DNA from: an uncultured Flavobacteriaceae bacterium
Lineage (GTDB): Bacteria; Bacteroidota; Bacteroidia; Flavobacteriales; Flavobacteriaceae
Reading direction: 5' to 3'
DNA length: 64,000 nt
Assembly (NCBI GenBank): GCA_947497245.1
Contig: CANMFO010000002.1
Span: 744,001-808,000 of the forward strand
The position numbers and the translations under genes were made by a program. The notes under the pieces are model-generated. The model was not told where the DNA came from, did no database searches, and worked only from the letters and a program-made list of their open reading frames with translations. Below, in pieces: positions 1 through 64,000 of this stretch; positions within the stretch are counted from its first letter, which is position 1, and each line of letters starts with the position of its first letter.

Positions 1-1226
1 GAAGCGTCCAGCAAATAGATCTGTCCGTCTATTTCCACCCTGGCAACAAAATAATTGAAGTCGTACATGACCGGGTGTGTTCTTTTTGGTAGCCCATTTT
101 GCCTTGTCGACATGATCATTAAGTTCGATTGGATTCCCGCATCATTCAGCAAATTGATGAGGGACATGTTGATTTCCGCCGTACATCCGATTTTGTTCCT
201 GAATGCCTCTTTTACATTATTGTACGTATATGTTCCGTTCGTCTTGTCCCATGTGAAATGGTTCTGAATAAATGCATATAATTTCTTTGCGCGTTCAAGT
301 GGGTTTTTAACGGCTAAAAGCTCATCCGGTATTTTTCTTCTAAAAAAACCTTTTTTCAATAATTGGGGGCCGATACTTTCCGCTTTTTTGAAATCTTCAT
401 CGATTTTGTCCCATGTGGCCGTAATGTCAACTCTTCTTCTGTTCGAATATTTTATCTCTGCGAGCTCAAACTCCAATCGTGAACTGTAGTTGTCTGGCGA
501 AAGGGCAAAATTGTTTTCCCTTGCCAGGGCTGGAATATCCCTCATGATGTACTTGAGCGCCTCACAATCGGCCCTTAAATATGAGGTTTTGAAACATTTT
601 GGTTCCATTTTCGCTTCGTTGGTGTCCAAGGCCAAACTTCCGATCAAGTCTCTGTTGTATACGAAACTTCCCGGTATTTTGGCCCTAAATTCACTATATA
701 GCTTCGGTATGTCCGCTTGAAAGTCCCATCCATCCAATTTGAAGAAATAAGGAGTAATTATTTCGTATTGATATTCAATGATGCTACCGACCTGTAATTT
801 GGAAAAGGCAAATTTCTTGCGGGTCACGAAGTTGTTTTGTTTCAGTGTATAGATGTCTTCCGGCAATACATGGAACAGGCTGTCATTGTTGTGGGTAACG
901 GCTTTTAGATTTACAATTTTTTCCGATCCTATATAGGGAATGTTGATATCGCCCTGTTCGAAACCTTGGGTGGTCAGGATCTTGATCTTGACATGGTACC
1001 TTTTTACAAGACGGATTACGTTCTTTATTTCCTTGAAATAATTGTCGCCCACTTCGTATAGCACCACCGCCGGGGCATCTGGGTCCTTTTCATAGGAAGT
1101 AAAACTCCTGTCTTCCTCGGTCAGTACCCCGAAAGCTTGATTTTCTTGTGCGTTTACGGTCAGCCATAGAAAAACAAAGGACAAGGTGCATGAAAGTTTA
1201 AGGCACATGGATAAGGATTTGGTCAT
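1..1226 (-). CDS. Exported DUF3857/transglutaminase-like protein (C-terminus cut by window edge)
   Basis: Reading the minus strand from an ATG at 1226 gives 408 codons without a stop, running off the left edge. Residues 1-26 form a signal peptide (hydrophobic stretch, cleavage likely at VNA|Q). The middle part has the charged, beta-rich look of DUF3857, including a KRYHVKIKIL segment near residue 70. The rest is a transglutaminase-like fold: IGCTAEIN gives the presumed nucleophile Cys348, with His384 and Asp407 spaced as expected for a Cys-His-Asp triad; Asp407 sits at the extreme edge. Family members are periplasmic or surface proteins of unknown substrate; catalysis is an inference from the triad. 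It starts 25 bp after the kdsA stop, so the two are probably co-transcribed. Confidence 0.85.
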   Translation of the reverse strand, partial: MTKSLSMCLKLSCTLSFVFLWLTVNAQENQAFGVLTEEDRSFTSYEKDPDAPAVVLYEVGDNYFKEIKNVIRLVKRYHVKIKILTTQGFEQGDINIPYIGSEKIVNLKAVTHNNDSLFHVLPEDIYTLKQNNFVTRKKFAFSKLQVGSIIEYQYEIITPYFFKLDGWDFQADIPKLYSEFRAKIPGSFVYNRDLIGSLALDTNEAKMEPKCFKTSYLRADCEALKYIMRDIPALARENNFALSPDNYSSRLEFELAEIKYSNRRRVDITATWDKIDEDFKKAESIGPQLLKKGFFRRKIPDELLAVKNPLERAKKLYAFIQNHFTWDKTNGTYTYNNVKEAFRNKIGCTAEINMSLINLLNDAGIQSNLMIMSTRQNGLPKRTHPVMYDFNYFVARVEIDGQIYLLDA

Positions 1227-1251
1227 AGACAATAACCGCTGAACGTTCCAA

Positions 1252-2073
1252 TTATTGCAACCCGTTTACCGTTTTCCTCAAAGCCACCAGGTGGGTCAAT
1301 AACTTTTCCAAATGGTCCAAATGGAGCATATTGGCCCCGTCGCTTTTGGCATTGGCCGGATCGAAATGGGTTTCCATAAAAATTCCATCGACCCCTGAGG
1401 CAATGCCCGCACGGGCCAAGGTCCCGATCAGTTCGGGACGGCCCCCGGTAACCCCGGAGGTTTGATTGGGCCGTTGTAGCGAATGGGTCACGTCGAGTAC
1501 TACCGGGGCATATTGCTTCATGGTGGGAATCCCCCGAAAGTCGACCACCATGTCTTGATAACCGAACATGGTGCCGCGATCGGTCACCATAACCTGCCCG
1601 TTGTGCGAATCGGTCACTTTGGTCACCGCGTGCTTCATGCTTTCGGGACTCATAAACTGCCCTTTTTTGAGATTGATGGTCTTGCCGGTCCTTGCGGCCG
1701 CGACGACCAGATCGGTCTGGCGTACCAAAAATGCGGGGATTTGGAGCACATCGACATATTCGGCGGCCTTGGTGGCATCCGATATCTCATGGATGTCCGT
1801 TACCGTTGGGACTTCGAACCGCTCAGAAACTTTTCGTAGAATTTTCAAGGCTTTCTCGTCCCCGATCCCGGTAAAGGAGTCGACCCGACTGCGGTTTGCC
1901 TTTTTAAAACTTCCCTTGAACACATACGGAACCTGTAACTTATCGGTAATCGAGACGATCTTTTCCGCGATGCGCATTGCCATATCCTCCCCCTCAATGG
2001 CACAGGGACCGGAGAGTAGGAAAAAGTTGTTGCTGCCCGTATATTTGAGTTGGGGAATCTGGGAAAGGTCCAT
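1252..2073 (-). CDS. kdsA: 3-deoxy-8-phosphooctulonate synthase (KDO-8-P synthase), metal-dependent type
   Basis: Condenses phosphoenolpyruvate with arabinose 5-phosphate to give KDO 8-phosphate, the precursor of the inner-core sugar of lipopolysaccharide; cytoplasmic. The 273-residue length fits the family. Visible signatures are LLSGPCAIEG (17-27), FKGSFKKANRS, TDIHE, QIPAFLVRQTDLV, LKKGQFMSP, VTDRG, DVTHSLQ and the late MET-HFDP segment. Cys24 in SGPCAIEG occupies the position that is Asn26 in the metal-independent E. coli enzyme, so this should be the metal-dependent class. A TAnnTTTG element lies 17 bp upstream of the start. The gene is followed after 25 bp by the exported DUF3857 protein and is divergent from the small exported protein at 2144. 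Confidence 0.97.
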   Translation of the reverse strand: MDLSQIPQLKYTGSNNFFLLSGPCAIEGEDMAMRIAEKIVSITDKLQVPYVFKGSFKKANRSRVDSFTGIGDEKALKILRKVSERFEVPTVTDIHEISDATKAAEYVDVLQIPAFLVRQTDLVVAAARTGKTINLKKGQFMSPESMKHAVTKVTDSHNGQVMVTDRGTMFGYQDMVVDFRGIPTMKQYAPVVLDVTHSLQRPNQTSGVTGGRPELIGTLARAGIASGVDGIFMETHFDPANAKSDGANMLHLDHLEKLLTHLVALRKTVNGLQ

Positions 2074-2089
2074 TTTCTTAAATTTTCCA

Positions 2090-2097
2090 CAAAGATA
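2090..2097 (-). promoter_or_regulatory. Putative -7 promoter element for kdsA
   Basis: The minus strand reads TATCTTTG, a perfect match to the Bacteroidota TAnnTTTG -7 consensus, 17 bp before the kdsA start codon. No clear TTG/TTTG -33 element is seen at the usual distance, so the assignment rests on the -7 match and the position; the implied leader is very short. Confidence 0.5.
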
Positions 2098-2143
2098 GTG
2101 TTTCGCTGGCGTTTAGTTTTTAGTTTTAAGGAAATCGAAACCC

Positions 2144-2704
2144 ATGCCCAAAATTTTATGTTTAACCGTTGCGATACTGTCTGGCCTTACCCTAGGGGCG
2201 CAAATACGAAAGATCAGCGAACAGGGGAGCGGCCCTGTCCATTTGGAGCGACATCAATTTAAGTTCAACCTGATCAGTCCGGGAATCCATTATGAACTGG
2301 GGCTTTTTAGGAACCAAAGTGTTTCTACGGGCCTCGGCCTTGGTTTGGCCACATATCAGGAGGGGTATTCCCTTGGTCTGGCCATGAACAACAGATATCG
2401 CTACTACCATAATTTTAACCGCCGAATCGGCATGGGAAAAACAGTGTCGGGTAATTCAGGGGATTATATTGCCGCCGCCCAGTCGATCTTTTTTTCTTTT
2501 TTGAATGTGGCCAACGATATCAGCGATACCGATTTTAACATTGGGTTCTATGGGGCGGTCTATGGTATTCAACGAACATACCCGAGCGGATTCAATTTCA
2601 ATGCGGAACTGGGTGCTGGCTATTACCGCGGCGATGGCGTTCCTTCGGGCTATGGCCCCCTTTTCCATGTTACTTTTGGCTGGGTGGCGACCAAGAGAAA
2701 ATAG
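2144..2704 (+). CDS. Small exported beta-rich protein of unknown function
   Basis: 186 residues. Residues 1-19 make a signal peptide (hydrophobic core LCLTVAILSGLTLG, cleavage likely at GA|Q). The mature part is rich in alternating aromatic, glycine and polar residues (for example LGLGLATYQEGYSLGLAM and ELGAGYYRGDG), with a C-terminal HVTFGWVA strand, the style of a small outer-membrane beta-barrel or barrel-like protein. I do not recognise a named family. It stands alone on the plus strand, divergent from kdsA; imperfect -7 look-alikes (TAGTTTTT, TAGTTTTA) lie 10-30 bp before the ATG. The exported location is well supported; the barrel assignment is an inference from composition. Confidence 0.75.
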   Translation: MPKILCLTVAILSGLTLGAQIRKISEQGSGPVHLERHQFKFNLISPGIHYELGLFRNQSVSTGLGLGLATYQEGYSLGLAMNNRYRYYHNFNRRIGMGKTVSGNSGDYIAAAQSIFFSFLNVANDISDTDFNIGFYGAVYGIQRTYPSGFNFNAELGAGYYRGDGVPSGYGPLFHVTFGWVATKRK

Positions 2705-2986
2705 GGTGTTGGACATGTGTTTTCGGTGGAATGGAAAAGTAGATCGTGCCCTGAGATCCGTATTTTGACCTGGGTAGCGCATGGTGGCCACCCGTATCTT
2801 CCTGTTCTTAGGGTGTCCCCTAATTTTCATTGGATACGGAACCCTGGTTCGCATCTGTCATTGTCGTAAAATAACTTCCTCAAAATCAACCATATAAAAA
2901 TAACATAAGTTTGTGCCTCCGAGCCAAAAATAGCAGTACCTTTGCACGCTTAAAATAGTACCCGCCCATTATATAAATAGAAGATT
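2705..2986. other. Intergenic region before typA
   Basis: 282 bp between two plus-strand genes. Apart from the typA promoter near its right end I see no gene, RNA or strong hairpin. Short open frames here lack coding character. Confidence 0.6.
2910..2944 (+). promoter_or_regulatory. Putative typA promoter (Bacteroidota -33/-7 type)
   Basis: TTTG at 2910-2913 followed by TACCTTTG at 2937-2944, a perfect TAnnTTTG -7 element. The 23-bp spacing is at the upper end of what is reported for flavobacterial promoters. The start codon of typA lies 42 bp downstream, giving a leader of roughly 35 nt. Confidence 0.7.
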
Positions 2987-4783
2987 ATGACCACAAAGAA
3001 CATTGCCATCATTGCCCACGTAGATCATGGGAAGACCACTTTGGTAGATAAGATCATGTACCATTGTCAGTTGTTTCGTGAGAACGAAAATACCGGCGAT
3101 CTTATTTTGGACAATAACGATCTGGAACGCGAAAGGGGCATTACCATTACCTCGAAGAATGTTTCCGTTATCTACAAGGATATCAAGATCAACATCATCG
3201 ACACCCCTGGTCACGCGGATTTTGGTGGGGAAGTGGAGCGGGTGTTGAATATGGCCGATGGGGTGCTATTGTTGGTCGATGCCTTTGAGGGCCCCATGCC
3301 CCAGACCCGTTTTGTATTGCAGAAGGCCATTGATATGGGATTGAAGCCCTGCGTAGTGATCAATAAGGTCGATAAGGAAAACTGTACCCCGGAAGAGGTA
3401 CACGAAAAGGTGTTCGATCTGATGTTCGAACTGGGCGCTGAGGAATGGCAATTGGACTTTCCGACCGTCTATGGTTCGGCCAAGCACAATTGGATGGGCG
3501 AAGATTGGAAAGACAAGACCGATTCTATAGCTCCTTTGCTCGATATGGTAATCGAGCACATTCCCACTTTTGAACCTGAGGAGGGCAGTACCCAAATGTT
3601 GATTACTTCCCTGGACTACTCTTCCTTTACGGGAAGGATCGCCATAGGGAGATTGCAAAGGGGCGGCCTGAAGGAAAACCAGCAAGTTTCCTTGGTGAAA
3701 CGCGATGGGAGCATCGTGAAGTCAAAAATAAAGGAACTCTACACTTTTGAAGGTTTGGGCAGAAAAAGGGTCAAGGAAATTGCCACGGGGGATATCTGCG
3801 CCATAGTGGGCCTGGAAGGCTTTGAGATCGGTGATACCATTGCCGACCTTGAAAACCCGGAGGGTTTAAAGACCATCGCCATCGATGAACCTACTATGAG
3901 CATGCTGTTTACGATCAACGACAGTCCCTTTTTTGGACAGGACGGCAAATTTGTGACCTCGAGGCATATCAAAGAGCGCTTGGAACGGGAATTGGAAAAG
4001 AACCTGGCGCTTCGGGTCAACGAGACCGATAGTGCCGATAAGTTTTTGGTCTTCGGTCGTGGGGTACTGCACCTTTCGGTCTTGATCGAGACCATGAGGC
4101 GCGAAGGATATGAATTGCAGATCGGCCAACCCCAGGTGATCATCAAAGAAGTGGATGGTGTAAAGTGCGAACCTGTTGAATCCCTTACCATTGATCTTCC
4201 CGAAGAGGTTTCGGGCAGGGCCGTGGAAATGGTCTCCATACGAAAAGGGGAGATGACCAGTATGGAGGCAAAGGGCGAGCGCATGGTGTGTGAATTTTTG
4301 ATTCCCTCCAGGGGGATCATCGGTTTGCGGAACCAGTTGTTGACCGCTACGGCCGGGGAAGCGATCATGGCGCACCGATTTTTGGAATACCAACCCATGA
4401 AAGGGGATATTCCGCAACGGCAGAACGGTTCCTTGGTTTCCATGGAAAAAGGTAAGGCCATTCCATATTCCATTGACAAACTGCAGGATCGGGGCAAGTT
4501 TTTTGTAGATCCGGGAGAAGATATCTATGAAGGGCAGGTTATCGGTGAGAATTCCCGTGGAGACGACATGACCATAAATATCACCAAGACCAAGAAATTG
4601 TCGAATGTGCGCTCCGCAGGGGCAGATGACAAGGCAAAGATCGTTCCGGCCATCAAATTTTCCCTGGAGGAGGCATTGGAGTACATACAAAAGGACGAAT
4701 ATGTTGAGGTGACCCCAAAGCACTTGCGACTTCGAAAAATCCATTTGACCGAGGTGGAGCGAAAACGGAACAAGATCGCTTAG
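2987..4783 (+). CDS. typA: Ribosome-associated translational GTPase TypA/BipA
   Basis: Elongation-factor-like GTPase that binds the 70S ribosome and helps 50S assembly and growth under stress or cold. 598 residues, the usual family length. G1 is AHVDHGKTT (10-18); the switch I region reads ERERGITITS; G3 is DTPGHADFGGE (about 73-83); G4 is NKVDKEN (about 130). These are followed by the EF-Tu-like domain II (from about 200), EF-G-like domains III and V (for example RGVLHLSVLIETMRREGYE, IPSRGIIGLRNQLLT) and the TypA-specific C-terminal region ending in KHLRLRKIHL. Monocistronic: its own promoter upstream and a strong terminator 15 bp downstream. Confidence 0.98.
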   Translation: MTTKNIAIIAHVDHGKTTLVDKIMYHCQLFRENENTGDLILDNNDLERERGITITSKNVSVIYKDIKINIIDTPGHADFGGEVERVLNMADGVLLLVDAFEGPMPQTRFVLQKAIDMGLKPCVVINKVDKENCTPEEVHEKVFDLMFELGAEEWQLDFPTVYGSAKHNWMGEDWKDKTDSIAPLLDMVIEHIPTFEPEEGSTQMLITSLDYSSFTGRIAIGRLQRGGLKENQQVSLVKRDGSIVKSKIKELYTFEGLGRKRVKEIATGDICAIVGLEGFEIGDTIADLENPEGLKTIAIDEPTMSMLFTINDSPFFGQDGKFVTSRHIKERLERELEKNLALRVNETDSADKFLVFGRGVLHLSVLIETMRREGYELQIGQPQVIIKEVDGVKCEPVESLTIDLPEEVSGRAVEMVSIRKGEMTSMEAKGERMVCEFLIPSRGIIGLRNQLLTATAGEAIMAHRFLEYQPMKGDIPQRQNGSLVSMEKGKAIPYSIDKLQDRGKFFVDPGEDIYEGQVIGENSRGDDMTINITKTKKLSNVRSAGADDKAKIVPAIKFSLEEALEYIQKDEYVEVTPKHLRLRKIHLTEVERKRNKIA

Positions 4784-4797
4784 CGTACCGCGTCTAT

Positions 4798-4836
4798 AAA
4801 AAAGCCCCAGATTACATGTAATTTGGGGCTTTTTTT
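4798..4836. terminator. Bidirectional intrinsic terminator between typA and the ROK kinase
   Basis: Near-perfect palindrome centred on ACATGT (4814-4819). GCCCCAGATTACAT pairs with ATGTAATTTGGGGC through one G-T wobble, flanked by an A-run on the left and a T-run (4830-4836) on the right. It serves the converging genes on both strands. Confidence 0.93.
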
Positions 4837-4855
4837 GTGGACTGGACCTTTGATA

Positions 4856-5605
4856 TCAATCCTTCGGAGCCTGGTGCAAGGCGGCAGCCGCCGCACCAAT
4901 GATACCGGCGTGGTTTTGAAGCCCTGCCGGAATCACCGGGGTATCGATCTTAATGCACTCGCGGTATTCTTCGAAATCCTTGGAGGCCCCACCACCTAAA
5001 ATTATCAGGTCGGGGCATACGATCAGTTCTACTAGTTCCAAAAACTTGTTGAAGCGCTTGCCCCATTTTTTATAGGTAAGCTCTTCCCTTTCCTTAGCGG
5101 AATCAGCGGCCCAAAGTTCTATTTTGTCGTATTTTTTATAGGGAATCTGTCCGAGTTCAAAGTTGGGGATCAATTCCCCGTCCAAAAAGACACCACTGCC
5201 CAAACCGGTACCAATGGTTATCATGACCACAAGCCCTTGTTTTCCTTTCCCCAAGCCATAGTTCATGGTGGCATAGCCAGCAGCGTCCGCATCATTGATT
5301 ACCGTGACGGGCAGGCCAGTGTAGGATGTGAACAGTTCCTTTACATTGCAACCGAGCCATTTTTTGTGCAGATTGCCCGGCGATATACAGACCCCGTGCT
5401 TGATCACCGTGGGGAACCCTACACCTACAGGGCCCTTATGGTCAAAATGCTTTACAATTTGGGACACTACCTCGGCCATGGCCTTTGGTTTGCGGGATTC
5501 AGGGGTGGGAATTCGAAAACGTTTGGTCAACATTTCCCCGGTTACAGAATTTACCAATGCCCCTTTTATGCCGGATCCCCCGACATCGATTCCCAAAACT
5601 TCCAT
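4856..5605 (-). CDS. ppgK: ROK-family kinase, probable polyphosphate glucokinase
   Basis: Phosphorylates glucose, probably using polyphosphate and/or ATP, feeding glycolysis; cytoplasmic. 249 residues, the compact size of polyphosphate glucokinases. The first phosphate motif GIDVGGSGIKGA (5-16) is the characteristic PPGK form. NDADAAG (104-110) holds the presumed catalytic Asp105, and TIGTGLGSG (130-138) is the second phosphate loop. The zinc-binding CxCGxxGC motif of ROK repressors and typical glucokinases is absent, as expected for PPGK. It follows the sulfatase gene on the same strand after 72 bp and has its own TATTTTTG -7 element. Polyphosphate use is inferred from family resemblance; sugar preference is not visible. 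Confidence 0.85.
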   Translation of the reverse strand: MEVLGIDVGGSGIKGALVNSVTGEMLTKRFRIPTPESRKPKAMAEVVSQIVKHFDHKGPVGVGFPTVIKHGVCISPGNLHKKWLGCNVKELFTSYTGLPVTVINDADAAGYATMNYGLGKGKQGLVVMITIGTGLGSGVFLDGELIPNFELGQIPYKKYDKIELWAADSAKEREELTYKKWGKRFNKFLELVELIVCPDLIILGGGASKDFEEYRECIKIDTPVIPAGLQNHAGIIGAAAAALHQAPKD

Positions 5606-5629
5606 GAAGTAGTTTTAAATTTACAGGGG

Positions 5630-5637
5630 CAAAAATA
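5630..5637 (-). promoter_or_regulatory. Putative -7 promoter element for the ROK kinase gene
   Basis: The minus strand reads TATTTTTG, a perfect TAnnTTTG match, 25 bp upstream of the start codon. No convincing -33 TTG/TTTG was found 17-23 bp further upstream, so the gene may also be read through from the sulfatase gene. Confidence 0.5.
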
Positions 5638-5677
5638 GCAAAAAAGATTGGGTCGTGTCCGGGAGGTGGATTCGCGA

Positions 5678-7168
5678 TCATTTCCGCTCCCCTACAGGAT
5701 ATAGACCAGAATCCCCTTTTTCCAGAATGGGAAGGAGCTCGCTTACCACTTCCGATCTGTCGCTGGCTATATTTTTGGTTTCGTGGGGATCGTGTTCGTA
5801 ATCGTAAAGCTCGATCGTGGGTTCCTCTTCACGAAAGTATTTGGTGAGCCTGTAACGGTCCGTCCGCAGCGATATTCCTTTGCGAAAGTAGCTATAGGCC
5901 ACACCGTTAAAGGGCGCATTTTCCAGTTCAAGAAGGCCCAATAGGCTCTCTCCATCGGTTTTGACCGTTTGTCGGACACCACAAAGATCCAACAATGTAG
6001 GGTAAAGGTCCACCGTTTCCGTAATGGCATCTATCTTTTTGTTCTGATGTTCGGGAAAAGGGGATTTGATGATCAATGTACTTTTTAGCGCCTTTTCGAA
6101 AAGTGTATGCTTGCCCCATACACGTTGATCGCCCAAGTGCCATCCGTGATCTCCCCAAATGACGACAATGGTGTTTTCGTGCAGATCCAAGCTTTCCAGT
6201 TCGTCCCAAAGCAGTCCTATTTGCGCATCGATGTAGCTAATGGAGGCGAAGTAGGCATGCCGCAATTTTTGCGCGTATTCGTCAGATACTGGCTGATCCA
6301 GACTTGCGGGTTCCTCTCCCAGCGCATACTGATTGAATTCCCCACTTTCATGTAGGCTTTGGAGGTTTATACTTTCTGGAATACTGGGATTGGGTGAAAG
6401 GGGAAGCTTGGAGGAATCGTACAGATCCCAATATTTTTTGGGCGCGTTGAAAGGCAGGTGGGGCTTAAAAAAACCAACACCCATAAAAAAAGGCTTGCCC
6501 TTGGCCTTGAGTTCCCGCAATTTGTCCAAGGCCAGTTGGGTCGTCAATCCGTCGGGATAGCCGATATCATCCACTTCGCCCCGTTCATACGGTTTGACTT
6601 GTTTTTTCAGACTTTGACGGTTTTCCCCATTGGCGTATCCGAAAAAGGCGTTCCAACCGGTTTTCCACTTTCCCGCATCAAAGATCAGTTCGCTCCAACT
6701 ATAGGGAAGCTCCCTTTGTTCGGATACGGGATCTTCGTAGCCATATAGATATCCGTCGGCAGAGTGGCTTATTTTTCCAATACCTACCGTGTGGTACCCT
6801 TCCCTTTTTAGGTGGTGGATGAAGGTTTCGGGTTCGGTTTGTTCAGGACGTGTGGAGATTTCCTTTGCTATGGCTTGATTGGTCAGGTGGAGCGGCTTGG
6901 TTGGCCTCCAGCCCGTAAGGAGGGCATGTCGCGACGCACCACAGGTGGGTACTTGTACATAATGATGGTTAAAGAGTGCCCCCTGTTCCGCAAGGGCATC
7001 GATGTTGGGCGATGCCACGGGGCTTCCATAGGCGCCCAATTCCGTGCGAAGGTCGTCGACCGCGATAAAGAGCACGTTCGGCCGAGGCTTTTTGTTTTCC
7101 TTTTCACAGCTGAGCCCCATTCCCAAAACGGTGCACAGAAATAGGGAAAGTACAGTGGGTCTAAGCAT
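5678..7168 (-). CDS. Sulfatase lipoprotein, iduronate-2-sulfatase-like
   Basis: Removes sulfate esters, most likely from a sulfated polysaccharide or glycosaminoglycan; exported. 496 residues. An N-terminal hydrophobic stretch ends at Cys21 (GLSC), a loose lipobox. NVLFIAVDDLR (31-41) contains the metal-binding Asp pair 38/39. CGASR at 76-80 is the sulfatase signature whose Cys76 is converted to formylglycine by a maturase. GDHGWHLGDQ and GKHTLFEKA are the characteristic metal and active-site segments of the iduronate-sulfatase-like (S1_7-type) branch. The substrate cannot be told; no SusC/D pair or glycoside hydrolase lies nearby, so this is not a clear polysaccharide utilisation locus. The 108-bp gap before it shows no clear promoter. 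Confidence 0.93.
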   Translation of the reverse strand: MLRPTVLSLFLCTVLGMGLSCEKENKKPRPNVLFIAVDDLRTELGAYGSPVASPNIDALAEQGALFNHHYVQVPTCGASRHALLTGWRPTKPLHLTNQAIAKEISTRPEQTEPETFIHHLKREGYHTVGIGKISHSADGYLYGYEDPVSEQRELPYSWSELIFDAGKWKTGWNAFFGYANGENRQSLKKQVKPYERGEVDDIGYPDGLTTQLALDKLRELKAKGKPFFMGVGFFKPHLPFNAPKKYWDLYDSSKLPLSPNPSIPESINLQSLHESGEFNQYALGEEPASLDQPVSDEYAQKLRHAYFASISYIDAQIGLLWDELESLDLHENTIVVIWGDHGWHLGDQRVWGKHTLFEKALKSTLIIKSPFPEHQNKKIDAITETVDLYPTLLDLCGVRQTVKTDGESLLGLLELENAPFNGVAYSYFRKGISLRTDRYRLTKYFREEEPTIELYDYEHDPHETKNIASDRSEVVSELLPILEKGDSGLYPVGERK

Positions 7169-7277
7169 ATATCTGGCCTTTAAAGTCGGAATTGTTATAT
7201 GCCTGAAGGTAGTGCAAAAATTGGAAATGGATCTGTGGTGCTTCCTTTTTTTCGTCTGGAAACCAGAAGTGTTCCCC

Positions 7278-8396
7278 CTATCGATCCTCTTTGACCAAAC
7301 GTACCATTTTGACCAACAAAAATGCGGGCATGACCGCCTCCAACTCCGATTGGTTGATTACGGTGACCACCGTGGCGTCCAAATTTTCGAGATAGGCGAG
7401 ATAGCAGGTATAACCGGGGTCGAAACCGCTGTGCCCGAATATTCGGCCTGTTTTTCTAGATTTGTCGTATTGCATTACGCCCAATCCGTACCCATTTTCG
7501 AAGTCCAGCATTTTTTCGAGTGTGGCCTTGTTTTGGAAGAGCTTTCCCCTGAAAACGTGCTGGCCAAATACCAAAAGGTCGTTTACGTTCGTCAGTATTC
7601 CCCCGGCCGGGTTCGATTGGTTAAAATGGTAGGAGAAAGAGGTAAGGTCCCAATCGGTATAGTACCCTTTGAGCATTTTGGGCAAGACCGTTTTTGGGGC
7701 TTTCAGCGAAGTATTGACCAGTCCAAGAGGTTGAATGATTCTTTTGTCCAGAATCTCGGCAATGGACAATTTGTCAATGGTTTCGGCAACCATTCCCAAC
7801 AGCACATAGTTTGTATTGGAGTAGTGGTACTTTCCGAACTTTTTGGTCGAGGGCACCTCCAACGCAATGGCCATTCTGTCCGGTAGAGTGTATATTTTAT
7901 CGGGATGGTTCCGGTATGCGCTCAAATGCGTTTTGGTATTGTTAAGGTAGTCCGAGATACCGCTGGTGTGCCGCAAGAGGTGCTCCAGGCTAAGTTCCTC
8001 TTCGTAGGATCTTCCCCGATACATCGTGAGTTGTTGCAGCATGGATCGATCTAGGTATTTGGAGGCCTTGTCCTGTAAGGATAGTTTGCCCTCTTCCTCC
8101 ATTTGGAGGATACAGACCGCGACAAAGGTCTTGGTAATGCTCGCTGCGACAAACAGTTCATTTCCCTGTAAAACCTCGTCACTCCCGAGGCCGACGTGCC
8201 CTATGGCATAGTTCCAATTTAATTTTCCCGGATAGTCCATGGCGGCCATAACACCGCTTGCCTGGGGATTGATGTCCAGATATTCCTTGGCCAGGGCAAC
8301 AAGGTTTTCCGTATGGAGCTCCGTACCTTCTTTTTGGGCACATGTGGTGAGAGAAAATATCAAAACAACTGAGAGAGAAAGGGTTTTTATGCACAT
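7278..8396 (-). CDS. Serine beta-lactamase-like hydrolase lipoprotein (class C/PBP-like)
   Basis: Member of the serine beta-lactamase/DD-peptidase superfamily, probably a periplasmic esterase or peptidase and not necessarily a true beta-lactamase. 372 residues. The signal peptide ends in a lipobox-like LTTC (Cys19). SITK at 86-89 is the SxxK motif (nucleophile Ser86), YSN at 192-194 is the second motif, and HSG at 322-324 stands in for the KTG triad, as in many class C-like esterases. LEHLLRHTSGISDY is the usual structural segment after the first motif. Same strand as the sulfatase gene, 109 bp upstream of it; a 15-bp perfect palindrome lies about 70 bp before its start. Substrate unknown. 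Confidence 0.93.
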   Translation of the reverse strand: MCIKTLSLSVVLIFSLTTCAQKEGTELHTENLVALAKEYLDINPQASGVMAAMDYPGKLNWNYAIGHVGLGSDEVLQGNELFVAASITKTFVAVCILQMEEEGKLSLQDKASKYLDRSMLQQLTMYRGRSYEEELSLEHLLRHTSGISDYLNNTKTHLSAYRNHPDKIYTLPDRMAIALEVPSTKKFGKYHYSNTNYVLLGMVAETIDKLSIAEILDKRIIQPLGLVNTSLKAPKTVLPKMLKGYYTDWDLTSFSYHFNQSNPAGGILTNVNDLLVFGQHVFRGKLFQNKATLEKMLDFENGYGLGVMQYDKSRKTGRIFGHSGFDPGYTCYLAYLENLDATVVTVINQSELEAVMPAFLLVKMVRLVKEDR

Positions 8397-8467
8397 AGGT
8401 TTCGAGGTGTTTGCTGATGGATGAATTTTATTGTCCGAATGCTTTAAGGAAAGAGAAGGATAATCTA

Positions 8468-8482
8468 AAACTGTTACAGTTT
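8468..8482. promoter_or_regulatory. Perfect 7+1+7 palindrome, possible operator
   Basis: AAACTGTTACAGTTT: two 7-bp arms around one central base, in the 135-bp gap between the Nudix gene and the serine hydrolase gene, about 72-86 bp before the latter's start. The centre is too tight for a good RNA hairpin, which favours a protein-binding site. Such a palindrome has a modest chance of arising at random in the intergenic DNA of this window. Confidence 0.3.
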
Positions 8483-8531
8483 CAAGCCGCCCATTGGGAA
8501 CATGGGAAAAAGAGCCGGCATTGGGGATAGG

Positions 8532-9347
8532 CTAATCCAGTACTCCCTTGTCCCTTAAGTAATCAAAAATCAGCTGATCGGCCGGTGAGACGCGATCCCG
8601 ATCCCTGTACGAGAGCCACACCAGTTCCTCGATTTCGGAATCGGGTTTCAATTTACCTGTGTAATCGGCCGAATAACAGGTCATTCGAACAAGAATACCG
8701 GGTTTATGGCCATCGGCCTGGGCCTCAAAGACCCCGATGAGTTCCAAGGAGGGAAGCCGCAGTTCCACGCTCAGTTCCTCCTTGATCTCCCTTGATAGCG
8801 CCTGGGCATCGGTCTCTGCGGCTTCTCTCTTTCCGCCTGGAATATAGAATTTGGACCTGCCTTTGCTACGGGTACTCAAAATCTGTCCATCGACTAGGTG
8901 GATCCATGCCAATTTATCGATAATCTGCTCGGTAGGTTCCACGTAGTAATCGATTGAATTGAGTGAATGGTCACTATCGATACCGTCCAAGATCCGATCG
9001 ATCAGTTTGCCAAAACGGCTTAGTGTATCTGTCTGTTTGTTCCTTCCCAAAGCACTTGAGATGGTCTCGTCCCGATTGCCGAAGCGGTACCCGTTTTCCC
9101 TGGTCCAAAGCAGGTTCAACAAATGCTGCATCAGCACGTTCCCCAACTGATCGATCGAGATGGCGATCTGCAGCAGGTAATTGCCCAAACCTCTTAAACC
9201 TTTGGTGAAAAGGCTGTGCAGGAGTCCGTACAAAAAACCCAGGGGCCCGGTGACGACCAATAACAGGATCGATATCAGGAAAAGCAGGCCCCCGATGATC
9301 GGGTTTGCCTTTTTGTTGGGCTGGTAGACTTGCTTTTTTAGGATCAT
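8532..9347 (-). CDS. Nudix hydrolase fused to an N-terminal membrane domain
   Basis: 271 residues from the ATG at 9347; a GTG five codons upstream is possible but less likely. Residues about 15-45 are hydrophobic (GGLLFLISILLLVVTGPLG and after), followed by a segment with SIDQLGN and, about 30 residues later, RDETISSALGRN. This resembles small phage-like or flavobacterial proteins with an IDxLxN...DETxSSxxGR pattern, of unknown function. From about 145 on it is a Nudix domain: the box G-x5-E-x7-REIKEEL is intact except that the final Gly is Ser. Nudix enzymes cleave nucleoside diphosphate-linked compounds; the substrate here is unknown. It lies 91 bp downstream of the ABC ATPase gene with no terminator seen between them, so co-transcription is possible. 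Confidence 0.85.
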   Translation of the reverse strand: MILKKQVYQPNKKANPIIGGLLFLISILLLVVTGPLGFLYGLLHSLFTKGLRGLGNYLLQIAISIDQLGNVLMQHLLNLLWTRENGYRFGNRDETISSALGRNKQTDTLSRFGKLIDRILDGIDSDHSLNSIDYYVEPTEQIIDKLAWIHLVDGQILSTRSKGRSKFYIPGGKREAAETDAQALSREIKEELSVELRLPSLELIGVFEAQADGHKPGILVRMTCYSADYTGKLKPDSEIEELVWLSYRDRDRVSPADQLIFDYLRDKGVLD

Positions 9348-9438
9348 TGGCAGGAGTGGCACAGTTTTAACAATAAAGTTACGAATTATGCCACAAGGTC
9401 GTCATGGACGGATCGGTTTCCCGTACCCCTAAAAAGGT

Positions 9439-10107
9439 TTAGCGTTCTTCCTTGCGTCCGTCCAATAAATGGATGATCCGTGAACCGTATGCGGCGTTCT
9501 TCTCCGAATGGGTCACCTGGATTATGGTCACTCCCTGATCGTTCAACTGTTTGAAGAGCTCCATAATTTCCTCTCCCTGTTTTGAGTTCAAGTTACCGGT
9601 GGGCTCATCGGCGAGAATCAGTTTGGGCTTGGTGATCAGTGCCCTGGCAACACCGACCAGTTGTTGTTGGCCACCGCTCAGTTGGGTGGGGAAAAGATCT
9701 TTTTTGCCCACGATATTGAACCGGTCCAGCATATCGGCCACCATGGCCTTTCGTTCGGACCCTCCCATTTTTTTGTAAAGTAAGGGCATTTCCAGGTTCT
9801 CGTACACGGTAAGTTCATCGATGAGATGGTACGCCTGGAACACAAAACCGATGTACTGTTTGTAGAGCTCCGCCCTATGTTTTTCCTTGAGCGTATGCAC
9901 CGGTTCGTCCAGGAAGTTGTATTCCCCCTCGTCAAAATTATCGAGCATTCCGATAACGTTGAGCAAGGTCGATTTTCCAGAGCCCGAAGGCCCCATAACG
10001 GAGATAAACTCCCCTTCCTCGACTTCCAAGTTGATATCCTTTAATAGGAAGACACGCTGTCCGCCTTGTTGTACCCATTTGAAAATGTTGTTCAATTGTA
10101 AAAGCAT
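9439..10107 (-). CDS. ABC transporter ATPase of the MacB/LolD type, terminal gene of the permease array
   Basis: Cytoplasmic ATPase subunit that would drive FtsX/MacB-type permeases; 222 residues, a stand-alone nucleotide-binding domain. Walker [10 protein letters not shown] (39-47), Q-loop FVFQ (88-91), signature LSGGQQ (143-148), Walker B LILADE with catalytic Glu168, and H-loop His200 (VTHSE) are all present, so it should be active. The residues after the signature read QLVGVARAL; the Arg that usually follows QQ in MacB/LolD proteins is Leu. It is the only ATPase gene in the window and lies 59 bp downstream of P1, at the promoter-distal end of the 22-permease run. Which permeases it serves is not visible; P1 is the nearest. 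Confidence 0.96.
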
Positions 10108-10127
10108 ATGTTCTATTATTTTTGTTT

Positions 10128-10145
10128 TTCCGATACCAGTCGGAA
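10128..10145. other. Hairpin between P1 and the ATPase gene
   Basis: TTCCGA and TCGGAA form a perfect 6-bp stem with a 6-nt loop in the 59-bp gap. In the minus-strand transcript it is followed by an A-rich stretch and the ATPase start codon. There is no T-run, so it is not a terminator; it may affect mRNA processing or ATPase translation. Confidence 0.4.
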
Positions 10146-10166
10146 GGCTGTTTGTTTTAATAAAGT

Positions 10167-12635
10167 TTATTCTTCCCTAAGTCCCTCCATGAGGTTGCCC
10201 GTGGCCGCTTTGATCGTTTGCGATAAAATGGTCCCGGAACCCAGCACAAACATGAGGCCCACACCTAAAAGTAGGATCCATGGACTAAAATCGATACGGT
10301 ACGAAAACGCTTCCAGCCAAATGCTGTTTAGCAAATACGCAATGGGGATGGTAACTACCGTTGCCAATCCAAACAATCGCAGGAACCCATTGGAAAGGAG
10401 CAGGGCAATATTTCCAATTTTCGCTCCGTGTATTTTTCGAATCCGTATTTCTTTTTTTCTCGACTCCGCGGTAAAGGTGGCGATCCCCAAAAGGCCAAGG
10501 CACGATATGCTAATGGCAAGAAAGGAAATAAAGCCCAAAATATAAACCAAATCGGCGAATATTGAATTCGTGTCTTTCAATCCATCGTCATAAATATCGT
10601 ATTTAAAGGAATGTATGCGATCTAGACTGTTCCACTTTTGTTCCATAAACCCCAGGACCGACGTCAAATTGGCCGTGGTGTCGTACCGAACGTTAATGAA
10701 TGCAAACTCCTTTGGTAAATATCGCAAAAGAAGCGGTTCATCGATGTCGGATTCCATAAGCAGATCAAAATAGAAGTTTTTCACCAGCCCAATGACTTTT
10801 ACAGGCTTTTCCTGTTCTCCCCCGCCCAATATGATCGTTTCCCCAACGATGTCCTCTGCGTGCTGATACCCCATGCGTTGCGCGGCCGCACGGTTCACTA
10901 TTACAAGGTGTTCCTTGTTTTCTGGCCCTGAAAAGGGAAAATTATTTCCGGCATCGAGCTGAAGTTTGAGGTTGGGGATGAAATTTCGGTCCACCCCGAT
11001 ATAATGGCATGTCAATTTCTGGTCGGACATTTTCTGTGTTTTGACCTCAGTTTGGCTGCCGTAACCCGGCATTCCAGGGACAAAGGAACTCGCTGATATG
11101 GTATTGATGCCCGGATGCTGGCCGAATTCGTTCGATACCATGGCATGGTCCGCACCCTGAAGCTTCACGTTGATGATGTTGCCATGATCAAAGCCGTATT
11201 CGGCCTCCAGCATGTGGTTCATTTGGAAATAGAGCAATAGGGTAGATATGATAAAGAGCAAGGAGGCGCAGAACTGTAGTACCACCAAGAATTTTCGCAA
11301 AGTAAAACGCTTTACAAAACCCAGGTCCATACTGGAGAGGTTCCGTATGGTTTTTATGGGTGAGAAAGCCGAAAGAAAGGAAGCCGGCAATACCCCGGCC
11401 AGTGCTCCGACCAACATGCTGAACAAAACGAACAGGCCGTATACCGCCAGGTCCGGCGTAAAGTCCAACTCAATAAACCTGTTTATCCAAAGGTTCTGAA
11501 ACATGATGCTCAGAAGCTGTAGTATGCCCACGGCCAGCAAGAGGGACACCAGCGATATGACGATCGATTCTACAACAAACTGAACGAACAACTGGCGCCG
11601 TGCTGCGCCGATGACCTTTCGGACACCCACTTCCTTTGCCCGGGCCAGGGATCGTGCGAACGACAGGTTCACATAGTTAAAACAAGCCGAGAAGAGGACG
11701 ACCAAACCCAAAAAAGAAAGGAAATAGAAAACTTCCAAGGGAATCCGAATGCTGATGGGCATGTTCACAAATTTTCCCAGGGTAACCTCCGAGAGGGCCT
11801 GGGTGCTAAAATCGATATTCGAATCTTCGGCACGGTCGTATTTTAATTGGGAGATGGTTGCCAAAATCGGGGCCAGGTCCTTTTCCGTTTTGCCTTCTCC
11901 CAAAACCAAATAAAGATACGATCCATGGTATTTTTTCCAGTCATCAAAGGTCGCTTCGGCCTTCCCCTGCTTGGCCAGGACGGTAACGGTCGACATGGAG
12001 ATCAGAAACTCAAACTGGATATGTGATGGGGGGGAAGTATCGACTACGCCGGTAACTGTGAAATCTCCGAGCATGTTTTCTTTGTGCGACTCCAAAATAT
12101 CAATCCCCATGGTATTGAGGCCGATATCGTTCAGGCGGACCGATCTGCCCACCGGATCTTCTTTCCCAAAGAGTTTCTCAGCGGCTTTTTTGGCCAAGAC
12201 TATCGAAAAAGGGGCGTCCAATGCGGTTTTGGGGTTTCCACCAAGGAGTTTAAAATCAAACACCTTAAAAAAACTGGCGTCGACATAGCGGCCGGCCAAG
12301 GGGATACGTTTATCGCCATAAACCACGTCCCCACCGACAAAACTCGATTTGATCCGCGCCATTTCCTCCACTAGGTGCGGATACGTTTCCAAAAGTTCCG
12401 GGCCAAGGGGCAAGGGCGTGCCGGCCATTGGTGGACCATTTTCATTCGTACTCAAAACGCGCACTATCCGATTACCTTTTTGGTGAAAACCATCCACTTT
12501 TTTTTGCCCATAAATGAGCAGGATAATCAGCAAACAGGCCGCGATGCTGATGGAGAGCCCAAAAATATTGATTAACGAAAAAAGCCTATGCCTAATGATA
12601 TTCCGAAAAGCGACCTTTAAATAATTCCTGATCAT
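10167..12635 (-). CDS. P1: FtsX/MacB-type ABC permease, next to the ATPase
   Basis: Inner-membrane permease of the MacB/FtsX superfamily, 822 residues, and the last of the array. TM1 lies at about 18-42, a first periplasmic (MacB-PCD-like) domain follows to about 300, then the first FtsX block with coupling helix KEVGVRKVIGA (334-344), a second periplasmic domain from about 470 to 690, and the second FtsX block. Two oddities: the second coupling helix reads KEIRIRKIHGA (728-738) where paralogs have KEIGIRKVLGA, and the tail is GNLMEGLREE, lacking the NP found in the other 21. Its closest relative here is P13 (shared QKxxDxFH start, NIINV segment and an insertion near 170-190). Lying 59 bp from the ATPase gene, it is the most likely dedicated partner. 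Cargo unknown. Confidence 0.95.
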   Translation of the reverse strand: MIRNYLKVAFRNIIRHRLFSLINIFGLSISIAACLLIILLIYGQKKVDGFHQKGNRIVRVLSTNENGPPMAGTPLPLGPELLETYPHLVEEMARIKSSFVGGDVVYGDKRIPLAGRYVDASFFKVFDFKLLGGNPKTALDAPFSIVLAKKAAEKLFGKEDPVGRSVRLNDIGLNTMGIDILESHKENMLGDFTVTGVVDTSPPSHIQFEFLISMSTVTVLAKQGKAEATFDDWKKYHGSYLYLVLGEGKTEKDLAPILATISQLKYDRAEDSNIDFSTQALSEVTLGKFVNMPISIRIPLEVFYFLSFLGLVVLFSACFNYVNLSFARSLARAKEVGVRKVIGAARRQLFVQFVVESIVISLVSLLLAVGILQLLSIMFQNLWINRFIELDFTPDLAVYGLFVLFSMLVGALAGVLPASFLSAFSPIKTIRNLSSMDLGFVKRFTLRKFLVVLQFCASLLFIISTLLLYFQMNHMLEAEYGFDHGNIINVKLQGADHAMVSNEFGQHPGINTISASSFVPGMPGYGSQTEVKTQKMSDQKLTCHYIGVDRNFIPNLKLQLDAGNNFPFSGPENKEHLVIVNRAAAQRMGYQHAEDIVGETIILGGGEQEKPVKVIGLVKNFYFDLLMESDIDEPLLLRYLPKEFAFINVRYDTTANLTSVLGFMEQKWNSLDRIHSFKYDIYDDGLKDTNSIFADLVYILGFISFLAISISCLGLLGIATFTAESRKKEIRIRKIHGAKIGNIALLLSNGFLRLFGLATVVTIPIAYLLNSIWLEAFSYRIDFSPWILLLGVGLMFVLGSGTILSQTIKAATGNLMEGLREE

Positions 12636-12669
12636 GATCTTATAAATTTACACCATTCCCAAATATCCT

Positions 12670-15072
12670 TTATTCTTCCTGCAACGCTTTGACCGGATTG
12701 GCCAGGGATGCCTTTAGGGATTGGTAACTACAGGTAACCATTGCGATTATTAGCGTGGCGAGGCCCCCGCACAAAAACATCCAGAATGAAAGGGCGATGC
12801 GATTGGTAAAACCTTCGAGCCACAAGTTCATAAAGTAATACACGATTGGGGCGGCTACAACGAACGCCAGGGAAACCAGGCCAATGTACTCCTTCATGAA
12901 AAAAGCAAGGTTTTGGTACAGGGAAGCGCCCAGCACCTTTCTAATGCCAATTTCCTTTACCTTCTTCGAAACGACAAAGTACATCAGACCAAAAAGACCC
13001 AAACATCCGATACTTATGGCCAGGAAGGAAAAAATTCCAAACCCGTAAAAGATCATTTGTTCTATGGCGTATTCCCGTTCAATGGACTCATTTAAAAAAT
13101 GGTATTGGTATACCGATGTATCAAAAGTCTGTTTCCAGATTTTCTCCATATGCGATAATGACCCATAATCGGTACCGGTCATTTTTACAAAGGCTTGATT
13201 CTGGAAATAAGTCCAGTTAAGAAGCACACAGGGCGTTATTTTATATTGTAGTGAATTATTGTGAAAATCTTTGGCCACACCAACAATGGTCGCCTGTCCC
13301 TCATTGATTTGGATTTTTTTTCCAATGGCTTCTTCAGGTTGCCATCCAAAGGGTTTTATAAAGGTTTCATTGACGATAAACTCGTCAAAAGCTTCTTTAT
13401 TGGTCAAAAAATTTCTTCCGGCCAACAGTTCAAGCCCATAGAAATCGAGATAATGGACGTCCCCAATTTTCATTTCCGCTTCCAAGGCTTCTTCCGCAGC
13501 TTGTTCGGGCAAACGGTAGCTCGTGCCCAATTGAATACCGTGAACAGCCATTGGCGGACCGGAGCCATAGGCGACCTCCGTGATGCCCGGATCCTCAAGA
13601 AGCCTGTTTCTGAATACATCCAATTTTTCGAAGACCGGGGTTTCCGTTATTACCACGGCTTCCCTGTCAAAGCCCAAGGGTCCATTCTGGAAATGGTTCA
13701 TTTGTAGGGCCAGAATGATGGCCGCGATCACAAAGACCTGTACGATTACGAACTGGAAAGCGACCAAGGATTTTCGCAGACCGGCCCCGCGTGTCCTAGT
13801 TCCCTGTCGGTTTTTTAAGGCCTGGATCGGCTTGTGCGCGGAAAGCACCGCGGCCGGATAGGTGGATGCCAGGAGTATGGTGACGCCACCAATGGCCAGT
13901 ATTAGGCCAATATGTTGCCAACCAAACGCGAGCTGTAGATCGATAATGGACAAATTCGCGTTGATCGCATCGGTCAAAAAAGCGACCGTAAGAATTGAAA
14001 GGCCCAGGGTGGCCAGGATCAGCATGCTGTTTTCAAGCATGAATTGCAAAATTAGTTCGGAGCGCTTGCTGCCCATAACCTTCCTGATCCCCACCTCCTT
14101 TGATCTGGAGTTCGATTGTGCGGTAAGCAGGTTTACAAAATTGACGATGGCCACGAAAAGAATGAACAAGGCCACCATGGAGGCAATGAACAGGACGTTC
14201 GAAGGCATGATATACCCTCCGGGACTACCGCCGTACAAAGTTTCGTTGTGGATTTCGGTCAAAGCTTGCAAACGGTAGGAAATACGTTTGTCATCCTGGG
14301 GATTCAAATACTTTTTCTTCCAATTTGCGATTTTGGTCTCAAGCGTTTTTTTAAGCGTTTCCTCCTGTAGTACCACAAAAGTGGTACCCTGATAATTGCC
14401 AGACCAATTGGAGGAGAAATAGGGATTGTTGATCTTAAAGAACTCATACGGAACCAATATTTTGTATTGGTGGTCCGAATTGCCCGGAGGGCTTTTTACC
14501 ACACCGGTCACCGTTAGGGGATCTTTGTCCTGGATAAGGAGGGTCTTGCCCAGTGCCGCGGCGTAGTTGTCGCTGTCAAATCCGAAGAACTTCTTCACCA
14601 AAGGCGCCGTCAGGACCACAGAATTAGGATCGGAAAGCGCGGAATTGGAATCTCCGGCCAACCATTCCATATCAAAGGTTTTTGGATAAAACGGATCTAC
14701 GAAAAGCACATGGGATTCTTGGAACCGCCTAGGTTTTTTTGGACTGTCGTGAATGCTGAATTCACGGCTCATGGGTCCGGCAACCTGGGTGACCATATCA
14801 ATTTCTGGAAAATCATTTCTCAAGGCCTCGGCCAAGGGGTAGGCGGTGGTGTTCCAATGTTGTACCTGATCCGGCAGCTGGTTGTGCTGCACCACCCTAT
14901 AGGTCTGATCGGCCTTTGAATGATGGGCGTCAAAGGTGGTCTCGTATCCAACGAATACGAGGATGACCATACAGCTGCTTATTCCCAAGGTAAGTCCTGA
15001 AATGTTGATGAAAGAGCTCAACCTGTGTTTCCAAAGGTTGCGCCAAGCGATTTTGATATAGTTTTTTAACAT
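12670..15072 (-). CDS. P2: FtsX/MacB-type ABC permease
   Basis: 800-residue internally duplicated permease. Cytoplasmic start MLKNYIKIAWRN, TM1 about 18-42, His51 in the DAHH segment, periplasmic domain 1 to about 290. Coupling helices are KEVGIRKVMGS (325-335) and KEIGIRKVLGA (706-716); the tail is NPVKALQEE, with Gln in place of the usual Arg. The fifth membrane segment contains FQFVIVQ, a feature shared with P12 and P18, as is the WNTTAYPLAEAL-like opening of periplasmic domain 1; I group these three. It lies 34 bp upstream of P1 and 45 bp downstream of P3. The role is inferred from fold only: mechanical coupling of ATP use to a periplasmic task such as peptide, lipid or lipoprotein handling. 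Confidence 0.95.
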   Translation of the reverse strand: MLKNYIKIAWRNLWKHRLSSFINISGLTLGISSCMVILVFVGYETTFDAHHSKADQTYRVVQHNQLPDQVQHWNTTAYPLAEALRNDFPEIDMVTQVAGPMSREFSIHDSPKKPRRFQESHVLFVDPFYPKTFDMEWLAGDSNSALSDPNSVVLTAPLVKKFFGFDSDNYAAALGKTLLIQDKDPLTVTGVVKSPPGNSDHQYKILVPYEFFKINNPYFSSNWSGNYQGTTFVVLQEETLKKTLETKIANWKKKYLNPQDDKRISYRLQALTEIHNETLYGGSPGGYIMPSNVLFIASMVALFILFVAIVNFVNLLTAQSNSRSKEVGIRKVMGSKRSELILQFMLENSMLILATLGLSILTVAFLTDAINANLSIIDLQLAFGWQHIGLILAIGGVTILLASTYPAAVLSAHKPIQALKNRQGTRTRGAGLRKSLVAFQFVIVQVFVIAAIILALQMNHFQNGPLGFDREAVVITETPVFEKLDVFRNRLLEDPGITEVAYGSGPPMAVHGIQLGTSYRLPEQAAEEALEAEMKIGDVHYLDFYGLELLAGRNFLTNKEAFDEFIVNETFIKPFGWQPEEAIGKKIQINEGQATIVGVAKDFHNNSLQYKITPCVLLNWTYFQNQAFVKMTGTDYGSLSHMEKIWKQTFDTSVYQYHFLNESIEREYAIEQMIFYGFGIFSFLAISIGCLGLFGLMYFVVSKKVKEIGIRKVLGASLYQNLAFFMKEYIGLVSLAFVVAAPIVYYFMNLWLEGFTNRIALSFWMFLCGGLATLIIAMVTCSYQSLKASLANPVKALQEE

Positions 15073-15086
15073 GATTTCCCAGTTTT

Positions 15087-15108
15087 TGGTACTGAAACCT
15101 CAGCACCA
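15087..15108. other. Hairpin between P3 and P2
   Basis: TGGT-A-CTGA pairs with TCAG-C-ACCA around the loop AACC: eight pairs and one mismatch, filling about half of the 45-bp gap. There is no T-run on the transcribed strand. Confidence 0.4.
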
Positions 15109-15117
15109 TTTACTTTT

Positions 15118-17538
15118 TTATTCTTCCCTCAGTGAATTTACCGGATTTTTGTTCGCGGCGCGTATCGCCTGGCTTCCAACGGTGAACATGGCGATTACCA
15201 ACGCCATGAATCCCCCAGTGAGGAAGTACCAAAATTTCAGCGGAATATGGTACGCAAAGCCCGAAAGCCAGTGCTTTGCCAACAGATAGGCGATCGGTAG
15301 CGCAATGAGGACCGCCATCAGCACAAGTTTGGCAAATTCATTGGAAAGCATCAGGGCAACCTGCGCGGCACTTTGCCCCAAAACCTTTCGTATGCTTATT
15401 TCCCTTCTTCTTCTCTGGGTGGTGAAAACGGCAAGGCCAAACAATCCCAGGCAGGAAATAAATATGGCCAGGCCCGCAAAGTACTTCGATAGGGCGGCCA
15501 CCCTGCTCTCCGATTCGTACAGGGCCTGGTAACTTTCACTCAAGTATCTAAAATCGAAGGGCATTCCCTGGACGAAATACGCTCCATAAGCCTTCCGGAT
15601 ACGCTCGATGGTCGCCACCTCGTTGCCCGGCTCCATACGGACCATGATGTTCGAGGCAAAGTTGTTATTGTCCAGTTTCATGAAAACCGGCATTACCTTG
15701 TTGTACATTTTATCGACATGAAAGTTTTTGACCACACCAATGATCTCGCGTTCTTTCCCCCAAAGCGAGATGACCTTTCCAATGGGATCCTCCATCCCCA
15801 TCTGCTGGATCGCGGCCTCGTTGAAAATGATTTTTTCCCGCTCGTTCTGGAATTCCCTCGAAAACAATCGTCCTTCCCCAAGCTGCATCTGCATGGTCTC
15901 GATAAAATCGTAACCTCCCGAGATCTGGGCGAAAAGTGCGTTTTCCCCTAGGTCCTTTCCCGGCCAATCAAGTCCCGTTGTGGTTCCGAAATCGGCCATC
16001 ATCGTATGCCTGAAGTTGGAGGCGTTCACTACCCCGGGCGTATTTTTCAAAATTTGCAAAAAATGATCGATCTCCTCAACGCTCAGCCCCCCCGGACCAT
16101 TGACCTCGTTCAGGTTGGCTTCCAGGACCCCGGATGAAAACCAAATTATGTGTTCTTTGTTAAACCCCAGATTCTTTTTTTGAATAAACGCCATTTGCCT
16201 GTATACGACGAACACCGAAACGATCAGAATTACCGAAATCACGAATTGAAATACCACCAATCCCTTTCTGATAAAATGTCCGCCCATACTTTGGGTAAGT
16301 TTTCCCTTTAAACCGCTGAGCGCGGAAAGGCCCGACAGGTACAGCGCAGGATAGACCCCAGCGGCCAAGCCGGCGCTGAGTGCAATCAAAATGATCCCCA
16401 AGAGAAGACCGGCATCAAACTCCACCGTCAAATCCTTTTCGGCAATGCCGTTGAACTGGGGCAATAGTGCCATTACGATCAGCAGCGCCATCACCATGGA
16501 AATAGCGGAGGTTATCACGGATTCGGCGGTGAATTGGAGCACTAGGCTTTTTCGATGGGCCCCAACCGATTTTTTGACCCCTATTTCCTTGATTCGGGTG
16601 GCGGCCCTGGCGGTGGCCATGTTCACGAAATTGACACAGGCGATGATCAAGATCAACAAGGCAATGATCGCGAACAATCGAACGTATTGTATTCTACCTC
16701 CGGAGACGGCTCCGTTCTGGTAATTCCCGTGCAAATAACGCTCCCTATAAACCTGTGCGAAATAGGTTTCTGGAAAATTTTTGTTCTTGGTCTTCAGAAA
16801 GTGCTTGATCTTGGTATTGAAGGTAGCCAGATCGGTCTTCGGACCCAAAACAGCGTAGGTGTTCAGATCGCTATTGTTCCATTCCCGTAGCTTCTCGTTT
16901 TGGGCGACAAAGACCTCCTTGTTGAACACGGCATCAAATTGCGCCGTGCTGTTTTTGGGAACGGCCTTAAAGACGGCCGAAACGGTATAGGTCCCGCCAT
17001 ATTCATCATGTATCCATTCCACGGTTTTCCCCAAGGCATCCGTCGTTTGGAACAGCTTTTTTGCCATTTCTTCCGAGATGGCGACACCATTGAGGTCGGC
17101 CAGGGCCTGATCGGGACTTCCGTGGAGCAGGGGAAATGAAAAAATGGAGAAGAAATCCTTGCTGGCAAATTGGTTGTCGGCACTAAAAAAGTGATCCCCG
17201 CCATTCGACAACAGAAACTTCTCCCCCTCGAACCATGAATTGTCAAGAACCGAGACCGTTTGCACCACTTCAGGGAATTCGTCGGCGATGGCCTCCGCCA
17301 AAGGTCCTTGTGTGGCCTCGTCGGTTTCGATGCCATTCGGGGTGGGGCGGTTCTGCAAAAGTTGTACCAAGCGGTCCCCTTTTTCATGAAAGGCATCCAC
17401 GCGCAACTCATCCACTATCCATAGGGCAATCAACAGGGCACAGGCCAAGCCCGCGGACATTCCCGCTATATTGATCAAAAAGGTGCCCTTGTGTTTTTTG
17501 ATGTTCCTCAGGAACAATTTTAGATTGTGCTTTATCAT
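15118..17538 (-). CDS. P3: FtsX/MacB-type ABC permease (KHN-LF-RNIK subgroup)
   Basis: 806 residues. It belongs with P4, P5 and P19, which share the opening MxxHxxxLFxRNI, a GGRIxYVxLF stretch just before TM2 (about 280-289 here), and Lys in place of Arg in the first coupling helix (KEIGVKKSVGA, 317-327). The second helix is REISIRKVLGQ (712-722), with Gln replacing the usual Ala, as in P4 and P5. His51 is present. The tail is NPVNSLREE. Its second periplasmic domain has an extra stretch (VNGPGGLSVEE region, about 490) not seen in P4. The head-GIN gene starts only 30 bp upstream of P3, so the two are probably translated from one message. Adjacent P3-P4-P5 look like a local tandem duplication. 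Confidence 0.95.
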   Translation of the reverse strand: MIKHNLKLFLRNIKKHKGTFLINIAGMSAGLACALLIALWIVDELRVDAFHEKGDRLVQLLQNRPTPNGIETDEATQGPLAEAIADEFPEVVQTVSVLDNSWFEGEKFLLSNGGDHFFSADNQFASKDFFSIFSFPLLHGSPDQALADLNGVAISEEMAKKLFQTTDALGKTVEWIHDEYGGTYTVSAVFKAVPKNSTAQFDAVFNKEVFVAQNEKLREWNNSDLNTYAVLGPKTDLATFNTKIKHFLKTKNKNFPETYFAQVYRERYLHGNYQNGAVSGGRIQYVRLFAIIALLILIIACVNFVNMATARAATRIKEIGVKKSVGAHRKSLVLQFTAESVITSAISMVMALLIVMALLPQFNGIAEKDLTVEFDAGLLLGIILIALSAGLAAGVYPALYLSGLSALSGLKGKLTQSMGGHFIRKGLVVFQFVISVILIVSVFVVYRQMAFIQKKNLGFNKEHIIWFSSGVLEANLNEVNGPGGLSVEEIDHFLQILKNTPGVVNASNFRHTMMADFGTTTGLDWPGKDLGENALFAQISGGYDFIETMQMQLGEGRLFSREFQNEREKIIFNEAAIQQMGMEDPIGKVISLWGKEREIIGVVKNFHVDKMYNKVMPVFMKLDNNNFASNIMVRMEPGNEVATIERIRKAYGAYFVQGMPFDFRYLSESYQALYESESRVAALSKYFAGLAIFISCLGLFGLAVFTTQRRRREISIRKVLGQSAAQVALMLSNEFAKLVLMAVLIALPIAYLLAKHWLSGFAYHIPLKFWYFLTGGFMALVIAMFTVGSQAIRAANKNPVNSLREE

Positions 17539-17568
17539 TAGGCCTTGTTTAAAGGTTCGGGGTACGTA

Positions 17569-18306
17569 TCAGCTTTTGTCGTTACCGACCTTGGATACCC
17601 TTCCAGATCCCGAAATCTTACTGCTTATCTTTTCTGGATTCCCTTTGTACCGTATATTCCCGGACCCGGAAACCCTTGCGGTGAGCGTCTCCCTCAAAGT
17701 GACCCAAACATTGGAGGAACCGGAAAGTTCAAACTTTCCGTGGCCCACCTCGAGATTGTAGGCCTTTACATTGGAAGAACCCGAAGATCGTATCTGAAGT
17801 TCTTTGGCCGTTCCCTCTAGTTTAAAATTACTCGAGCCCGAAGTGGCTATCTTGACATCATCTGCATCGATGTCCAGATAAATATTGCTGGATCCGGAGA
17901 TCTTGAGGTCCAAATAATCGTTTTTCAAGACCGTTTTTCCGGTAAGGTTTCCAGATCCTGAATGGCGTATGGCATCTAAGCGTTCCACCGGTACCGTTAT
18001 AAAAACGCTTTGGTTTCTGGAAGGCCTCAGATGCACTCCTTTTCTGGGTTTTATGGTCAAGGAACCATTCCTGACCTCGGTCACAATGTTTTCCAACAGG
18101 TTGTCCTCCCCTTTTAGGGTCAATTCCCCTTCCGTGCCGGCTACCAGAGTAATCTCGAAAAACCCTGAAACCGAGAGGTTTCTGTAATCCGTTGTCTTCC
18201 GTTCGATGGTGACCACGTTCCCATTGCCCTTGATCCTCTTGCCCCATTGGGCGTGCGTGGCGGTCATACTTAAAACCACCAGCCCTATTGTTATCAGTTT
18301 TTTCAT
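17569..18306 (-). CDS. Head-GIN domain (DUF2807) exported protein embedded in the array
   Basis: 245 residues with a signal peptide (1-19, cleavage at HAQ). GNGNVVTIERKTTDYRNLSVSGF at the start of the mature part is the hallmark of the head-GIN domain. It then shows repeated SGSSN/SGSGN turns (HSGSGNL, ISGSSNI, TSGSSNF, SSGSSNV, LSGSSNV, VSGSGNI, ISGSGRV), the right-handed beta-helix repeat style of DUF2807, forming an elongated periplasmic or surface protein. No catalytic residues are known for the family. It sits between P4 (78 bp upstream) and P3 (30 bp downstream) on the same strand, and its leader contains an AT-only 15-bp palindrome. Whether it works with a neighbouring permease, for example by binding the same ligand, is only suggested by position. 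Confidence 0.93.
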   Translation of the reverse strand: MKKLITIGLVVLSMTATHAQWGKRIKGNGNVVTIERKTTDYRNLSVSGFFEITLVAGTEGELTLKGEDNLLENIVTEVRNGSLTIKPRKGVHLRPSRNQSVFITVPVERLDAIRHSGSGNLTGKTVLKNDYLDLKISGSSNIYLDIDADDVKIATSGSSNFKLEGTAKELQIRSSGSSNVKAYNLEVGHGKFELSGSSNVWVTLRETLTARVSGSGNIRYKGNPEKISSKISGSGRVSKVGNDKS

Positions 18307-18317
18307 TTTTGTTTTTT

Positions 18318-18332
18318 TAATATTGAATATTA
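18318..18332. other. AT-only palindrome before the head-GIN gene
   Basis: TAATATTGAATATTA, two 7-bp arms around one base, 11 bp upstream of the head-GIN start codon in the 78-bp gap after P4. All arm bases are A or T, so chance is a serious explanation. Confidence 0.2.
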
Positions 18333-18384
18333 TTTTTCTTATTTCGTCCGTAATACTTTCATCGCAAGAAAAGTGTTTCCAATG

Positions 18385-20745
18385 TCACTCCTCCCGCAAC
18401 GCATTTACGGGATTCTTGTTCGCCGCCCGGATGGCTTGGCTCCCCACGGTAAGCAGGGCGATCAAAAGGGCAATTAGTCCCGCTCCCAAGAAGTACCAGA
18501 AGTTCAACGGGATCCGATAGGCAAAACCAGATAGCCAATCGCTTGTCAACAAATAGGCTATGGGCAAGGCGATTAGAATGGATACCAGGACCAACTTTGC
18601 AAATTCACTGGACAGCATCAACGTGATCTGCGCGGCCGTCTGGCCGAGTACCTTTCGGATGCTGATTTCCCTGCGCCTTCTTTCAGCGGTGAAGATGGCC
18701 AATCCAAATAGCCCCAAACACGATATCAATATGGCCATTCCGGCAAAATACTTCGACAATGTGGCCACCCGTTCCTCCGATTTATAGAGGGCCCGATAAT
18801 TATTGTCCAGGAATTCATACTCGAAAGGGAAGCCCGGATTGAACGCCAAGTAAAACTCACGGAGCTGTGCGAGCGCCTCCTGGCCCTTTCCCGCTTCGAT
18901 CCTGACCATTACCTTGTTCACTCCTCCGGGCATCATGGTCATAAACAAGGGCTCTACCTTGTCGTGCAACGACTTGAAGTGAAAATCCTTGATGGTTCCG
19001 ATAATGGTCTTCTCCCCCATGAAATTAATGGTCTTGCCCAGTGGGTTCTCAAGGCCCATGGTCTTGATCGCGGTTTCATTGAATATGATGCCCGTGCTGT
19101 CCGCACCAAATTCCCTGCTAAAACTATGGCCCGTTTCCATCTCCATGCCCAGGGTTTCGATAAGGTCGTAGTCCACCCCTATAATCTGGAACGGCGTGAA
19201 ATTTTCCGGATCCCTTCCCTCCCAGTCCAGCGTGGTGTTCCAGTTGTGCCCCACCATGCTATGGGTAGTGCTGGAGGCGTTCTTTATTCCCGGTAGTTTT
19301 TTTACCTCCGAAACAAAGGTTCTTAGTTGTTCCTTTACCTTGCCCTCCACTTTTAAATGGACAATGTTCTCTTGGTCGTACCCTAAATTTCGGTTTTGCA
19401 CAAACTCAATTTGCTTGTAGACCACAAAGACCGATACGATCAGAATAACGGAAAGGGCGAATTGAACCACTACCAAACCCTTTCGGGTCCATAGTTCGCT
19501 CATAGGGCTGTTCAATTTCCCTTTGAGAATGGCAACAGCATTGAACCCCGATAGGTACAGGGCAGGATAGCTTCCAGAGACAAGGCCGGTGAACAGTGTG
19601 ATTCCAAGGATTGTAAAAATGAAATCCAGATCGAAACCCAGGGCCAATTGCTTTCCGATGATAAGGTTGAATTGCGGAAGAAAGAAAACCACAAAGACAA
19701 TGGCGAGCATTAGGGCCATAAAGGCCGTCAAAACCGATTCGCCGAGAAACTGGAATACAAATGTCCCCCGTTTTGCCCCGACCGCTTTCTTTACACCGAT
19801 TTCCTTTATTCTTTTGGATGCCCTGGCCGTCGATAGGTTCATGAAATTGATGCAGGCGATGAACAGGATAATGAGGGCGATGATGGAGAACAACCGTACA
19901 TATTCTATTCTGCCACCGACCTGTTTCCCGTTCTCATAGGTTCCGTGCAAATAATGGTCGGCATAAGGTACCAGAGCTGCTGTTCGTATGGTGTTTTCGT
20001 TTCTGCTTTTCCGAATCTTTCCCACCTTGGCGTTCAACTGTGCTATATCGGTCCCTTCCTTCAGCAACACGTACACTTGGGGACCACTACTGTTCCATGT
20101 ATGTAGGGAAGTCCATGGCGGTACTTCTTTGGAAGCTTCGGTCGATAGGACAAAATCAAAATTTACCGTAGAGCTGGGAGGAACATCCTCAAAGACGCCG
20201 GAGACCCGGAACTGTCTTGTTTGCTCAAATTCCACTACCCGGCCCAGAATGTCGTCGGTGCTGCCGAACAAATTCGTCGCCAGCGTTTTGGAAACCACGA
20301 TCGAGTTCCTATCGGAAAGCACCCGATCTTTTTCCCCCTGAATCAGATTATAAGAAAAAATGTTGAAGTAGTCCTTTCCCACAAGCTGTCCGACGGCCTT
20401 TAAATTGTTTTCTTCAACAGCAAGGGCATGTTTTCCAAACCAAGAGGGCTGAATCGTGGCAGCGGCGAATTCCACTTCGGGCATTTCTTCGACAAGGACC
20501 TCGGCCATTGGACCTGAGGTTTCTATTATGGTCGAAACACCATCATTGAACTGCAAATGCTCCACTACCTGATAAATCCTGGAACTATTTTCATGAAACT
20601 TGTCCACCTGTAGCTCGTCGTTCACCCAAAGGGCTATCAATAGGGCACAGGCCAGGCCGGTCGACAGGCCCACCAGATTTATCAAGAAAGCGCTTTTATG
20701 TCTTTTGATGTTTCGGATGAAAAGTAATACGTTGTGTTTTAACAT
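18385..20745 (-). CDS. P4: FtsX/MacB-type ABC permease (KHN-LF-RNIK subgroup)
   Basis: 786 residues from the ATG at 20745, the shortest complete member. The frame stays open for 62 codons further upstream, but that stretch overlaps P5 and lacks coding character, while the ATG gives the family start MLKHNVLLFIRNIK and places His51 correctly. Membrane segments lie at about 20-41, 284-304, 329-352, 369-394, 425-448, 662-684, 714-733 and 752-772. Coupling helices are KEIGVKKAVGA (314-324) and REISIRKVLGQ (692-702); the tail is NPVNALREE. The C-terminal region is very close to P3 and P5 while the first periplasmic domain is much less so. P5 ends 32 bp upstream of this start; the head-GIN gene follows 78 bp downstream. 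Confidence 0.95.
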   Translation of the reverse strand: MLKHNVLLFIRNIKRHKSAFLINLVGLSTGLACALLIALWVNDELQVDKFHENSSRIYQVVEHLQFNDGVSTIIETSGPMAEVLVEEMPEVEFAAATIQPSWFGKHALAVEENNLKAVGQLVGKDYFNIFSYNLIQGEKDRVLSDRNSIVVSKTLATNLFGSTDDILGRVVEFEQTRQFRVSGVFEDVPPSSTVNFDFVLSTEASKEVPPWTSLHTWNSSGPQVYVLLKEGTDIAQLNAKVGKIRKSRNENTIRTAALVPYADHYLHGTYENGKQVGGRIEYVRLFSIIALIILFIACINFMNLSTARASKRIKEIGVKKAVGAKRGTFVFQFLGESVLTAFMALMLAIVFVVFFLPQFNLIIGKQLALGFDLDFIFTILGITLFTGLVSGSYPALYLSGFNAVAILKGKLNSPMSELWTRKGLVVVQFALSVILIVSVFVVYKQIEFVQNRNLGYDQENIVHLKVEGKVKEQLRTFVSEVKKLPGIKNASSTTHSMVGHNWNTTLDWEGRDPENFTPFQIIGVDYDLIETLGMEMETGHSFSREFGADSTGIIFNETAIKTMGLENPLGKTINFMGEKTIIGTIKDFHFKSLHDKVEPLFMTMMPGGVNKVMVRIEAGKGQEALAQLREFYLAFNPGFPFEYEFLDNNYRALYKSEERVATLSKYFAGMAILISCLGLFGLAIFTAERRRREISIRKVLGQTAAQITLMLSSEFAKLVLVSILIALPIAYLLTSDWLSGFAYRIPLNFWYFLGAGLIALLIALLTVGSQAIRAANKNPVNALREE

Positions 20746-20777
20746 GACTGATTTTTTTGATTGATGTGATCGTTGTT

Positions 20778-23153
20778 TTATTCTTCCCGCAACGCATTTA
20801 CGGGATTTCGGTTCGCGGCGCGCATTGCCTGGCTTCCCACGGTCAATATGGCCACAAGGAAAACGAGTAGTCCCGCGCCCAGGAAGTACCACACCCGCAA
20901 CGGAATCCGATAGGCAAAACCCGACAGCCAATTATTGGCCAGGAGATAGGCGATGGGTAGGGCGATCAGCAGCGATATCAGGACCAACTTGGCAAATTCG
21001 CTGGAGAGCATCACCATGACCTGGGAGGCGCTCTGTCCCAGCACTTTTCGGATACTGATTTCCTTTTTGCGCCGTTCCGCGGTGAAGGTGGCCAGTCCGA
21101 AGAGTCCCAAACAGGAGATGAGTATGGCCAATCCGGCAAAATATTTGGACAGGGTGGCCACGCGCTGTTCCGAAATATATAGTTTCTGATAGGCACTATC
21201 GAGGAAGGTAAAATCGAAGGTCAGCCCTGGGTTGAAATCAGCGTACAAACGGGTCAGTGCGTTCAGGGTCGCTTTTTCCGAACCTGCTTCGATCTTGATT
21301 GCCAAGGTGTTTACCCATTGGGTCTTACAAAGGAACGCCATGGGCTTGATCTCTTCATACAGCGATTTGAAGTTAAAATCCTTGACCACCCCAATGATCT
21401 CCCTATTGGGTCCGCGCATATCGATCACGGTGCCTATCGGGTTCTCGAGCCCCATCAATTTTACCGCGGTTTCGTTCAGGATTATCTTCGATTCGTTATT
21501 GCCGAATTCGGCCACATAGGACCGACCTTCCTTGAGCTCAATGCCCATAGTTTCAATAAGGTCTTGGCCAACATGTGCGTGCCAAAACTCCAGACCTTTT
21601 GTTTCTTCGGTCTGGCCCGGCCAGGAATGGCCCGAGGAGGAATTGTTGTAATCGGTCATGCTTCCCTGCATATAAGAAGCATTGACCACCCCGGGAATGA
21701 GTTTGGCTTCCGCAAGAAAGGCGTCCATATTTTCCAATAAACTGCCTTCCCTTTCAAAAACGAGGACGTTGTCCTTGTCGTATCCGAGGTTTTTTGACTG
21801 TACAAATTCAAGTTGCATGTAGATTACGGCAACGGCGACGATGAGCACTATGGACAGGCTAAATTGGAAAACGACCAATCCTTTTCGGGTCAACAACTCA
21901 CTAAAAGAGGTATTCATTTTTCCCTTTAAGATAGTGGCCGGTTTGAATTTCGATAGGTACAGTGCCGGATAACTCCCGGAGATCAGACCGGTGAAAAGCG
22001 TTATGGACAGCATTCCCAACATAAGCTGGCGCTCCGGGAGCAACACCAATTCCTTGCCCGTAACGATATTGAACCAGGGCAAGAAGGCCATTACGAGCAA
22101 AACCGCAACGAAAAGGGAACAAACGGCCAGCAAGGTGGATTCCGTCAGGAACTGGACGACCAGGGATCTTCTGCTCGCACCCGCCGCTTTTTTTACCCCT
22201 ACCTCCTTAAGCCTTCTGGAGGCCCTTGCGGTGGAAAGGTTCATGAAATTGATACTGGCAATGACCAAAACAAAAAGACCTATGATCGAGAACAAGATCA
22301 CATAGTTTATCCTACCTCCGGCCTGCGCCCCATTTTCAAAGCGGCCGCGCAGGTATTTTTTGGCGTAGGGATAAAGAAAGACCTCGGCCTTGGCCCGCTC
22401 GTTCTTTGCCGTGATGAAATCTTTCATTTTTGCGTTAAGGGCTTCAATATTTGTTCCAGGGGCCAGCGTCACAAAGACCTCTGAGCTATTGCTGCCCCAA
22501 TGGACGTAATCTGGATTTCTAAGCTCCATGAACTTGGCGCGCGTTAACAGAAAGTCGAAATGCACCGAGGAATTCTCCGGAATCTCGAAAATGCCCGAAA
22601 CCATGAATGCCTCATCGATCTCTTCCTCGCCATTGGTGATATGGATCGCTTTGCCCATGGGATCGGCCCCTTTTCCAAAAAAACTGTCGGCCAATCCCTT
22701 TGAAATCAGCACGGAGTTGGAACCGCTCAGGGCGGTTTCCTTATCCCCCGCCAGCAGCGGATAGGAAAACACCTGCAAATAATCCTCGCTCACCATATAA
22801 CCGTTGGCTTTCCGTTTTTTTTCTTCCCGTTCGAGCAAGGCGCTGGAGTCGAATCCGTACACCGAGGTTGCCCATTCAATTTCGGGTACTTCCTGTTGTA
22901 GTGCCTGGAGCATCAGGTCCGAATTGGTGGTCCGGGTAACGATATCCCCGGAGCCGTTCTCCGTATTGCGCAAAACTTGGTACAAATGGGACTCGTTTTC
23001 ATGGAACTTGTCCATCTGTAGTTCATCGGAGACCCACAGATATACCATCAAGGTGCAGGCCAGACCTGTTGAGAGCCCTACCAAGTTGATCAAAAAGCTG
23101 TTTTTGTACTTCTTGATATTTCGAATAAATAGTACAATGTTGTGTTTAAGCAT
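20778..23153 (-). CDS. P5: FtsX/MacB-type ABC permease (KHN-LF-RNIK subgroup)
   Basis: 791 residues, opening MLKHNIVLFIRNIK, with VSDELQMDKFHEN at about 41-53 (His51). Coupling helices are KEVGVKKAAGA (316-326) and KEISIRKVLGQ (697-707); the tail is NPVNALREE. The second periplasmic domain carries the recurring elements ILNETAVKLMGLENPIG and IIGVVKDFNFKSL. It resembles P4 strongly in the membrane blocks and moderately in the periplasmic parts, fitting a tandem duplicate that has diverged outside the membrane. It lies 62 bp downstream of P6, a gap in which I see neither hairpin nor promoter, and 32 bp upstream of P4. Confidence 0.95.
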   Translation of the reverse strand: MLKHNIVLFIRNIKKYKNSFLINLVGLSTGLACTLMVYLWVSDELQMDKFHENESHLYQVLRNTENGSGDIVTRTTNSDLMLQALQQEVPEIEWATSVYGFDSSALLEREEKKRKANGYMVSEDYLQVFSYPLLAGDKETALSGSNSVLISKGLADSFFGKGADPMGKAIHITNGEEEIDEAFMVSGIFEIPENSSVHFDFLLTRAKFMELRNPDYVHWGSNSSEVFVTLAPGTNIEALNAKMKDFITAKNERAKAEVFLYPYAKKYLRGRFENGAQAGGRINYVILFSIIGLFVLVIASINFMNLSTARASRRLKEVGVKKAAGASRRSLVVQFLTESTLLAVCSLFVAVLLVMAFLPWFNIVTGKELVLLPERQLMLGMLSITLFTGLISGSYPALYLSKFKPATILKGKMNTSFSELLTRKGLVVFQFSLSIVLIVAVAVIYMQLEFVQSKNLGYDKDNVLVFEREGSLLENMDAFLAEAKLIPGVVNASYMQGSMTDYNNSSSGHSWPGQTEETKGLEFWHAHVGQDLIETMGIELKEGRSYVAEFGNNESKIILNETAVKLMGLENPIGTVIDMRGPNREIIGVVKDFNFKSLYEEIKPMAFLCKTQWVNTLAIKIEAGSEKATLNALTRLYADFNPGLTFDFTFLDSAYQKLYISEQRVATLSKYFAGLAILISCLGLFGLATFTAERRKKEISIRKVLGQSASQVMVMLSSEFAKLVLISLLIALPIAYLLANNWLSGFAYRIPLRVWYFLGAGLLVFLVAILTVGSQAMRAANRNPVNALREE

Positions 23154-23215
23154 AGCTTCAGTATTTAATGGTTATGGCTCAAAAAGTGTCGTATGTTCCA
23201 ATTTCTGTTATTGCT

Positions 23216-25597
23216 TTATTCTTCCCTCAGCGCATTCACAGGGTTGTTACTGGCCGCCCTATAGCTTTGCCAGCTAACCGTTGTCAGGGCAATTCCCATG
23301 GTGACAAGTCCACCAATGCCCATGAGGCCCCAATTCAGATCGGTCTTATGGGCAAAGCCTTCGAGCCATTTGCCCGTGGCGTACCAGGTAATGGGTACCG
23401 AAATGAAAAATGCGAGGAACACCCATTTCAGGAACGATTTGTTCAGCAGCACGATGATTTGGGAGACTGTGGCACCGTTTACCTTTCGAATACCTATTTC
23501 CTTGGTCCTCCGTGCCATGGCATAGGATGCAAGTGCAAAGAGGCCCACACAGGAAAGGATAATCGCCAATATCGAAAACCAGGCAATAATTGTATTGACC
23601 CGTTCGTATTCCTTGTAGAACGCGTGGAGCTTAGCATCCGCAAAAAAGTGATCGAAGGTGGCCTCGGGGAGGATGGATTCCCATTTTTCCCGAAGCAACT
23701 GAAGTATTTGAAGGCTCGCTCCTTTTTTCGCCCTTACAGTGAGGTAGTCCCAATCTGCAAAATTTTCCCTTTCGGAATAAAAATGTGCCAAGGGCTGCAT
23801 CTCGTGTTGTGCCCCTTGGTAACTGAAATCTTCAATGACGCCGATTATCCGGTAGGGTGTGCCGCTTTCGGAACCTTCCCGTACAATTTGCCCCTCGGCG
23901 TCTTGGAAGCCGAGCCGGTCCATAGCGGTCCGATTTAGAACCACGGTCCTTTCCAAGGATGCCCTGTCTTTATCAAAGCCTTGTCCGCTGACGATGGGAA
24001 TGCCCAGGGTCCTAAAATAATTTTCCCCGACATAGGCCTTTCTAAGGCTTATGACCTGCAGATCGCTCTTGGCCTCGGGATAAAAGGCGTTGTAATTTTC
24101 GTCGTAATCGCCGGGGACACTTCCCGTAAATCCGACCGAGGTCACATAGGGGCTGGCCTCCAGTTCCTTTGCGATGACCTCCAAGTTTTGCGAGGTCGCC
24201 TCCAGATCCTTGAACTGCCAATAGTTTGTTTGGGCTATAATGACGTTTTCCTTGTCGAACTTCGGATCTTTTTCCATCATGAAGCTAATCTGTTTTCGGA
24301 TTAGAAATGTCCCCGAAATCAATACCATGGCAATGGCGAACTGCAGCACAATGGAGGAATACTTCGAAAGAGAGGGTTTGTCTCCCGAAAGCAATTTTCC
24401 GCGAAGGCTCTCGATAAGTTTGGCGCGCGCCCATACAAAAGAGGGCACCAATCCCGAAACAAGGCCCACGAACAGCCATATCGACAACAACAAGGGCACG
24501 AAAAATGAAGTTTTGAACGAATCCAGGTTCAACTCGGTCTCGAATATCTGGTTAAAGGAAGGAAGCAGGAAAAAAGACATCAGGAAGACCCCAAAAAGTA
24601 CGGCTACAAGGCTGATCAGCAAGGATTCGGTCACGATCTGCCTGAACAAGTGCCCTTTGTGCGCCCCATGTACCTTTTTGATTCCAATCTCCCGGGTCCG
24701 CGATAGCGTATTCGTTATCGTCAAATTGATAAAATTGATAATGGCAATGCCCAAAATACCCAGGGCGATCAACGCCAAAATGGTAATCAGGGTCTGGTTC
24801 GATTCCGCTTCGGCGTGATAATCGGCAAACGGTAACAAATGCAGTTCCGTTTTATTTTTTCCCAGGGGGAGAAAATTTTCCTTGACCATATTCTGGAATT
24901 TGTCCTGAAGGGTCCTGGGGGCAATACCATCCTGGAGCACCACATACGTCTGGGAAAAAGTATTGTACCAGTCGTGAACCTCCTTTATCCATGGAGAAAT
25001 CGCCTCCCCGGTTTCATATGAGGCAACGATATCAAACTTTACCGATGAATTTTCGGGAATATCGACCACTCCCTTCACCGTTAGGTATACGTCTTCAAAA
25101 CCTTTTTGGAACTGCTTGCCCACCGCCGATGAGGTGCCAAAATACTTCTCCGCAAAAGGCCTGCTTATAACAACACCGTACCGGTCATCGAGCGCTTTGG
25201 TAGGGGATCCTTCAATAAAGGGAAAGGTAAATACAGAAAAGAAGCCTTGGTCCACATAAAAAATGTTTTCCTCAAAAGCCACATCACCATGACTCAATCG
25301 ATATCCATCCCAATCGAAGATGCGGGTACCGTTGACCACTTCCGGTATATCTTCAAACATTTGGGGCAGTACCAACCCCTTGGTCATATTGCTATTGCCA
25401 TCCTTAGTTCTTTCCTGGACCCTATAGATATTGGCCAAATTATCGTTGAAATCGTTGTAGGTGAAGTCATTGTACACGAACAGAGCGAGCACAAGAAAGG
25501 CCGCGATGCCGATTCCAAGGCCCAATATGTTGATCAAAAAAGTGCTTTTGTTCTTTTTGATGTTTCGCAAGAACAGCGATAGATTGTGTTTTAACAT
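23216..25597 (-). CDS. P6: FtsX/MacB-type ABC permease
   Basis: 793 residues. The start MLKHNLSLFLRNIKKNK is like P3-P5, but the remainder differs: position 51 is Asn, not His, the GGRI stretch is missing, and the first periplasmic half is short, so the first coupling helix REIGIKKVHGA comes early (302-312). The second is KEIGIRKVNGA (699-709), the Asn form shared with P7, and both continue into LLNKxFxKWV. The tail is NPVNALREE. P6 thus looks like a hybrid of the P5-type N-terminus and the P7-type C-terminus, which could reflect past recombination or simply descent. It is 15 bp downstream of P7, close enough for translational coupling. Confidence 0.95.
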   Translation of the reverse strand: MLKHNLSLFLRNIKKNKSTFLINILGLGIGIAAFLVLALFVYNDFTYNDFNDNLANIYRVQERTKDGNSNMTKGLVLPQMFEDIPEVVNGTRIFDWDGYRLSHGDVAFEENIFYVDQGFFSVFTFPFIEGSPTKALDDRYGVVISRPFAEKYFGTSSAVGKQFQKGFEDVYLTVKGVVDIPENSSVKFDIVASYETGEAISPWIKEVHDWYNTFSQTYVVLQDGIAPRTLQDKFQNMVKENFLPLGKNKTELHLLPFADYHAEAESNQTLITILALIALGILGIAIINFINLTITNTLSRTREIGIKKVHGAHKGHLFRQIVTESLLISLVAVLFGVFLMSFFLLPSFNQIFETELNLDSFKTSFFVPLLLSIWLFVGLVSGLVPSFVWARAKLIESLRGKLLSGDKPSLSKYSSIVLQFAIAMVLISGTFLIRKQISFMMEKDPKFDKENVIIAQTNYWQFKDLEATSQNLEVIAKELEASPYVTSVGFTGSVPGDYDENYNAFYPEAKSDLQVISLRKAYVGENYFRTLGIPIVSGQGFDKDRASLERTVVLNRTAMDRLGFQDAEGQIVREGSESGTPYRIIGVIEDFSYQGAQHEMQPLAHFYSERENFADWDYLTVRAKKGASLQILQLLREKWESILPEATFDHFFADAKLHAFYKEYERVNTIIAWFSILAIILSCVGLFALASYAMARRTKEIGIRKVNGATVSQIIVLLNKSFLKWVFLAFFISVPITWYATGKWLEGFAHKTDLNWGLMGIGGLVTMGIALTTVSWQSYRAASNNPVNALREE

Positions 25598-25612
25598 AAC
25601 AGTTTTTTTAGT

Positions 25613-28030
25613 TTATTCGTCTTTTAATACTTCTACGGGATTCGCCACGGCAGCTTGAAAACTCTGCCAGCTCACCGTCAACATCGCAATGCCCAGGGCG
25701 ATGGCCCCGGCCAGTGCAAAAACCCACCAACCCATGGTTGTCTTATAGGCAAAACTTTCGAGCCACCTGTCCATAGCATACCATGAAATGGGAATGGCAA
25801 TGACAAAGGCGGTTCCCACCCATTTCACGAAATCCTTGTTCAGCAGGGCGAGCACCTGGGCAATGGTGGCCCCGTTGACCTTTCGTATCCCGATTTCCTT
25901 TCTTCTTTGAATACAGATGTAGGAAGTAAGCCCGAACAGCCCCATGGAGGCGATCAGGATGGCAAGCAGCGTAAAGACTTGAAAGGCAGAGGCAAAGGCC
26001 CTATCCTCTTGATATTGCGCTTCGAAGTTTTGGTCTAAAAAGGTGTAATCGAAGGTGCTTTGTGGAAAAATTTCCTTCCATTTGTTCTCGATTTGTTCCA
26101 TGGTCCCGTTTAGGCCCGCGGTTGACAAGGAACCTTGATCCAGTTTCACAAGAAGGTTGTTGTTGAGGGCCTGGTAGCGCAAAAGCATGGGTTCAATACC
26201 GGTCTTAAGGCCAAAATGATGGTAATCTTTCAACACCCCGGCAATGACCCAATCCTGATCAAAAAAGGTAACAGTCTTGCCTACGGCATCCTCCATTTTT
26301 GAGATGCCCATGAACTTAACGAATTTCTCGTTCATGACAATCTGTTGGCTGTGGCCCTGTGAATTTTCCCTAAAGGGTTTTCCAGCTGCAAATTCCATAT
26401 CCATCAACCCAAAATAGTCCGGATCAACGCTGTAGTTATACGTAATTCTTTTATCGTCGCGTATTCCATTGGGGAACGTAATTCCAGCACTTGACGACAA
26501 GGCGTCGTAACTGCCTCCGGGATAGGCCTGGGCGCTGGCCGTACCTTTTACGGAGGAGATTTTCTGCAATTCATTTTTAAAGGTTTCCAGATTCTTCGTC
26601 AGCAAGGAATCAGAGGTCGCGTTCAACACTTTTCCATGTAGGGCAACCACTTGGTGCAGGTCGGCACCGATCGGCTGTTCCTGCAAAAATCTAATTTGTT
26701 TCGTGACCATTATGGTGCCCATCAGCAAGACCATGGTAGCCAAAAATTGACCAATGATCAACCCTTTCCTAATGTTGAGCCCGGTCGAGGAGGTGCGCAA
26801 CTTTCCCTTGAGGGCCTGGGCCGGGACATAGTTGCCCAGCACAAAGGCAGGATAGATCCCAGAGACCACGGCTCCCAATAAAACGAAGCCCAGAATGGGC
26901 AGGATGTCGGCCATACTTGAAAACTCCAGGGTTAGTTCCTTTCCTATGTACTTGTTGTACATAGGCAGTAAAACGAGCACGATGGCAATAGCTATTCCAA
27001 TGGCCATAGCGTTCAAGAGAAAGGATTCCAGAAGCGATTGAACGACGATTTGTGGTCTTTGTGCCCCGGCCATCTTGCGAATTCCTGTTTCCTTGGCACG
27101 CTCCAAGGATTTGGCGGTAGAGAGGTTCACATAGTTCAACCAGGAAAGAACGATGATGATAAAGGCTATGGCCAATAAAAAGCGGACCCTGCTCGCGCTG
27201 CCGTTCGCCTCTGCCTCATAGGGCTTGTCGGAATGCAGATGAATATCCTCCAAGGGTTCAATATTGTGCCTTTCGAAGGGCAATCCCTCTACCTTGAAGT
27301 CCATTATTTTCTTCTTGAGCAGGTTTTGATCGGCCATTGGGTCTACCTGTACATAGGTAAAGTACATATTTTGGTTCCAGGTAAATTCCCAATCCCGTTC
27401 GAACGCTTCCCAGGTGTAAAAGGACTTGAAAGAGACCAAAAAATCGTTTTTAATATGGGTGCTCCTGGCACTGTTTTCAAGGATTCCGGTTACGGTGAAA
27501 CTTGGGCTGTCCGGACCGAACAGCTTCAAGGTCTTTCCCATTGCCTCATCGGAACCGAACAGTTTTCCGGCCAAGGTTTCGGTCAAGACCATGGTATAGG
27601 GTTCGTTCAAGGCGGTCCGTATATCGCCCTTGCTCAGACCGCGATCAAAAATTTCAAAGAAAGAGGGATCTGCCAAAGATCCTTTGTTATGGTCGAAAAC
27701 AAGGTCGTCCCGTAGGAGTACGATGTCGTTCATCTGCCTTAACCGCACAAAATCGAGAACTTCCGGGAATTCGTCTTTGAGGGTGGGCCCACTAACAATA
27801 TAGGCATTGGCATCACCCGGGACATAGGCCCCGTCCTCGACGTAATCCATATACACCCGATGGATGTTTTCGGAACCTTTAAAGGTGTCATAGCTGCGTT
27901 CGTGGTTCACGTACAACATAATGAGCACAAAGGAGGCAATGCCAACGGCCAGGCCAAAAATGTTGATGAAAGAGTACAGCTTGTTCTTGAGCAAGTACCT
28001 CGTTGCGATTTTTAGAAATAGTTTGTACAT
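25613..28030 (-). CDS. P7: FtsX/MacB-type ABC permease
   Basis: 805 residues. Start MYKLFLKIATRYLLKNK; Lys at position 51. It shares NLSTAKSLERAKE just before the first coupling helix (KETGIRKMAGA, 313-323, with Thr where others have Ile or Val) with P11. The second helix is KEIGIRKVNGA (711-721). The tail is NPVEVLKDE, unlike the common SLRTE. Periplasmic domain 1 contains PGDANAYIVSGPTLKDEFPEV; domain 2 begins after KQIRFLQEQPIG. It lies 14 bp downstream of P8 and 15 bp upstream of P6. Confidence 0.95.
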   Translation of the reverse strand: MYKLFLKIATRYLLKNKLYSFINIFGLAVGIASFVLIMLYVNHERSYDTFKGSENIHRVYMDYVEDGAYVPGDANAYIVSGPTLKDEFPEVLDFVRLRQMNDIVLLRDDLVFDHNKGSLADPSFFEIFDRGLSKGDIRTALNEPYTMVLTETLAGKLFGSDEAMGKTLKLFGPDSPSFTVTGILENSARSTHIKNDFLVSFKSFYTWEAFERDWEFTWNQNMYFTYVQVDPMADQNLLKKKIMDFKVEGLPFERHNIEPLEDIHLHSDKPYEAEANGSASRVRFLLAIAFIIIVLSWLNYVNLSTAKSLERAKETGIRKMAGAQRPQIVVQSLLESFLLNAMAIGIAIAIVLVLLPMYNKYIGKELTLEFSSMADILPILGFVLLGAVVSGIYPAFVLGNYVPAQALKGKLRTSSTGLNIRKGLIIGQFLATMVLLMGTIMVTKQIRFLQEQPIGADLHQVVALHGKVLNATSDSLLTKNLETFKNELQKISSVKGTASAQAYPGGSYDALSSSAGITFPNGIRDDKRITYNYSVDPDYFGLMDMEFAAGKPFRENSQGHSQQIVMNEKFVKFMGISKMEDAVGKTVTFFDQDWVIAGVLKDYHHFGLKTGIEPMLLRYQALNNNLLVKLDQGSLSTAGLNGTMEQIENKWKEIFPQSTFDYTFLDQNFEAQYQEDRAFASAFQVFTLLAILIASMGLFGLTSYICIQRRKEIGIRKVNGATIAQVLALLNKDFVKWVGTAFVIAIPISWYAMDRWLESFAYKTTMGWWVFALAGAIALGIAMLTVSWQSFQAAVANPVEVLKDE

Positions 28031-28044
28031 CCCGTTTTTAAAGT

Positions 28045-30429
28045 TTATTCTTCTTTCAAATGATCGATCGGATTGGCCAGGACCAGTTTAAGGGTCTGCG
28101 CCCCTACCGCAATCCAAACGAATACCAATAGCAAGAGCAATGGAACGGCGAAAAAGGTCCAGTTGAGATCAAAACGATAGGCAAATTCTTGCAGCCATAA
28201 CCCTCCCAGATAGTGCGCGATCGGAATAGCAATGGCGAAGCCGATCAAGACCGGGAGGCTAAAGCCTCTATAGAGGTTCCAGACCAACAGCAGGACATCG
28301 GCGCCCAATACCTTTCGAATCGACATTTCCCTTCTTCTGCGCCCGCACCAGAAAGTGGCATAGGCGACCAACCCAAGAATACCGATACAGATCGAAAGAA
28401 TGGTAAACAGGTTGATAATGGTGGAAAATTGCCGGTCCTTATCATATTGGGCCTTAAAGTTAGTATCTACAAAGTAGTGGTTGAATGGAATATCGGGGTA
28501 GAGGGATGCCCATTTGGTCTCTAGGGCCGCCAAGGTTTCCTGAATATGCGATTCCGCTAGCTCGAGGCTTACCTTCATATACTGTTCCGGCCAAATTTTA
28601 AGGGACAATAGGCCAATGTCTTCGTGTAGGGACATGTAATTGAAATCGCGTACCACACCGATAACCTCGCCGTTTCCGCCCCATTGTTCAAAGGAGGCCC
28701 CTAGGATATCCTCGGGGTTTTCATAACCAAATGCCTTTACGGCAGCTTCGTTTAAAATGAGGGCAGCGGTCTTATCGGCCTCCCCTTTCCTAAAATCGCG
28801 TCCAGCCACGATTTCAAGACCATAGTCCTTGATAAAATCATAATCTACCAGGTTCAGATTGATTTCCCCATTGCTGTTTCTTCCATTGACATCCAAAATC
28901 TGAGTGGCCACACCATTGGGCACCTGGCCCGGTACGTGTGAACTGAACGAGACGCTTTGTACTCCCGGTATGGCTCCCAGTTCATCTTTTAAGGCTTCGA
29001 AGGCCGTCCCGATTTTCGAATTCGGGCCGTAGTCCAATACCACTTTTTGGGAGGTATCCATGCCCAGATCCTGATTTTGGACAAAGTTCAGTTGGTAGTA
29101 AATGATCAGCGAGCAGATGACCAAGGCACTTGTGATCGAAAATTGAAATATCAAGAGGGAGGTCCTGGTGTTCAAAAGGTGTTGTTTTCCTCCAGATCTG
29201 GGGACCAGGACGGTCGGGATGTTGGCAAACTTGAAGGCTGGATAGATTCCGCCCAATAGGGAAAGGCCAAGGGGAATCAAGGGTAGTACCAGTAAGGATA
29301 GGGGGTGTGCCAAGAAAGCGAGATTGAAAGTACTTCCCAAAAAACGTTCAAAAGAGGGGAAGGATGCTAGAACGATGGCAACCGAAATTAGGGTAGCCAG
29401 GGAGGTGAGCAGTATCGATTCCACAAAAAATTGACGAAAAATATCCCCCTTGGAAGCACCCATGGTCTTTTTGACCGAAACCTGCTTGCCCTCCGCAGTG
29501 ACCTGTGCTGTGGTCAAATTAATGAAATTGGAGACGGCCAAGAGCAATATCATGATACCGATCGCAAAGAGCACATAGAGGTTCGAAAGTTTGCCCTTGG
29601 GCCCCAGTTCCCCCAATTTGGGTGTGCTGAAATGCAGGCCATCCAAAGGTTCCATGGAAAGGAAGTATTGATCATTGGTCTGGCTTTTCCCGAGGTATTG
29701 GGGAATCTTTTCCAAATGATCTTGCAGGCTTGCCGTAGGGTACCCATCTTCCACGAGCAGGTAGGTGTTCATGGGAAACCACTCCCAGTTTTGTGATGCA
29801 TCGCCCGGTCTGGCATTTATAAAAGTGGCCATGGAGATAAGGAAGTCGAACTGCAGATGCGAGTTCGAGGGCATGTTCTGGACGATTCCAGAAACCGTGT
29901 AGGGCGCACCGTCGTACAGCAATACCTCGTTCAGGGCGTTGGTGGTGCCAAAGTATTTTAGCGCCGTATTTTCGGTAAGGATGATCTTGTCCGGTCCGTC
30001 CAGGGCGGACACTTTGTTTCCAGCCAGCAAATCGAAATCGAAGAGGGTGAAAAAGCTGGGATCGGCATAGTAAATGTTCTCGCTCTCGGAAAACAATCTG
30101 TCGCCGTATTTAACGGAATGGCTCCCGAATTCCTTGTTGATTCGAACAAATTCCCTCACCTGGGGGGCATTCGATTTTACATAGGGCCCTACTGGAATGG
30201 CCGTCAATCCAAGCCCAAGGTCTCCCGTGGGGGATGCAATGGTGGTGTTCAGTTTAACGATACGATCCCGTTTGGTGTGGAAGGCATCAAATCGGAATTC
30301 CTGGTGAACGTAAATGGCAATGTAGAACAAGCTTACGATGCCCAGGGACAGGCTAAAGAGTTTGGTAAAGGAACTTCCTTTTTTGTTCCATAATTTCCGT
30401 TGGGCGATTTTGATAAAGTTAGACCACAT
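28045..30429 (-). CDS. P8: divergent FtsX/MacB-type ABC permease
   Basis: 794 residues from the ATG at 30429, which gives the family-like start MWSNFIKIAQRKLW; an ATG-type extension of nine codons is possible but out of pattern. It is the most divergent member in the first cytoplasmic contact: the first coupling helix reads KQVSVKKTMGA (315-325), so the Glu kept in all 20 other visible copies is Gln. The second is normal in its core (REMSIRKVLGA, 700-710). The tail is NPIDHLKEE. It has an unusual WCGRRRRE stretch before the second helix. The 102-bp gap upstream, to P9, is the longest inside the array and holds a 4-bp-stem hairpin but no TAnnTTTG. The N-terminal half may bind the ATPase weakly; this is inference. 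Confidence 0.93.
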   Translation of the reverse strand: MWSNFIKIAQRKLWNKKGSSFTKLFSLSLGIVSLFYIAIYVHQEFRFDAFHTKRDRIVKLNTTIASPTGDLGLGLTAIPVGPYVKSNAPQVREFVRINKEFGSHSVKYGDRLFSESENIYYADPSFFTLFDFDLLAGNKVSALDGPDKIILTENTALKYFGTTNALNEVLLYDGAPYTVSGIVQNMPSNSHLQFDFLISMATFINARPGDASQNWEWFPMNTYLLVEDGYPTASLQDHLEKIPQYLGKSQTNDQYFLSMEPLDGLHFSTPKLGELGPKGKLSNLYVLFAIGIMILLLAVSNFINLTTAQVTAEGKQVSVKKTMGASKGDIFRQFFVESILLTSLATLISVAIVLASFPSFERFLGSTFNLAFLAHPLSLLVLPLIPLGLSLLGGIYPAFKFANIPTVLVPRSGGKQHLLNTRTSLLIFQFSITSALVICSLIIYYQLNFVQNQDLGMDTSQKVVLDYGPNSKIGTAFEALKDELGAIPGVQSVSFSSHVPGQVPNGVATQILDVNGRNSNGEINLNLVDYDFIKDYGLEIVAGRDFRKGEADKTAALILNEAAVKAFGYENPEDILGASFEQWGGNGEVIGVVRDFNYMSLHEDIGLLSLKIWPEQYMKVSLELAESHIQETLAALETKWASLYPDIPFNHYFVDTNFKAQYDKDRQFSTIINLFTILSICIGILGLVAYATFWCGRRRREMSIRKVLGADVLLLVWNLYRGFSLPVLIGFAIAIPIAHYLGGLWLQEFAYRFDLNWTFFAVPLLLLLVFVWIAVGAQTLKLVLANPIDHLKEE

Positions 30430-30531
30430 GATTTTCGATTTTTGTGCCGCGCTCAATTCAGCGTTGATGATGATTTTTCCGTTAGAACATTATTTTTAAT
30501 GGTTTGTGTTTTACATTTTTTTGCTTTGGGG

Positions 30532-32913
30532 CTATTCGGTCCGCAAGCTTTTTACAGGGTTCGAGGTTGCTGCCGTGATTCCCTGAAGGCCAATTGTGAC
30601 CAATGCTACCAGAATGGCCAATGCCCCGGCGATGATAAATACCAATCCGCCAATATCGATCCGATAGGCGAATTGCAGCAGCCAATGGTCCATTAGGTAC
30701 CAAGCTACAGGGGAGGCCATTACTATGGACAATGCCACCAGTTTCATAAAGTCGGCCGACAGTAGTTTCAAAATGCCAAAGGCGGAAGACCCCAAGACCT
30801 TACGTATCCCGATTTCCTTGGTTCGCAGCTCGGTATTAAAAGCGGCCAGTCCGAACAGGCCCAGGCAGGAAATAAAAATGGCCAGGTAGGCAAAATAGCG
30901 CGACAGCCTTAAAATACGTTGCTCCGATAGGTATTGCCCCTTGAAGGCCTGATCTTGAAAAGTGAAACTGAAATTATACCCGGGATTATAGTCGTCATGG
31001 AACTTTTTGATTTTTTCAAGGGTCTCCGCTTCCCTGCCGGGCCGTAATCGGACCATGGCCATTGCCAGACTCTTGGGTGTGTATCGAAATATCAAAGGGG
31101 ATATGGGCCGCATCACGGAAGCCGTATGGAAGTTTTTCATGACCCCTAAAATGGTTTTTTCTTCCCCCCAGAGCCTTATTTTACTTCCTGCCGGGTCCTT
31201 TAGTCCCATCAGGCGTACCGCTTCCTCATTGAGCATCAGATACGATTCGGGCGCGCCCAGTTCCTGTGAAAATGACTGTCCTTCGGCCAACTCTATCCCC
31301 AATGTTTCTACTAATTTGTCGTTGACGCGTCGAAGGACAAAATCGATCTCTTCACCTTCCAACTTACCCGGCCAGTCCAATCCGTAGGTAGAGGAACCCC
31401 CGTCCTCCCTAATAAGTGTTTCACTTATTCCACCAACACTTTCAACTCCGTCAATTTTTTCTATTTGGTCAAAAAACAGGGTTGCGTTTTCATACGCCCT
31501 CCCTTCCAAATCAAAATGGACCAAATTTTCTTTCTCATAGCCAATGGGTTTGGAAAGGGCATAATTGACCTGTCTGTTGATGATCAGTACCGATATGATC
31601 AGTACCATCGAAGCCATAAATTGGAATATCACCAGTCCCTTACGGGCCAATAGTTCCTTGCCCTTACTTCGAAATTCGCCCTTTAAAGTGGCCAAAGGAG
31701 TGAATCCGGAAAGGTAAAATGCAGGATAACTTCCCGATATCAGACTGGTCAAAAAGGTCAGCAGTGTTATGATGAACAGATTGTTGAGGTTGAATTGAAA
31801 GGAAAGTTCCTTGTCCGTAATGAAATTGAAAACTGGGGTCAGTACAATGACGAATACGATGGCAAAAACCAAGGATAGCAGGGTGAGGAAAAAGGACTCG
31901 GTCATGAATTGGACGACCAAGGTCCGTTTAGTGCTTCCCACTGTTTTTTTGATCCCAATTTCCTTGAACCGCCTTGAAACACGTGCCGTGGAGAGGTTCA
32001 TGAAATTTATGCATGCGATGAGCAATACCAAAATTGCGATGAACGAGAACAATTTCACGTAAGTGATCCTTCCCCCAGACTGGACGCCGTCCACATAATT
32101 TCCCTTGAGATAGGAATCGGAATGTTTTCTGCTGAAAAGACTAAAAGTGTTGTTCTCGTCATAGCGGTCAATGAATCTTTCAATTTTTCCGTCGAAGGAC
32201 GAAAGATCGACACCGGGTTTTAGCAGCACGTAGGTGCTCGGACCTGTATTGGTCCATAGCTTGCCGTTCGGCCAAATATCCTCCAACAACTTTTCTTTGG
32301 TGCCCACATAATCGAATTTTAGGGTAGAGTTGCCAGGAGGGTCTTGAAAGACCCCGGACACCGTTGCGATCTGCTTCTTTCCGAAAAGGCTGTACTCCAT
32401 TTGTTGATTGACGGCACCAGCGGCAGATCCAAACAATTTTGCGGCGAAACTTTCGGAGACCACGATGCCTTCCTTATCCGATAGTACCTGCGAAGAAGAA
32501 CCATGGATCAGCGGAAACGAAAAGACGTCGAAAAAGGTTTTGCTGGCAAAGACCCCATCGGACTTGAACACGTTTTCCCCATTTTTGAATGAGATTTGTA
32601 CCTCCTCTTTTCCCAGATCCATAAGTGTCACGGCATGTTCCACCTCCGGCAGGTCTTTCTCCAGCGCTTCGGCAAGGGGCCCCTGGGTACCCTCAAGTAC
32701 CCGGATGTTCCCGTTTTCCGTGCTTCGCATCATAATCTGGTACAACTGTGCGTCGTTGCCATGAAATTTATCCACGCCCAGTTCATCGACCACCCAGAGG
32801 TAAATGAGGAACGCGCTGGCAAGACCCGTGGAAAGCCCTAGGATATTGATCGCTGAGAACATGGGGTTCCTTTTGAGGTTCCGCCAAGCTATTTTGAGAT
32901 GATTTTTTATCAT
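30532..32913 (-). CDS. P9: FtsX/MacB-type ABC permease
   Basis: 793 residues, start MIKNHLKIAWRNLKRN, His51. It has the GGRITYVKLF stretch (280-289) and a Lys-type first coupling helix, KEIGIKKTVGS (317-327), linking its N-half to the P3/P4/P5/P19 group. Its second helix is the common KEIGIRKVLGS (699-709) and the tail is NPVKSLRTE, the majority form of the upstream part of the array. From this gene rightwards the LRTE ending dominates, while P1-P8 mostly end in REE, KEE or KDE. It lies 22 bp downstream of P10 and 102 bp upstream of P8. Confidence 0.95.
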   Translation of the reverse strand: MIKNHLKIAWRNLKRNPMFSAINILGLSTGLASAFLIYLWVVDELGVDKFHGNDAQLYQIMMRSTENGNIRVLEGTQGPLAEALEKDLPEVEHAVTLMDLGKEEVQISFKNGENVFKSDGVFASKTFFDVFSFPLIHGSSSQVLSDKEGIVVSESFAAKLFGSAAGAVNQQMEYSLFGKKQIATVSGVFQDPPGNSTLKFDYVGTKEKLLEDIWPNGKLWTNTGPSTYVLLKPGVDLSSFDGKIERFIDRYDENNTFSLFSRKHSDSYLKGNYVDGVQSGGRITYVKLFSFIAILVLLIACINFMNLSTARVSRRFKEIGIKKTVGSTKRTLVVQFMTESFFLTLLSLVFAIVFVIVLTPVFNFITDKELSFQFNLNNLFIITLLTFLTSLISGSYPAFYLSGFTPLATLKGEFRSKGKELLARKGLVIFQFMASMVLIISVLIINRQVNYALSKPIGYEKENLVHFDLEGRAYENATLFFDQIEKIDGVESVGGISETLIREDGGSSTYGLDWPGKLEGEEIDFVLRRVNDKLVETLGIELAEGQSFSQELGAPESYLMLNEEAVRLMGLKDPAGSKIRLWGEEKTILGVMKNFHTASVMRPISPLIFRYTPKSLAMAMVRLRPGREAETLEKIKKFHDDYNPGYNFSFTFQDQAFKGQYLSEQRILRLSRYFAYLAIFISCLGLFGLAAFNTELRTKEIGIRKVLGSSAFGILKLLSADFMKLVALSIVMASPVAWYLMDHWLLQFAYRIDIGGLVFIIAGALAILVALVTIGLQGITAATSNPVKSLRTE

Positions 32914-32935
32914 AATATTCTTGTTTAGGGAGTAC

Positions 32936-35311
32936 CTACTCCGTTCGTAAACTTTTTACGGGATTGGCAAGGGCCGCTCCCAGCGACCACAAACCCACGG
33001 TCAAAAGGGTGAGCACAAGGGTGCAGCCGCCCACCAGTGCAAAAACCCACCACGAAATACCTATTTTTAGCTCATAGCTCGACAACCACCGGTCCATTAA
33101 AAAATAGGAGGCCGGGAAGGCCACTAGGCACCCAAGACCGATAAGCCGTATGAAGCCAGATGTCATCAGTCCTATGATATGGGAGAGGGAAGCGCCCAAC
33201 ACCTTGCGGACACTGATTTCCTTGCTCCGCTGTTCGGCCATGAACGAGGACAGCCCGAAAATGCCTAAAAAACTAATGAATATGGCCATTACGGACAGTG
33301 AGGTGGCCAGTTTGGCAACCCGTTCCTCACGCCATAGTTTCGCGCCCAACTCCTCGTTCGCAAATTTGATGTTGAATTCCCCGTTGGGGCTAAAGCCTTG
33401 CAGTACCTTCAGAACTCTTGCCCGGCTTTCAGAAATGCCCAGATCGGGGTTCATTCGCATGGTCACGAAGGGTAAATTGGCCTTTTTCATGGTGAAAACA
33501 GTGGGCCTCACTTTTTCAAAGGGTGACTCCAAGACCAGATTTTTACAGACCCCGATTACCCTGTAGTCTATCCCTTCCCAACGAATGACCTGATCTATGG
33601 GGTTTTCAAGCGCCATGTATTCCAATGCGGACTGGTTGAGTATGATAGCTTCGGTGTCCGTGGCATGCTCCCTAGAGAAATCCCGGCCTTCCAAAATTTC
33701 CCATTGGGCGGTTTCCCCGAACTCGGGGGTTACCCGAAGGGTGATAAAGTTGTCATTGGACTCAGGGTCCTTGCCCTGCCATTCGAAACCGGATCCCGAG
33801 GTCCATAGCTCGGTAATGGGACCCGATGTTTCGGTCATTTCGACCACCCCCCCGGAGCTCAAAAGCTTTTCCCGCATGGCCCAAAAATGTCCGCGAAGTT
33901 CATGGGAACGTTTTTGAAAGAAGACCAGACCATTTTGGTCATAGCCGACGGGCCTGTTCTTGGCAAGGTCTATCTGCTGGAAGATGATGACGGTTCCGAT
34001 AATGAGCGCAATGGAAATTCCAAATTGGAGCACCACCAGTCCTTTCCGGAAACCGGACTCTTTTTTGCTCCCTTTTTGAAGCCCCTTTAGTACGCTCACC
34101 GGATTGAAGGAGGATAGATAAAGGGCTGGATAACTACCGGCCAAAAAGCCCATAATAAGTGTGAAGATGGCGATCGCACCTATGAAAACAGGGTTTCTCC
34201 AGGGAATTTCGACGGTATCGTTCGCGAGCTCATTAAAGGCGGGAAGAAACAAAGCGGTCAACATCAGGGCTACGAGGATCGAGAAAAAAACGGTCAGATA
34301 GGTCTCTGTCAAAAATTGCCCGATCAGCTGTCCCCTGCGTGAACCAATAGCCTTGCGCACGCCAATTTCCTTGGAACGTTGAACGGACCGTGCCGTACTC
34401 AGGTTCATAAAGTTGATACTTGCCAAAAGCAATATCAATAGACCAATGGTACCGAAAAGCAATACATTTTTAAGGCCGTTGCCCACCGCTTTCCCATTCT
34501 TAAATTCATTGAACAGATGCCATTTGGACATAGGATGTAAAAACAGCTCCGGCTTGGATCCATCGTCCGTGGCGTTGAACAGTGTATTTTGGATTTTCGA
34601 GCTTACGGTTTCGAAATCCGAATTGCGCCCTATTTTAACATAAATGGGGAAGGAGTAGTTGTTCCACTCCTCTTTGGAGTTCCTTACCCATCTCTCCATG
34701 TTTTCCCAAGTTTGGAACGAACCGTAGAACGAGATGGCCCGGTACGTGGAATTGCGGGGCAGGTCCTGGAACACGCCCACCACCTCCACATCGAGGTTCT
34801 CATCCATGCGGACGACCTTGCCCACAGCGGATTCATCGCCGAAAAGCGCATGGCTCACGGATTGGGAGATATAAATGGCTCCGGGATCCAGTTGCCGCCT
34901 TGGGGCCCCTTGGACGAGCTCCAGCCCCAGAATATCGATTCCCCCTTCTTCCATAAAAAGACCCCGGCGTATCAAGGTTTTATCTCCCGCCCTTAGGGAA
35001 CGCTGCCCCCCAAAGGAGGAGACCACCACCTCCTCCAGGTCATCGGGATAGCGGTTCCGCAGTTCCTGGCCTAGGGGAACGGGGTTCGAAACATCCGTAA
35101 AGATGCTCCCATTGGAGTGCCTGTTCTTGTGGAGCAGCGCTATCCGGTGGTAGTCCTCGTGATAACGGTTCGCGCTTACTTCATCGGTCAACCAAAGCCC
35201 GATCAACAGGGCCGCTGCCATCCCCGAGCCAAGGCCCAGTATGTTGAGGATGGTATACAAGCGGTTCTTTTTCAGATTTCGCCAGGCAATTTTTAAATAA
35301 CTCTTATACAT
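32936..35311 (-). CDS. P10: FtsX/MacB-type ABC permease (DFSRE subgroup)
   Basis: 791 residues from the ATG at 35311 (MYKSYLKIAWRNLKKN). An in-frame ATG at 35338 overlaps the P11 stop as ATGA and could serve translational coupling, but family alignment and His51 favour 35311. Coupling helices are KEIGVRKAIGS (314-324) and KEISVRKVLGA (697-707); the tail is NPVKSLRTE. It groups with P15 and P22 by the second periplasmic domain: a Ser-Pro/GP turn, then GF-W-GK, then EGRDFSRE and an AxxYMxxxNP segment. It lies 23 bp downstream of P11 and 22 bp upstream of P9. Confidence 0.95.
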   Translation of the reverse strand: MYKSYLKIAWRNLKKNRLYTILNILGLGSGMAAALLIGLWLTDEVSANRYHEDYHRIALLHKNRHSNGSIFTDVSNPVPLGQELRNRYPDDLEEVVVSSFGGQRSLRAGDKTLIRRGLFMEEGGIDILGLELVQGAPRRQLDPGAIYISQSVSHALFGDESAVGKVVRMDENLDVEVVGVFQDLPRNSTYRAISFYGSFQTWENMERWVRNSKEEWNNYSFPIYVKIGRNSDFETVSSKIQNTLFNATDDGSKPELFLHPMSKWHLFNEFKNGKAVGNGLKNVLLFGTIGLLILLLASINFMNLSTARSVQRSKEIGVRKAIGSRRGQLIGQFLTETYLTVFFSILVALMLTALFLPAFNELANDTVEIPWRNPVFIGAIAIFTLIMGFLAGSYPALYLSSFNPVSVLKGLQKGSKKESGFRKGLVVLQFGISIALIIGTVIIFQQIDLAKNRPVGYDQNGLVFFQKRSHELRGHFWAMREKLLSSGGVVEMTETSGPITELWTSGSGFEWQGKDPESNDNFITLRVTPEFGETAQWEILEGRDFSREHATDTEAIILNQSALEYMALENPIDQVIRWEGIDYRVIGVCKNLVLESPFEKVRPTVFTMKKANLPFVTMRMNPDLGISESRARVLKVLQGFSPNGEFNIKFANEELGAKLWREERVAKLATSLSVMAIFISFLGIFGLSSFMAEQRSKEISVRKVLGASLSHIIGLMTSGFIRLIGLGCLVAFPASYFLMDRWLSSYELKIGISWWVFALVGGCTLVLTLLTVGLWSLGAALANPVKSLRTE

Positions 35312-35334
35312 GATCGTCTCGTTAATATGCTTAA

Positions 35335-37806
35335 TCATTCATTTCGCAAAGAATTGGCGGGATTGATCAAAGCGGATTTTAAAGATTGCGCCAGAATCGA
35401 TAACAAGGCTACAATGACCACCAGCATCAAAGGCAATAGAAACATCCAAAGCCCCACATCCGTTTGGAAAGCATAACTTCTTAACCAGTTCTTTGAAACA
35501 AAATAAACTAAGGGAAGTGCGATGGTTCCGGATAAGAAAACCAGGCCCAACAATTTTTTTGGCAGTAACAACAAGGCCTGAAAAGTAGTGGCGCCCAAAA
35601 CTTTGCGAACACTGATTTCCTTAACCTTTTGCATGGCAATATGGGACCCAAGTCCAAATAGGCCCAGTGCGGCGATAAAAATGGCCAATATCGAAAATAG
35701 CAGGCAGATGCGCCCAAATTTGAGGTCGGCCTGGTATTGTTGGTTAAAAAAGTCGTCCAGAAAAAAGAAGCTGAACGGGTCGTAGGGAAACAGTCCTGTG
35801 AATTTCGCCTCGATGTCAGCTATGGTCCCATGGATGTTATCGCCACCCATGTTTACAGTAATGTGGTTGGTCACATAACCATCCGGATATATGAACATGA
35901 TATTGTCATAGCCCATTTGCAACGACTGTTGGTGGTAATTTTTGACGACGCCGATAATCTCTGCCGTTCTTTCCACCGGGCCGAATTTAAAGACCACTTT
36001 TTCGTGAATCGCTTCATCCGGGCTTAAAAAACCCAGCGCCTTCACCGTGGCAGCGTTCAAAATCACGCGATGTATGTTTGGATCGCCCTCTTCCCCGATT
36101 GGATAAAAAGCCCTAATGTCCTGCTCGACAAATTTTCTTCCCGCGACCAGGTCAATTTTATAGGTGTCCAGAAAATCCTCGTCGACGGCCATAAAATTGA
36201 GCGGAACATGGTCTCCTTTTCCCTTCCCCTTTATCCGTATGCCATCTGTCCAGGCCATCGGTTTTCCCGGAATATCAGTCGTGGCGGTAACCGATTTGAT
36301 GCCCGGACTGCGTTTCAGCTCGTTCTTGAATACTTTTATTTTGTTCTGAATAGTGGAATCCACAAAAATGGGCGCGGTCAACACCAGATTTTGATCCGCT
36401 TTGAAACCCAGTTCCTGGTTTTGCATGAACGAAAATTGATCGTACACGATCAAAGTGCCCGATATCAGGGCTATGGAAACCGCGAATTGGGTCACCACCA
36501 GCCCTTTTCTCAGGAGCGAACCCTTTGAGGACGTATGGAACCTTCCCTTGAGCACCGTAATGGGCTTAAAACCCGATAGCACAAAAGCGGGGTACAATCC
36601 GGCCAACAGGCCACCGGTTATCAATAGGGTAAGAACGGTCATCCATATTGTGGGCTTTGTCCATGTGCCCATGGACAGGATTTCCAGTCCGATGATAGTA
36701 TTGAAAGGTTGCATCAACAAGCTTACCAATACCAAAGCAACACCCACTGCGAGCAGGTTTATGATCAAGGATTCCAATAAAAACTGATGGATAAGTGTTC
36801 TTCGCTTAGCGCCGACCACTTTTTTCATGCCAACTTCCTTGGCCCGCTCCAGGGATTTGGATGTGGCCAGATTGATGAAGTTGATGAGCGCGATCCCGAT
36901 GACAAATCCTGCCACGACCATTAAAAAATATAAGGTTCCCTCGCTGGAGTTGGGCGATATTTCTTTGTCCAAATGTGACTTTAAATGGATGTCGCTTACC
37001 GGTTGCAGGTCGAACTCGGTCCTGAAGCCGTATTCATCCATGATCTCGCCCAGGTACTTTTGGATAAAGCCCGGTAGTTTGGTTTTAATACTTTCCGGGT
37101 CGGCGCCTGGCCTGAGCTGCACATAGTTGTAAAATTCGGGCCAGACCCATGTCGAATTCATGGATTCCTGATTCAAGGATGAAAAGGAAATCAACAGATC
37201 AAATTGTAAATGGGTATTTTGGGGAAGATCTGCAAAAACGCCGGTCACTTTGATCTTATCCTCACCGTTTATCGTGATATCCTTTCCCACGGGGTCCTCA
37301 TTTCCAAAAAACCGTTGGGCGACCTGGGCAGATAGCACAATGGATCCGGGTTCGCTCAAAACAGTATCTGGATCGCCTTTTTCCATGGGCAGATGGAACA
37401 TCTCCAGAAAGGATTTGTCCGCAAAGTACATTTTGTAGTCTTTGGAGCTGGCTTTGACAACTTCCCCGGAAAGGTTCTTGTATGACAAAATACCACTGGT
37501 GCCCAGGACCTTGCCGTCCACGAGCCGGGCATAGCCCAGAACTTCGGGAAAATCGGCTTTTAGGGCGTGTGCGGTCGCAGGGTGATTCGTGGCAACGGCA
37601 TCAAAATCGTTCACATCACGGCTGTTCTTTAGGGTAACCCGGTATACATCCTCTATTCCGTTATCGTAGCTCCGTTCGAAAATCACATACTGGGTAAGCA
37701 ACAGAAAGGCGGTGATACCGATGGCGAGCCCGGAAATATTGATTATCGTAAACAACCTGTTCTTCGCGAAGAAGCGGAGCGCTATTTTGATGTGGTTTTT
37801 AAACAT
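35335..37806 (-). CDS. P11: FtsX/MacB-type ABC permease, longest member
   Basis: 823 residues. Start MFKNHIKIALRFFAKN. Unlike the others it has a short deletion around residues 48-55, so the DxFH motif with His51 is lost. Coupling helices are KEVGMKKVVGA (323-333), preceded by SKSLERA as in P7, and KEISVRKVLGA (729-739) after an unusual MQKV. The tail is NPANSLRNE. The distance between the two helices (406 residues) is the longest in the array, owing to insertions in periplasmic domain 2 (around the EQDIRAFYPIGEEGD stretch). It lies 19 bp downstream of P12 and overlaps or nearly touches the P10 start. Confidence 0.95.
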   Translation of the reverse strand: MFKNHIKIALRFFAKNRLFTIINISGLAIGITAFLLLTQYVIFERSYDNGIEDVYRVTLKNSRDVNDFDAVATNHPATAHALKADFPEVLGYARLVDGKVLGTSGILSYKNLSGEVVKASSKDYKMYFADKSFLEMFHLPMEKGDPDTVLSEPGSIVLSAQVAQRFFGNEDPVGKDITINGEDKIKVTGVFADLPQNTHLQFDLLISFSSLNQESMNSTWVWPEFYNYVQLRPGADPESIKTKLPGFIQKYLGEIMDEYGFRTEFDLQPVSDIHLKSHLDKEISPNSSEGTLYFLMVVAGFVIGIALINFINLATSKSLERAKEVGMKKVVGAKRRTLIHQFLLESLIINLLAVGVALVLVSLLMQPFNTIIGLEILSMGTWTKPTIWMTVLTLLITGGLLAGLYPAFVLSGFKPITVLKGRFHTSSKGSLLRKGLVVTQFAVSIALISGTLIVYDQFSFMQNQELGFKADQNLVLTAPIFVDSTIQNKIKVFKNELKRSPGIKSVTATTDIPGKPMAWTDGIRIKGKGKGDHVPLNFMAVDEDFLDTYKIDLVAGRKFVEQDIRAFYPIGEEGDPNIHRVILNAATVKALGFLSPDEAIHEKVVFKFGPVERTAEIIGVVKNYHQQSLQMGYDNIMFIYPDGYVTNHITVNMGGDNIHGTIADIEAKFTGLFPYDPFSFFFLDDFFNQQYQADLKFGRICLLFSILAIFIAALGLFGLGSHIAMQKVKEISVRKVLGATTFQALLLLPKKLLGLVFLSGTIALPLVYFVSKNWLRSYAFQTDVGLWMFLLPLMLVVIVALLSILAQSLKSALINPANSLRNE

Positions 37807-37825
37807 GCTATTCGACTTTTGAATT

Positions 37826-40270
37826 TTATTCGGTCCTTAAACTTTTTACCGGGTTCACATTGGCTGCGGCCGTGGTACGGATGCCAATAACGGCCAGGGC
37901 GATCAACAAGGTGGTGATACCGCTGAGGCCAAAGACCCACCAGCTGAGCTCGGTCTTATATGCAAAATCCTCCAACCAACGGTTCAGGCCCCACCAGGCA
38001 ATGGGTGTGGCGATTGCAAAGGCAATGCCAACCAAGATCAAAAATTCCTTGCAGAGCAGTACGTTCAGTTGGATGAGGGTTGCCCCCAACACCTTTCGGA
38101 TCCCGATTTCCCTGGTACGCCTTTCCGTACTGTGGATGACGAGGCCCAATAACCCCAAACAACTGATCAGGATGGCCAGGGCAGTGGCCCATTTCAACAA
38201 GATCGATGTTTTGCGCTCCTGCTCGTAAAATTGTTTTATGGTATCGTCCAGAAAGTTCAGTTCAAAATCGGCTTCGGGATAGATACGTTTCCAAATGTCC
38301 TCAACCTTTGATAGTGCCCCCGGCCAGTTGGTATGGGCTTCATTTGCCAGCGAAAGATGGATGGTATGGAATTGGGAGAACCGACCCGTTTCCGAATCGC
38401 CGACCAATGCCATGGGCTCGATTCCGGAATGGAGCGAACGTTGGTTGAAATCTTTCATGACCCCAACTATCGGAAAGGATCGATCACTTATCTTGAACTG
38501 TTCCCCCACGGCTTCAAGGGGGTCTTCAAAGCCCAAAAGTTTGGCATAGGTTTCATTGACCACGTATTCTTTGATGGTATCATTCAATCGTTCCCGCCCT
38601 GCCAGTAGTTCTATACCGTACAGCTTCCTATAGTTGCGTCCCCCAAAGAGCAGTTGCAGATCCGTGTGGATTTCATTCCCATTTTTGATGTAGGTCGCCA
38701 AAGATGAATTGACGTTGTACGATGCCGGCGGATCGCCCCCGAGACTGGTTTGGGTTATTTCCGGAACAGATTTTAGGGCTTCCATAAAATTGAGCCGTTT
38801 GTCCATATCGTTGTCATGCCAGGCCCGGATGAAGACGTTGGATTCGGTTTTGAAGCCCATATCCTTGGATGTCAAAAAATTGATTTGCCGCCCAACGAGC
38901 AGGGTCGCAATGATGAAGATTTGGGCAATGACAAACTGGAATACGGTCAGGTACTTTCGCAAAGGGAACCTGCCTTGAACCTCCATTCCCCTATTTTTTA
39001 TGACCGAGACCGGTTTGAAGTTCGATAGAACCAGGGCAGGGTAGAAGCCCGAAAGCAGGGTCACCGCTAGAAGGAGGACAAGGATTATCGCTAGCATTTC
39101 CGGACTGGCGAACATCCCAAAATCCACCCCTTGGGGTATAAAATCGGCAAAATGTCCCAACAACCAAGAAGAAAATAGGAGCGATATACCGGCCGCCGAA
39201 AGGGTCATCAGAAAGGTTTCCCCCAGAAATTGAAAGATCAGCTGTTTCCTTGCGCCGCCTAGGGTCTTACGGATTCCAATTTCCTTAGCGCGCTTGGTGG
39301 CCTGTGCCGTATTGAGGTTGATAAAATTAATGCACCCCAACAGTAGCAAAAATAACGCCACGAAGGCCAGCCCGCCCATGACCGTTTTGCTCGGCTGTGC
39401 GGAACTGTTGTTAAAGATGCCATAATCCGGATTAAAATGGATGTCCGACAGCGGTTGCAGACGAAAAGCCATGGCAACTCCATAGGAAAGCATCTCTTCG
39501 CTGGCATGTTCCTCTGCCAAAAAGTCCAACCTTTTTTGAAGGGCGGAACTATTTTCGGTCTTATCCAATTTTACGAACACTTGGGTCGATGAATTGGTAG
39601 CGTCCCAGCGTCCACCAAAAATTTGATCCTTCATATGGGAACTTTGGGCCGTGTCCAAGGATAGGAATTCCTGAAAGTTGAAGTCACTGCGCTGCTCAAA
39701 GTTCTTGACGACCCCTACTACTTTCACCAAAACCGAATCATTATAGGCCAAGGTGTTTCCGATGATCTCTTGGGCCGTGGCATCAGGGAAATACTTGGCG
39801 GCCCTGGCGCCGGTCAAAACAACTTCATTCGGATTCCGCAATACATCTCGGGGCGTCCCGGCGAGCCATTGGTATTGGAACAGCTCAAAATAGCTTTTAT
39901 CCGTATAGACTACATCCCGCAGGTCACGGAACACTTTTCCGGTCTTTTGGTTTTCCAACTTTTGGATGTAGGTATTGAAAAAAACAACGACCTTCTCGAG
40001 CCCAACGGCATTCACTTTCAAAGCTTCTCCCAGGGGTACCGGGACCCCCCGGTTGAACCCCTCCTGCTCGGAACTGCTGAAATGGGAGGTTACCCTATAG
40101 ATTCGATCTTCATCGGGATGGAATTTGTCGAAGGTCATATCGTAGTGGATGATGACGCCAATAACAAAAGACGCGCTAAGCCCAATAGCGAGGCCCACTA
40201 CATTTATGATAGAGAACACTTTGTTCTTCCAAACGTTTCTAAGGGCGATTTTGAGATAATTTTTTAGCAT
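37826..40270 (-). CDS. P12: FtsX/MacB-type ABC permease (FQFVIAQ subgroup)
   Basis: 814 residues. Start MLKNYLKIALRNVWKN, His51 in FDKFH. Coupling helices are KEIGIRKTLGG (329-339) and REIGIRKVLGA (720-730); the tail is NPVKSLRTE. The fifth membrane segment has FQFVIAQIFIIA, shared in style with P18 and P2. Periplasmic domain 1 includes NRGVPVPLGEALK and a DATNSSTQVFVKL segment; domain 2 includes VVNETYAKLLGFEDP and PIVGVMKDFNQRSL. Neighbours are very close: 13 bp after P13, 19 bp before P11, which suggests one transcript. Confidence 0.95.
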   Translation of the reverse strand: MLKNYLKIALRNVWKNKVFSIINVVGLAIGLSASFVIGVIIHYDMTFDKFHPDEDRIYRVTSHFSSSEQEGFNRGVPVPLGEALKVNAVGLEKVVVFFNTYIQKLENQKTGKVFRDLRDVVYTDKSYFELFQYQWLAGTPRDVLRNPNEVVLTGARAAKYFPDATAQEIIGNTLAYNDSVLVKVVGVVKNFEQRSDFNFQEFLSLDTAQSSHMKDQIFGGRWDATNSSTQVFVKLDKTENSSALQKRLDFLAEEHASEEMLSYGVAMAFRLQPLSDIHFNPDYGIFNNSSAQPSKTVMGGLAFVALFLLLLGCINFINLNTAQATKRAKEIGIRKTLGGARKQLIFQFLGETFLMTLSAAGISLLFSSWLLGHFADFIPQGVDFGMFASPEMLAIILVLLLAVTLLSGFYPALVLSNFKPVSVIKNRGMEVQGRFPLRKYLTVFQFVIAQIFIIATLLVGRQINFLTSKDMGFKTESNVFIRAWHDNDMDKRLNFMEALKSVPEITQTSLGGDPPASYNVNSSLATYIKNGNEIHTDLQLLFGGRNYRKLYGIELLAGRERLNDTIKEYVVNETYAKLLGFEDPLEAVGEQFKISDRSFPIVGVMKDFNQRSLHSGIEPMALVGDSETGRFSQFHTIHLSLANEAHTNWPGALSKVEDIWKRIYPEADFELNFLDDTIKQFYEQERKTSILLKWATALAILISCLGLLGLVIHSTERRTREIGIRKVLGATLIQLNVLLCKEFLILVGIAFAIATPIAWWGLNRWLEDFAYKTELSWWVFGLSGITTLLIALAVIGIRTTAAANVNPVKSLRTE

Positions 40271-40283
40271 GGTGTTTCTTTCT

Positions 40284-42713
40284 TTATTCGGTTCTTAAAG
40301 AGTCTACGGGATTTTGGTTGGTAACCCTTAAGGTTTGCGGTGTTAAGGTAAAAAAGCCCAAAAGCAATATGCACAAAGAGCCCAGGAGGATCGTTCCAAA
40401 TCCGAAACTTACCTTTACCACCAGGAAATCCAGCCAAAGGTGGTTCAGATAATAGCTCAGCGGAGCCGCAATTACGATGGCAATGCCCAATAGGGTCAGG
40501 AACTCCTTGGAAAGTAGGTAGACCAACACCCACCCTTTTGCACCCAGTACTTTGCGTATTCCGATTTCCTTGGTTCGCCGTTCCGTAGTGTAAACGGCCA
40601 TACCCAACAAGCCCAGACAGGCGATGGTAATGGTCAAAAAAGCAAAGAATCCGATAACGGCCACCAAATCGAAAACCGCTTGGTTGTAACCCTCTAATTT
40701 TTGCTCGTAAAATTCGTATTTCAATGGGTGTATGGGGTCGACCGTTTTCCAGGCCTCTTCCAGTTGGGCAATCTGCTGCTCCAGATTGCTGGATGCCATT
40801 TTCAAGCTGACAAAGTTGAACCGTTCCGGCTCGTTTCGCAATACGATCGGCCCTGTCTTTTTGGGAGAAAAAAGAAGAAAAAAGGTAAAATTCTCCACAA
40901 CGCCAACGACTTCCACTGTTTTGTCCCCGCCCCGTTCATAAAACAGCTCTCCTACAATATCTCCTGCGTTTTCGTAGCCAAAGGTCTTCGCGGTGGTCTC
41001 ATTTACCACAATGAACGAACCGGATTCGGAAGCGGGTAGATTTCTTCCGGCCACGAGGGGTATGTCCATTAAGGTGGTAAAATTCTCATCCACCCTTAAA
41101 TCAATGGCCTCAATGGGCTCCGTGGTTCCTGGTTTTGTCAGGGTGGTGTTGTCGTTTCTTCCGGTTGCCGGATAGTAGGCGCATCCCGAAAGTCCGGAAA
41201 CCCCAGGAACGGTTTGCAATGCCTCCTTTACCTTTTTGAAATCATTGCTCTGAAGGTTTACGTTTATGATGTTCTCCGCATTAAAACCGTACTCATAGTC
41301 CATGTAGTACCTGAACTGGCTGTATATGACGATAGAGGTAACAATGAACAGTAAGGAAAACACGAACTGGACCACCGTTAAGGTCTTTCGAATTCCCAAG
41401 CGCCCAGTTTTGGGCTCTTCCGATCCTTTTAGGGTTTTCACAGGGGCGAACCGGGACAGGCGGAACGCGGGAAAAATACCGGCCACAAGACCTGTCAGCA
41501 GCGCAAAACCTATGAATGCCATATAAACGGTGGCGTTGGGGACAAGATCGAATTTCAAAAATTGGTTCATCCATAAATTCAGGAGTGCCCATCGCATAAA
41601 AACCAAAAGAACGCCTCCGACCATTAGTGCGAGAAAAACAGTTACCATCGATTCACTTAAAAACTGGAAGATCAAATCCTTTCTGAAGGCACCGTTCACT
41701 TTGCGTACCCCGATCTCCTTAGATCGCGTTACCGCCCTGGCAATGGACAGGTGGGTGTAGTTCAGGCAGGCCAAGACCATGATCAACAAGGCCAATCCGG
41801 CTAAAATATAATAGGCGAACATGGGGAGATTGGCCGAAGGGTCGTTCCCCAATACGGGTCCTGGGGTGAGCTTGTTCAGGGACTGGCCAAAAAACCGTGT
41901 GCCCTTTAAACCTTCGTCATCTCGGTACTTATGATCTCCCAGGTCCGCAAGTGCCGTATTCAGTTCTTTTTCGGTCACCCCATTTTCTACCAAGGCATAG
42001 GTATAGCCCCTGGAATAGTCGCCCCAGTTTTCCGAAGCATCGTAGAGCTTTCCTTCTTGGTACAGGCTCTTCATTGAGGAGGCGGAGACCAGCACATCAA
42101 ATTCGAGATGGGTCTTACGTTCGGTGGCAGCCAGTACCCCGGTGACGGTATAGATGCCCCAATCGGTCGGCGTTGTCCCTTCGTCTGTGAACATGTCTAT
42201 GCCCCGATCCGAAAAATCGATTTGCTTGCCCAATGGATCTCCATCCCCGAAAAGTTGCCGGGCCACCTTGTTGGAAATGACCATGGTATTGGGTTCGTCC
42301 AAAGCGGTCGATGGGTCGCCTTTTTCGAAATCATAGTTGAATATCCTAAAAAAGGCCCCGTCGGTAAAATACCCTTTTATTTCGGCAAAAGCCTGGTTGT
42401 AAACGGCGTCCCCCCCGAACCCCTTAAGCAGATGGGTGGCTTCTTGAACGATAGGGTAATCCGTTCGTAGGGCCTCAGCTAAGGGGGCGGGACCCGAAGC
42501 GTAGGGGCGTTTGTTGTTGGCGGGATCGATGTTTACCCGGTAGATACGGTCCTTTTTCTCGTGGAACTGATCATAGCTTTTTTGGTTCACCAACATCAGT
42601 ATGATCAGCATGCTGACCGACATGGCCACCGCCAGACCAAAAATATTGATAAAGGAAAACATCTTGTACTTCAGAACGTTCCGAATACCTATTTTTAGAT
42701 AACTCCTAAACAT
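40284..42713 (-). CDS. P13: FtsX/MacB-type ABC permease (P1-like)
   Basis: 809 residues. Start MFRSYLKIGIRNVLKY, His51 in YDQFH. Closest in the array to P1: both have QKxxDxFH, a PLAxALxxxYP-type segment, an insertion around residues 165-190 of periplasmic domain 1, and ENIINVNLQ opening domain 2. Coupling helices are KEIGVRKVNGA (332-342) and KEIGIRKVLGA (715-725). Unlike P1 it keeps the standard second helix and the NPVDSLRTE tail. P1 and P13 are 27 kb apart, so the relationship is not a simple adjacent duplication. It lies 28 bp downstream of P14 and 13 bp upstream of P12. Confidence 0.95.
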   Translation of the reverse strand: MFRSYLKIGIRNVLKYKMFSFINIFGLAVAMSVSMLIILMLVNQKSYDQFHEKKDRIYRVNIDPANNKRPYASGPAPLAEALRTDYPIVQEATHLLKGFGGDAVYNQAFAEIKGYFTDGAFFRIFNYDFEKGDPSTALDEPNTMVISNKVARQLFGDGDPLGKQIDFSDRGIDMFTDEGTTPTDWGIYTVTGVLAATERKTHLEFDVLVSASSMKSLYQEGKLYDASENWGDYSRGYTYALVENGVTEKELNTALADLGDHKYRDDEGLKGTRFFGQSLNKLTPGPVLGNDPSANLPMFAYYILAGLALLIMVLACLNYTHLSIARAVTRSKEIGVRKVNGAFRKDLIFQFLSESMVTVFLALMVGGVLLVFMRWALLNLWMNQFLKFDLVPNATVYMAFIGFALLTGLVAGIFPAFRLSRFAPVKTLKGSEEPKTGRLGIRKTLTVVQFVFSLLFIVTSIVIYSQFRYYMDYEYGFNAENIINVNLQSNDFKKVKEALQTVPGVSGLSGCAYYPATGRNDNTTLTKPGTTEPIEAIDLRVDENFTTLMDIPLVAGRNLPASESGSFIVVNETTAKTFGYENAGDIVGELFYERGGDKTVEVVGVVENFTFFLLFSPKKTGPIVLRNEPERFNFVSLKMASSNLEQQIAQLEEAWKTVDPIHPLKYEFYEQKLEGYNQAVFDLVAVIGFFAFLTITIACLGLLGMAVYTTERRTKEIGIRKVLGAKGWVLVYLLSKEFLTLLGIAIVIAAPLSYYLNHLWLDFLVVKVSFGFGTILLGSLCILLLGFFTLTPQTLRVTNQNPVDSLRTE

Positions 42714-42741
42714 GGTCCATTTGTTTTTGATTCATACTATT

Positions 42742-45111
42742 TCATTCCGTCCGCAGACTTTTTACCGGATCGGCACTGGCCGATTTTATGGCCTGAAATC
42801 CTACCGTGAACAGGGTGATGACCATCGCAAGCCCTCCGGTCAGTATAAACACCCACCAGTTAATCTGGATTTTATAGGCAAAGCCCTGTAACCATCCGTT
42901 CATGAGATAATAGCCAAGAGGGGAGGCAATCAGTACGGCCAGTAATACCAACTTCAACAAATCCTTTGAAATCAGGGCGGTAATACTTGCCACGGTGGCT
43001 CCGAGCACCTTTCGAATACCGATTTCCTTGGTACGTTGTTTGGCCATAAAGGTGGCGAGACCAAAGAGCCCAAGGCATGAAATCAGTATGGAGATGAGGG
43101 CAAAGTAATAGGCCAGGGTGCCCGTCAGGGTCTCTGCTTTGTATTCGGCCTCATATTCCTGGTCCACAAATTTATAGTGCAGTGGAATGTCCGGGAGCGT
43201 TTTGGCAAAAGTGCTGTGCATAGCGGTTAGGGCCGCCTCGGTCTTCCCTACCTCTAGTTTCACGAACATCATCCCGGCATCTTGGGGATCCAGTAGGAAA
43301 ACGGCAGGTTGAATGGGTTCATAAAGCGATCTATTGTGAAAATCCTTGAGCACGCCGATAATCTGTCTGGGTTTTCGCCACAATTGAACGCTTTTCCCAA
43401 CAGGGTCTTCAAGCCCCATGATTTCAACGGCCTTTTCATTGACGACAATGTTCAAGGTATCGGTACTTCCCTCACGATAAAAACTGCCTGCGCTCAATGG
43501 GATGTCAAATACATCGACAAAGTTATGGGCCGTCCACAGCAGGGCAAACTCGATATTCTCCTGTTCCAAGGTTTTGCCCGGCCAGCTGACCCCGCTTGAC
43601 GATGCGACCATATTCAAGGGGGAGGGGCCGGCCAAGGTCACATCGTCGATCGCATTGGAAGCGATCAGTTCGTTGCGCAACACCTCGTATTTTTCGGTCA
43701 ATTTTTGATCTTGGTGAATCGATACCAACTGCTCCTTGGCGATTCCAAGGTCTTTTTGGTTGATATAATCGATCTGCATCTGTACGATAAGGGCGGCCAC
43801 GATGAGCAGGCTCGTCAAGCCGAATTGGAGCACCACAAGTGCTTTTCGTAAGGATATGGTATTTTTTTGCTCCCTTCCCTGTCCCTTTAGCGCGGTTATC
43901 GGTTTAAATGATGAGATCACCAGCGCGGGGTAGATCCCGGACAGTAGGGTGGTGAAAACGAATACCCCCAGCACGCTGATCCAAATACTGGACTCGGTGA
44001 GATCGACCCCCAATTGCTTTTCGGCCAAATTGTTGATGCTGGGCAACAGGATCAAGGTGAAAAGATAGGCGATGAAAAATGAGATGCCCGTAATCATGGC
44101 GGTCTCGGTCAGGAACTGCGCCATAAGGGTGTTTCTTTTGGCACCTATGACCTTACGTACCCCGATTTCACCAGCACGCTTCGTGGCATGGGCGGTGGAC
44201 AGGTTCACAAAGTTGATGCACGAAATGATCAAAAGGAAGATGGCCGCCATGGTAAATATCCGCACATATTCGATACGGCCTCCGCTTACTTGCGCCTTTT
44301 CATCAAACTGGCCATAGAGGTAGTCATCCGAAAATTTCTGAAGAAAACAGCCTTCCTTGTTCTCCCCGTTTATATTGGCCTGAAACAGGTCGTTCAGCTT
44401 GGCGGAAACCTTTTTCGGATCGGCATCGTGTCGCAACAAGAAAGCGCCCTGCATGCCATTGTTTCCCCATTCGTGCATCCAGGCATTGTCGTTGAGGTAC
44501 TTGTCAAAACTGTAGTAAAATTCATTTTGGATGGATGAATGCTTTGGAAAGTCCTGGTACACCGCCTCCACGGTAAAATCGCCATTGTCCAGGATCTCTA
44601 CACTGCTACCGATCGCACGCTGCATCCAATCACTGCCCCAGAAACGTTTCGCCAGGCTTTCCGATATGGCCAGGGCCTCGGGCTTTTTATCCAATTGGGT
44701 GATATCCCCAAGGAGTACAGGAAAGGAAAAGCTCGAAAAAAGATCGGCATTGGCAAAGGCACCGCTGGCCCTGAAATCAATATTATCCACCTTTAAATTG
44801 TCCTCAAAACTTCGCCCCAGGGTGATGTACTTTTCGATTTCCGGGAGTTGTTCAGCCGCTGTCCGTAATAAGGGATAGGATATTCCCGCATAAACATCCA
44901 ATACGCCTTCTTCCAAGGGGATAGTTCGTTTTACCCGGTACAACTGGTCGTTGTTCGCATGAAACTTGTCCATCCTGTATTCGTCCTGTACCCAGAGCAG
45001 CATAAGAAAGGACACGGTTAGCGCAATGGACAGGCCGAGAACGTTGATCACAAAGTATCCTTTGTTTTTAAGAAGACTGCGCCTTGCGATTTTGATGTGA
45101 TTTTTGAGCAT
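42742..45111 (-). CDS. P14: FtsX/MacB-type ABC permease
   Basis: 789 residues from the ATG at 45111 (MLKNHIKIARRSLLKN); an ATG three codons upstream is an alternative. His51 is in MDKFH. A GGRIEYVRIF stretch (277-286) precedes TM2. Coupling helices are GEIGVRKVIGA (314-324), where the usual Lys is Gly, and KEIGIRKVLGA (695-705). The tail reads DPVKSLRTE, Asp replacing the Asn found in the other NP tails. Periplasmic domain 2 carries VVNEKAVEIMGLEDPVGK and IIGVLKDFHNRSL. It lies 48 bp downstream of P15, a gap holding a 5-bp hairpin, and 28 bp upstream of P13. Confidence 0.95.
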   Translation of the reverse strand: MLKNHIKIARRSLLKNKGYFVINVLGLSIALTVSFLMLLWVQDEYRMDKFHANNDQLYRVKRTIPLEEGVLDVYAGISYPLLRTAAEQLPEIEKYITLGRSFEDNLKVDNIDFRASGAFANADLFSSFSFPVLLGDITQLDKKPEALAISESLAKRFWGSDWMQRAIGSSVEILDNGDFTVEAVYQDFPKHSSIQNEFYYSFDKYLNDNAWMHEWGNNGMQGAFLLRHDADPKKVSAKLNDLFQANINGENKEGCFLQKFSDDYLYGQFDEKAQVSGGRIEYVRIFTMAAIFLLIISCINFVNLSTAHATKRAGEIGVRKVIGAKRNTLMAQFLTETAMITGISFFIAYLFTLILLPSINNLAEKQLGVDLTESSIWISVLGVFVFTTLLSGIYPALVISSFKPITALKGQGREQKNTISLRKALVVLQFGLTSLLIVAALIVQMQIDYINQKDLGIAKEQLVSIHQDQKLTEKYEVLRNELIASNAIDDVTLAGPSPLNMVASSSGVSWPGKTLEQENIEFALLWTAHNFVDVFDIPLSAGSFYREGSTDTLNIVVNEKAVEIMGLEDPVGKSVQLWRKPRQIIGVLKDFHNRSLYEPIQPAVFLLDPQDAGMMFVKLEVGKTEAALTAMHSTFAKTLPDIPLHYKFVDQEYEAEYKAETLTGTLAYYFALISILISCLGLFGLATFMAKQRTKEIGIRKVLGATVASITALISKDLLKLVLLAVLIASPLGYYLMNGWLQGFAYKIQINWWVFILTGGLAMVITLFTVGFQAIKSASADPVKSLRTE

Positions 45112-45125
45112 AATGTTCATTTTTT

Positions 45126-45139
45126 AACTGAAACCAGTT
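45126..45139. other. Hairpin between P15 and P14
   Basis: AACTG and CAGTT form a perfect 5-bp stem with the tetraloop AAAC, about 15 bp before the P14 start codon. There is no T-run on the transcribed strand. Confidence 0.3.
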
Positions 45140-45159
45140 CAGCACAGGTTGATAACGAT

Positions 45160-47559
45160 TTATTCGGTCCGTAAACTTTTTATCGGATTCGTGTTCGCGG
45201 CCCTAATAGCTTGAAAACTTACCGTGAGCAGGGTAATCAGTAACGCCCCCGCTGTAGCGAGAATGAAGATCCACCAGGTGATTTCCATTCGGTATTCATA
45301 GTGCTGTAACCACTGTCCCATGAAATAATGCGCAATGGGAAGGGCTATCAGACAGGAGATCAGTACCAGGGCCGCGAAGTCTTTGGATAACATTCGCCAT
45401 AAATGGTATACCGTGGCGCCCAAAACCTTACGTACCCCAATTTCCTTGGTACGTTGTTCCGCAACGAACGAGGCCAGTCCAAAAAGCCCAAGGCAACTAA
45501 TGAAAATTGCCAGAATGGTGAAGACCCCGGCCAAATTTCCAAGACGCCGTTCCGCTTCGAACTTCAGTCCATATTCCTGATCTACAAATCGGTAATCGAA
45601 GTTGGCCGAAGGCACTACCTTGGAAAACACTTCTTCCATTTTAGCAATCGCCAGTCGTGTACCGATGTCCGATCTTATTTTGATGTGAATGAAATTGGTA
45701 TTGGCATAATCCAGGAAAAAAATGGCCTGTTTAATCGGATCATAGGGGGAGTCCATGACCATATCTTTGACGACCCCGATAATTTTTAAGGGCCTGCCGT
45801 TTCGAGAAATTGTCGTACCCACTGGATCTTCCAGCCCCATATATTGCGCCGCACGCTCGTTGATGACTATAGCGGTGGAGTCGGAAGCCAGTTCCCTGGA
45901 AAAATCCCTGCCGCCGACAAATTGCCAGCCCACGGTTTTTCCATAATCATGGGTTGTATGAAAGACGTTGAAGCTGGTATCCCGGGTCGGATCTTTGCCC
46001 GTCCAATCAAAACCACCCCAACTGGAATAGGCTCCGGTAAGGGGAGAGGAGCACTGTGCCATTTCTTCCACGACCCCGGTATTTTTGAGCTCCGTACGGA
46101 GCAGCCCGTATTTCCCGTCATAATCCGGATTGTTCATATCGACCAAGATCAAGTTACTGCTGCTATAGCCCATGGGCCTATCCTGTGCGAACCGTATCTG
46201 GTTGAAAACAATGACCGTCCCGACGGCGAGCATAATGGAGACCGCAAATTGAAAGACCACCAGCACCTTTCTGGGAACCGCGGCATAGGGTCCGGCCTTG
46301 AAGGTGCCCTTCAATACCTTTACGGGGCGGAACGAGGACAGGTACAGGGCAGGATAGCTTCCCGCCAACAGCCCGGTCAACAGGGTAAAGGACAGTACGG
46401 CAATCCAAAAGATCCCGTTGTTCCATGGAACGGCCACCGCCTTTCCGGAGAGTTCATTGAACCAGGGCAGTGAACACACTACCAACCCCAATGCCAATAA
46501 CAGCGCAACGCAGGAAACCAGAAGGGATTCGCTCAGGAACTGGTGGATCAGTTGGTTCTTTTTGGACCCGACCGTTTTCCGGATCCCCACTTCTTTGGCC
46601 CGTTTTTCGGAACGAGCCGTACTCAAATTCATAAAATTGATACAGGCCAGCAGCAATACGAATACGCCAATACCGATAAAGAGCCATACAAAGGTAATAC
46701 GGCCGCCCGTGGCCAGGCCCTGCTCAAAATCCCCATACAAGTGCCACCGGGTCATGGAGTGCATGAACAGCTTGGGATGGTATTTTTTCAAGCGCGCAAA
46801 TTCTTTGGGGGCATAATCGATGAAGAAATTGTGCAAAGCGGCATCGACCGTTTCAAAATGGGACTCGGACTTCAGTTCAACATATAGGTTATAGGAATAG
46901 TTGTCCCAACTGTCCCGTGACTGGGCAATCCCTTCGTCCGTGGCTTCAAACAGGCCCCAATTCGCAAAGAACTCCACATTTTGAAAGCTGGTGTTTTGGG
47001 GGAGGTCTTCATAAACCCCTGTCACAACGGCTTCCATATTGTTGTTTATTTTCAGGGGTTTTCCCATTGGATCTTCCTGACCAAAAATGCCCGAAGCCGC
47101 GGATTTTGATAGCACAATGGCGTTCTGGGCTTCCAAACTCGCATGGGTGCCCTGTATCATTTTGAGGGAAAGCATCTCCAAGGCTCCACTTTCTATGAAC
47201 TCCCCTGTTCTGGTGTGTACGGCGCTACCATTTTCAAGACTATAGTCCAGCACCCAAAAAGCCCTTAGAATATGTTCGAAATGATCGGCATAGTTTTCCT
47301 TCAGTACGGTTCCGGTTATGTACATCATCGCATTGCTTACCTGAATTTCACCATTGTCCTGGTTTTCCGCACGTTCATAGATCTGTGCGATCCGATCGTG
47401 GTTCTTATGGTGTCGGTCAAAGGTCAATTCATCCAAAACCCAAAGCCCGATCATGATGACCACGAACATCCCTAGGGCGAGGCCACCAATATTGATGAGC
47501 GAATACCCCTTGTTTCCCATGAGGTTTCGCCACGCGATCTTTAGATAGCTTTTAAACAT
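45160..47559 (-). CDS. P15: FtsX/MacB-type ABC permease (DFSRE subgroup)
   Basis: 799 residues from the ATG at 47559 (MFKSYLKIAWRNLMGN); the frame is open for 12 more codons upstream but those fall in the gap and do not fit the family start. His51 is present. GGRITFVWLF (285-294) precedes TM2. Coupling helices are KEVGIRKTVGS (322-332) and KEIGVRKVLGA (705-715); the tail is NPIKSLRTE. Together with P10 and P22 it shares GGF-W-GKDP, GGRDFSRELASDS and the KDMVMDSPYDPIKQ-type segment of periplasmic domain 2. P22 is its closest relative visible. It lies 61 bp downstream of P16 (gap with hairpin) and 48 bp upstream of P14. Confidence 0.95.
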   Translation of the reverse strand: MFKSYLKIAWRNLMGNKGYSLINIGGLALGMFVVIMIGLWVLDELTFDRHHKNHDRIAQIYERAENQDNGEIQVSNAMMYITGTVLKENYADHFEHILRAFWVLDYSLENGSAVHTRTGEFIESGALEMLSLKMIQGTHASLEAQNAIVLSKSAASGIFGQEDPMGKPLKINNNMEAVVTGVYEDLPQNTSFQNVEFFANWGLFEATDEGIAQSRDSWDNYSYNLYVELKSESHFETVDAALHNFFIDYAPKEFARLKKYHPKLFMHSMTRWHLYGDFEQGLATGGRITFVWLFIGIGVFVLLLACINFMNLSTARSEKRAKEVGIRKTVGSKKNQLIHQFLSESLLVSCVALLLALGLVVCSLPWFNELSGKAVAVPWNNGIFWIAVLSFTLLTGLLAGSYPALYLSSFRPVKVLKGTFKAGPYAAVPRKVLVVFQFAVSIMLAVGTVIVFNQIRFAQDRPMGYSSSNLILVDMNNPDYDGKYGLLRTELKNTGVVEEMAQCSSPLTGAYSSWGGFDWTGKDPTRDTSFNVFHTTHDYGKTVGWQFVGGRDFSRELASDSTAIVINERAAQYMGLEDPVGTTISRNGRPLKIIGVVKDMVMDSPYDPIKQAIFFLDYANTNFIHIKIRSDIGTRLAIAKMEEVFSKVVPSANFDYRFVDQEYGLKFEAERRLGNLAGVFTILAIFISCLGLFGLASFVAEQRTKEIGVRKVLGATVYHLWRMLSKDFAALVLISCLIALPIAHYFMGQWLQHYEYRMEITWWIFILATAGALLITLLTVSFQAIRAANTNPIKSLRTE

Positions 47560-47597
47560 GACTTCTTTCTTTCTTATACAATACGATCCTTCCAAAC

Positions 47598-47613
47598 TGG
47601 GCCAATATGCCCA
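47598..47613. other. Hairpin between P16 and P15
   Basis: TGGGC and GCCCA make a perfect, GC-rich 5-bp stem with the loop CAATAT in the 61-bp gap, just after the P16 stop codon. There is no T-run, so it is not an intrinsic terminator. Confidence 0.35.
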
Positions 47614-47620
47614 ACTTCCC

Positions 47621-50035
47621 TTATTCGGTTCTCAAACTGTCCACCGGATTGGCCAGCGAGGCCTTGACCGATTGGAAACTTACGGTGACCAAAGTAATCG
47701 CCACTACAGTAATTCCGACCAGCGCAAAAACCCACCAACCGACGCCGATACTATAGGCGAATCCTTGCAACCAGGTGTTCATGGCCCACCATGCGATGGG
47801 GAAGGCCAACAAAGCCGCCACCAAAACCAGTTTTATAAAGTCCTTTGACACCATTCCCACAATATCCAGGACACTTGCTCCCATGACCTTTCGGATGCCG
47901 ATTTCGGCCGTCCGCCTAGCGACGGTCAAAGTGGCCAAACCGAACAGCCCCATGCAGGCGATAAAAACAGATATCAAGGATGCGATATTTACAATGGCCT
48001 TGGAGCGCACCTCATTTTGATATTGGGCGGACAAGGCCTCGTCCACAAAGGCATACTCGAATTCTTGCGAAGGATTCAGTTTCTCCCAAGTGGTTTTCAA
48101 AGCGGCAATGCCCGTATCCACTTTTTTGGAATTGAGCCTTACCGAGATCCGTGGCTGTGCAATATTCTGCGCATTTTCGTTTTCGATTTTTTCGAAAACG
48201 GGCTCTGGATTAATGGCGAGCATAAGCGGGGATATGGTATGGTTGAGCGATTTAAAGTTGAAATCCTCCATGACCCCGAGGATTTTCACATCAAATTTGT
48301 CATAAGGTCTCCCGACCGGGTTCTCCAAACCAAAGGCCTTGACAAAAGCCTCGTTGACCAATACCCCATTTTGTGCGTCACTGACATTTCCCTCTTGAAA
48401 GTCCCGGCCCTTTTGTATTTGAATGTGGTGTGTTTTCAAAAACCGAGGGTCGACCGTATTAAAATCAAATTCCCTGTAGGTGTTTTTGCTATCGGTAAAT
48501 CCCAATTCAAACCATCCGTTCTCGATAAAACTGTATATCGACCTGGAGGCGTCCGCGACCGCGGGTTGCTTTTTAAGTTCCGCCACATAAAGATTGGCGA
48601 AGGTATCGGCCTCTTCCCCTGACATATTGGTAGGTACCACGATCAGGGCCTCTTTCTGATAGCCGAGATCTTTGTTGAAAAGGTAGTTGATTTGATGCCC
48701 GATGACCAAGGTGCCAATGAGCATTACGATCGAGGCGACAAACTGGGCCACGACCAGACTTTTTCCCAACAACCCCATGGAGGCACCCTTGCCGGCCTTT
48801 CTTCTCAAAACCTCCACCGGATTGAACTTGGAAAGAACGACTGATGGATAGATTCCCGCAACAAGGGCGATAAAGAGGACAAGGCCCAAGGTCATTGCCC
48901 AAAAGTCCGCATTGAAGGACAGGCGCAATTGTTTACCGGTAAGTCCGTTAAAGGTTTCCAGAAATACAAAAGACAGGGCAATGCCGACAAGAACGGCGAT
49001 GGAGGTAATCAACAGGGCTTCGCCCCAAAACTGGTGTACGATCTGTTTTCGGAACGCACCGAGGGCCTTCCTGACCCCAACTTCGGTTGCCCTTGAAAAT
49101 GAGCGGCCCACGGCCAGGGTAACAAAGTTAATGCAGGCCAGTAGCAGCACTAAAAAACCGATCGTAGCCATTACATAGGCATATTTGGGGTTGGAAATAG
49201 GCTCTATACCAGGGGGCAAAGAGGGATCCAGATGTATTTCGGTGAGGGGCTGTAAATGGAGGAAGAAGGTATTTTCTTCAAAATTGTCGCCCAGGTACTG
49301 TTCGATTACGGTAGGGAACTTCGATTCCAATCGCGCAGGGGATTGGCCCTCCGCCAACAAAAGGTACGATTCGACCACTACATTGAACCAGTTTCGCCTT
49401 GCCGCTTCGCTGAAAAACAATGCTTCGTTTTTCAGGGAAACCAACATTTCGAATTGAATGCTCGATTCCAATGGGGGATTTGCCGCTATGGCGGAAACTT
49501 CAAAGATCCTGACTTCCCCATTGAACTCCAGCGAAAGGGATTTTCCCAGGGGATCTTCATCCCCGAAATACTTTTTAGCAGATGATTCGCTCAAAACAAT
49601 GGCATTGGAAGCCGCAAAAGGACGAATACCATTGCCTTTCACAATGTCGAAGTCGAACAAAGTAAAAAAGCTGGGATCTACTGCCCGTACCGCCTCATTG
49701 AATTCATTGTTGTCTCTTTTGACCAAGCTGTTGAACCGAAATACCCGGCTTCCGTCCTCGATTTCGGGGAAACTGGTTTTCAACACCTCCACCATCGATA
49801 CCGGGGTAGTGGTATTCACAAAATCTTCCTTGGGCCCGTAGTTTTCGTGCTGCCAAACCCTATAGATCCTATCGGCTTTGGTATGAAAACGGTCATAACT
49901 GAATTCGTTTTTGACAAAAAGGGCAATTAGGATAAAACAGCATGCACCTACTGAAAGACCGGCGATATTGATAGCGGTATAGCCCTTGTTTTTCGTTAGG
50001 TTTCGCCATGCGATCTTTAGATAGTTCCGTAACAT
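47621..50035 (-). CDS. P16: FtsX/MacB-type ABC permease
   Basis: 804 residues from the ATG at 50035 (MLRNYLKIAWRNLTKN); a TTG two codons upstream is unlikely. His51 is in YDRFH. Coupling helices are TEVGVRKALGA (317-327), lacking the first Lys, and AEIGIRKVMGA (710-720), also lacking it. The tail is NPVDSLRTE. Its TM2 has CINFVTLAVGRSF, where most paralogs have NFxNLSTA. Periplasmic domain 1 contains NPPLESSIQFEMLVSL; domain 2 includes VLVNEAFVKAFGLENPVG. The start codon lies only 2 bp after the stop of the embedded alpha/beta hydrolase gene, so translation of the two is very probably coupled. Confidence 0.95.
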   Translation of the reverse strand: MLRNYLKIAWRNLTKNKGYTAINIAGLSVGACCFILIALFVKNEFSYDRFHTKADRIYRVWQHENYGPKEDFVNTTTPVSMVEVLKTSFPEIEDGSRVFRFNSLVKRDNNEFNEAVRAVDPSFFTLFDFDIVKGNGIRPFAASNAIVLSESSAKKYFGDEDPLGKSLSLEFNGEVRIFEVSAIAANPPLESSIQFEMLVSLKNEALFFSEAARRNWFNVVVESYLLLAEGQSPARLESKFPTVIEQYLGDNFEENTFFLHLQPLTEIHLDPSLPPGIEPISNPKYAYVMATIGFLVLLLACINFVTLAVGRSFSRATEVGVRKALGAFRKQIVHQFWGEALLITSIAVLVGIALSFVFLETFNGLTGKQLRLSFNADFWAMTLGLVLFIALVAGIYPSVVLSKFNPVEVLRRKAGKGASMGLLGKSLVVAQFVASIVMLIGTLVIGHQINYLFNKDLGYQKEALIVVPTNMSGEEADTFANLYVAELKKQPAVADASRSIYSFIENGWFELGFTDSKNTYREFDFNTVDPRFLKTHHIQIQKGRDFQEGNVSDAQNGVLVNEAFVKAFGLENPVGRPYDKFDVKILGVMEDFNFKSLNHTISPLMLAINPEPVFEKIENENAQNIAQPRISVRLNSKKVDTGIAALKTTWEKLNPSQEFEYAFVDEALSAQYQNEVRSKAIVNIASLISVFIACMGLFGLATLTVARRTAEIGIRKVMGASVLDIVGMVSKDFIKLVLVAALLAFPIAWWAMNTWLQGFAYSIGVGWWVFALVGITVVAITLVTVSFQSVKASLANPVDSLRTE

Positions 50036-50037
50036 GG

Positions 50038-50868
50038 TCAATTTTTATAAAAGGGTTCAACAACGGCCCATACCGCGTTCCAATTGCAATAGAAAACCAC
50101 ATGGCCGCATCCAGGGATGATCGATAGATAGGATGTTTTGATGGCCTTTTGGGCCTTTAACAGCGTTTCGGGTGTGGAGTATTCGTCCTTGCCCCCGGCC
50201 ATTAGGAGCACCGGGCTCTTAATTTTACTAAAGACATCCTCGCTGACGACCTCATTTTCATACAGGGAGTTCAACCATTGCAAGCTTTCGTTCCAGCGCT
50301 CCGGTTCGGGCATGGCTGCCAACCGTCCTTTAAAATATTCTCCGGCTTCCTTCATCAATTTTTCACTGGTATACCCATAATTCACCCCGGAGCCTTCCGG
50401 TTGGTCCCCGGCCCCGATGATGACCATTTTTTCCACGGTGTCGGGATAATTTGCCGCCAACTTATACCCCGCGTACCCGCCGTCTGAAAACCCAAGTACC
50501 CGTGCTTTTTCGATGCCCAGGTGATCCAGCAACTTTTTTGCATCTTCCGCTCTTTGGTCATAGGTAAAGGGCTCATGGCCAATATCCGATTTTACATGCG
50601 CCCGGGTCGCCAGGCATATGAGGCGGTAATTTTTTGAAAGGGCCTCGATGAAAAATTCATACTCGTCGATATAGCCATATACCCCACCGTGAAGCAGAAG
50701 TATCGGTTCTCCCTGTCCGTATATCTCATAGTACAGTTTGGTGTCTTCGGCCACTTCGAAATACTTGCCGGCACGCTCGTTGTAGCCGTACTTTATTTTG
50801 GATTTCTCCTGAGCCCTTGCACCAAAAAGGCAAGTGGCAAAAAGGGCGATACATAGTATATTTTTCAT
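50038..50868 (-). CDS. Secreted alpha/beta hydrolase embedded in the array
   Basis: 276 residues from the ATG at 50868; a GTG three codons earlier is possible. Residues 1-19 are a signal peptide (LCIALFATCLFGARA|Q), so the enzyme acts in the periplasm or outside. LLLHGG (57-62) supplies the oxyanion hole, GFSDG (126-130) is the nucleophile elbow with Ser128, GGKDEYSTP gives the acid Asp228, and GCGHVV the base His256: a complete Ser-Asp-His triad. The substrate is unknown; ester, lactone or peptide hydrolysis are all possible. It sits 10 bp after P17 and 2 bp before P16, tighter than most permease-permease gaps, which argues for a function with one of these neighbours, for instance trimming a ligand or cargo. 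That link is inference. Confidence 0.93.
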   Translation of the reverse strand: MKNILCIALFATCLFGARAQEKSKIKYGYNERAGKYFEVAEDTKLYYEIYGQGEPILLLHGGVYGYIDEYEFFIEALSKNYRLICLATRAHVKSDIGHEPFTYDQRAEDAKKLLDHLGIEKARVLGFSDGGYAGYKLAANYPDTVEKMVIIGAGDQPEGSGVNYGYTSEKLMKEAGEYFKGRLAAMPEPERWNESLQWLNSLYENEVVSEDVFSKIKSPVLLMAGGKDEYSTPETLLKAQKAIKTSYLSIIPGCGHVVFYCNWNAVWAVVEPFYKN

Positions 50869-50878
50869 ACGGTTCACT

Positions 50879-53308
50879 TTATTCGGTTCGCAAACTTTTT
50901 ACTGGATTGGCAATTGCCGATTTGATGGATTGAAAGCCAACTGTTAATATGGTGATGACCAACGCAAAACCGCCAGCCAACGCAAATACCCACCATTGAA
51001 TGTCGATGCGATAGGTGAAATCCTCCAACCACCTTTGCATAAAGAAATGTGCGATAGGGGAGGCGATCAAAAAAGCGGCCCCCACCAGTTTTACAAAATC
51101 CTTGGTCAGGAGTTGTACTACAGAATGAATACTTGCACCCAGAACTTTACGGATGCCGATCTCCTTTTTCTTTTGTTCGGCTACGTAGGAGACCAGTCCG
51201 AAAAGACCTAGGCAACTGATGAAAATTGCTAGGATCGTGAATACCACAGAGATTTGGCCCAAGCGTTTTTCCTCTACGTACAACTTTTCCACCTCTTTGT
51301 CCACAAAGGCATAATCGAACTGCACGTTGTTTACAATTGCCTTCCATTGTTGCTCCAAATCGGTCAACAACCGCTCGTAATTTTCAGTTTCCGTTTTAAG
51401 GAACAACCAATTCGGTCGATCCTCCTTATAGAGAAACAGAGGCGCTATTTTATCTTTTAACGTAGCAAAATGGTAATCGGCCACGACCCCAATAATTTCC
51501 ATTTCGAAGGTTTCGTCCCCAAAACCTTGGACCAGTCTGGAACTCAAGGCTGCCTCCTTTTCAATATTGAAAGCTTTCAAAGTGGTTTCGTTTACAATGA
51601 TTTGATTGGTTGTGTCGCTTTCGCGAAAATCCCTTCCCAACATCAAGGACATATCCATGGTCTCAAAGTAACCTTCGCTTATCCCGTTCCGCTTCACGAT
51701 CGTGGTGTTTTGGTGATTTCCCCCGGGCAGGTACAGGCCGTTATCGGTCAATATGACCTCGGAAGGGGCATAACCTCCACTTGCGACATGGAGAACTCCA
51801 GGGATTTCTAAAAAAGCCGATTTTAAAGCATCGAACTTGCCGGAAGCATCTGCGGTACCTATCCGCAACGCTAAGAGATTATCTTTTTTAAAGCCAAGGT
51901 CCTTACTTTGGGCAAATCGAAATTGTTGGGTAACGATAATTACCGTCGCCACAAGACCAATGGACACCACAAATTGAAACACGACCAGGGCCTTTCGAAA
52001 AGTACCGTTCCCGGATTGGAGGCCGATACTGCTTTTAAGGGCCTGAACCGGTTTGACAGAGGACAGAACGACCGCCGGATAAATACCTGCCACCAACCCG
52101 GTGAAAACTCCCAATCCTGACAAGAGCAGGCCAATTTTCCAGCTAAAAACATCCACATAGGTCAAATCTCCTTGCGTAAGTTCGTTCACGAGGGGCAACA
52201 ATAGGACGGCAATGGGTATGCTCATAAGTATGGCGAACAGGGATAGCAAAAGCGATTCCCCCAAAAACTGGCGCATCAGCGTACGGTTTCCTGCGCCTGC
52301 CACTTTTCGTACTCCAATTTCCTTGGCGCGCTTGCTAGCTCTGGCCGTGCTTAAATTGATGAAATTGATACAGGCAACGAGTTGGATGAAGAGGGCTAGG
52401 GTCAACAAGAAATACAGGTAATTGATGTTCGAGATTTTATCGATCTGATTCTTACGCCCTACCGAGTGCAAATGAATATCCATGGCCTTTTTCAACAGCA
52501 ATATTTTATTGGTCATGCCCGCTTCCGCTAGATCTTGCCCTCCCCGTGATTCGAGAAAATCTGGAAGTTTTCCCTGAAGTTTATCCGCATTGGCATTTGG
52601 GAGCAATTTCAGATAACTGTACACAAAATTGTTCGTTGCGAAGCTTTCATAATTTTTTACGAACGCCCCCATTCCGGGCGTGCTCATACTAACAAAATAG
52701 TTTGGGTTCAGGTGCGATTTTCCAAATGAACCATCGAAGACCCCCTTTACGGTCAGGTGCTGTGCATTTTCGCCACTGCCCCAAACCACAGTTTTGCCCA
52801 AGGTCTCTTGTGATCCGAACAACTTGATGGCCAGGGAGGAAGAGAGTACTATCGAATTGGGTTCATTCAAAGCGGTCTTTACATCCCCTTCCAAAAATTT
52901 ATAGGTAAAAACCTTGAAAAAGGTAGAATCGGCTAAATACGCCCTTGGTTCGTAATATCCTTCATCGCTATCCGCACTGCGGATCAGGCTGATGAAAAAC
53001 ATATCGGTGAGCACCACACGGGTGGCCTCTTCGACTTCTGCAAAATCTTCTTTTATGGCAAAGGCTATTGGAGGTGAGGCCGTGGCGGTATCGAAACTCT
53101 CTTTTCCATCCCTTTCAATAACGGTCTCCACGCGGTAAATGGATTCTGCCATATCGTGGTGTTGATCGTATCCCGTCTGGGCAAAAACATATAATAGGAT
53201 GGTCAGGCAACTTATGGTGCCTACCGTTAGGCCCAAAAGGTTGATCACGGTCTGCTGCCTGTTCTTTGTTAAGTTCCGCCAGGCGATTTTTAAATAATTT
53301 TTAAACAT
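50879..53308 (-). CDS. P17: FtsX/MacB-type ABC permease
   Basis: 809 residues. Start MFKNYLKIAWRNLTKN, His51 in YDQHH. Coupling helices are KEIGVRKVAGA (329-339), preceded by STARASKRA, and KEIGIRKVLGA (715-725), preceded by EQKK. The tail is NPVKSLRTE. Periplasmic domain 1 is somewhat long, with a serine- and aspartate-rich patch (SLIRSADSDEGYYEP, about 107-121); domain 2 has IIVNETTLKAFN and EIIGVVADYHFATL. It directly precedes the secreted hydrolase gene (10 bp) and follows P18 after 26 bp. Confidence 0.95.
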   Translation of the reverse strand: MFKNYLKIAWRNLTKNRQQTVINLLGLTVGTISCLTILLYVFAQTGYDQHHDMAESIYRVETVIERDGKESFDTATASPPIAFAIKEDFAEVEEATRVVLTDMFFISLIRSADSDEGYYEPRAYLADSTFFKVFTYKFLEGDVKTALNEPNSIVLSSSLAIKLFGSQETLGKTVVWGSGENAQHLTVKGVFDGSFGKSHLNPNYFVSMSTPGMGAFVKNYESFATNNFVYSYLKLLPNANADKLQGKLPDFLESRGGQDLAEAGMTNKILLLKKAMDIHLHSVGRKNQIDKISNINYLYFLLTLALFIQLVACINFINLSTARASKRAKEIGVRKVAGAGNRTLMRQFLGESLLLSLFAILMSIPIAVLLLPLVNELTQGDLTYVDVFSWKIGLLLSGLGVFTGLVAGIYPAVVLSSVKPVQALKSSIGLQSGNGTFRKALVVFQFVVSIGLVATVIIVTQQFRFAQSKDLGFKKDNLLALRIGTADASGKFDALKSAFLEIPGVLHVASGGYAPSEVILTDNGLYLPGGNHQNTTIVKRNGISEGYFETMDMSLMLGRDFRESDTTNQIIVNETTLKAFNIEKEAALSSRLVQGFGDETFEMEIIGVVADYHFATLKDKIAPLFLYKEDRPNWLFLKTETENYERLLTDLEQQWKAIVNNVQFDYAFVDKEVEKLYVEEKRLGQISVVFTILAIFISCLGLFGLVSYVAEQKKKEIGIRKVLGASIHSVVQLLTKDFVKLVGAAFLIASPIAHFFMQRWLEDFTYRIDIQWWVFALAGGFALVITILTVGFQSIKSAIANPVKSLRTE

Positions 53309-53334
53309 AGTTCCCGTTTTTTGATGATGTCATT

Positions 53335-55749
53335 TCATTCGGCCCGCAAACTTTTTACGGGATTGGTATTTGCCACTTTGAAAGCCTGATAGCCCACAGT
53401 GGTCAGGGCGATCAGCAAGGTTGCCAACCCACCGATCATGAATACCACTCCGGTGATGTCAATACGATAGGCGTAATCTTGGAGCCATTGGTCCATGAAA
53501 TACCATACAACGGGGGAGGCGATGCAAAAAGCAATGGCAATCAAAGCGACGAATTCTTTTGAGAACAGGTAGACAATGTTCTCTCGGGTCGCTCCGAGGA
53601 CCTTTCGAATACCTGCTTCCTTTATACGTTGTGCCACCATAAAGGAGGCCAACCCGAAAAGGCCCAGACAGCTCAGGAAAATGGCAATTGCCGCCGAAAT
53701 TTTGTACAATTGGGACAAGCGTTGTTCCTGTTGATAATAACTGGCGATTTCGTCGTCGAGAAAATGGTAGTCGAAAACATGGTCGGGAAAGGTTTGGTTC
53801 CATATTTTTTCAATTTCGACCAAGGCGGCAGGGGTGTCCCCCATCGCTAGTTTGACCCCCAACTGGTTGTACATGCTCTTAATGGGAGCCATGATCACAG
53901 GGGATATCCCATCCCTGAACGAATGGTCCTGAAAATCCTTCAATACCCCTACGATCGGACCCTTGATCCCGCCCCATAGATCAATAGTTTTGTTCAAGGC
54001 CTCTTCCGGCTCGGAGATCCCCAATTTTTTCAGTACGGTTTCGTTCACAAGAAATTCCGTACTTTCTTCAAGAGGGGTTAGTTTTCTTCCTGCTACCAGG
54101 GGCATTTTGTAGGTGTCTATGTATGCGTGGTCGGTCGCCTTTACAATGGAATAAAAATCCGTGTTTTCAGAAGATTGGTTAAAATTGAAACTGCTCCAGT
54201 TGTTCCCGTTTTCGTCAATTGGCGTGTTGGAGCCGAAACTGACATTTTGAACTCCGTTTACCGATAGCAGCACAGTACGCAAATGGTCCAGTTTGGCCAC
54301 AGCGGCACTATCCCCCGGGACGGCCAAATTGATTATCGCCTCTTTATCGAAACCCAAGGGTTGGTTCATGAAGTAATCCATCTGCTTTGCTATGATGAAA
54401 GTGCCGATGATCAGTGCCTGGGCTATTACAAATTGGAATACCACGAGACCTCTGCGTAGCGAGATACCTTTTGGCCCCACCTTGGCCACTTTGTTCTTTA
54501 AGGCCTCCACCGAATTGAAGCCAGAAAGGACCGCCGAGGGGTAAAACCCGGCCAATAGTGTGACCACAACGGTGATCAAGCTTAGGAATAGGGGTATTTG
54601 GACGGTGCCCATAGCGGCTGGTGTCAGGGGCAGACCCAGCAATTCGCCAACTTGGTCTATGGCCATATAGGAGATTACGATGGCCAATAGCACCGACAGC
54701 AATACAATTAAAAAAGTTTCCGTCAAGAACTGTATCCTAAGCTGGAGCTTGTTGCTGCCCAATACCTTTCGGACCCCGATTTCCTTGGAACGGTTGACGG
54801 TCTGTGCCGTGGTCAGGTTTACAAAATTCACGCAGGCGATCAGCAGTATAAATGCGGCTATGATCCACAGTACGTTGATCAGTCCCATGCTGATACTTTT
54901 TCTACTGAAATTTCCAGATTCCGTATCAAAATGGATCTGGGCCAAAGACTGGACCAGATGGGTATCGTTGTTTCCATCGGGCTTATTCTCTTTGGCAAGT
55001 ATTGCCAATTGGGCGTTTACCGATGCTTCCGATGTGTTGGGCCTTACCAGTACAAAACAACCAAAATTGCCATTGGTCCCGTCCCAATTGTCCGATTTTG
55101 GAAATTTGGAGGTAAATCCGGTACCATACGCTATAACGGCCTTGATTTGAAGATCGGTATTGTCGGGAACGGATTCGAGAACCCCCGTAACCTTGAGCAG
55201 CTCGGTATTGTTTGTCTTGATGGTTCCGCCCATTGCGTTTTTCCAACTGCCAAAGTACCTATCGGCTGTCTCCCTCGTGAGCACAACGGAATTGGGCTGA
55301 TGCAATGAGCCCGCACTACCGGCCAACCATGCGAAATCAAAAATACGGAACAGGCTGGGCTCCGCAAAGAACACACCGTCCGCTTCCTTGAATTTTTTTG
55401 TGGTTTTCCCCGTCCCGTCCAATACCTGGATTTGTGTGCCCTCAACCAAAAAAATGGATGAAACTTCCTCGACCTGTGGAATATTGGCCTTTATTGCCCC
55501 GGGTAAGGGGTAAGGTACTCCACTTCCGGTAAAGGGTTCGGGCTCACTTTCATGGTGGTACTCGGTCAATACCCGATATATCTGATCTTTTTTGGCGTGG
55601 TAATTGTCAAAACTGAGCTCAAATTCAATGATTATGAATATCAATAGGCATACAGCAATACCAACGGCCAAGCCGCCAATATTTATGACCGTATGGCCTT
55701 TTCTACGGACCAGGTTCCTCCATGCGATTTTTAGATGATTTTTGTACAT
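53335..55749 (-). CDS. P18: FtsX/MacB-type ABC permease (FQFVIAQ subgroup)
   Basis: 804 residues. Start MYKNHLKIAWRNLVRRKGH, His51 in DNYH. Coupling helices are KEIGVRKVLGS (322-332) and KEAGIRKVLGA (710-720); Ala replaces Ile in the second, unique here. The tail is NPVKSLRAE. FQFVIAQALIIG in the fifth membrane segment and a DGTNGNFGCFVLV-type stretch place it with P12 and P2. The early part of periplasmic domain 1 has SGVPYPLPGAIK. It lies 22 bp downstream of P19 (only an A/T stem-loop seen there) and 26 bp upstream of P17. Confidence 0.95.
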   Translation of the reverse strand: MYKNHLKIAWRNLVRRKGHTVINIGGLAVGIAVCLLIFIIIEFELSFDNYHAKKDQIYRVLTEYHHESEPEPFTGSGVPYPLPGAIKANIPQVEEVSSIFLVEGTQIQVLDGTGKTTKKFKEADGVFFAEPSLFRIFDFAWLAGSAGSLHQPNSVVLTRETADRYFGSWKNAMGGTIKTNNTELLKVTGVLESVPDNTDLQIKAVIAYGTGFTSKFPKSDNWDGTNGNFGCFVLVRPNTSEASVNAQLAILAKENKPDGNNDTHLVQSLAQIHFDTESGNFSRKSISMGLINVLWIIAAFILLIACVNFVNLTTAQTVNRSKEIGVRKVLGSNKLQLRIQFLTETFLIVLLSVLLAIVISYMAIDQVGELLGLPLTPAAMGTVQIPLFLSLITVVVTLLAGFYPSAVLSGFNSVEALKNKVAKVGPKGISLRRGLVVFQFVIAQALIIGTFIIAKQMDYFMNQPLGFDKEAIINLAVPGDSAAVAKLDHLRTVLLSVNGVQNVSFGSNTPIDENGNNWSSFNFNQSSENTDFYSIVKATDHAYIDTYKMPLVAGRKLTPLEESTEFLVNETVLKKLGISEPEEALNKTIDLWGGIKGPIVGVLKDFQDHSFRDGISPVIMAPIKSMYNQLGVKLAMGDTPAALVEIEKIWNQTFPDHVFDYHFLDDEIASYYQQEQRLSQLYKISAAIAIFLSCLGLFGLASFMVAQRIKEAGIRKVLGATRENIVYLFSKEFVALIAIAFCIASPVVWYFMDQWLQDYAYRIDITGVVFMIGGLATLLIALTTVGYQAFKVANTNPVKSLRAE

Positions 55750-55771
55750 AATCCAATTTTTTGAAATTCGT

Positions 55772-58135
55772 TCACTCTTCCTTAAGCGCTAATATGGGAT
55801 TTCGATTGGCCGCCAGGACCGTCTGGGTACTTACGGTAAAAACTGTAACCACCAGGACCAATGCCCCCGCCGCAACAAAGTACCAAAGGTTGCTCCCTGT
55901 ATTATAGGCAAACCCGGAAAGCCAGTTATGGGTGAGCAGATGGCTTATGGGCAATCCAACAAATATGGCGACCAGCACCAACTTCACGAATTCACTCGAT
56001 AGCAAGAACGATATATGGGCACTGCTGCCACCCAAAACCTTGCGGATCCCAATTTCTTTCTTTCGTCGTTCCGCAGTAAAGGATACCAATCCAAAAAGGC
56101 CCAGACACGAGATGATTATAGCCAAGGCCGCAAAGTATTGGGACAAGGTGGACACCCTTTGTTCGGACTGGTACAGCTCTTGGTAGTTCTCATCCAAAAA
56201 CTTGTAATCGAACAAAAAGCCCGGATTGTATCCTTGATAAAAGTCCGCCAATGAAGCCAGGGTTTCCTTTTCCCTGCCCGCCGCTATTTTTATCATGAAC
56301 TTGGAGATTCTATCGGGCCACAAATTGATAATCATGGGTTTGATGTCCTCATGGAGCGATTCAAAATGGAAATCTTTGGCCACTGCGATGATCTCTCTGT
56401 CCATACCTCGAAAATTAATGGTCTTTCCTACGGGATCTTTCAATTGCATATGGGCAATGGCAGCTTCGTTCAGGATGACCTTGGTGTCTTCAGAGGCAAA
56501 ATCCTTGGAGAACGTCCTGCCTTCCACCAGTTCTATATCCAGCATTTCCAGTAAATCGTAATAGGCGATCATGTTCTGAAATTGGGTGTGATCGTTGGGA
56601 TCTTTTCCCTCCCAATGAAAACCACCAACGCCCCATCCTTGATTGGTCATTTTGTTCCGGCTACTGGAAGCGCTGACAACGCCGGGTATGTTTTTCAGCT
56701 CTGACAGGAAAGTATCCATATGGTCATTGTCCATTGTTTTTCCCTCCCGGTCAAAATGAATGATCTGCTCTTTGTTGTAGCCCAGGTTTTTGTTCTGGAT
56801 AAACTCGATTTGTTCGTGTACCACCAGAACGGAAACAATGAGGACCACCGAAACGGTATATTGGATAATAACAAGCCCTTTTCTCGTCCATACTTCCCCA
56901 ACAGAAGCGTTCAATCTCCCTTTTAGGATCGCGATGGGTTTAAAGCCCGAGAGGTACAGGGCCGGATAGCTGCCAGAGAGCAGTCCGGTAAATAGGGCAA
57001 TGCCCAAAAGGGAAAGTACAAATCCGATGTCAAAGCTGATGTGCAGCTGTTTTCCGGTAATCAGGTTAAATTCCGGCAGCAACAAGGCCACATAGATCAG
57101 GGAGAGCAGCAGTGCCATAAAGGACAGGGCCACGGCTTCAGTCAAATATTGGAAAATCAGCGTTTTTCTGTTCGCCCCGACCACTTTCTTTATGCCTATC
57201 TCCTTAAGCCTCCGGGAAGCCCTTGCGGTGGACAGGTTCATAAAATTGATACAGGCGATGATCAGTATAAAAAGGGCAATAGTTGAAAATAGTTTTACAT
57301 AAGTGATCCTGCCTCCGGCCTGTATGCCATTTTCGTATTTTCCATACAGATATTCATCCGAGTATTTTTGGATAAAAGGGGCTCGGTGTGTCTGCCTGTT
57401 GCCCGTCTGTTCCCTGATAAAATCATGGATTTTTTCGTTGAAGGCCATGACATCGGTGCCCGGTTGCATGTCCAGATAAACATAGGTCGATTGGCTGCCC
57501 CAATCCATAAGGTTGGGCTGCGACGGGATGAGTTCCTCATAGGAAAGAACAAAATCGAACTTTTCCGAAGCGTGCCGGGAAATGTCCCGGAAAACACCTG
57601 CCACCGTGTATTTTTCCTTATGTTGAAGATCGATCGTCTCTCCCATAGCAGCTTCGGGAGAACCGAATAGGGTATTTGCCATGGTCTCCGATAGCACCAT
57701 GGTGCCCGTATCGGCCCAGAGCTTGTTTTTGTCCCCCTTGATCAGTGGAAAGGAGAAAACCTTAAAAAAATCCTTGCTCACATAATGCCCGTCTGCCTTT
57801 ACGGTTTCCTTTTCCTTGGAAAGGGTAGCGTTGTCCAGGTATTTTGCGACCTGCACGGCACGGACCACTTCCGGCATTTCCTCGAGCAACAGGAGTGCCA
57901 TGTTTCCTGAGGTTACCTGATTTGCAATGGTACGCCCCGGAAATTCATAAAACTCCTTCAAATGAAAAATACGATCATTGTCATGAAACTTGTCCATTTG
58001 CAATTCATCATTTACCCACAAGTATATCAGGATGGTACAGGTCAAAGCAGTGGACAGCCCCACACTATTGATGAAAAAGGAAAACTTATACCTTAAGATA
58101 TTTCTCCTAAAAAGTTTTAAATGATGTCTTAACAT
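55772..58135 (-). CDS. P19: FtsX/MacB-type ABC permease (KHN-LF-RNIK subgroup)
   Basis: 787 residues from the ATG at 58135 (MLRHHLKLFRRNILRYK). The nine-codon upstream extension is in the gap and off-pattern. VNDELQMDKFHDN at 41-53 gives His51. GGRITYVKLF (274-283) precedes TM2. Coupling helices are KEIGIKKVVGA (311-321), the Lys type, and KEIGIRKVLGG (693-703). The tail is NPILALKEE, similar in its EE ending to P3-P6 although it sits 32 kb away among LRTE genes. It is the displaced member of the P3-P4-P5 group. It lies 55 bp downstream of P20 and 22 bp upstream of P18. Confidence 0.95.
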   Translation of the reverse strand: MLRHHLKLFRRNILRYKFSFFINSVGLSTALTCTILIYLWVNDELQMDKFHDNDRIFHLKEFYEFPGRTIANQVTSGNMALLLLEEMPEVVRAVQVAKYLDNATLSKEKETVKADGHYVSKDFFKVFSFPLIKGDKNKLWADTGTMVLSETMANTLFGSPEAAMGETIDLQHKEKYTVAGVFRDISRHASEKFDFVLSYEELIPSQPNLMDWGSQSTYVYLDMQPGTDVMAFNEKIHDFIREQTGNRQTHRAPFIQKYSDEYLYGKYENGIQAGGRITYVKLFSTIALFILIIACINFMNLSTARASRRLKEIGIKKVVGANRKTLIFQYLTEAVALSFMALLLSLIYVALLLPEFNLITGKQLHISFDIGFVLSLLGIALFTGLLSGSYPALYLSGFKPIAILKGRLNASVGEVWTRKGLVIIQYTVSVVLIVSVLVVHEQIEFIQNKNLGYNKEQIIHFDREGKTMDNDHMDTFLSELKNIPGVVSASSSRNKMTNQGWGVGGFHWEGKDPNDHTQFQNMIAYYDLLEMLDIELVEGRTFSKDFASEDTKVILNEAAIAHMQLKDPVGKTINFRGMDREIIAVAKDFHFESLHEDIKPMIINLWPDRISKFMIKIAAGREKETLASLADFYQGYNPGFLFDYKFLDENYQELYQSEQRVSTLSQYFAALAIIISCLGLFGLVSFTAERRKKEIGIRKVLGGSSAHISFLLSSEFVKLVLVAIFVGLPISHLLTHNWLSGFAYNTGSNLWYFVAAGALVLVVTVFTVSTQTVLAANRNPILALKEE

Positions 58136-58154
58136 GGTTCTCTTTTTTCTGATA

Positions 58155-58173
58155 CTGGACAAAACAAGTCCAG
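58155..58173. other. Hairpin between P20 and P19
   Basis: CTGGAC and GTCCAG form a perfect 6-bp GC-rich stem with a 7-nt loop in the 55-bp gap, about 20 bp before the P19 start. On the transcribed strand the loop side reads TTGTTTTG. There is no terminating T-run after the stem. Confidence 0.4.
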
Positions 58174-58190
58174 AACCCGTTGATATTATT

Positions 58191-60602
58191 TCATTCGGTC
58201 CGTAGACTTTCCACAGGGTTCACAACTGCCGCCTTAATGGCATGGTAGCTAACGGTCGTTGTGGCAACAACGGCTACCAATAGGCCTACCCAGATAAAGG
58301 TCAGGGGGTTGATGTCTATGCGATACTCATAATTTTGGATCCAACTTTGCATGGCGAACCAAGCCAATGGCATGGCGATCAACAGGCTGATCATCACCAA
58401 TTTTAAAAAGTGGAACGAAATCATGGAAACAATGCCCTTTACCGATGCCCCCATTACCTTTCGAATACCAATTTCCTTGGTACGCAGTTCGATCAAGAGC
58501 AGCGAAATGGCAAAAAGGCCCAAGCAGGACAGGAAAATGGCTATTCCCGAGGCCATTCCGAAAATTCGGGTCATGATGCTTTCTCCCTCGTACCAGGCCT
58601 GTAGGTTCTCATCGAGGAAGGAAGCATTGAATACGGGACTGGATGTGACCTTCTCCCAAACCTCTGAAAGCTGCCCCAAGGTGGCCATGGGATCATCCGA
58701 TCGAACCTTAAGAAAAATGTAGTTGATGGCCTCCGTTGATGATAGGTGCAGGGCGATGGGCAGTTCTTTTTCCGACGGGGAATAGGCATTAAAATCGGGC
58801 ACTACACCGATTATTTGATTTCCCGGGGCCGCATCTTCCCCACCCAGGTATTTTCCCACCGGGTCCGCTTCTCCCATGGCCCGGGCAAAACTTTCCGTGA
58901 CCACAAGGGCGTTTGTACTATCGGTAGCAAAGTCCGGGTTAAAATCCCTCCCTTTTACAATGGGAATTTGCAGGGTTTTTAGAAAATCGAAATCGGCAAG
59001 GAGCCAATAGGTCGAAATTTGATTTTGATTGTATTCCAGACCCACAGTTCCCCTGGAGGTAACCCTGTCCCTTCCCCGTCCCAAATTACTTCCGGCCCCG
59101 CAGATCGAAACGACGGTAGGGTCGTTGGCCATTTCATTGCGCATTCTGGCCAATACCTTTCGCCCGTCCAATGCGTTGCCCACAGGAATGCTGACGACCT
59201 GTTCCCGTTCAAAGCCTATGGGTTTATGCTTCAAAAAATCCAATTGTTGGCTGGCGATCACACTAATGCATATCAGCAAACTGGAAATGGCAAATTGGCT
59301 TACCAAAAGGATATTTCGGAGCAGCCCGGGCTTCTTGGTCGAAACGTTTCCCTTAAGAATTTCAACCAGTCCAAAATTGGACATTTTAAGAGCTGGGTAC
59401 CCTCCTGCAATTAGGGTGACAGCTAAAAAGACACTCAGGAGAATGGTCAAAAAAGCAGGCTGGAACAAAGTGGAAATCTCAATGCCTACATCAAACTGTG
59501 TGTTGAAGGCCGGTAACAGTTGGTACGCGCCCCAGATTCCAAGAATAAAACCGATAAAATAGAGGACAAAAGCTTCTCCCCATAATTGAGCGAACAATTG
59601 TCCCTTATGAGCGCCCAAGGTCTTGCGGACACCCAGTTCACGACTTCTTCCGAAAGAATGTGCCATGTTGAGGTTCACAAAATTGAAGCAGGCGATCAAA
59701 AGGATGAAGGCGCCCAAGGCCATTATGGCATATACCAATGCCAAAGGCGCGCTCCGTTCCCCCGAAAAATGAATGTCATCAATATTGGTAAGGTTTAAAC
59801 TGAGTAGTTCATGTGTTTCAGTGGCCTCGGGGCGTTCGCTTTTGAGCTGGGCCAATTGATCGGGATAGTATTTCTCCACTATGTCGATCAATTTGTTCTC
59901 GACCGTTCTTTGATCGCTATTTTCCGATATCTTGACAAAAACGTTGGAGGAATTGTTGCTCCAATCATTTTTAAGGGCGTTGTAGTCTGCCAAGGATTCG
60001 ATCCGCGCGATGGCGTCGAATCGGATACTGGAGTTTCTTGGACAGTCCTTGATCACCGCGGAGACTGTATAAAATTTCGCCTCTCCGGTTTTCCCGATCT
60101 TGACTTCCTTACCTATAGGGTCGATATCCCCAAAAATGATCGTGGCCATACGCTCGCTCAGGGCAATGCTTCGGATATCGGTAAGTACGGTAGTGCTATT
60201 TCCCTTTACTAGGGGAAAATTGAAGAGCTCAAAGAATTCGGGATCGGTCCTTGTTATTGAACCTTCAATAGCGATATCGCCATGGGACATGAGCTCATAT
60301 CTGCCCCTGTTGATCCTAACCGCCGCTTCTATATCCGAAATGTCCTCTTTAAGTGCCGGTAGTAGTGGCAACGGCATTTGGGAACTCATGTCGACCCCCT
60401 GGGCCGAATGGGAAAATCGGGAGGTTTTGAACAATTGGGACCTGTCCTTGTGGAAGGAATCATAGCTCAAATGGAAATAAGCGGTCAAAAAAAGTAGGGT
60501 ACAGACCGAAAATGCGATGGCCAACCCAAGAATATGAATAATGGAATGCAGCTTGTTCCTCCTGATATTTCTCCAAGCGATTTTCATATAGTTCCGAATC
60601 AT
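58191..60602 (-). CDS. P20: FtsX/MacB-type ABC permease
   Basis: 803 residues from the ATG at 60602 (MIRNYMKIAWRNIRRN); eight further codons upstream are open but off-pattern. His51 is in YDSFH. TM1 is atypical (IIHILGLAIAFSVCTLLFL). Coupling helices are RELGVRKTLGA (321-331), preceded by NMAHSFGRS, and KEIGIRKVMGA (709-719). In the C-terminal block Ile follows the invariant Trp (WIQNYE) where the others have Leu. The tail is NPVESLRTE. The gap to P19 is 55 bp and that from P21 is 50 bp; both contain 6-bp hairpins. Confidence 0.95.
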   Translation of the reverse strand: MIRNYMKIAWRNIRRNKLHSIIHILGLAIAFSVCTLLFLTAYFHLSYDSFHKDRSQLFKTSRFSHSAQGVDMSSQMPLPLLPALKEDISDIEAAVRINRGRYELMSHGDIAIEGSITRTDPEFFELFNFPLVKGNSTTVLTDIRSIALSERMATIIFGDIDPIGKEVKIGKTGEAKFYTVSAVIKDCPRNSSIRFDAIARIESLADYNALKNDWSNNSSNVFVKISENSDQRTVENKLIDIVEKYYPDQLAQLKSERPEATETHELLSLNLTNIDDIHFSGERSAPLALVYAIMALGAFILLIACFNFVNLNMAHSFGRSRELGVRKTLGAHKGQLFAQLWGEAFVLYFIGFILGIWGAYQLLPAFNTQFDVGIEISTLFQPAFLTILLSVFLAVTLIAGGYPALKMSNFGLVEILKGNVSTKKPGLLRNILLVSQFAISSLLICISVIASQQLDFLKHKPIGFEREQVVSIPVGNALDGRKVLARMRNEMANDPTVVSICGAGSNLGRGRDRVTSRGTVGLEYNQNQISTYWLLADFDFLKTLQIPIVKGRDFNPDFATDSTNALVVTESFARAMGEADPVGKYLGGEDAAPGNQIIGVVPDFNAYSPSEKELPIALHLSSTEAINYIFLKVRSDDPMATLGQLSEVWEKVTSSPVFNASFLDENLQAWYEGESIMTRIFGMASGIAIFLSCLGLFAISLLLIELRTKEIGIRKVMGASVKGIVSMISFHFLKLVMISLLIAMPLAWFAMQSWIQNYEYRIDINPLTFIWVGLLVAVVATTTVSYHAIKAAVVNPVESLRTE

Positions 60603-60613
60603 AATGCTCTTTT

Positions 60614-60636
60614 TTGACCTGACCACGATCGGTCAA
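60614..60636. other. Hairpin between P21 and P20
   Basis: TTGACC pairs with GGTCAA (6 bp, 11-nt loop); an alternative TGACC/GGTCA pairing with a 6-nt loop uses the same right arm. It lies in the 50-bp gap, about 12 bp before the P20 start. Confidence 0.3.
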
Positions 60637-60652
60637 GTGCGGTTATTTTAGC

Positions 60653-63019
60653 TCATTCCGTGCGCAGACTTTTTATGGGGTTGGCGTGCGCTGCCCTCAG
60701 ACTTTGAAAACTTACCGTTGACAGTGCTACGAACAACACCGCAAACCCTGCCAGGGCAAACATCCACCAGTGGATTTCAATATGGAACGCGAATCCCTGT
60801 AACCATTGGTTCATGGCATACCAAGCAATGGGGATGGCCACCAAAAAGGCAATAAGGACCAGTTTCAGGAAATCTTTGGAGAGCATGTTCACCAGTCGCA
60901 TGGCACTGGCCCCCAAGACCTTTCGAATTCCAATTTCCTTGAAACGTTGCTCGGCCATAAAGGCCGACAGCCCATAAAGGCCCAGACAGGAAATGAAAAT
61001 GGCAAGAAGGGCAAATACGTTAAAAATGGTACCCATTTGCTGTTCCCCTTTATATTGGGCATCCAGATCGCTATCCACAAAATTATAGGTCAGGGGATAG
61101 GCCGGGTTTAACGAACCATAGATCTCTTCGAGGGCGGCAATGGTGCTTTCTGTGGCTCCCGGTGCCGTTTTCACAACGGTGATGGACGCTCCTTCACGGT
61201 ACTGCAGCACCAAGGGCTCTATGGCGTATTGGAGAGGTTTGTAATTGAAGTCTTCCACCACGCCTATTACGGTGCCCTTATCTCCCCTAAATGTCAGGCT
61301 TTTGCCAATAGCCTCTTCCACATCCATTCCCATTACCCTGGCCGCGGTCTCATTGATCAGATAGTCGTGGTTTTCGTAGGAAGTCTTTGAAAAGCCCCTG
61401 CCCTCAAGAAGATTCATCTGAAAAACATCCAAGAAAGCTTCATCCGTAACCAAATGTGGAAAAAGTATCTGTTGATTTGGGTCTTTTCCGTCCCAGTGAA
61501 TGTCAAAATCCCCGGTGACCAGGTTGGCCGGAAGGTCCGAAATGATGGAAAAATTACTGGTCAACGGATTTTGTGCCAAGGCGGTCCGTAATGCGTCCTG
61601 CTTGCCCCATACTTCCCCTTCCATAGGGATGTATATCAAATTGGATTTGTCATATCCCAGGTTTTTGTTCTTTATAAAATTCAGTTGTTCGTAAATGACC
61701 ATGGTACCGATCAGTAGTAGAACGGAAACCACAAATTGCGAAACCACCAATCCGTTTCTGAAAACGAGGTTGTACTTGGAGCGTTTCTTGCGTCCCTTCA
61801 ATACTTCTATCGGTTTAAATCCGGATAGGAACAGGGCCGGATAACTTCCTGAGATCAGGCCCGTCACCAGCGCTATGGCCAACAATGCGACCCAAAGACC
61901 CATATCTCCCAGATGGAAGGCCAATTGCTTTTGTGCCAGATCATTAAAGGTGGGCAATAGGAAATACACCAGTGCGATGGCGACAATCAGCGAAAGAAAG
62001 GAAATCATCAGTGATTCCCCTAGAAACTGCAGTACGAGTTGGCTGCGACCGGCCCCGATCACCTTGCGGAGGCCCACTTCCTTAGACCTTCTTGACGACC
62101 GTGCCGTGGCCAAGTTCATATAATTGATGCAGGCCACAATTAAAATAACGAAGGCCACGATAAAGAAAATGTTCACATATTGGATGTTCCCATGGCCCGG
62201 TACATCTATTTGCAGATTCGAATGCAGATGAATGTCCCGCAAAGGCTGTAAATTGAAGGAGATTTCAAATTCGGTAATTCGGGCTGCGTAGATTTCGTCG
62301 ATTCGCTCCACCATTTTGGAAAGGTCCTCTGCAGAGGATATGGCGCCCTTTTCAAATTGGAAATATCCATAAAAATTAAAACTGTTCCATACCTTGTTGA
62401 TCAGATCGGAATCGGTTTTCGCATGATAGGCCATGGGCAGGATCATGTTGAACTGCAAGTGCGAATTGCTTGGAACATCGGCCAAAACGCCCGTGACCGT
62501 AAAGGTGTCCCTATTGTCCACTTTGATGGTCTGGCCCAGTGCCCTTTCGGCCCCAAAAAACTTCTTGGCCGTGGTTTCGGTAATTAAGATTCCATCGGGC
62601 CGGGCGAGGGCCGTCTTCGAATCCCCTTCGATTAGCGGAAATGTAAATACCTCCAAAAAATTGGCATCCGCAAAAAAGACCGGCTCTTCCTTATACTTCT
62701 GATCCTTTATCTCGATCAGGGCCTCAAAAGGGGAACTCAGGCGAAGACTTGATTTTATTTCCGGCACCAGATCCGGCAATTCCTCTACCATACCTGCGGG
62801 ACTTACGGCAGCCTTAAAATCTTCATTGGCGATTGCGGTCAGTCTGTATATCTCGTCAGAATGGGTATGAAAGGCGTCGTAGCTCACCTCGTTCTGCACC
62901 CAAAGCAGTATAAGAATACTGCAGGCCATACCAATGGCCAGTCCGCCGACATTCAACAAGGAGTACCATTTGTATTGAACAAAATTTCTCCAAGCGATCT
63001 TTATATAGTTTTTAAACAT
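60653..63019 (-). CDS. P21: FtsX/MacB-type ABC permease
   Basis: 788 residues. Start MFKNYIKIAWRNFVQYK, His51 in YDAFH. Periplasmic domain 1 begins unusually compactly (AVSPAGMVEELPDLVPEIKS). Coupling helices are KEVGLRKVIGA (313-323), preceded by ATARSSRRS, and KEIGIRKVLGA (694-704). The tail is NPIKSLRTE. The segment before TM2 includes DVPGHGNIQYVNIF in place of GGRIxYVxLF. Domain 2 contains YLINETAARVMGMD and VIGVVEDFNYKPL. It lies 52 bp downstream of P22, the gap holding the most extended imperfect hairpin of the array, and 50 bp upstream of P20. Confidence 0.95.
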   Translation of the reverse strand: MFKNYIKIAWRNFVQYKWYSLLNVGGLAIGMACSILILLWVQNEVSYDAFHTHSDEIYRLTAIANEDFKAAVSPAGMVEELPDLVPEIKSSLRLSSPFEALIEIKDQKYKEEPVFFADANFLEVFTFPLIEGDSKTALARPDGILITETTAKKFFGAERALGQTIKVDNRDTFTVTGVLADVPSNSHLQFNMILPMAYHAKTDSDLINKVWNSFNFYGYFQFEKGAISSAEDLSKMVERIDEIYAARITEFEISFNLQPLRDIHLHSNLQIDVPGHGNIQYVNIFFIVAFVILIVACINYMNLATARSSRRSKEVGLRKVIGAGRSQLVLQFLGESLMISFLSLIVAIALVYFLLPTFNDLAQKQLAFHLGDMGLWVALLAIALVTGLISGSYPALFLSGFKPIEVLKGRKKRSKYNLVFRNGLVVSQFVVSVLLLIGTMVIYEQLNFIKNKNLGYDKSNLIYIPMEGEVWGKQDALRTALAQNPLTSNFSIISDLPANLVTGDFDIHWDGKDPNQQILFPHLVTDEAFLDVFQMNLLEGRGFSKTSYENHDYLINETAARVMGMDVEEAIGKSLTFRGDKGTVIGVVEDFNYKPLQYAIEPLVLQYREGASITVVKTAPGATESTIAALEEIYGSLNPAYPLTYNFVDSDLDAQYKGEQQMGTIFNVFALLAIFISCLGLYGLSAFMAEQRFKEIGIRKVLGASAMRLVNMLSKDFLKLVLIAFLVAIPIAWYAMNQWLQGFAFHIEIHWWMFALAGFAVLFVALSTVSFQSLRAAHANPIKSLRTE

Positions 63020-63034
63020 GGTTCCCGTTTTTTG

Positions 63035-63055
63035 CCCGTTCTTTCAAAGGACGGG
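63035..63055. other. Imperfect hairpin between P22 and P21
   Basis: CCCGT-T-CTTT mirrors AAAG-G-ACGGG around one base, a 21-bp near-palindrome with one non-complementary pair, 16 bp before the P21 start. As RNA it would fold with 7-8 pairs and a short loop. There is no T-run on the transcribed side. Confidence 0.4.
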
Positions 63056-63071
63056 TCGCTGTTGTTTTATT

Positions 63072-64000
63072 TCATTCCGTACGCAGACTTTTCACAGGAT
63101 TTGCGTTTGCCGCCTTAATGGCCTGAAAACTGACCGTCAACATCGTTATCAAGAGCGCGCCTATCACGGCCAGTGCGAAAATCCACCATTTGAGAATTAC
63201 CCGGTAGGGGTACTCTTGCAGCCAACCGTTCATTACGTAATAGGAAATGGGGATGGCAATGAAGCAGGAAATCGTGACCAGCTTCAAAAAATCCTTGGAA
63301 AGCATGTTCCAGACGTTGAACACCGATGCGCCCAGTACTTTGCGCACGCCTATTTCCTTGGTGCGCTGTTCCGCTACGAAGGAGGTGAGGCCGAACAGGC
63401 CGAGGCAACTGATCAAAATGGCCAGGGCGGTAAAGATTCCGGAGAGCGTGCCGACCCGTTCCTCCGCGGCAAACTTTTCGCCGTACTCCTGATCGACAAA
63501 ATCATATTGAAACGGTATATTGGGAAAATGCTCTTTGAACACCCTTTCGATGATCGCCAGGTTTTGGCTTGCGCTCTGCTGGGGGTTCAACCTGAGATTG
63601 TAGTGACTGCCATTCGCATTCTTATCAAAAACGTACATGCCCTGTTTTACCGGTTCATAAGGAGATTGTGCGATCATGTCCTCTACCACGCCCACGATCT
63701 TTAAGGGCGGGTCCGGATTCTCATCGTCATCGTCCTTCATAAACTTGCCCACCGGATTCTTGATCCCCATATATTTTACCGCGGTCTGGTTGAGGAGCAC
63801 CGCGTTGGAATCGGAGGCGAATTCCCTCGAAAAATCCCTTCCTTCCACTATTTTCAGGTTCAAGGTCTTGACATACTCGTAGGAAACGGCGGTCCATGCA
63901 AAATCTTCTTGGAACCCCTCTGGCTTGCCCTCCCATGTAAATCCACTTCGGTTCGACCAGATGCGGGTCGTGGGACTGCTCGAAGTGGCCATCTCCACTA
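63072..64000 (-). CDS. P22: FtsX/MacB-type ABC permease, C-terminal part (N-terminus beyond window)
   Basis: The last 309 codons are visible; the frame is open to the window edge and the true start lies beyond it. What is seen starts inside periplasmic domain 2 (equivalent to about residue 490 of P15) and includes EGRDFSREFASDSNA, NQTAVKYMGIKNPVG, an acidic DDDDEN insertion before LKIVGVVEDM, and then the full second FtsX block with coupling helix KEIGVRKVLGA and the tail NPVKSLRTE. It is closest to P15 and then P10. It shows that the array is not complete in this window. Confidence 0.93.
   Translation of the reverse strand, partial: VEMATSSSPTTRIWSNRSGFTWEGKPEGFQEDFAWTAVSYEYVKTLNLKIVEGRDFSREFASDSNAVLLNQTAVKYMGIKNPVGKFMKDDDDENPDPPLKIVGVVEDMIAQSPYEPVKQGMYVFDKNANGSHYNLRLNPQQSASQNLAIIERVFKEHFPNIPFQYDFVDQEYGEKFAAEERVGTLSGIFTALAILISCLGLFGLTSFVAEQRTKEIGVRKVLGASVFNVWNMLSKDFLKLVTISCFIAIPISYYVMNGWLQEYPYRVILKWWIFALAVIGALLITMLTVSFQAIKAANANPVKSLRTE

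Follow-up and report, generated by a model that had tools for sequence, protein, structure and literature searches.

The permease array analysed here belongs, judging from sequence comparisons, to a conserved class of loci and is neither an artefact nor the product of a recent burst. On balance, we think that it encodes a tripartite exporter controlled by an NtrC-type regulator, in which a library of fused MacB-like permeases would draw on a common ATPase motor, probably for use against peptide-like compounds. The anatomy of the locus and its regulon are well supported by sequence data, and we infer from the same data that the permeases have the motor and the adaptor/TolC route in common.

The window, by which we mean the whole 64,000-nucleotide stretch of DNA under study (C2:744001-808000), contains array genes on the minus strand from position 9439 to position 64000 (Table 1). 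The counts, trimmed lengths, and strand given in a preliminary description were confirmed: 21 complete permeases of 786 to 823 aa and one permease cut at the window edge. That description also had the permeases in strict succession and ending in a single ATPase. The expansion is contiguous, but a DUF2807 gene and an alpha/beta hydrolase gene interrupt the run, and the ATPase is single only within the window, as a second one lies at the other end of the full array. The run was correctly expected to continue past the window. Extended to both ends, the array spans C2:753439-822414 and holds 27 permeases in total, with p05 to p01, ATPase1, the adaptor, TolC, and the operator located outside the window, up to about C2:825274. 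At the 5' end, a divergent HK-NtrC pair faces TolC-adaptor-ATPase1, and ATPase2 closes the 3' end. Profile searches matched the adaptor to HlyD_3 and TolC to OEP at the operon head. From TolC to ATPase2, neighboring genes are spaced by 1 to 102 bp.

Table 1. Array genes located in the window, listed by window position
Feature	Position	Strand	Evidence or remark
ATPase2, last gene of array	9439..10107	-	ABC ATPase; profile and motif evidence
Permease p27, 822 aa	10167..12635	-	MacB_PCD and FtsX, two stretches each
Permease p26, 800 aa	12670..15072	-	ORF and profile match
Permease p25, 806 aa	15118..17538	-	ORF
DUF2807 (head GIN / Toastrack) passenger, signal-like N terminus	17569..18306	-	Profile; recurs in other arrays
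Permease p24, 786 aa	18385..20745	-	ORF open to 20931; likely start 20745
Permease p23, 791 aa	20778..23153	-	ORF
Permease p22, 793 aa	23216..25597	-	ORF
Permease p21, 805 aa	25613..28030	-	ORF
Permease p20, 794 aa, start-trimmed	28045..30429	-	ORF
Permease p19, 793 aa	30532..32913	-	ORF
Permease p18, 791 aa, start-trimmed	32936..35311	-	ORF
Permease p17, 823 aa	35335..37806	-	ORF
Permease p16, 814 aa	37826..40270	-	ORF
Permease p15, 809 aa	40284..42713	-	ORF
Permease p14, 789 aa, start-trimmed	42742..45111	-	ORF
Permease p13, 799 aa, start-trimmed	45160..47559	-	ORF
Permease p12, 804 aa, start-trimmed	47621..50035	-	ORF
Alpha/beta hydrolase passenger, signal-like N terminus	50038..50877	-	Profile; 77% relative within Ulvibacterium array
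Permease p11, 809 aa	50879..53308	-	ORF
Permease p10, 804 aa	53335..55749	-	ORF
Permease p09, 787 aa, start-trimmed	55772..58135	-	ORF
Permease p08, 803 aa, start-trimmed	58191..60602	-	ORF
Permease p07, 788 aa	60653..63019	-	Profile match and predicted structure
Permease p06, cut at window edge	63072..64000 (full gene C2:807072-809471)	-	ORF

By domain content and predicted fold, the permeases can be classed as Type VII ABC permeases (MacB/FtsX/LolCE superfamily). Matches to MacB_PCD (PF12704) exceeded the cut-off across the array, and p27 matched both MacB_PCD (107.4 bits) and FtsX (PF02687, 70.7 bits) above cut-off in two stretches each. The permease sequences have eight hydrophobic segments. 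The predicted p07 structure (pLDDT 86.5, pTM 0.81) has eight membrane-length helices and two periplasmic domains. Compared with solved structures, the p07 model was closest to YbbP (9ge6, E 2e-21), although even this best whole-chain TM-score was only 0.50; MacB (5gko, E 1.6e-14) and BceABS were also among the matches.

Several known systems resemble the array in part. MacAB-TolC, the Type VII ABC tripartite efflux system, shares the MacB_PCD and FtsX domains, the genes for a MacA-like adaptor and TolC, and the sequence and fold matches to MacB. However, the fusion of the NBD to a single 4-TM half that defines MacAB-TolC proper is not found in the array, where the ATPase is separate and a single chain joins both transmembrane halves; moreover, the frame consists of two unlike ATPases around up to about 40 permeases, and the head carries an NtrC-type regulator. 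In E. coli, YbbAP-TesA has a fused two-half permease, two periplasmic domains, and a separate ATPase, and some arrays carry hydrolase or esterase passengers. Its fold has 10 helices (PMC12646458, partial text), two of them interceding between the halves, in contrast to the eight segments and helices here, and unlike YbbAP the array has adaptor and TolC genes in the operon and many permeases. Among NCBIfam models, DarD and DarC of the darobactin exporter DarBCD (NF038007/8/10) matched the ATPases and the adaptor best, and DarB came second for the permeases scanned, but every score fell far under the curated equivalog cut-off (298 for ATPase1 and 247 for ATPase2 of 375 bits, 200 of 450 for the adaptor, 117 to 169 of 700 for the permeases). 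The darobactin exporter has one permease, compared to 27 in the window's array.

Acidobacterial duplicated orphan permeases (ADOP), so called where no ATPase gene is adjacent, form big paralogous families into which the solo permeases described below may fit. For each of the three permeases scanned, no NCBIfam model scored higher than the ADOP model TIGR03434, which aligned along almost the full chain, with scores of 213.6, 259.5, and 302.6 bits against a cut-off of 622.3. Two Dyadobacter genomes are reported to have 28 and 33 ADOP copies by RAST annotation (PMC11573002, partial text). The arrays described here differ from ADOP in their framing by two ATPases and their common operator. In ECF transporters and in shared-ATPase importers such as MsmK, one motor serves many substrate-specific membrane parts. 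The proposed common motor, the encoding of some parts elsewhere, and the two ATPase paralogues are features in line with those systems, which are importers of other folds, whereas the fold here is of exporter type.

ATPase2 retains Walker A, Q-loop, signature, Walker B, and H-loop, with Asn in place of the D-loop Asp and Leu in place of the post-signature Arg. The D-loop Asp is missing in 21/21 ATPase2 rows and kept in 97/97 ATPase1 rows of an alignment in which some rows represent the same genome twice. ATPase2 forms a single clade in the sampled sequences and is best described as an ancient paralogue. We searched 32 chosen genomes and found ATPase2 (83 to 100% identity) in 25, all of which have at least three permeases. 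In 24 of these 25, ATPase1 and ATPase2 flank a stretch of 8.8 to 108 kb on the same contig and strand; in this sample, contiguous arrays do not look like the rarity they had been taken for. Two genomes (G006 and G011) had neither ATPase and no permease at the threshold used. ATPase2 is absent from loci with one or two permeases and also from G034 (five permeases) and G046 (three permeases), so not every permease requires it. ATPase1 and ATPase2 may pair as a heterodimer. The window's genome has 27 array and 19 solo permeases compared to three ATPases of this close type.

A dyad, TGTA-N9-TACA, occurs in 67 of 79 TolC/NtrC intergenic regions. It is followed downstream by a YGGCAY box in 61 of the 67, at a distance of exactly 63 bp in 48. 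We detected this box by word counts, after a regular expression for the canonical sigma54 consensus, as coded, had matched 3 of 82 intergenic regions, two of which are of unusual length; the nine regions taken from the window's genome and its G001-G010 relatives gave no match. The box may be called sigma54-like. In favor of a sigma54-type promoter, RpoN is encoded in the genome; a point against it is that the NtrC protein carries GAFTDA or GSFTDA where GAFTGA, the usual NtrC motif, is expected. The NtrC-type regulator presumably binds the palindromic operator, which measures 27 bp.

Scanning the window's whole genome for the operator returned nine matches, whereas the reversed control returned none. 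Of the nine, one marks the array head, five are located 158 to 175 bp upstream of solo permeases, and three are not at permeases. A shorter palindrome pattern was set aside because it and its reversed control each gave 15 matches. In nine other genomes, 10 of 31 operator matches lay off array heads, array gaps, and listed permeases, and the reversed control gave seven matches. The 19 solo permeases of the window's genome are scattered, which partly blurs the contrast that had been drawn between a contiguous array and the scattered acidobacterial permeases; half of the 18 solos first examined (9/18) have a strong match to the array operator. Most of the 18 solos mapped have no directly adjacent ATPase of this type, and one sits two genes from an ATPase1 copy. 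Scored with a weight matrix, 9 of the 15 solos without a PadR neighbor were above 15, two more reached 9.8 and 13.4, and four had no site; none of the four PadR-linked solos scored above 15. Because similar sites lie upstream of 9 to 11 of the 19 solos, array and solo permeases look like one regulon.

Other Bacteroidota have the two-ATPase frame around anything from 3 to about 40 permeases. A search with the adaptor gave 80 named loci, of which 72 have the full head (HK/NtrC with TolC, adaptor, and ATPase1) and 69 had the order HK-NtrC, TolC-adaptor-ATPase1 with at least one permease; L110, L112, and L123 lack HK-NtrC. Adaptor, ATPase1, 8 to 22 permeases, and ATPase2 followed each other in three of five stretches from other Bacteroidia families. 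A literature search, largely confined to papers available without subscription, found no account of such arrays or their regulation.

We grouped 200 permeases of 15 arrays into 62 types at 55% identity, in keeping with the earlier view of a contiguous MacB/FtsX-type expansion that profits from many variants. The order of shared types was concordant in 568 of 676 comparisons. Positional entropy was 1.2 to 1.3 in the coupling loops and 2.0 to 3.0 in the periplasmic domains; the loops thus rank among the best-conserved parts of the permeases in these alignments, and the periplasmic domains are variable. Conserved loops, the co-occurrence of permeases with the ATPases, and the common operator are indirect hints of a common motor. 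Passenger genes are much fewer than permeases. We listed 36 and scanned 24, of which 19 are DUF2807; the other five are an esterase, two PF06439 matches (one below cut-off), a DUF2911 protein, and a PKD protein.

An array of this size is far above chance, and it is highly improbable that it reflects recent tandem amplification, a genomic island, or an assembly artefact without functional meaning. The tandem layout would fit such an origin, as would the 6 of 200 permeases that are nearest to one of their own array, but these six are too few for a recent burst: the other 194 have their nearest relative in another genome, as do all 27 permeases of the window's array. Types and their order are common to other genomes. 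We found no signal of recent horizontal transfer of permeases: no permease of the window's array exceeds 78.4% nucleotide identity to the relatives examined (alignments over 300 bp), and a 94% match in L050 is a 141-aa piece. The proposal of a dedicated genomic island finds no support, as GC content shows no shift (0.479 in the array, 0.478 and 0.483 in the flanks) and other members of the family have the same frame genes and permease types, similarly ordered. Nor was the concern about misassembly borne out. The permeases share 22.8 to 55.8% amino acid identity in pairs (median 29.8) and at most 61% nucleotide identity, so near-identical, misassembly-prone repeats are absent, and arrays with the same frame exist in other assemblies, including the one-contig genome G009 (eight permeases) and a Maribacter halichondriae record titled complete genome.

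Two functional alternatives are more serious. The permeases might have split roles, with only the widespread core p06 and p04 types forming the tripartite pump and most others acting as extractors of the YbbAP/LolCDE kind or as mechanotransmitters, passing lipids or toxic molecules on to partners in the periplasm such as the DUF2807 and esterase passengers. We consider this rather doubtful. The p06 and p04 types are those kept in two-permease loci (G010, L052, and L091), and p06-type permeases have a median identity of 0.78, above the 0.73 of the frame genes. YbbP is the top structural match, and its partner TesA has esterase activity (PMC12646458, partial text); the DUF2807 domain that recurs among passengers falls within the Toastrack domains of PSP/Lia envelope-stress systems (PMC11237479, partial text). 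However, passengers are far scarcer than permeases, the operator is common to solo permeases, and in L110 and L112 the only permease next to TolC-adaptor-ATPase1 and the NRPS genes is of the p24 type, so the full pump can also have a non-core type as its partner. It is less probable still, and in our view unlikely, that the permeases are BceAB-type detectors feeding the HK, which would make the array a panel for detection instead of export. An HK/NtrC pair does head nearly all loci, BceABS is among the structural matches, and PadR-linked relatives are treated alongside HAAS-PadR sensing systems (PMC11237479, partial text). Against this, adaptor and TolC share the operon, and the p07 model has two periplasmic domains and eight helices, compared to one domain in BceB (PMC5985334, partial text) and a 10-helix fold (PMC12646458, partial text). 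Because the operator lies upstream of permeases, these are probably at least outputs.

Relatives of the exporter adjoin NRPS genes in three loci: one in G004 and the related Aquimarina loci L110 and L112. An NRPS-linked ATPase1/permease is carried by Aquimarina mytili. L123 has only a thioesterase and a phosphopantetheinyl transferase, with no permease in the stretch examined, and we noticed no NRPS-type neighbors beside big arrays. Together with the matches to the darobactin models, the NRPS neighbors speak for peptide-like substrates, although this substrate class is a guess.

In the tripartite exporter that we favor, each permease of about 800 aa would consist of fused MacB-type halves with eight TM helices, two variable periplasmic domains, and two conserved cytoplasmic coupling loops. 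Energy for all of them would come from one or both of the framing ATPases, and the adaptor and TolC from the operon head would provide the route across the outer membrane. The HK and NtrC-type regulator would sense some envelope or chemical signal and activate a sigma54-type promoter at the array head, with promoters of the same kind upstream of scattered solo permeases and of a DUF2807 gene that also stands alone. The permease types presumably each recognize a different peptide-like or hydrophobic compound, and species would therefore keep a lineage-specific subset of a common pool. More tentatively, and with less than even confidence, we suggest an export counterpart of ECF systems: an asymmetric motor of a canonical ATPase1 and an ATPase2 that has lost the D-loop Asp, common to dozens of exchangeable permeases and encoded by a giant sigma54/NtrC operon plus scattered regulon members. 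It would serve as a repertoire for chemical immunity, with permease types in a preserved order from which each species has a different sample.

If the motor is common, one pair of ATPases would drive a library of export permeases; to our knowledge, common-motor designs are known only from importers. The conserved order and the 62 types offer ready material for finding the periplasmic residues that determine substrate choice, and the operator allows prediction of regulon members in many Bacteroidota genomes. The role of "orphan" FtsX-type permeases also becomes directly testable.

Hairpins did not emerge as a repeated gap element (z below -2 in 4 of 26 gaps, mean z -0.5). Other internal signals were scanned in two stretches that together cover about 40 kb of the array's 54.6 kb within the window. 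Sites resembling sigma70 promoters numbered 23 and 31, compared to 23.9 and 25.5 expected. Terminator-like sites numbered 38 and 28, compared to 27.1 (sd 4.7) and 26.2 expected, giving one of the two stretches some excess. Read from sequence by eye, the N termini of the DUF2807 and hydrolase passengers resemble secretion signals.

The window covers bases 744001 to 808000 of contig C2 in a genome of 5.25 Mb in 34 contigs. Within it, we confirmed the gene counts of the preliminary description: a single ATPase gene (ATPase2) is preceded by 21 whole permease genes and part of a further one. The permeases had been described as consecutive, and they do form a long same-strand run, but a DUF2807 gene and an alpha/beta hydrolase gene break it. 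The count of one ATPase applies to the window alone: beyond it, a second one (ATPase1) stands at the other end of an array of 27 permeases, numbered p01 to p27 in transcription order, of which p06 (truncated) to p27 are in the window. Upstream of ATPase1, outside the window, are genes for an HlyD-type adaptor and TolC and, divergently oriented, an NtrC-type regulator and a histidine kinase (HK). The two ATPases, which are 55% identical, frame the permeases, and from TolC through to ATPase2 each gene is 1 to 102 bp from the next. Some intergenic gaps hold short hairpins of differing sequence (z < -2 in 4 of 26 gaps).

Positions of array features and related loci, and permease numbers of arrays in other genomes (positions without a contig or locus name are in the window)
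Feature	Position	Strand	Remark
ATPase2	9439-10107	-	closes the array
DUF2807 protein gene	17569-18306	-	interrupts permease run
Alpha/beta hydrolase gene	50038-50877	-	interrupts permease run
ATPase1	C2:821719-822414		reached via p05-p01, beyond the window
Left flank	1252-8396		looks unremarkable: DAHP synthase, BipA-type GTPase, ROK protein, sulfatase, beta-lactamase-family protein, one protein without Pfam match
Gap with hairpin (example)	63020-63071
DUF2268 lipoprotein gene (L018)	C2:628987-630015
Operator match (L173)	C7:80144-80169		one mismatch
Lone ATPase1 copy (L026)	C2:946351-947046		92% identical
Lone ATPase1 copy, Ulvibacterium	L167:9050-9745		92% identical
Ulvibacterium marinum array			41 permeases > 500 aa (40 > 600 aa)
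Maribacter halichondriae array (L071)	G033:C1:1325000-1385000		17 permeases > 500 aa, several genes broken; record titled complete genome
Uncultured isolate array			18 permeases
Poritiphilus array			11 permeases
Leptobacterium array			11 permeases
Aquimarina aggregata array			12 permeases

The array is not an assembly artefact. Misassembly of repeats had been raised as a concern, and the divergence of the copies, their GC content and the recurrence of the frame in other assemblies argue against it. In pairwise comparison, the 27 permeases are 22.8 to 55.8% identical in amino acids (median 29.8) and no more than 61% in nucleotides, and a repeat search of the in-window part found only diverged motifs. 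The GC content of the array equals that of its flanks. The same frame, with 4 to 17 permeases, occurs in the same-genus genomes G001 to G005, G007 and G009, the last being one contig; the G005 array begins at a contig end, and that of G008 is split across two contigs. In a tree of frame proteins, the window's genome lies near M. halichondriae, Pricia and Ulvibacterium, within Flavobacteriaceae. Several M. halichondriae array permeases are in pieces, reflecting either gene decay or sequencing error. We found no description of arrays of this kind in the open-licence literature searched, which does not prove absence.

The array belongs to a conserved class of loci. A search with ATPase2 detected an orthologue (83 to 100% identity) in 25 of 32 chosen genomes, all with at least three permeases. 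ATPase1 lay on the same contig and strand in 24 of these, the pair spanning 8.8 to 108 kb; G048 gave no ATPase1 match in this search. ATPase2 was absent from G010 (a different genus), G023 and G043 (two permeases each), G034 (five) and G046 (three), as well as from G006 and G011, where only distant ATPases (43 to 44%) and no permease were found at the threshold used; the G006 assembly is 87% complete. Among the best 80 of at least 435 adaptor relatives, 72 have the whole head (HK-NtrC divergent from TolC-adaptor-ATPase1), 69 of them also with a permease within the stretch examined; several loci among the misses end at contig ends. We also compared five array-like stretches from other Bacteroidia families. 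In G505 and G577, which share a genus, 21 and 22 permeases, respectively, lie between the two ATPases, with seven other genes as a block inside and a TolC gene (29 to 31%) behind ATPase2. G422 has eight permeases and a DUF2807 gene in the frame, G533 has 11 and the head without ATPase2, and G436 has eight with no frame within the stretch examined. Loose permease candidates, a first look rather than counts, number 61 in the window's genome. This places it behind only an Ulvibacterium genome (74) among 298 family members and ahead of all others among 246 class members.

These arrays draw on a shared, ordered permease pool. At 55% identity, 200 permeases in 15 arrays fall into 62 types, 41 of which occur in more than one genome, and the nearest relative is in another genome for 194 of the 200. 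The order of shared single-copy types was concordant in 568 comparisons and discordant in 108. All 27 permeases of the window's array match better elsewhere (59 to 83%) than within their own array. The p06 type is more conserved than the frame genes and tracks their divergence (31 loci, r 0.70), as do the p04, p11 and p01 types (r 0.44, 0.67 and 0.67, respectively). We found no sign of recent exchange of permeases.

To characterize the array heads, we counted words in 79 of 82 collected TolC/NtrC intergenic regions, leaving out three outside 40 to 400 bp; because the species are related, the 79 are not independent. The palindrome TGTA-N9-TACA, a predicted operator, was present in 67, and GACA preceded it at a fixed distance in 49 regions. 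A YGGCAY box lay downstream in 61 of the 67, at exactly 63 bp in 48 regions and 62 to 64 bp in 54, a spacing that we take to be upstream-activator/sigma54 geometry. The window's genome encodes RpoN. Canonical sigma54 activators carry GAFTGA; at this position the NtrC proteins have GSFTDA (48/82) or GAFTDA (33/82). A 2025 survey reports COG0577 permeases as sigma54-enriched in Bacteroidia, and the part of it available to us gives no operator (PMC12316311).

Scanning the whole genome for the operator with one mismatch yielded nine matches, versus none for the reversed pattern: one at the array head, five 158 to 175 bp before solo permeases (copies scattered outside the array) and three elsewhere. 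Of the latter, one precedes a solo DUF2807 gene and one a DUF2268 lipoprotein gene; the third (L173) falls where an unrelated opposite-strand gene ends, with no permease seen there. A weight matrix whose training set excluded this genome was applied to 346 kb around its permeases. Its score exceeded 15 at 12 places, namely the array head, nine solo permeases, the DUF2807 gene and the lipoprotein gene. The genome has 19 solo permeases, including C1:592999. Four adjoin a PadR gene (PF03551 in all four) and are without an operator site. The remaining 15 comprise nine with a site scoring above 15 on either strand, two with lower scores (13.4 and 9.8) and four without a site. At eight of these 15, and also at the DUF2807 gene, the coding-strand site is followed at 62 to 64 bp by a GGCA box; no box is found at that distance for two strong solo sites. 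Nine other system-bearing genomes gave 31 operator matches versus seven for the reversed control. Of the 31, 21 fall into three settings: array heads (9), array interiors (7) and sites upstream of solo permeases (at least 5). Permeases may also lie at some of the 10 that are left. Five genomes lacking the system together gave three operator matches and three control matches. We predict from these sites that array and solo permeases form one regulon. The DUF2268 lipoprotein (L018), which matches a zinc protease and has upstream an operator-like pair of sites whose closest GGCA box is 74 bp away, may be a further member. The permeases adjoining PadR genes (L018, L026, L027, L028) are larger, at 872 to 910 aa with an N-terminal extension. 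Their PadR neighbours and lack of an operator suggest a class under control of its own, resembling the HAAS-PadR/FtsX fusions in the part of PMC11237479 seen. L026 also holds a lone second ATPase1 copy, without an operator upstream and with the PadR-linked permease nearby on the opposite strand; Ulvibacterium has a similar copy.

The predicted structure of p07 (52 aligned sequences; mean pLDDT 86.5, pTM 0.81) has eight membrane-length helices and two periplasmic domains. Its nearest solved structures, like its sequence matches, include YbbP, MacB and a P. gingivalis permease domain. Across the 27 paralogues, variability is highest in the periplasmic domains. The cytoplasmic coupling loops rank with the most conserved regions (entropy 1.34 and 1.21), and only a short C-terminal tail is lower (0.93). 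The main rival account of function is a YbbAP-like split of roles among the permeases. We consider export or clearance of envelope-active compounds the best reading, a prediction based on darobactin-model matches, synthetase neighbours and DUF2807 passengers. In an NCBIfam scan of 10 proteins, darobactin-export models were among the best matches of ATPases, adaptor and permeases, all below cut-off. In Aquimarina mytili and a related Aquimarina locus, TolC-adaptor-ATPase1 and one permease adjoin a C-A-PCP-TE synthetase, and both heads are without HK-NtrC. A second locus of G004 (same genus) has HK-NtrC beside adaptor-ATPase-permease-TolC, then two synthetase genes. At a Saprospiraceae locus, a thioesterase and a phosphopantetheinyl transferase are encoded, with no permease within the stretch examined. 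These neighbours of relatives point to peptide-like compounds as candidate exporter substrates. Of 36 passenger genes listed in arrays, 24 were scanned: 19 encode DUF2807 proteins, and the others an esterase, two PF06439 proteins (one below cut-off), a DUF2911 and a PKD protein. In the part of PMC11237479 seen, DUF2807 is grouped with Toastrack in PSP/Lia envelope-stress systems.

The two ATPases differ in their motifs. ATPase1 has canonical motifs in 93 of 93 rows, in which some genomes are represented twice, and in four from other families. ATPase2 forms a single clade (18/18, support 1.0) in which the D-loop aspartate is replaced by Asn (15), His (2) or Gln (1), is also absent in 3/3 from other families, and Leu or Ile stands in place of the arginine after the signature motif. 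In the ABCB2/B3 peptide transporter, ABCB3 D-loop mutations are reported as tolerated and the ABCB2 aspartate as essential (PMC7756269, seen in part). Given the D-loop loss and this precedent, we suspect by analogy that ATPase1 and ATPase2 pair. Loci with one or two permeases, G034 and G046 speak against such a pair: they are without ATPase2 and must therefore manage with an ATPase1 homodimer.
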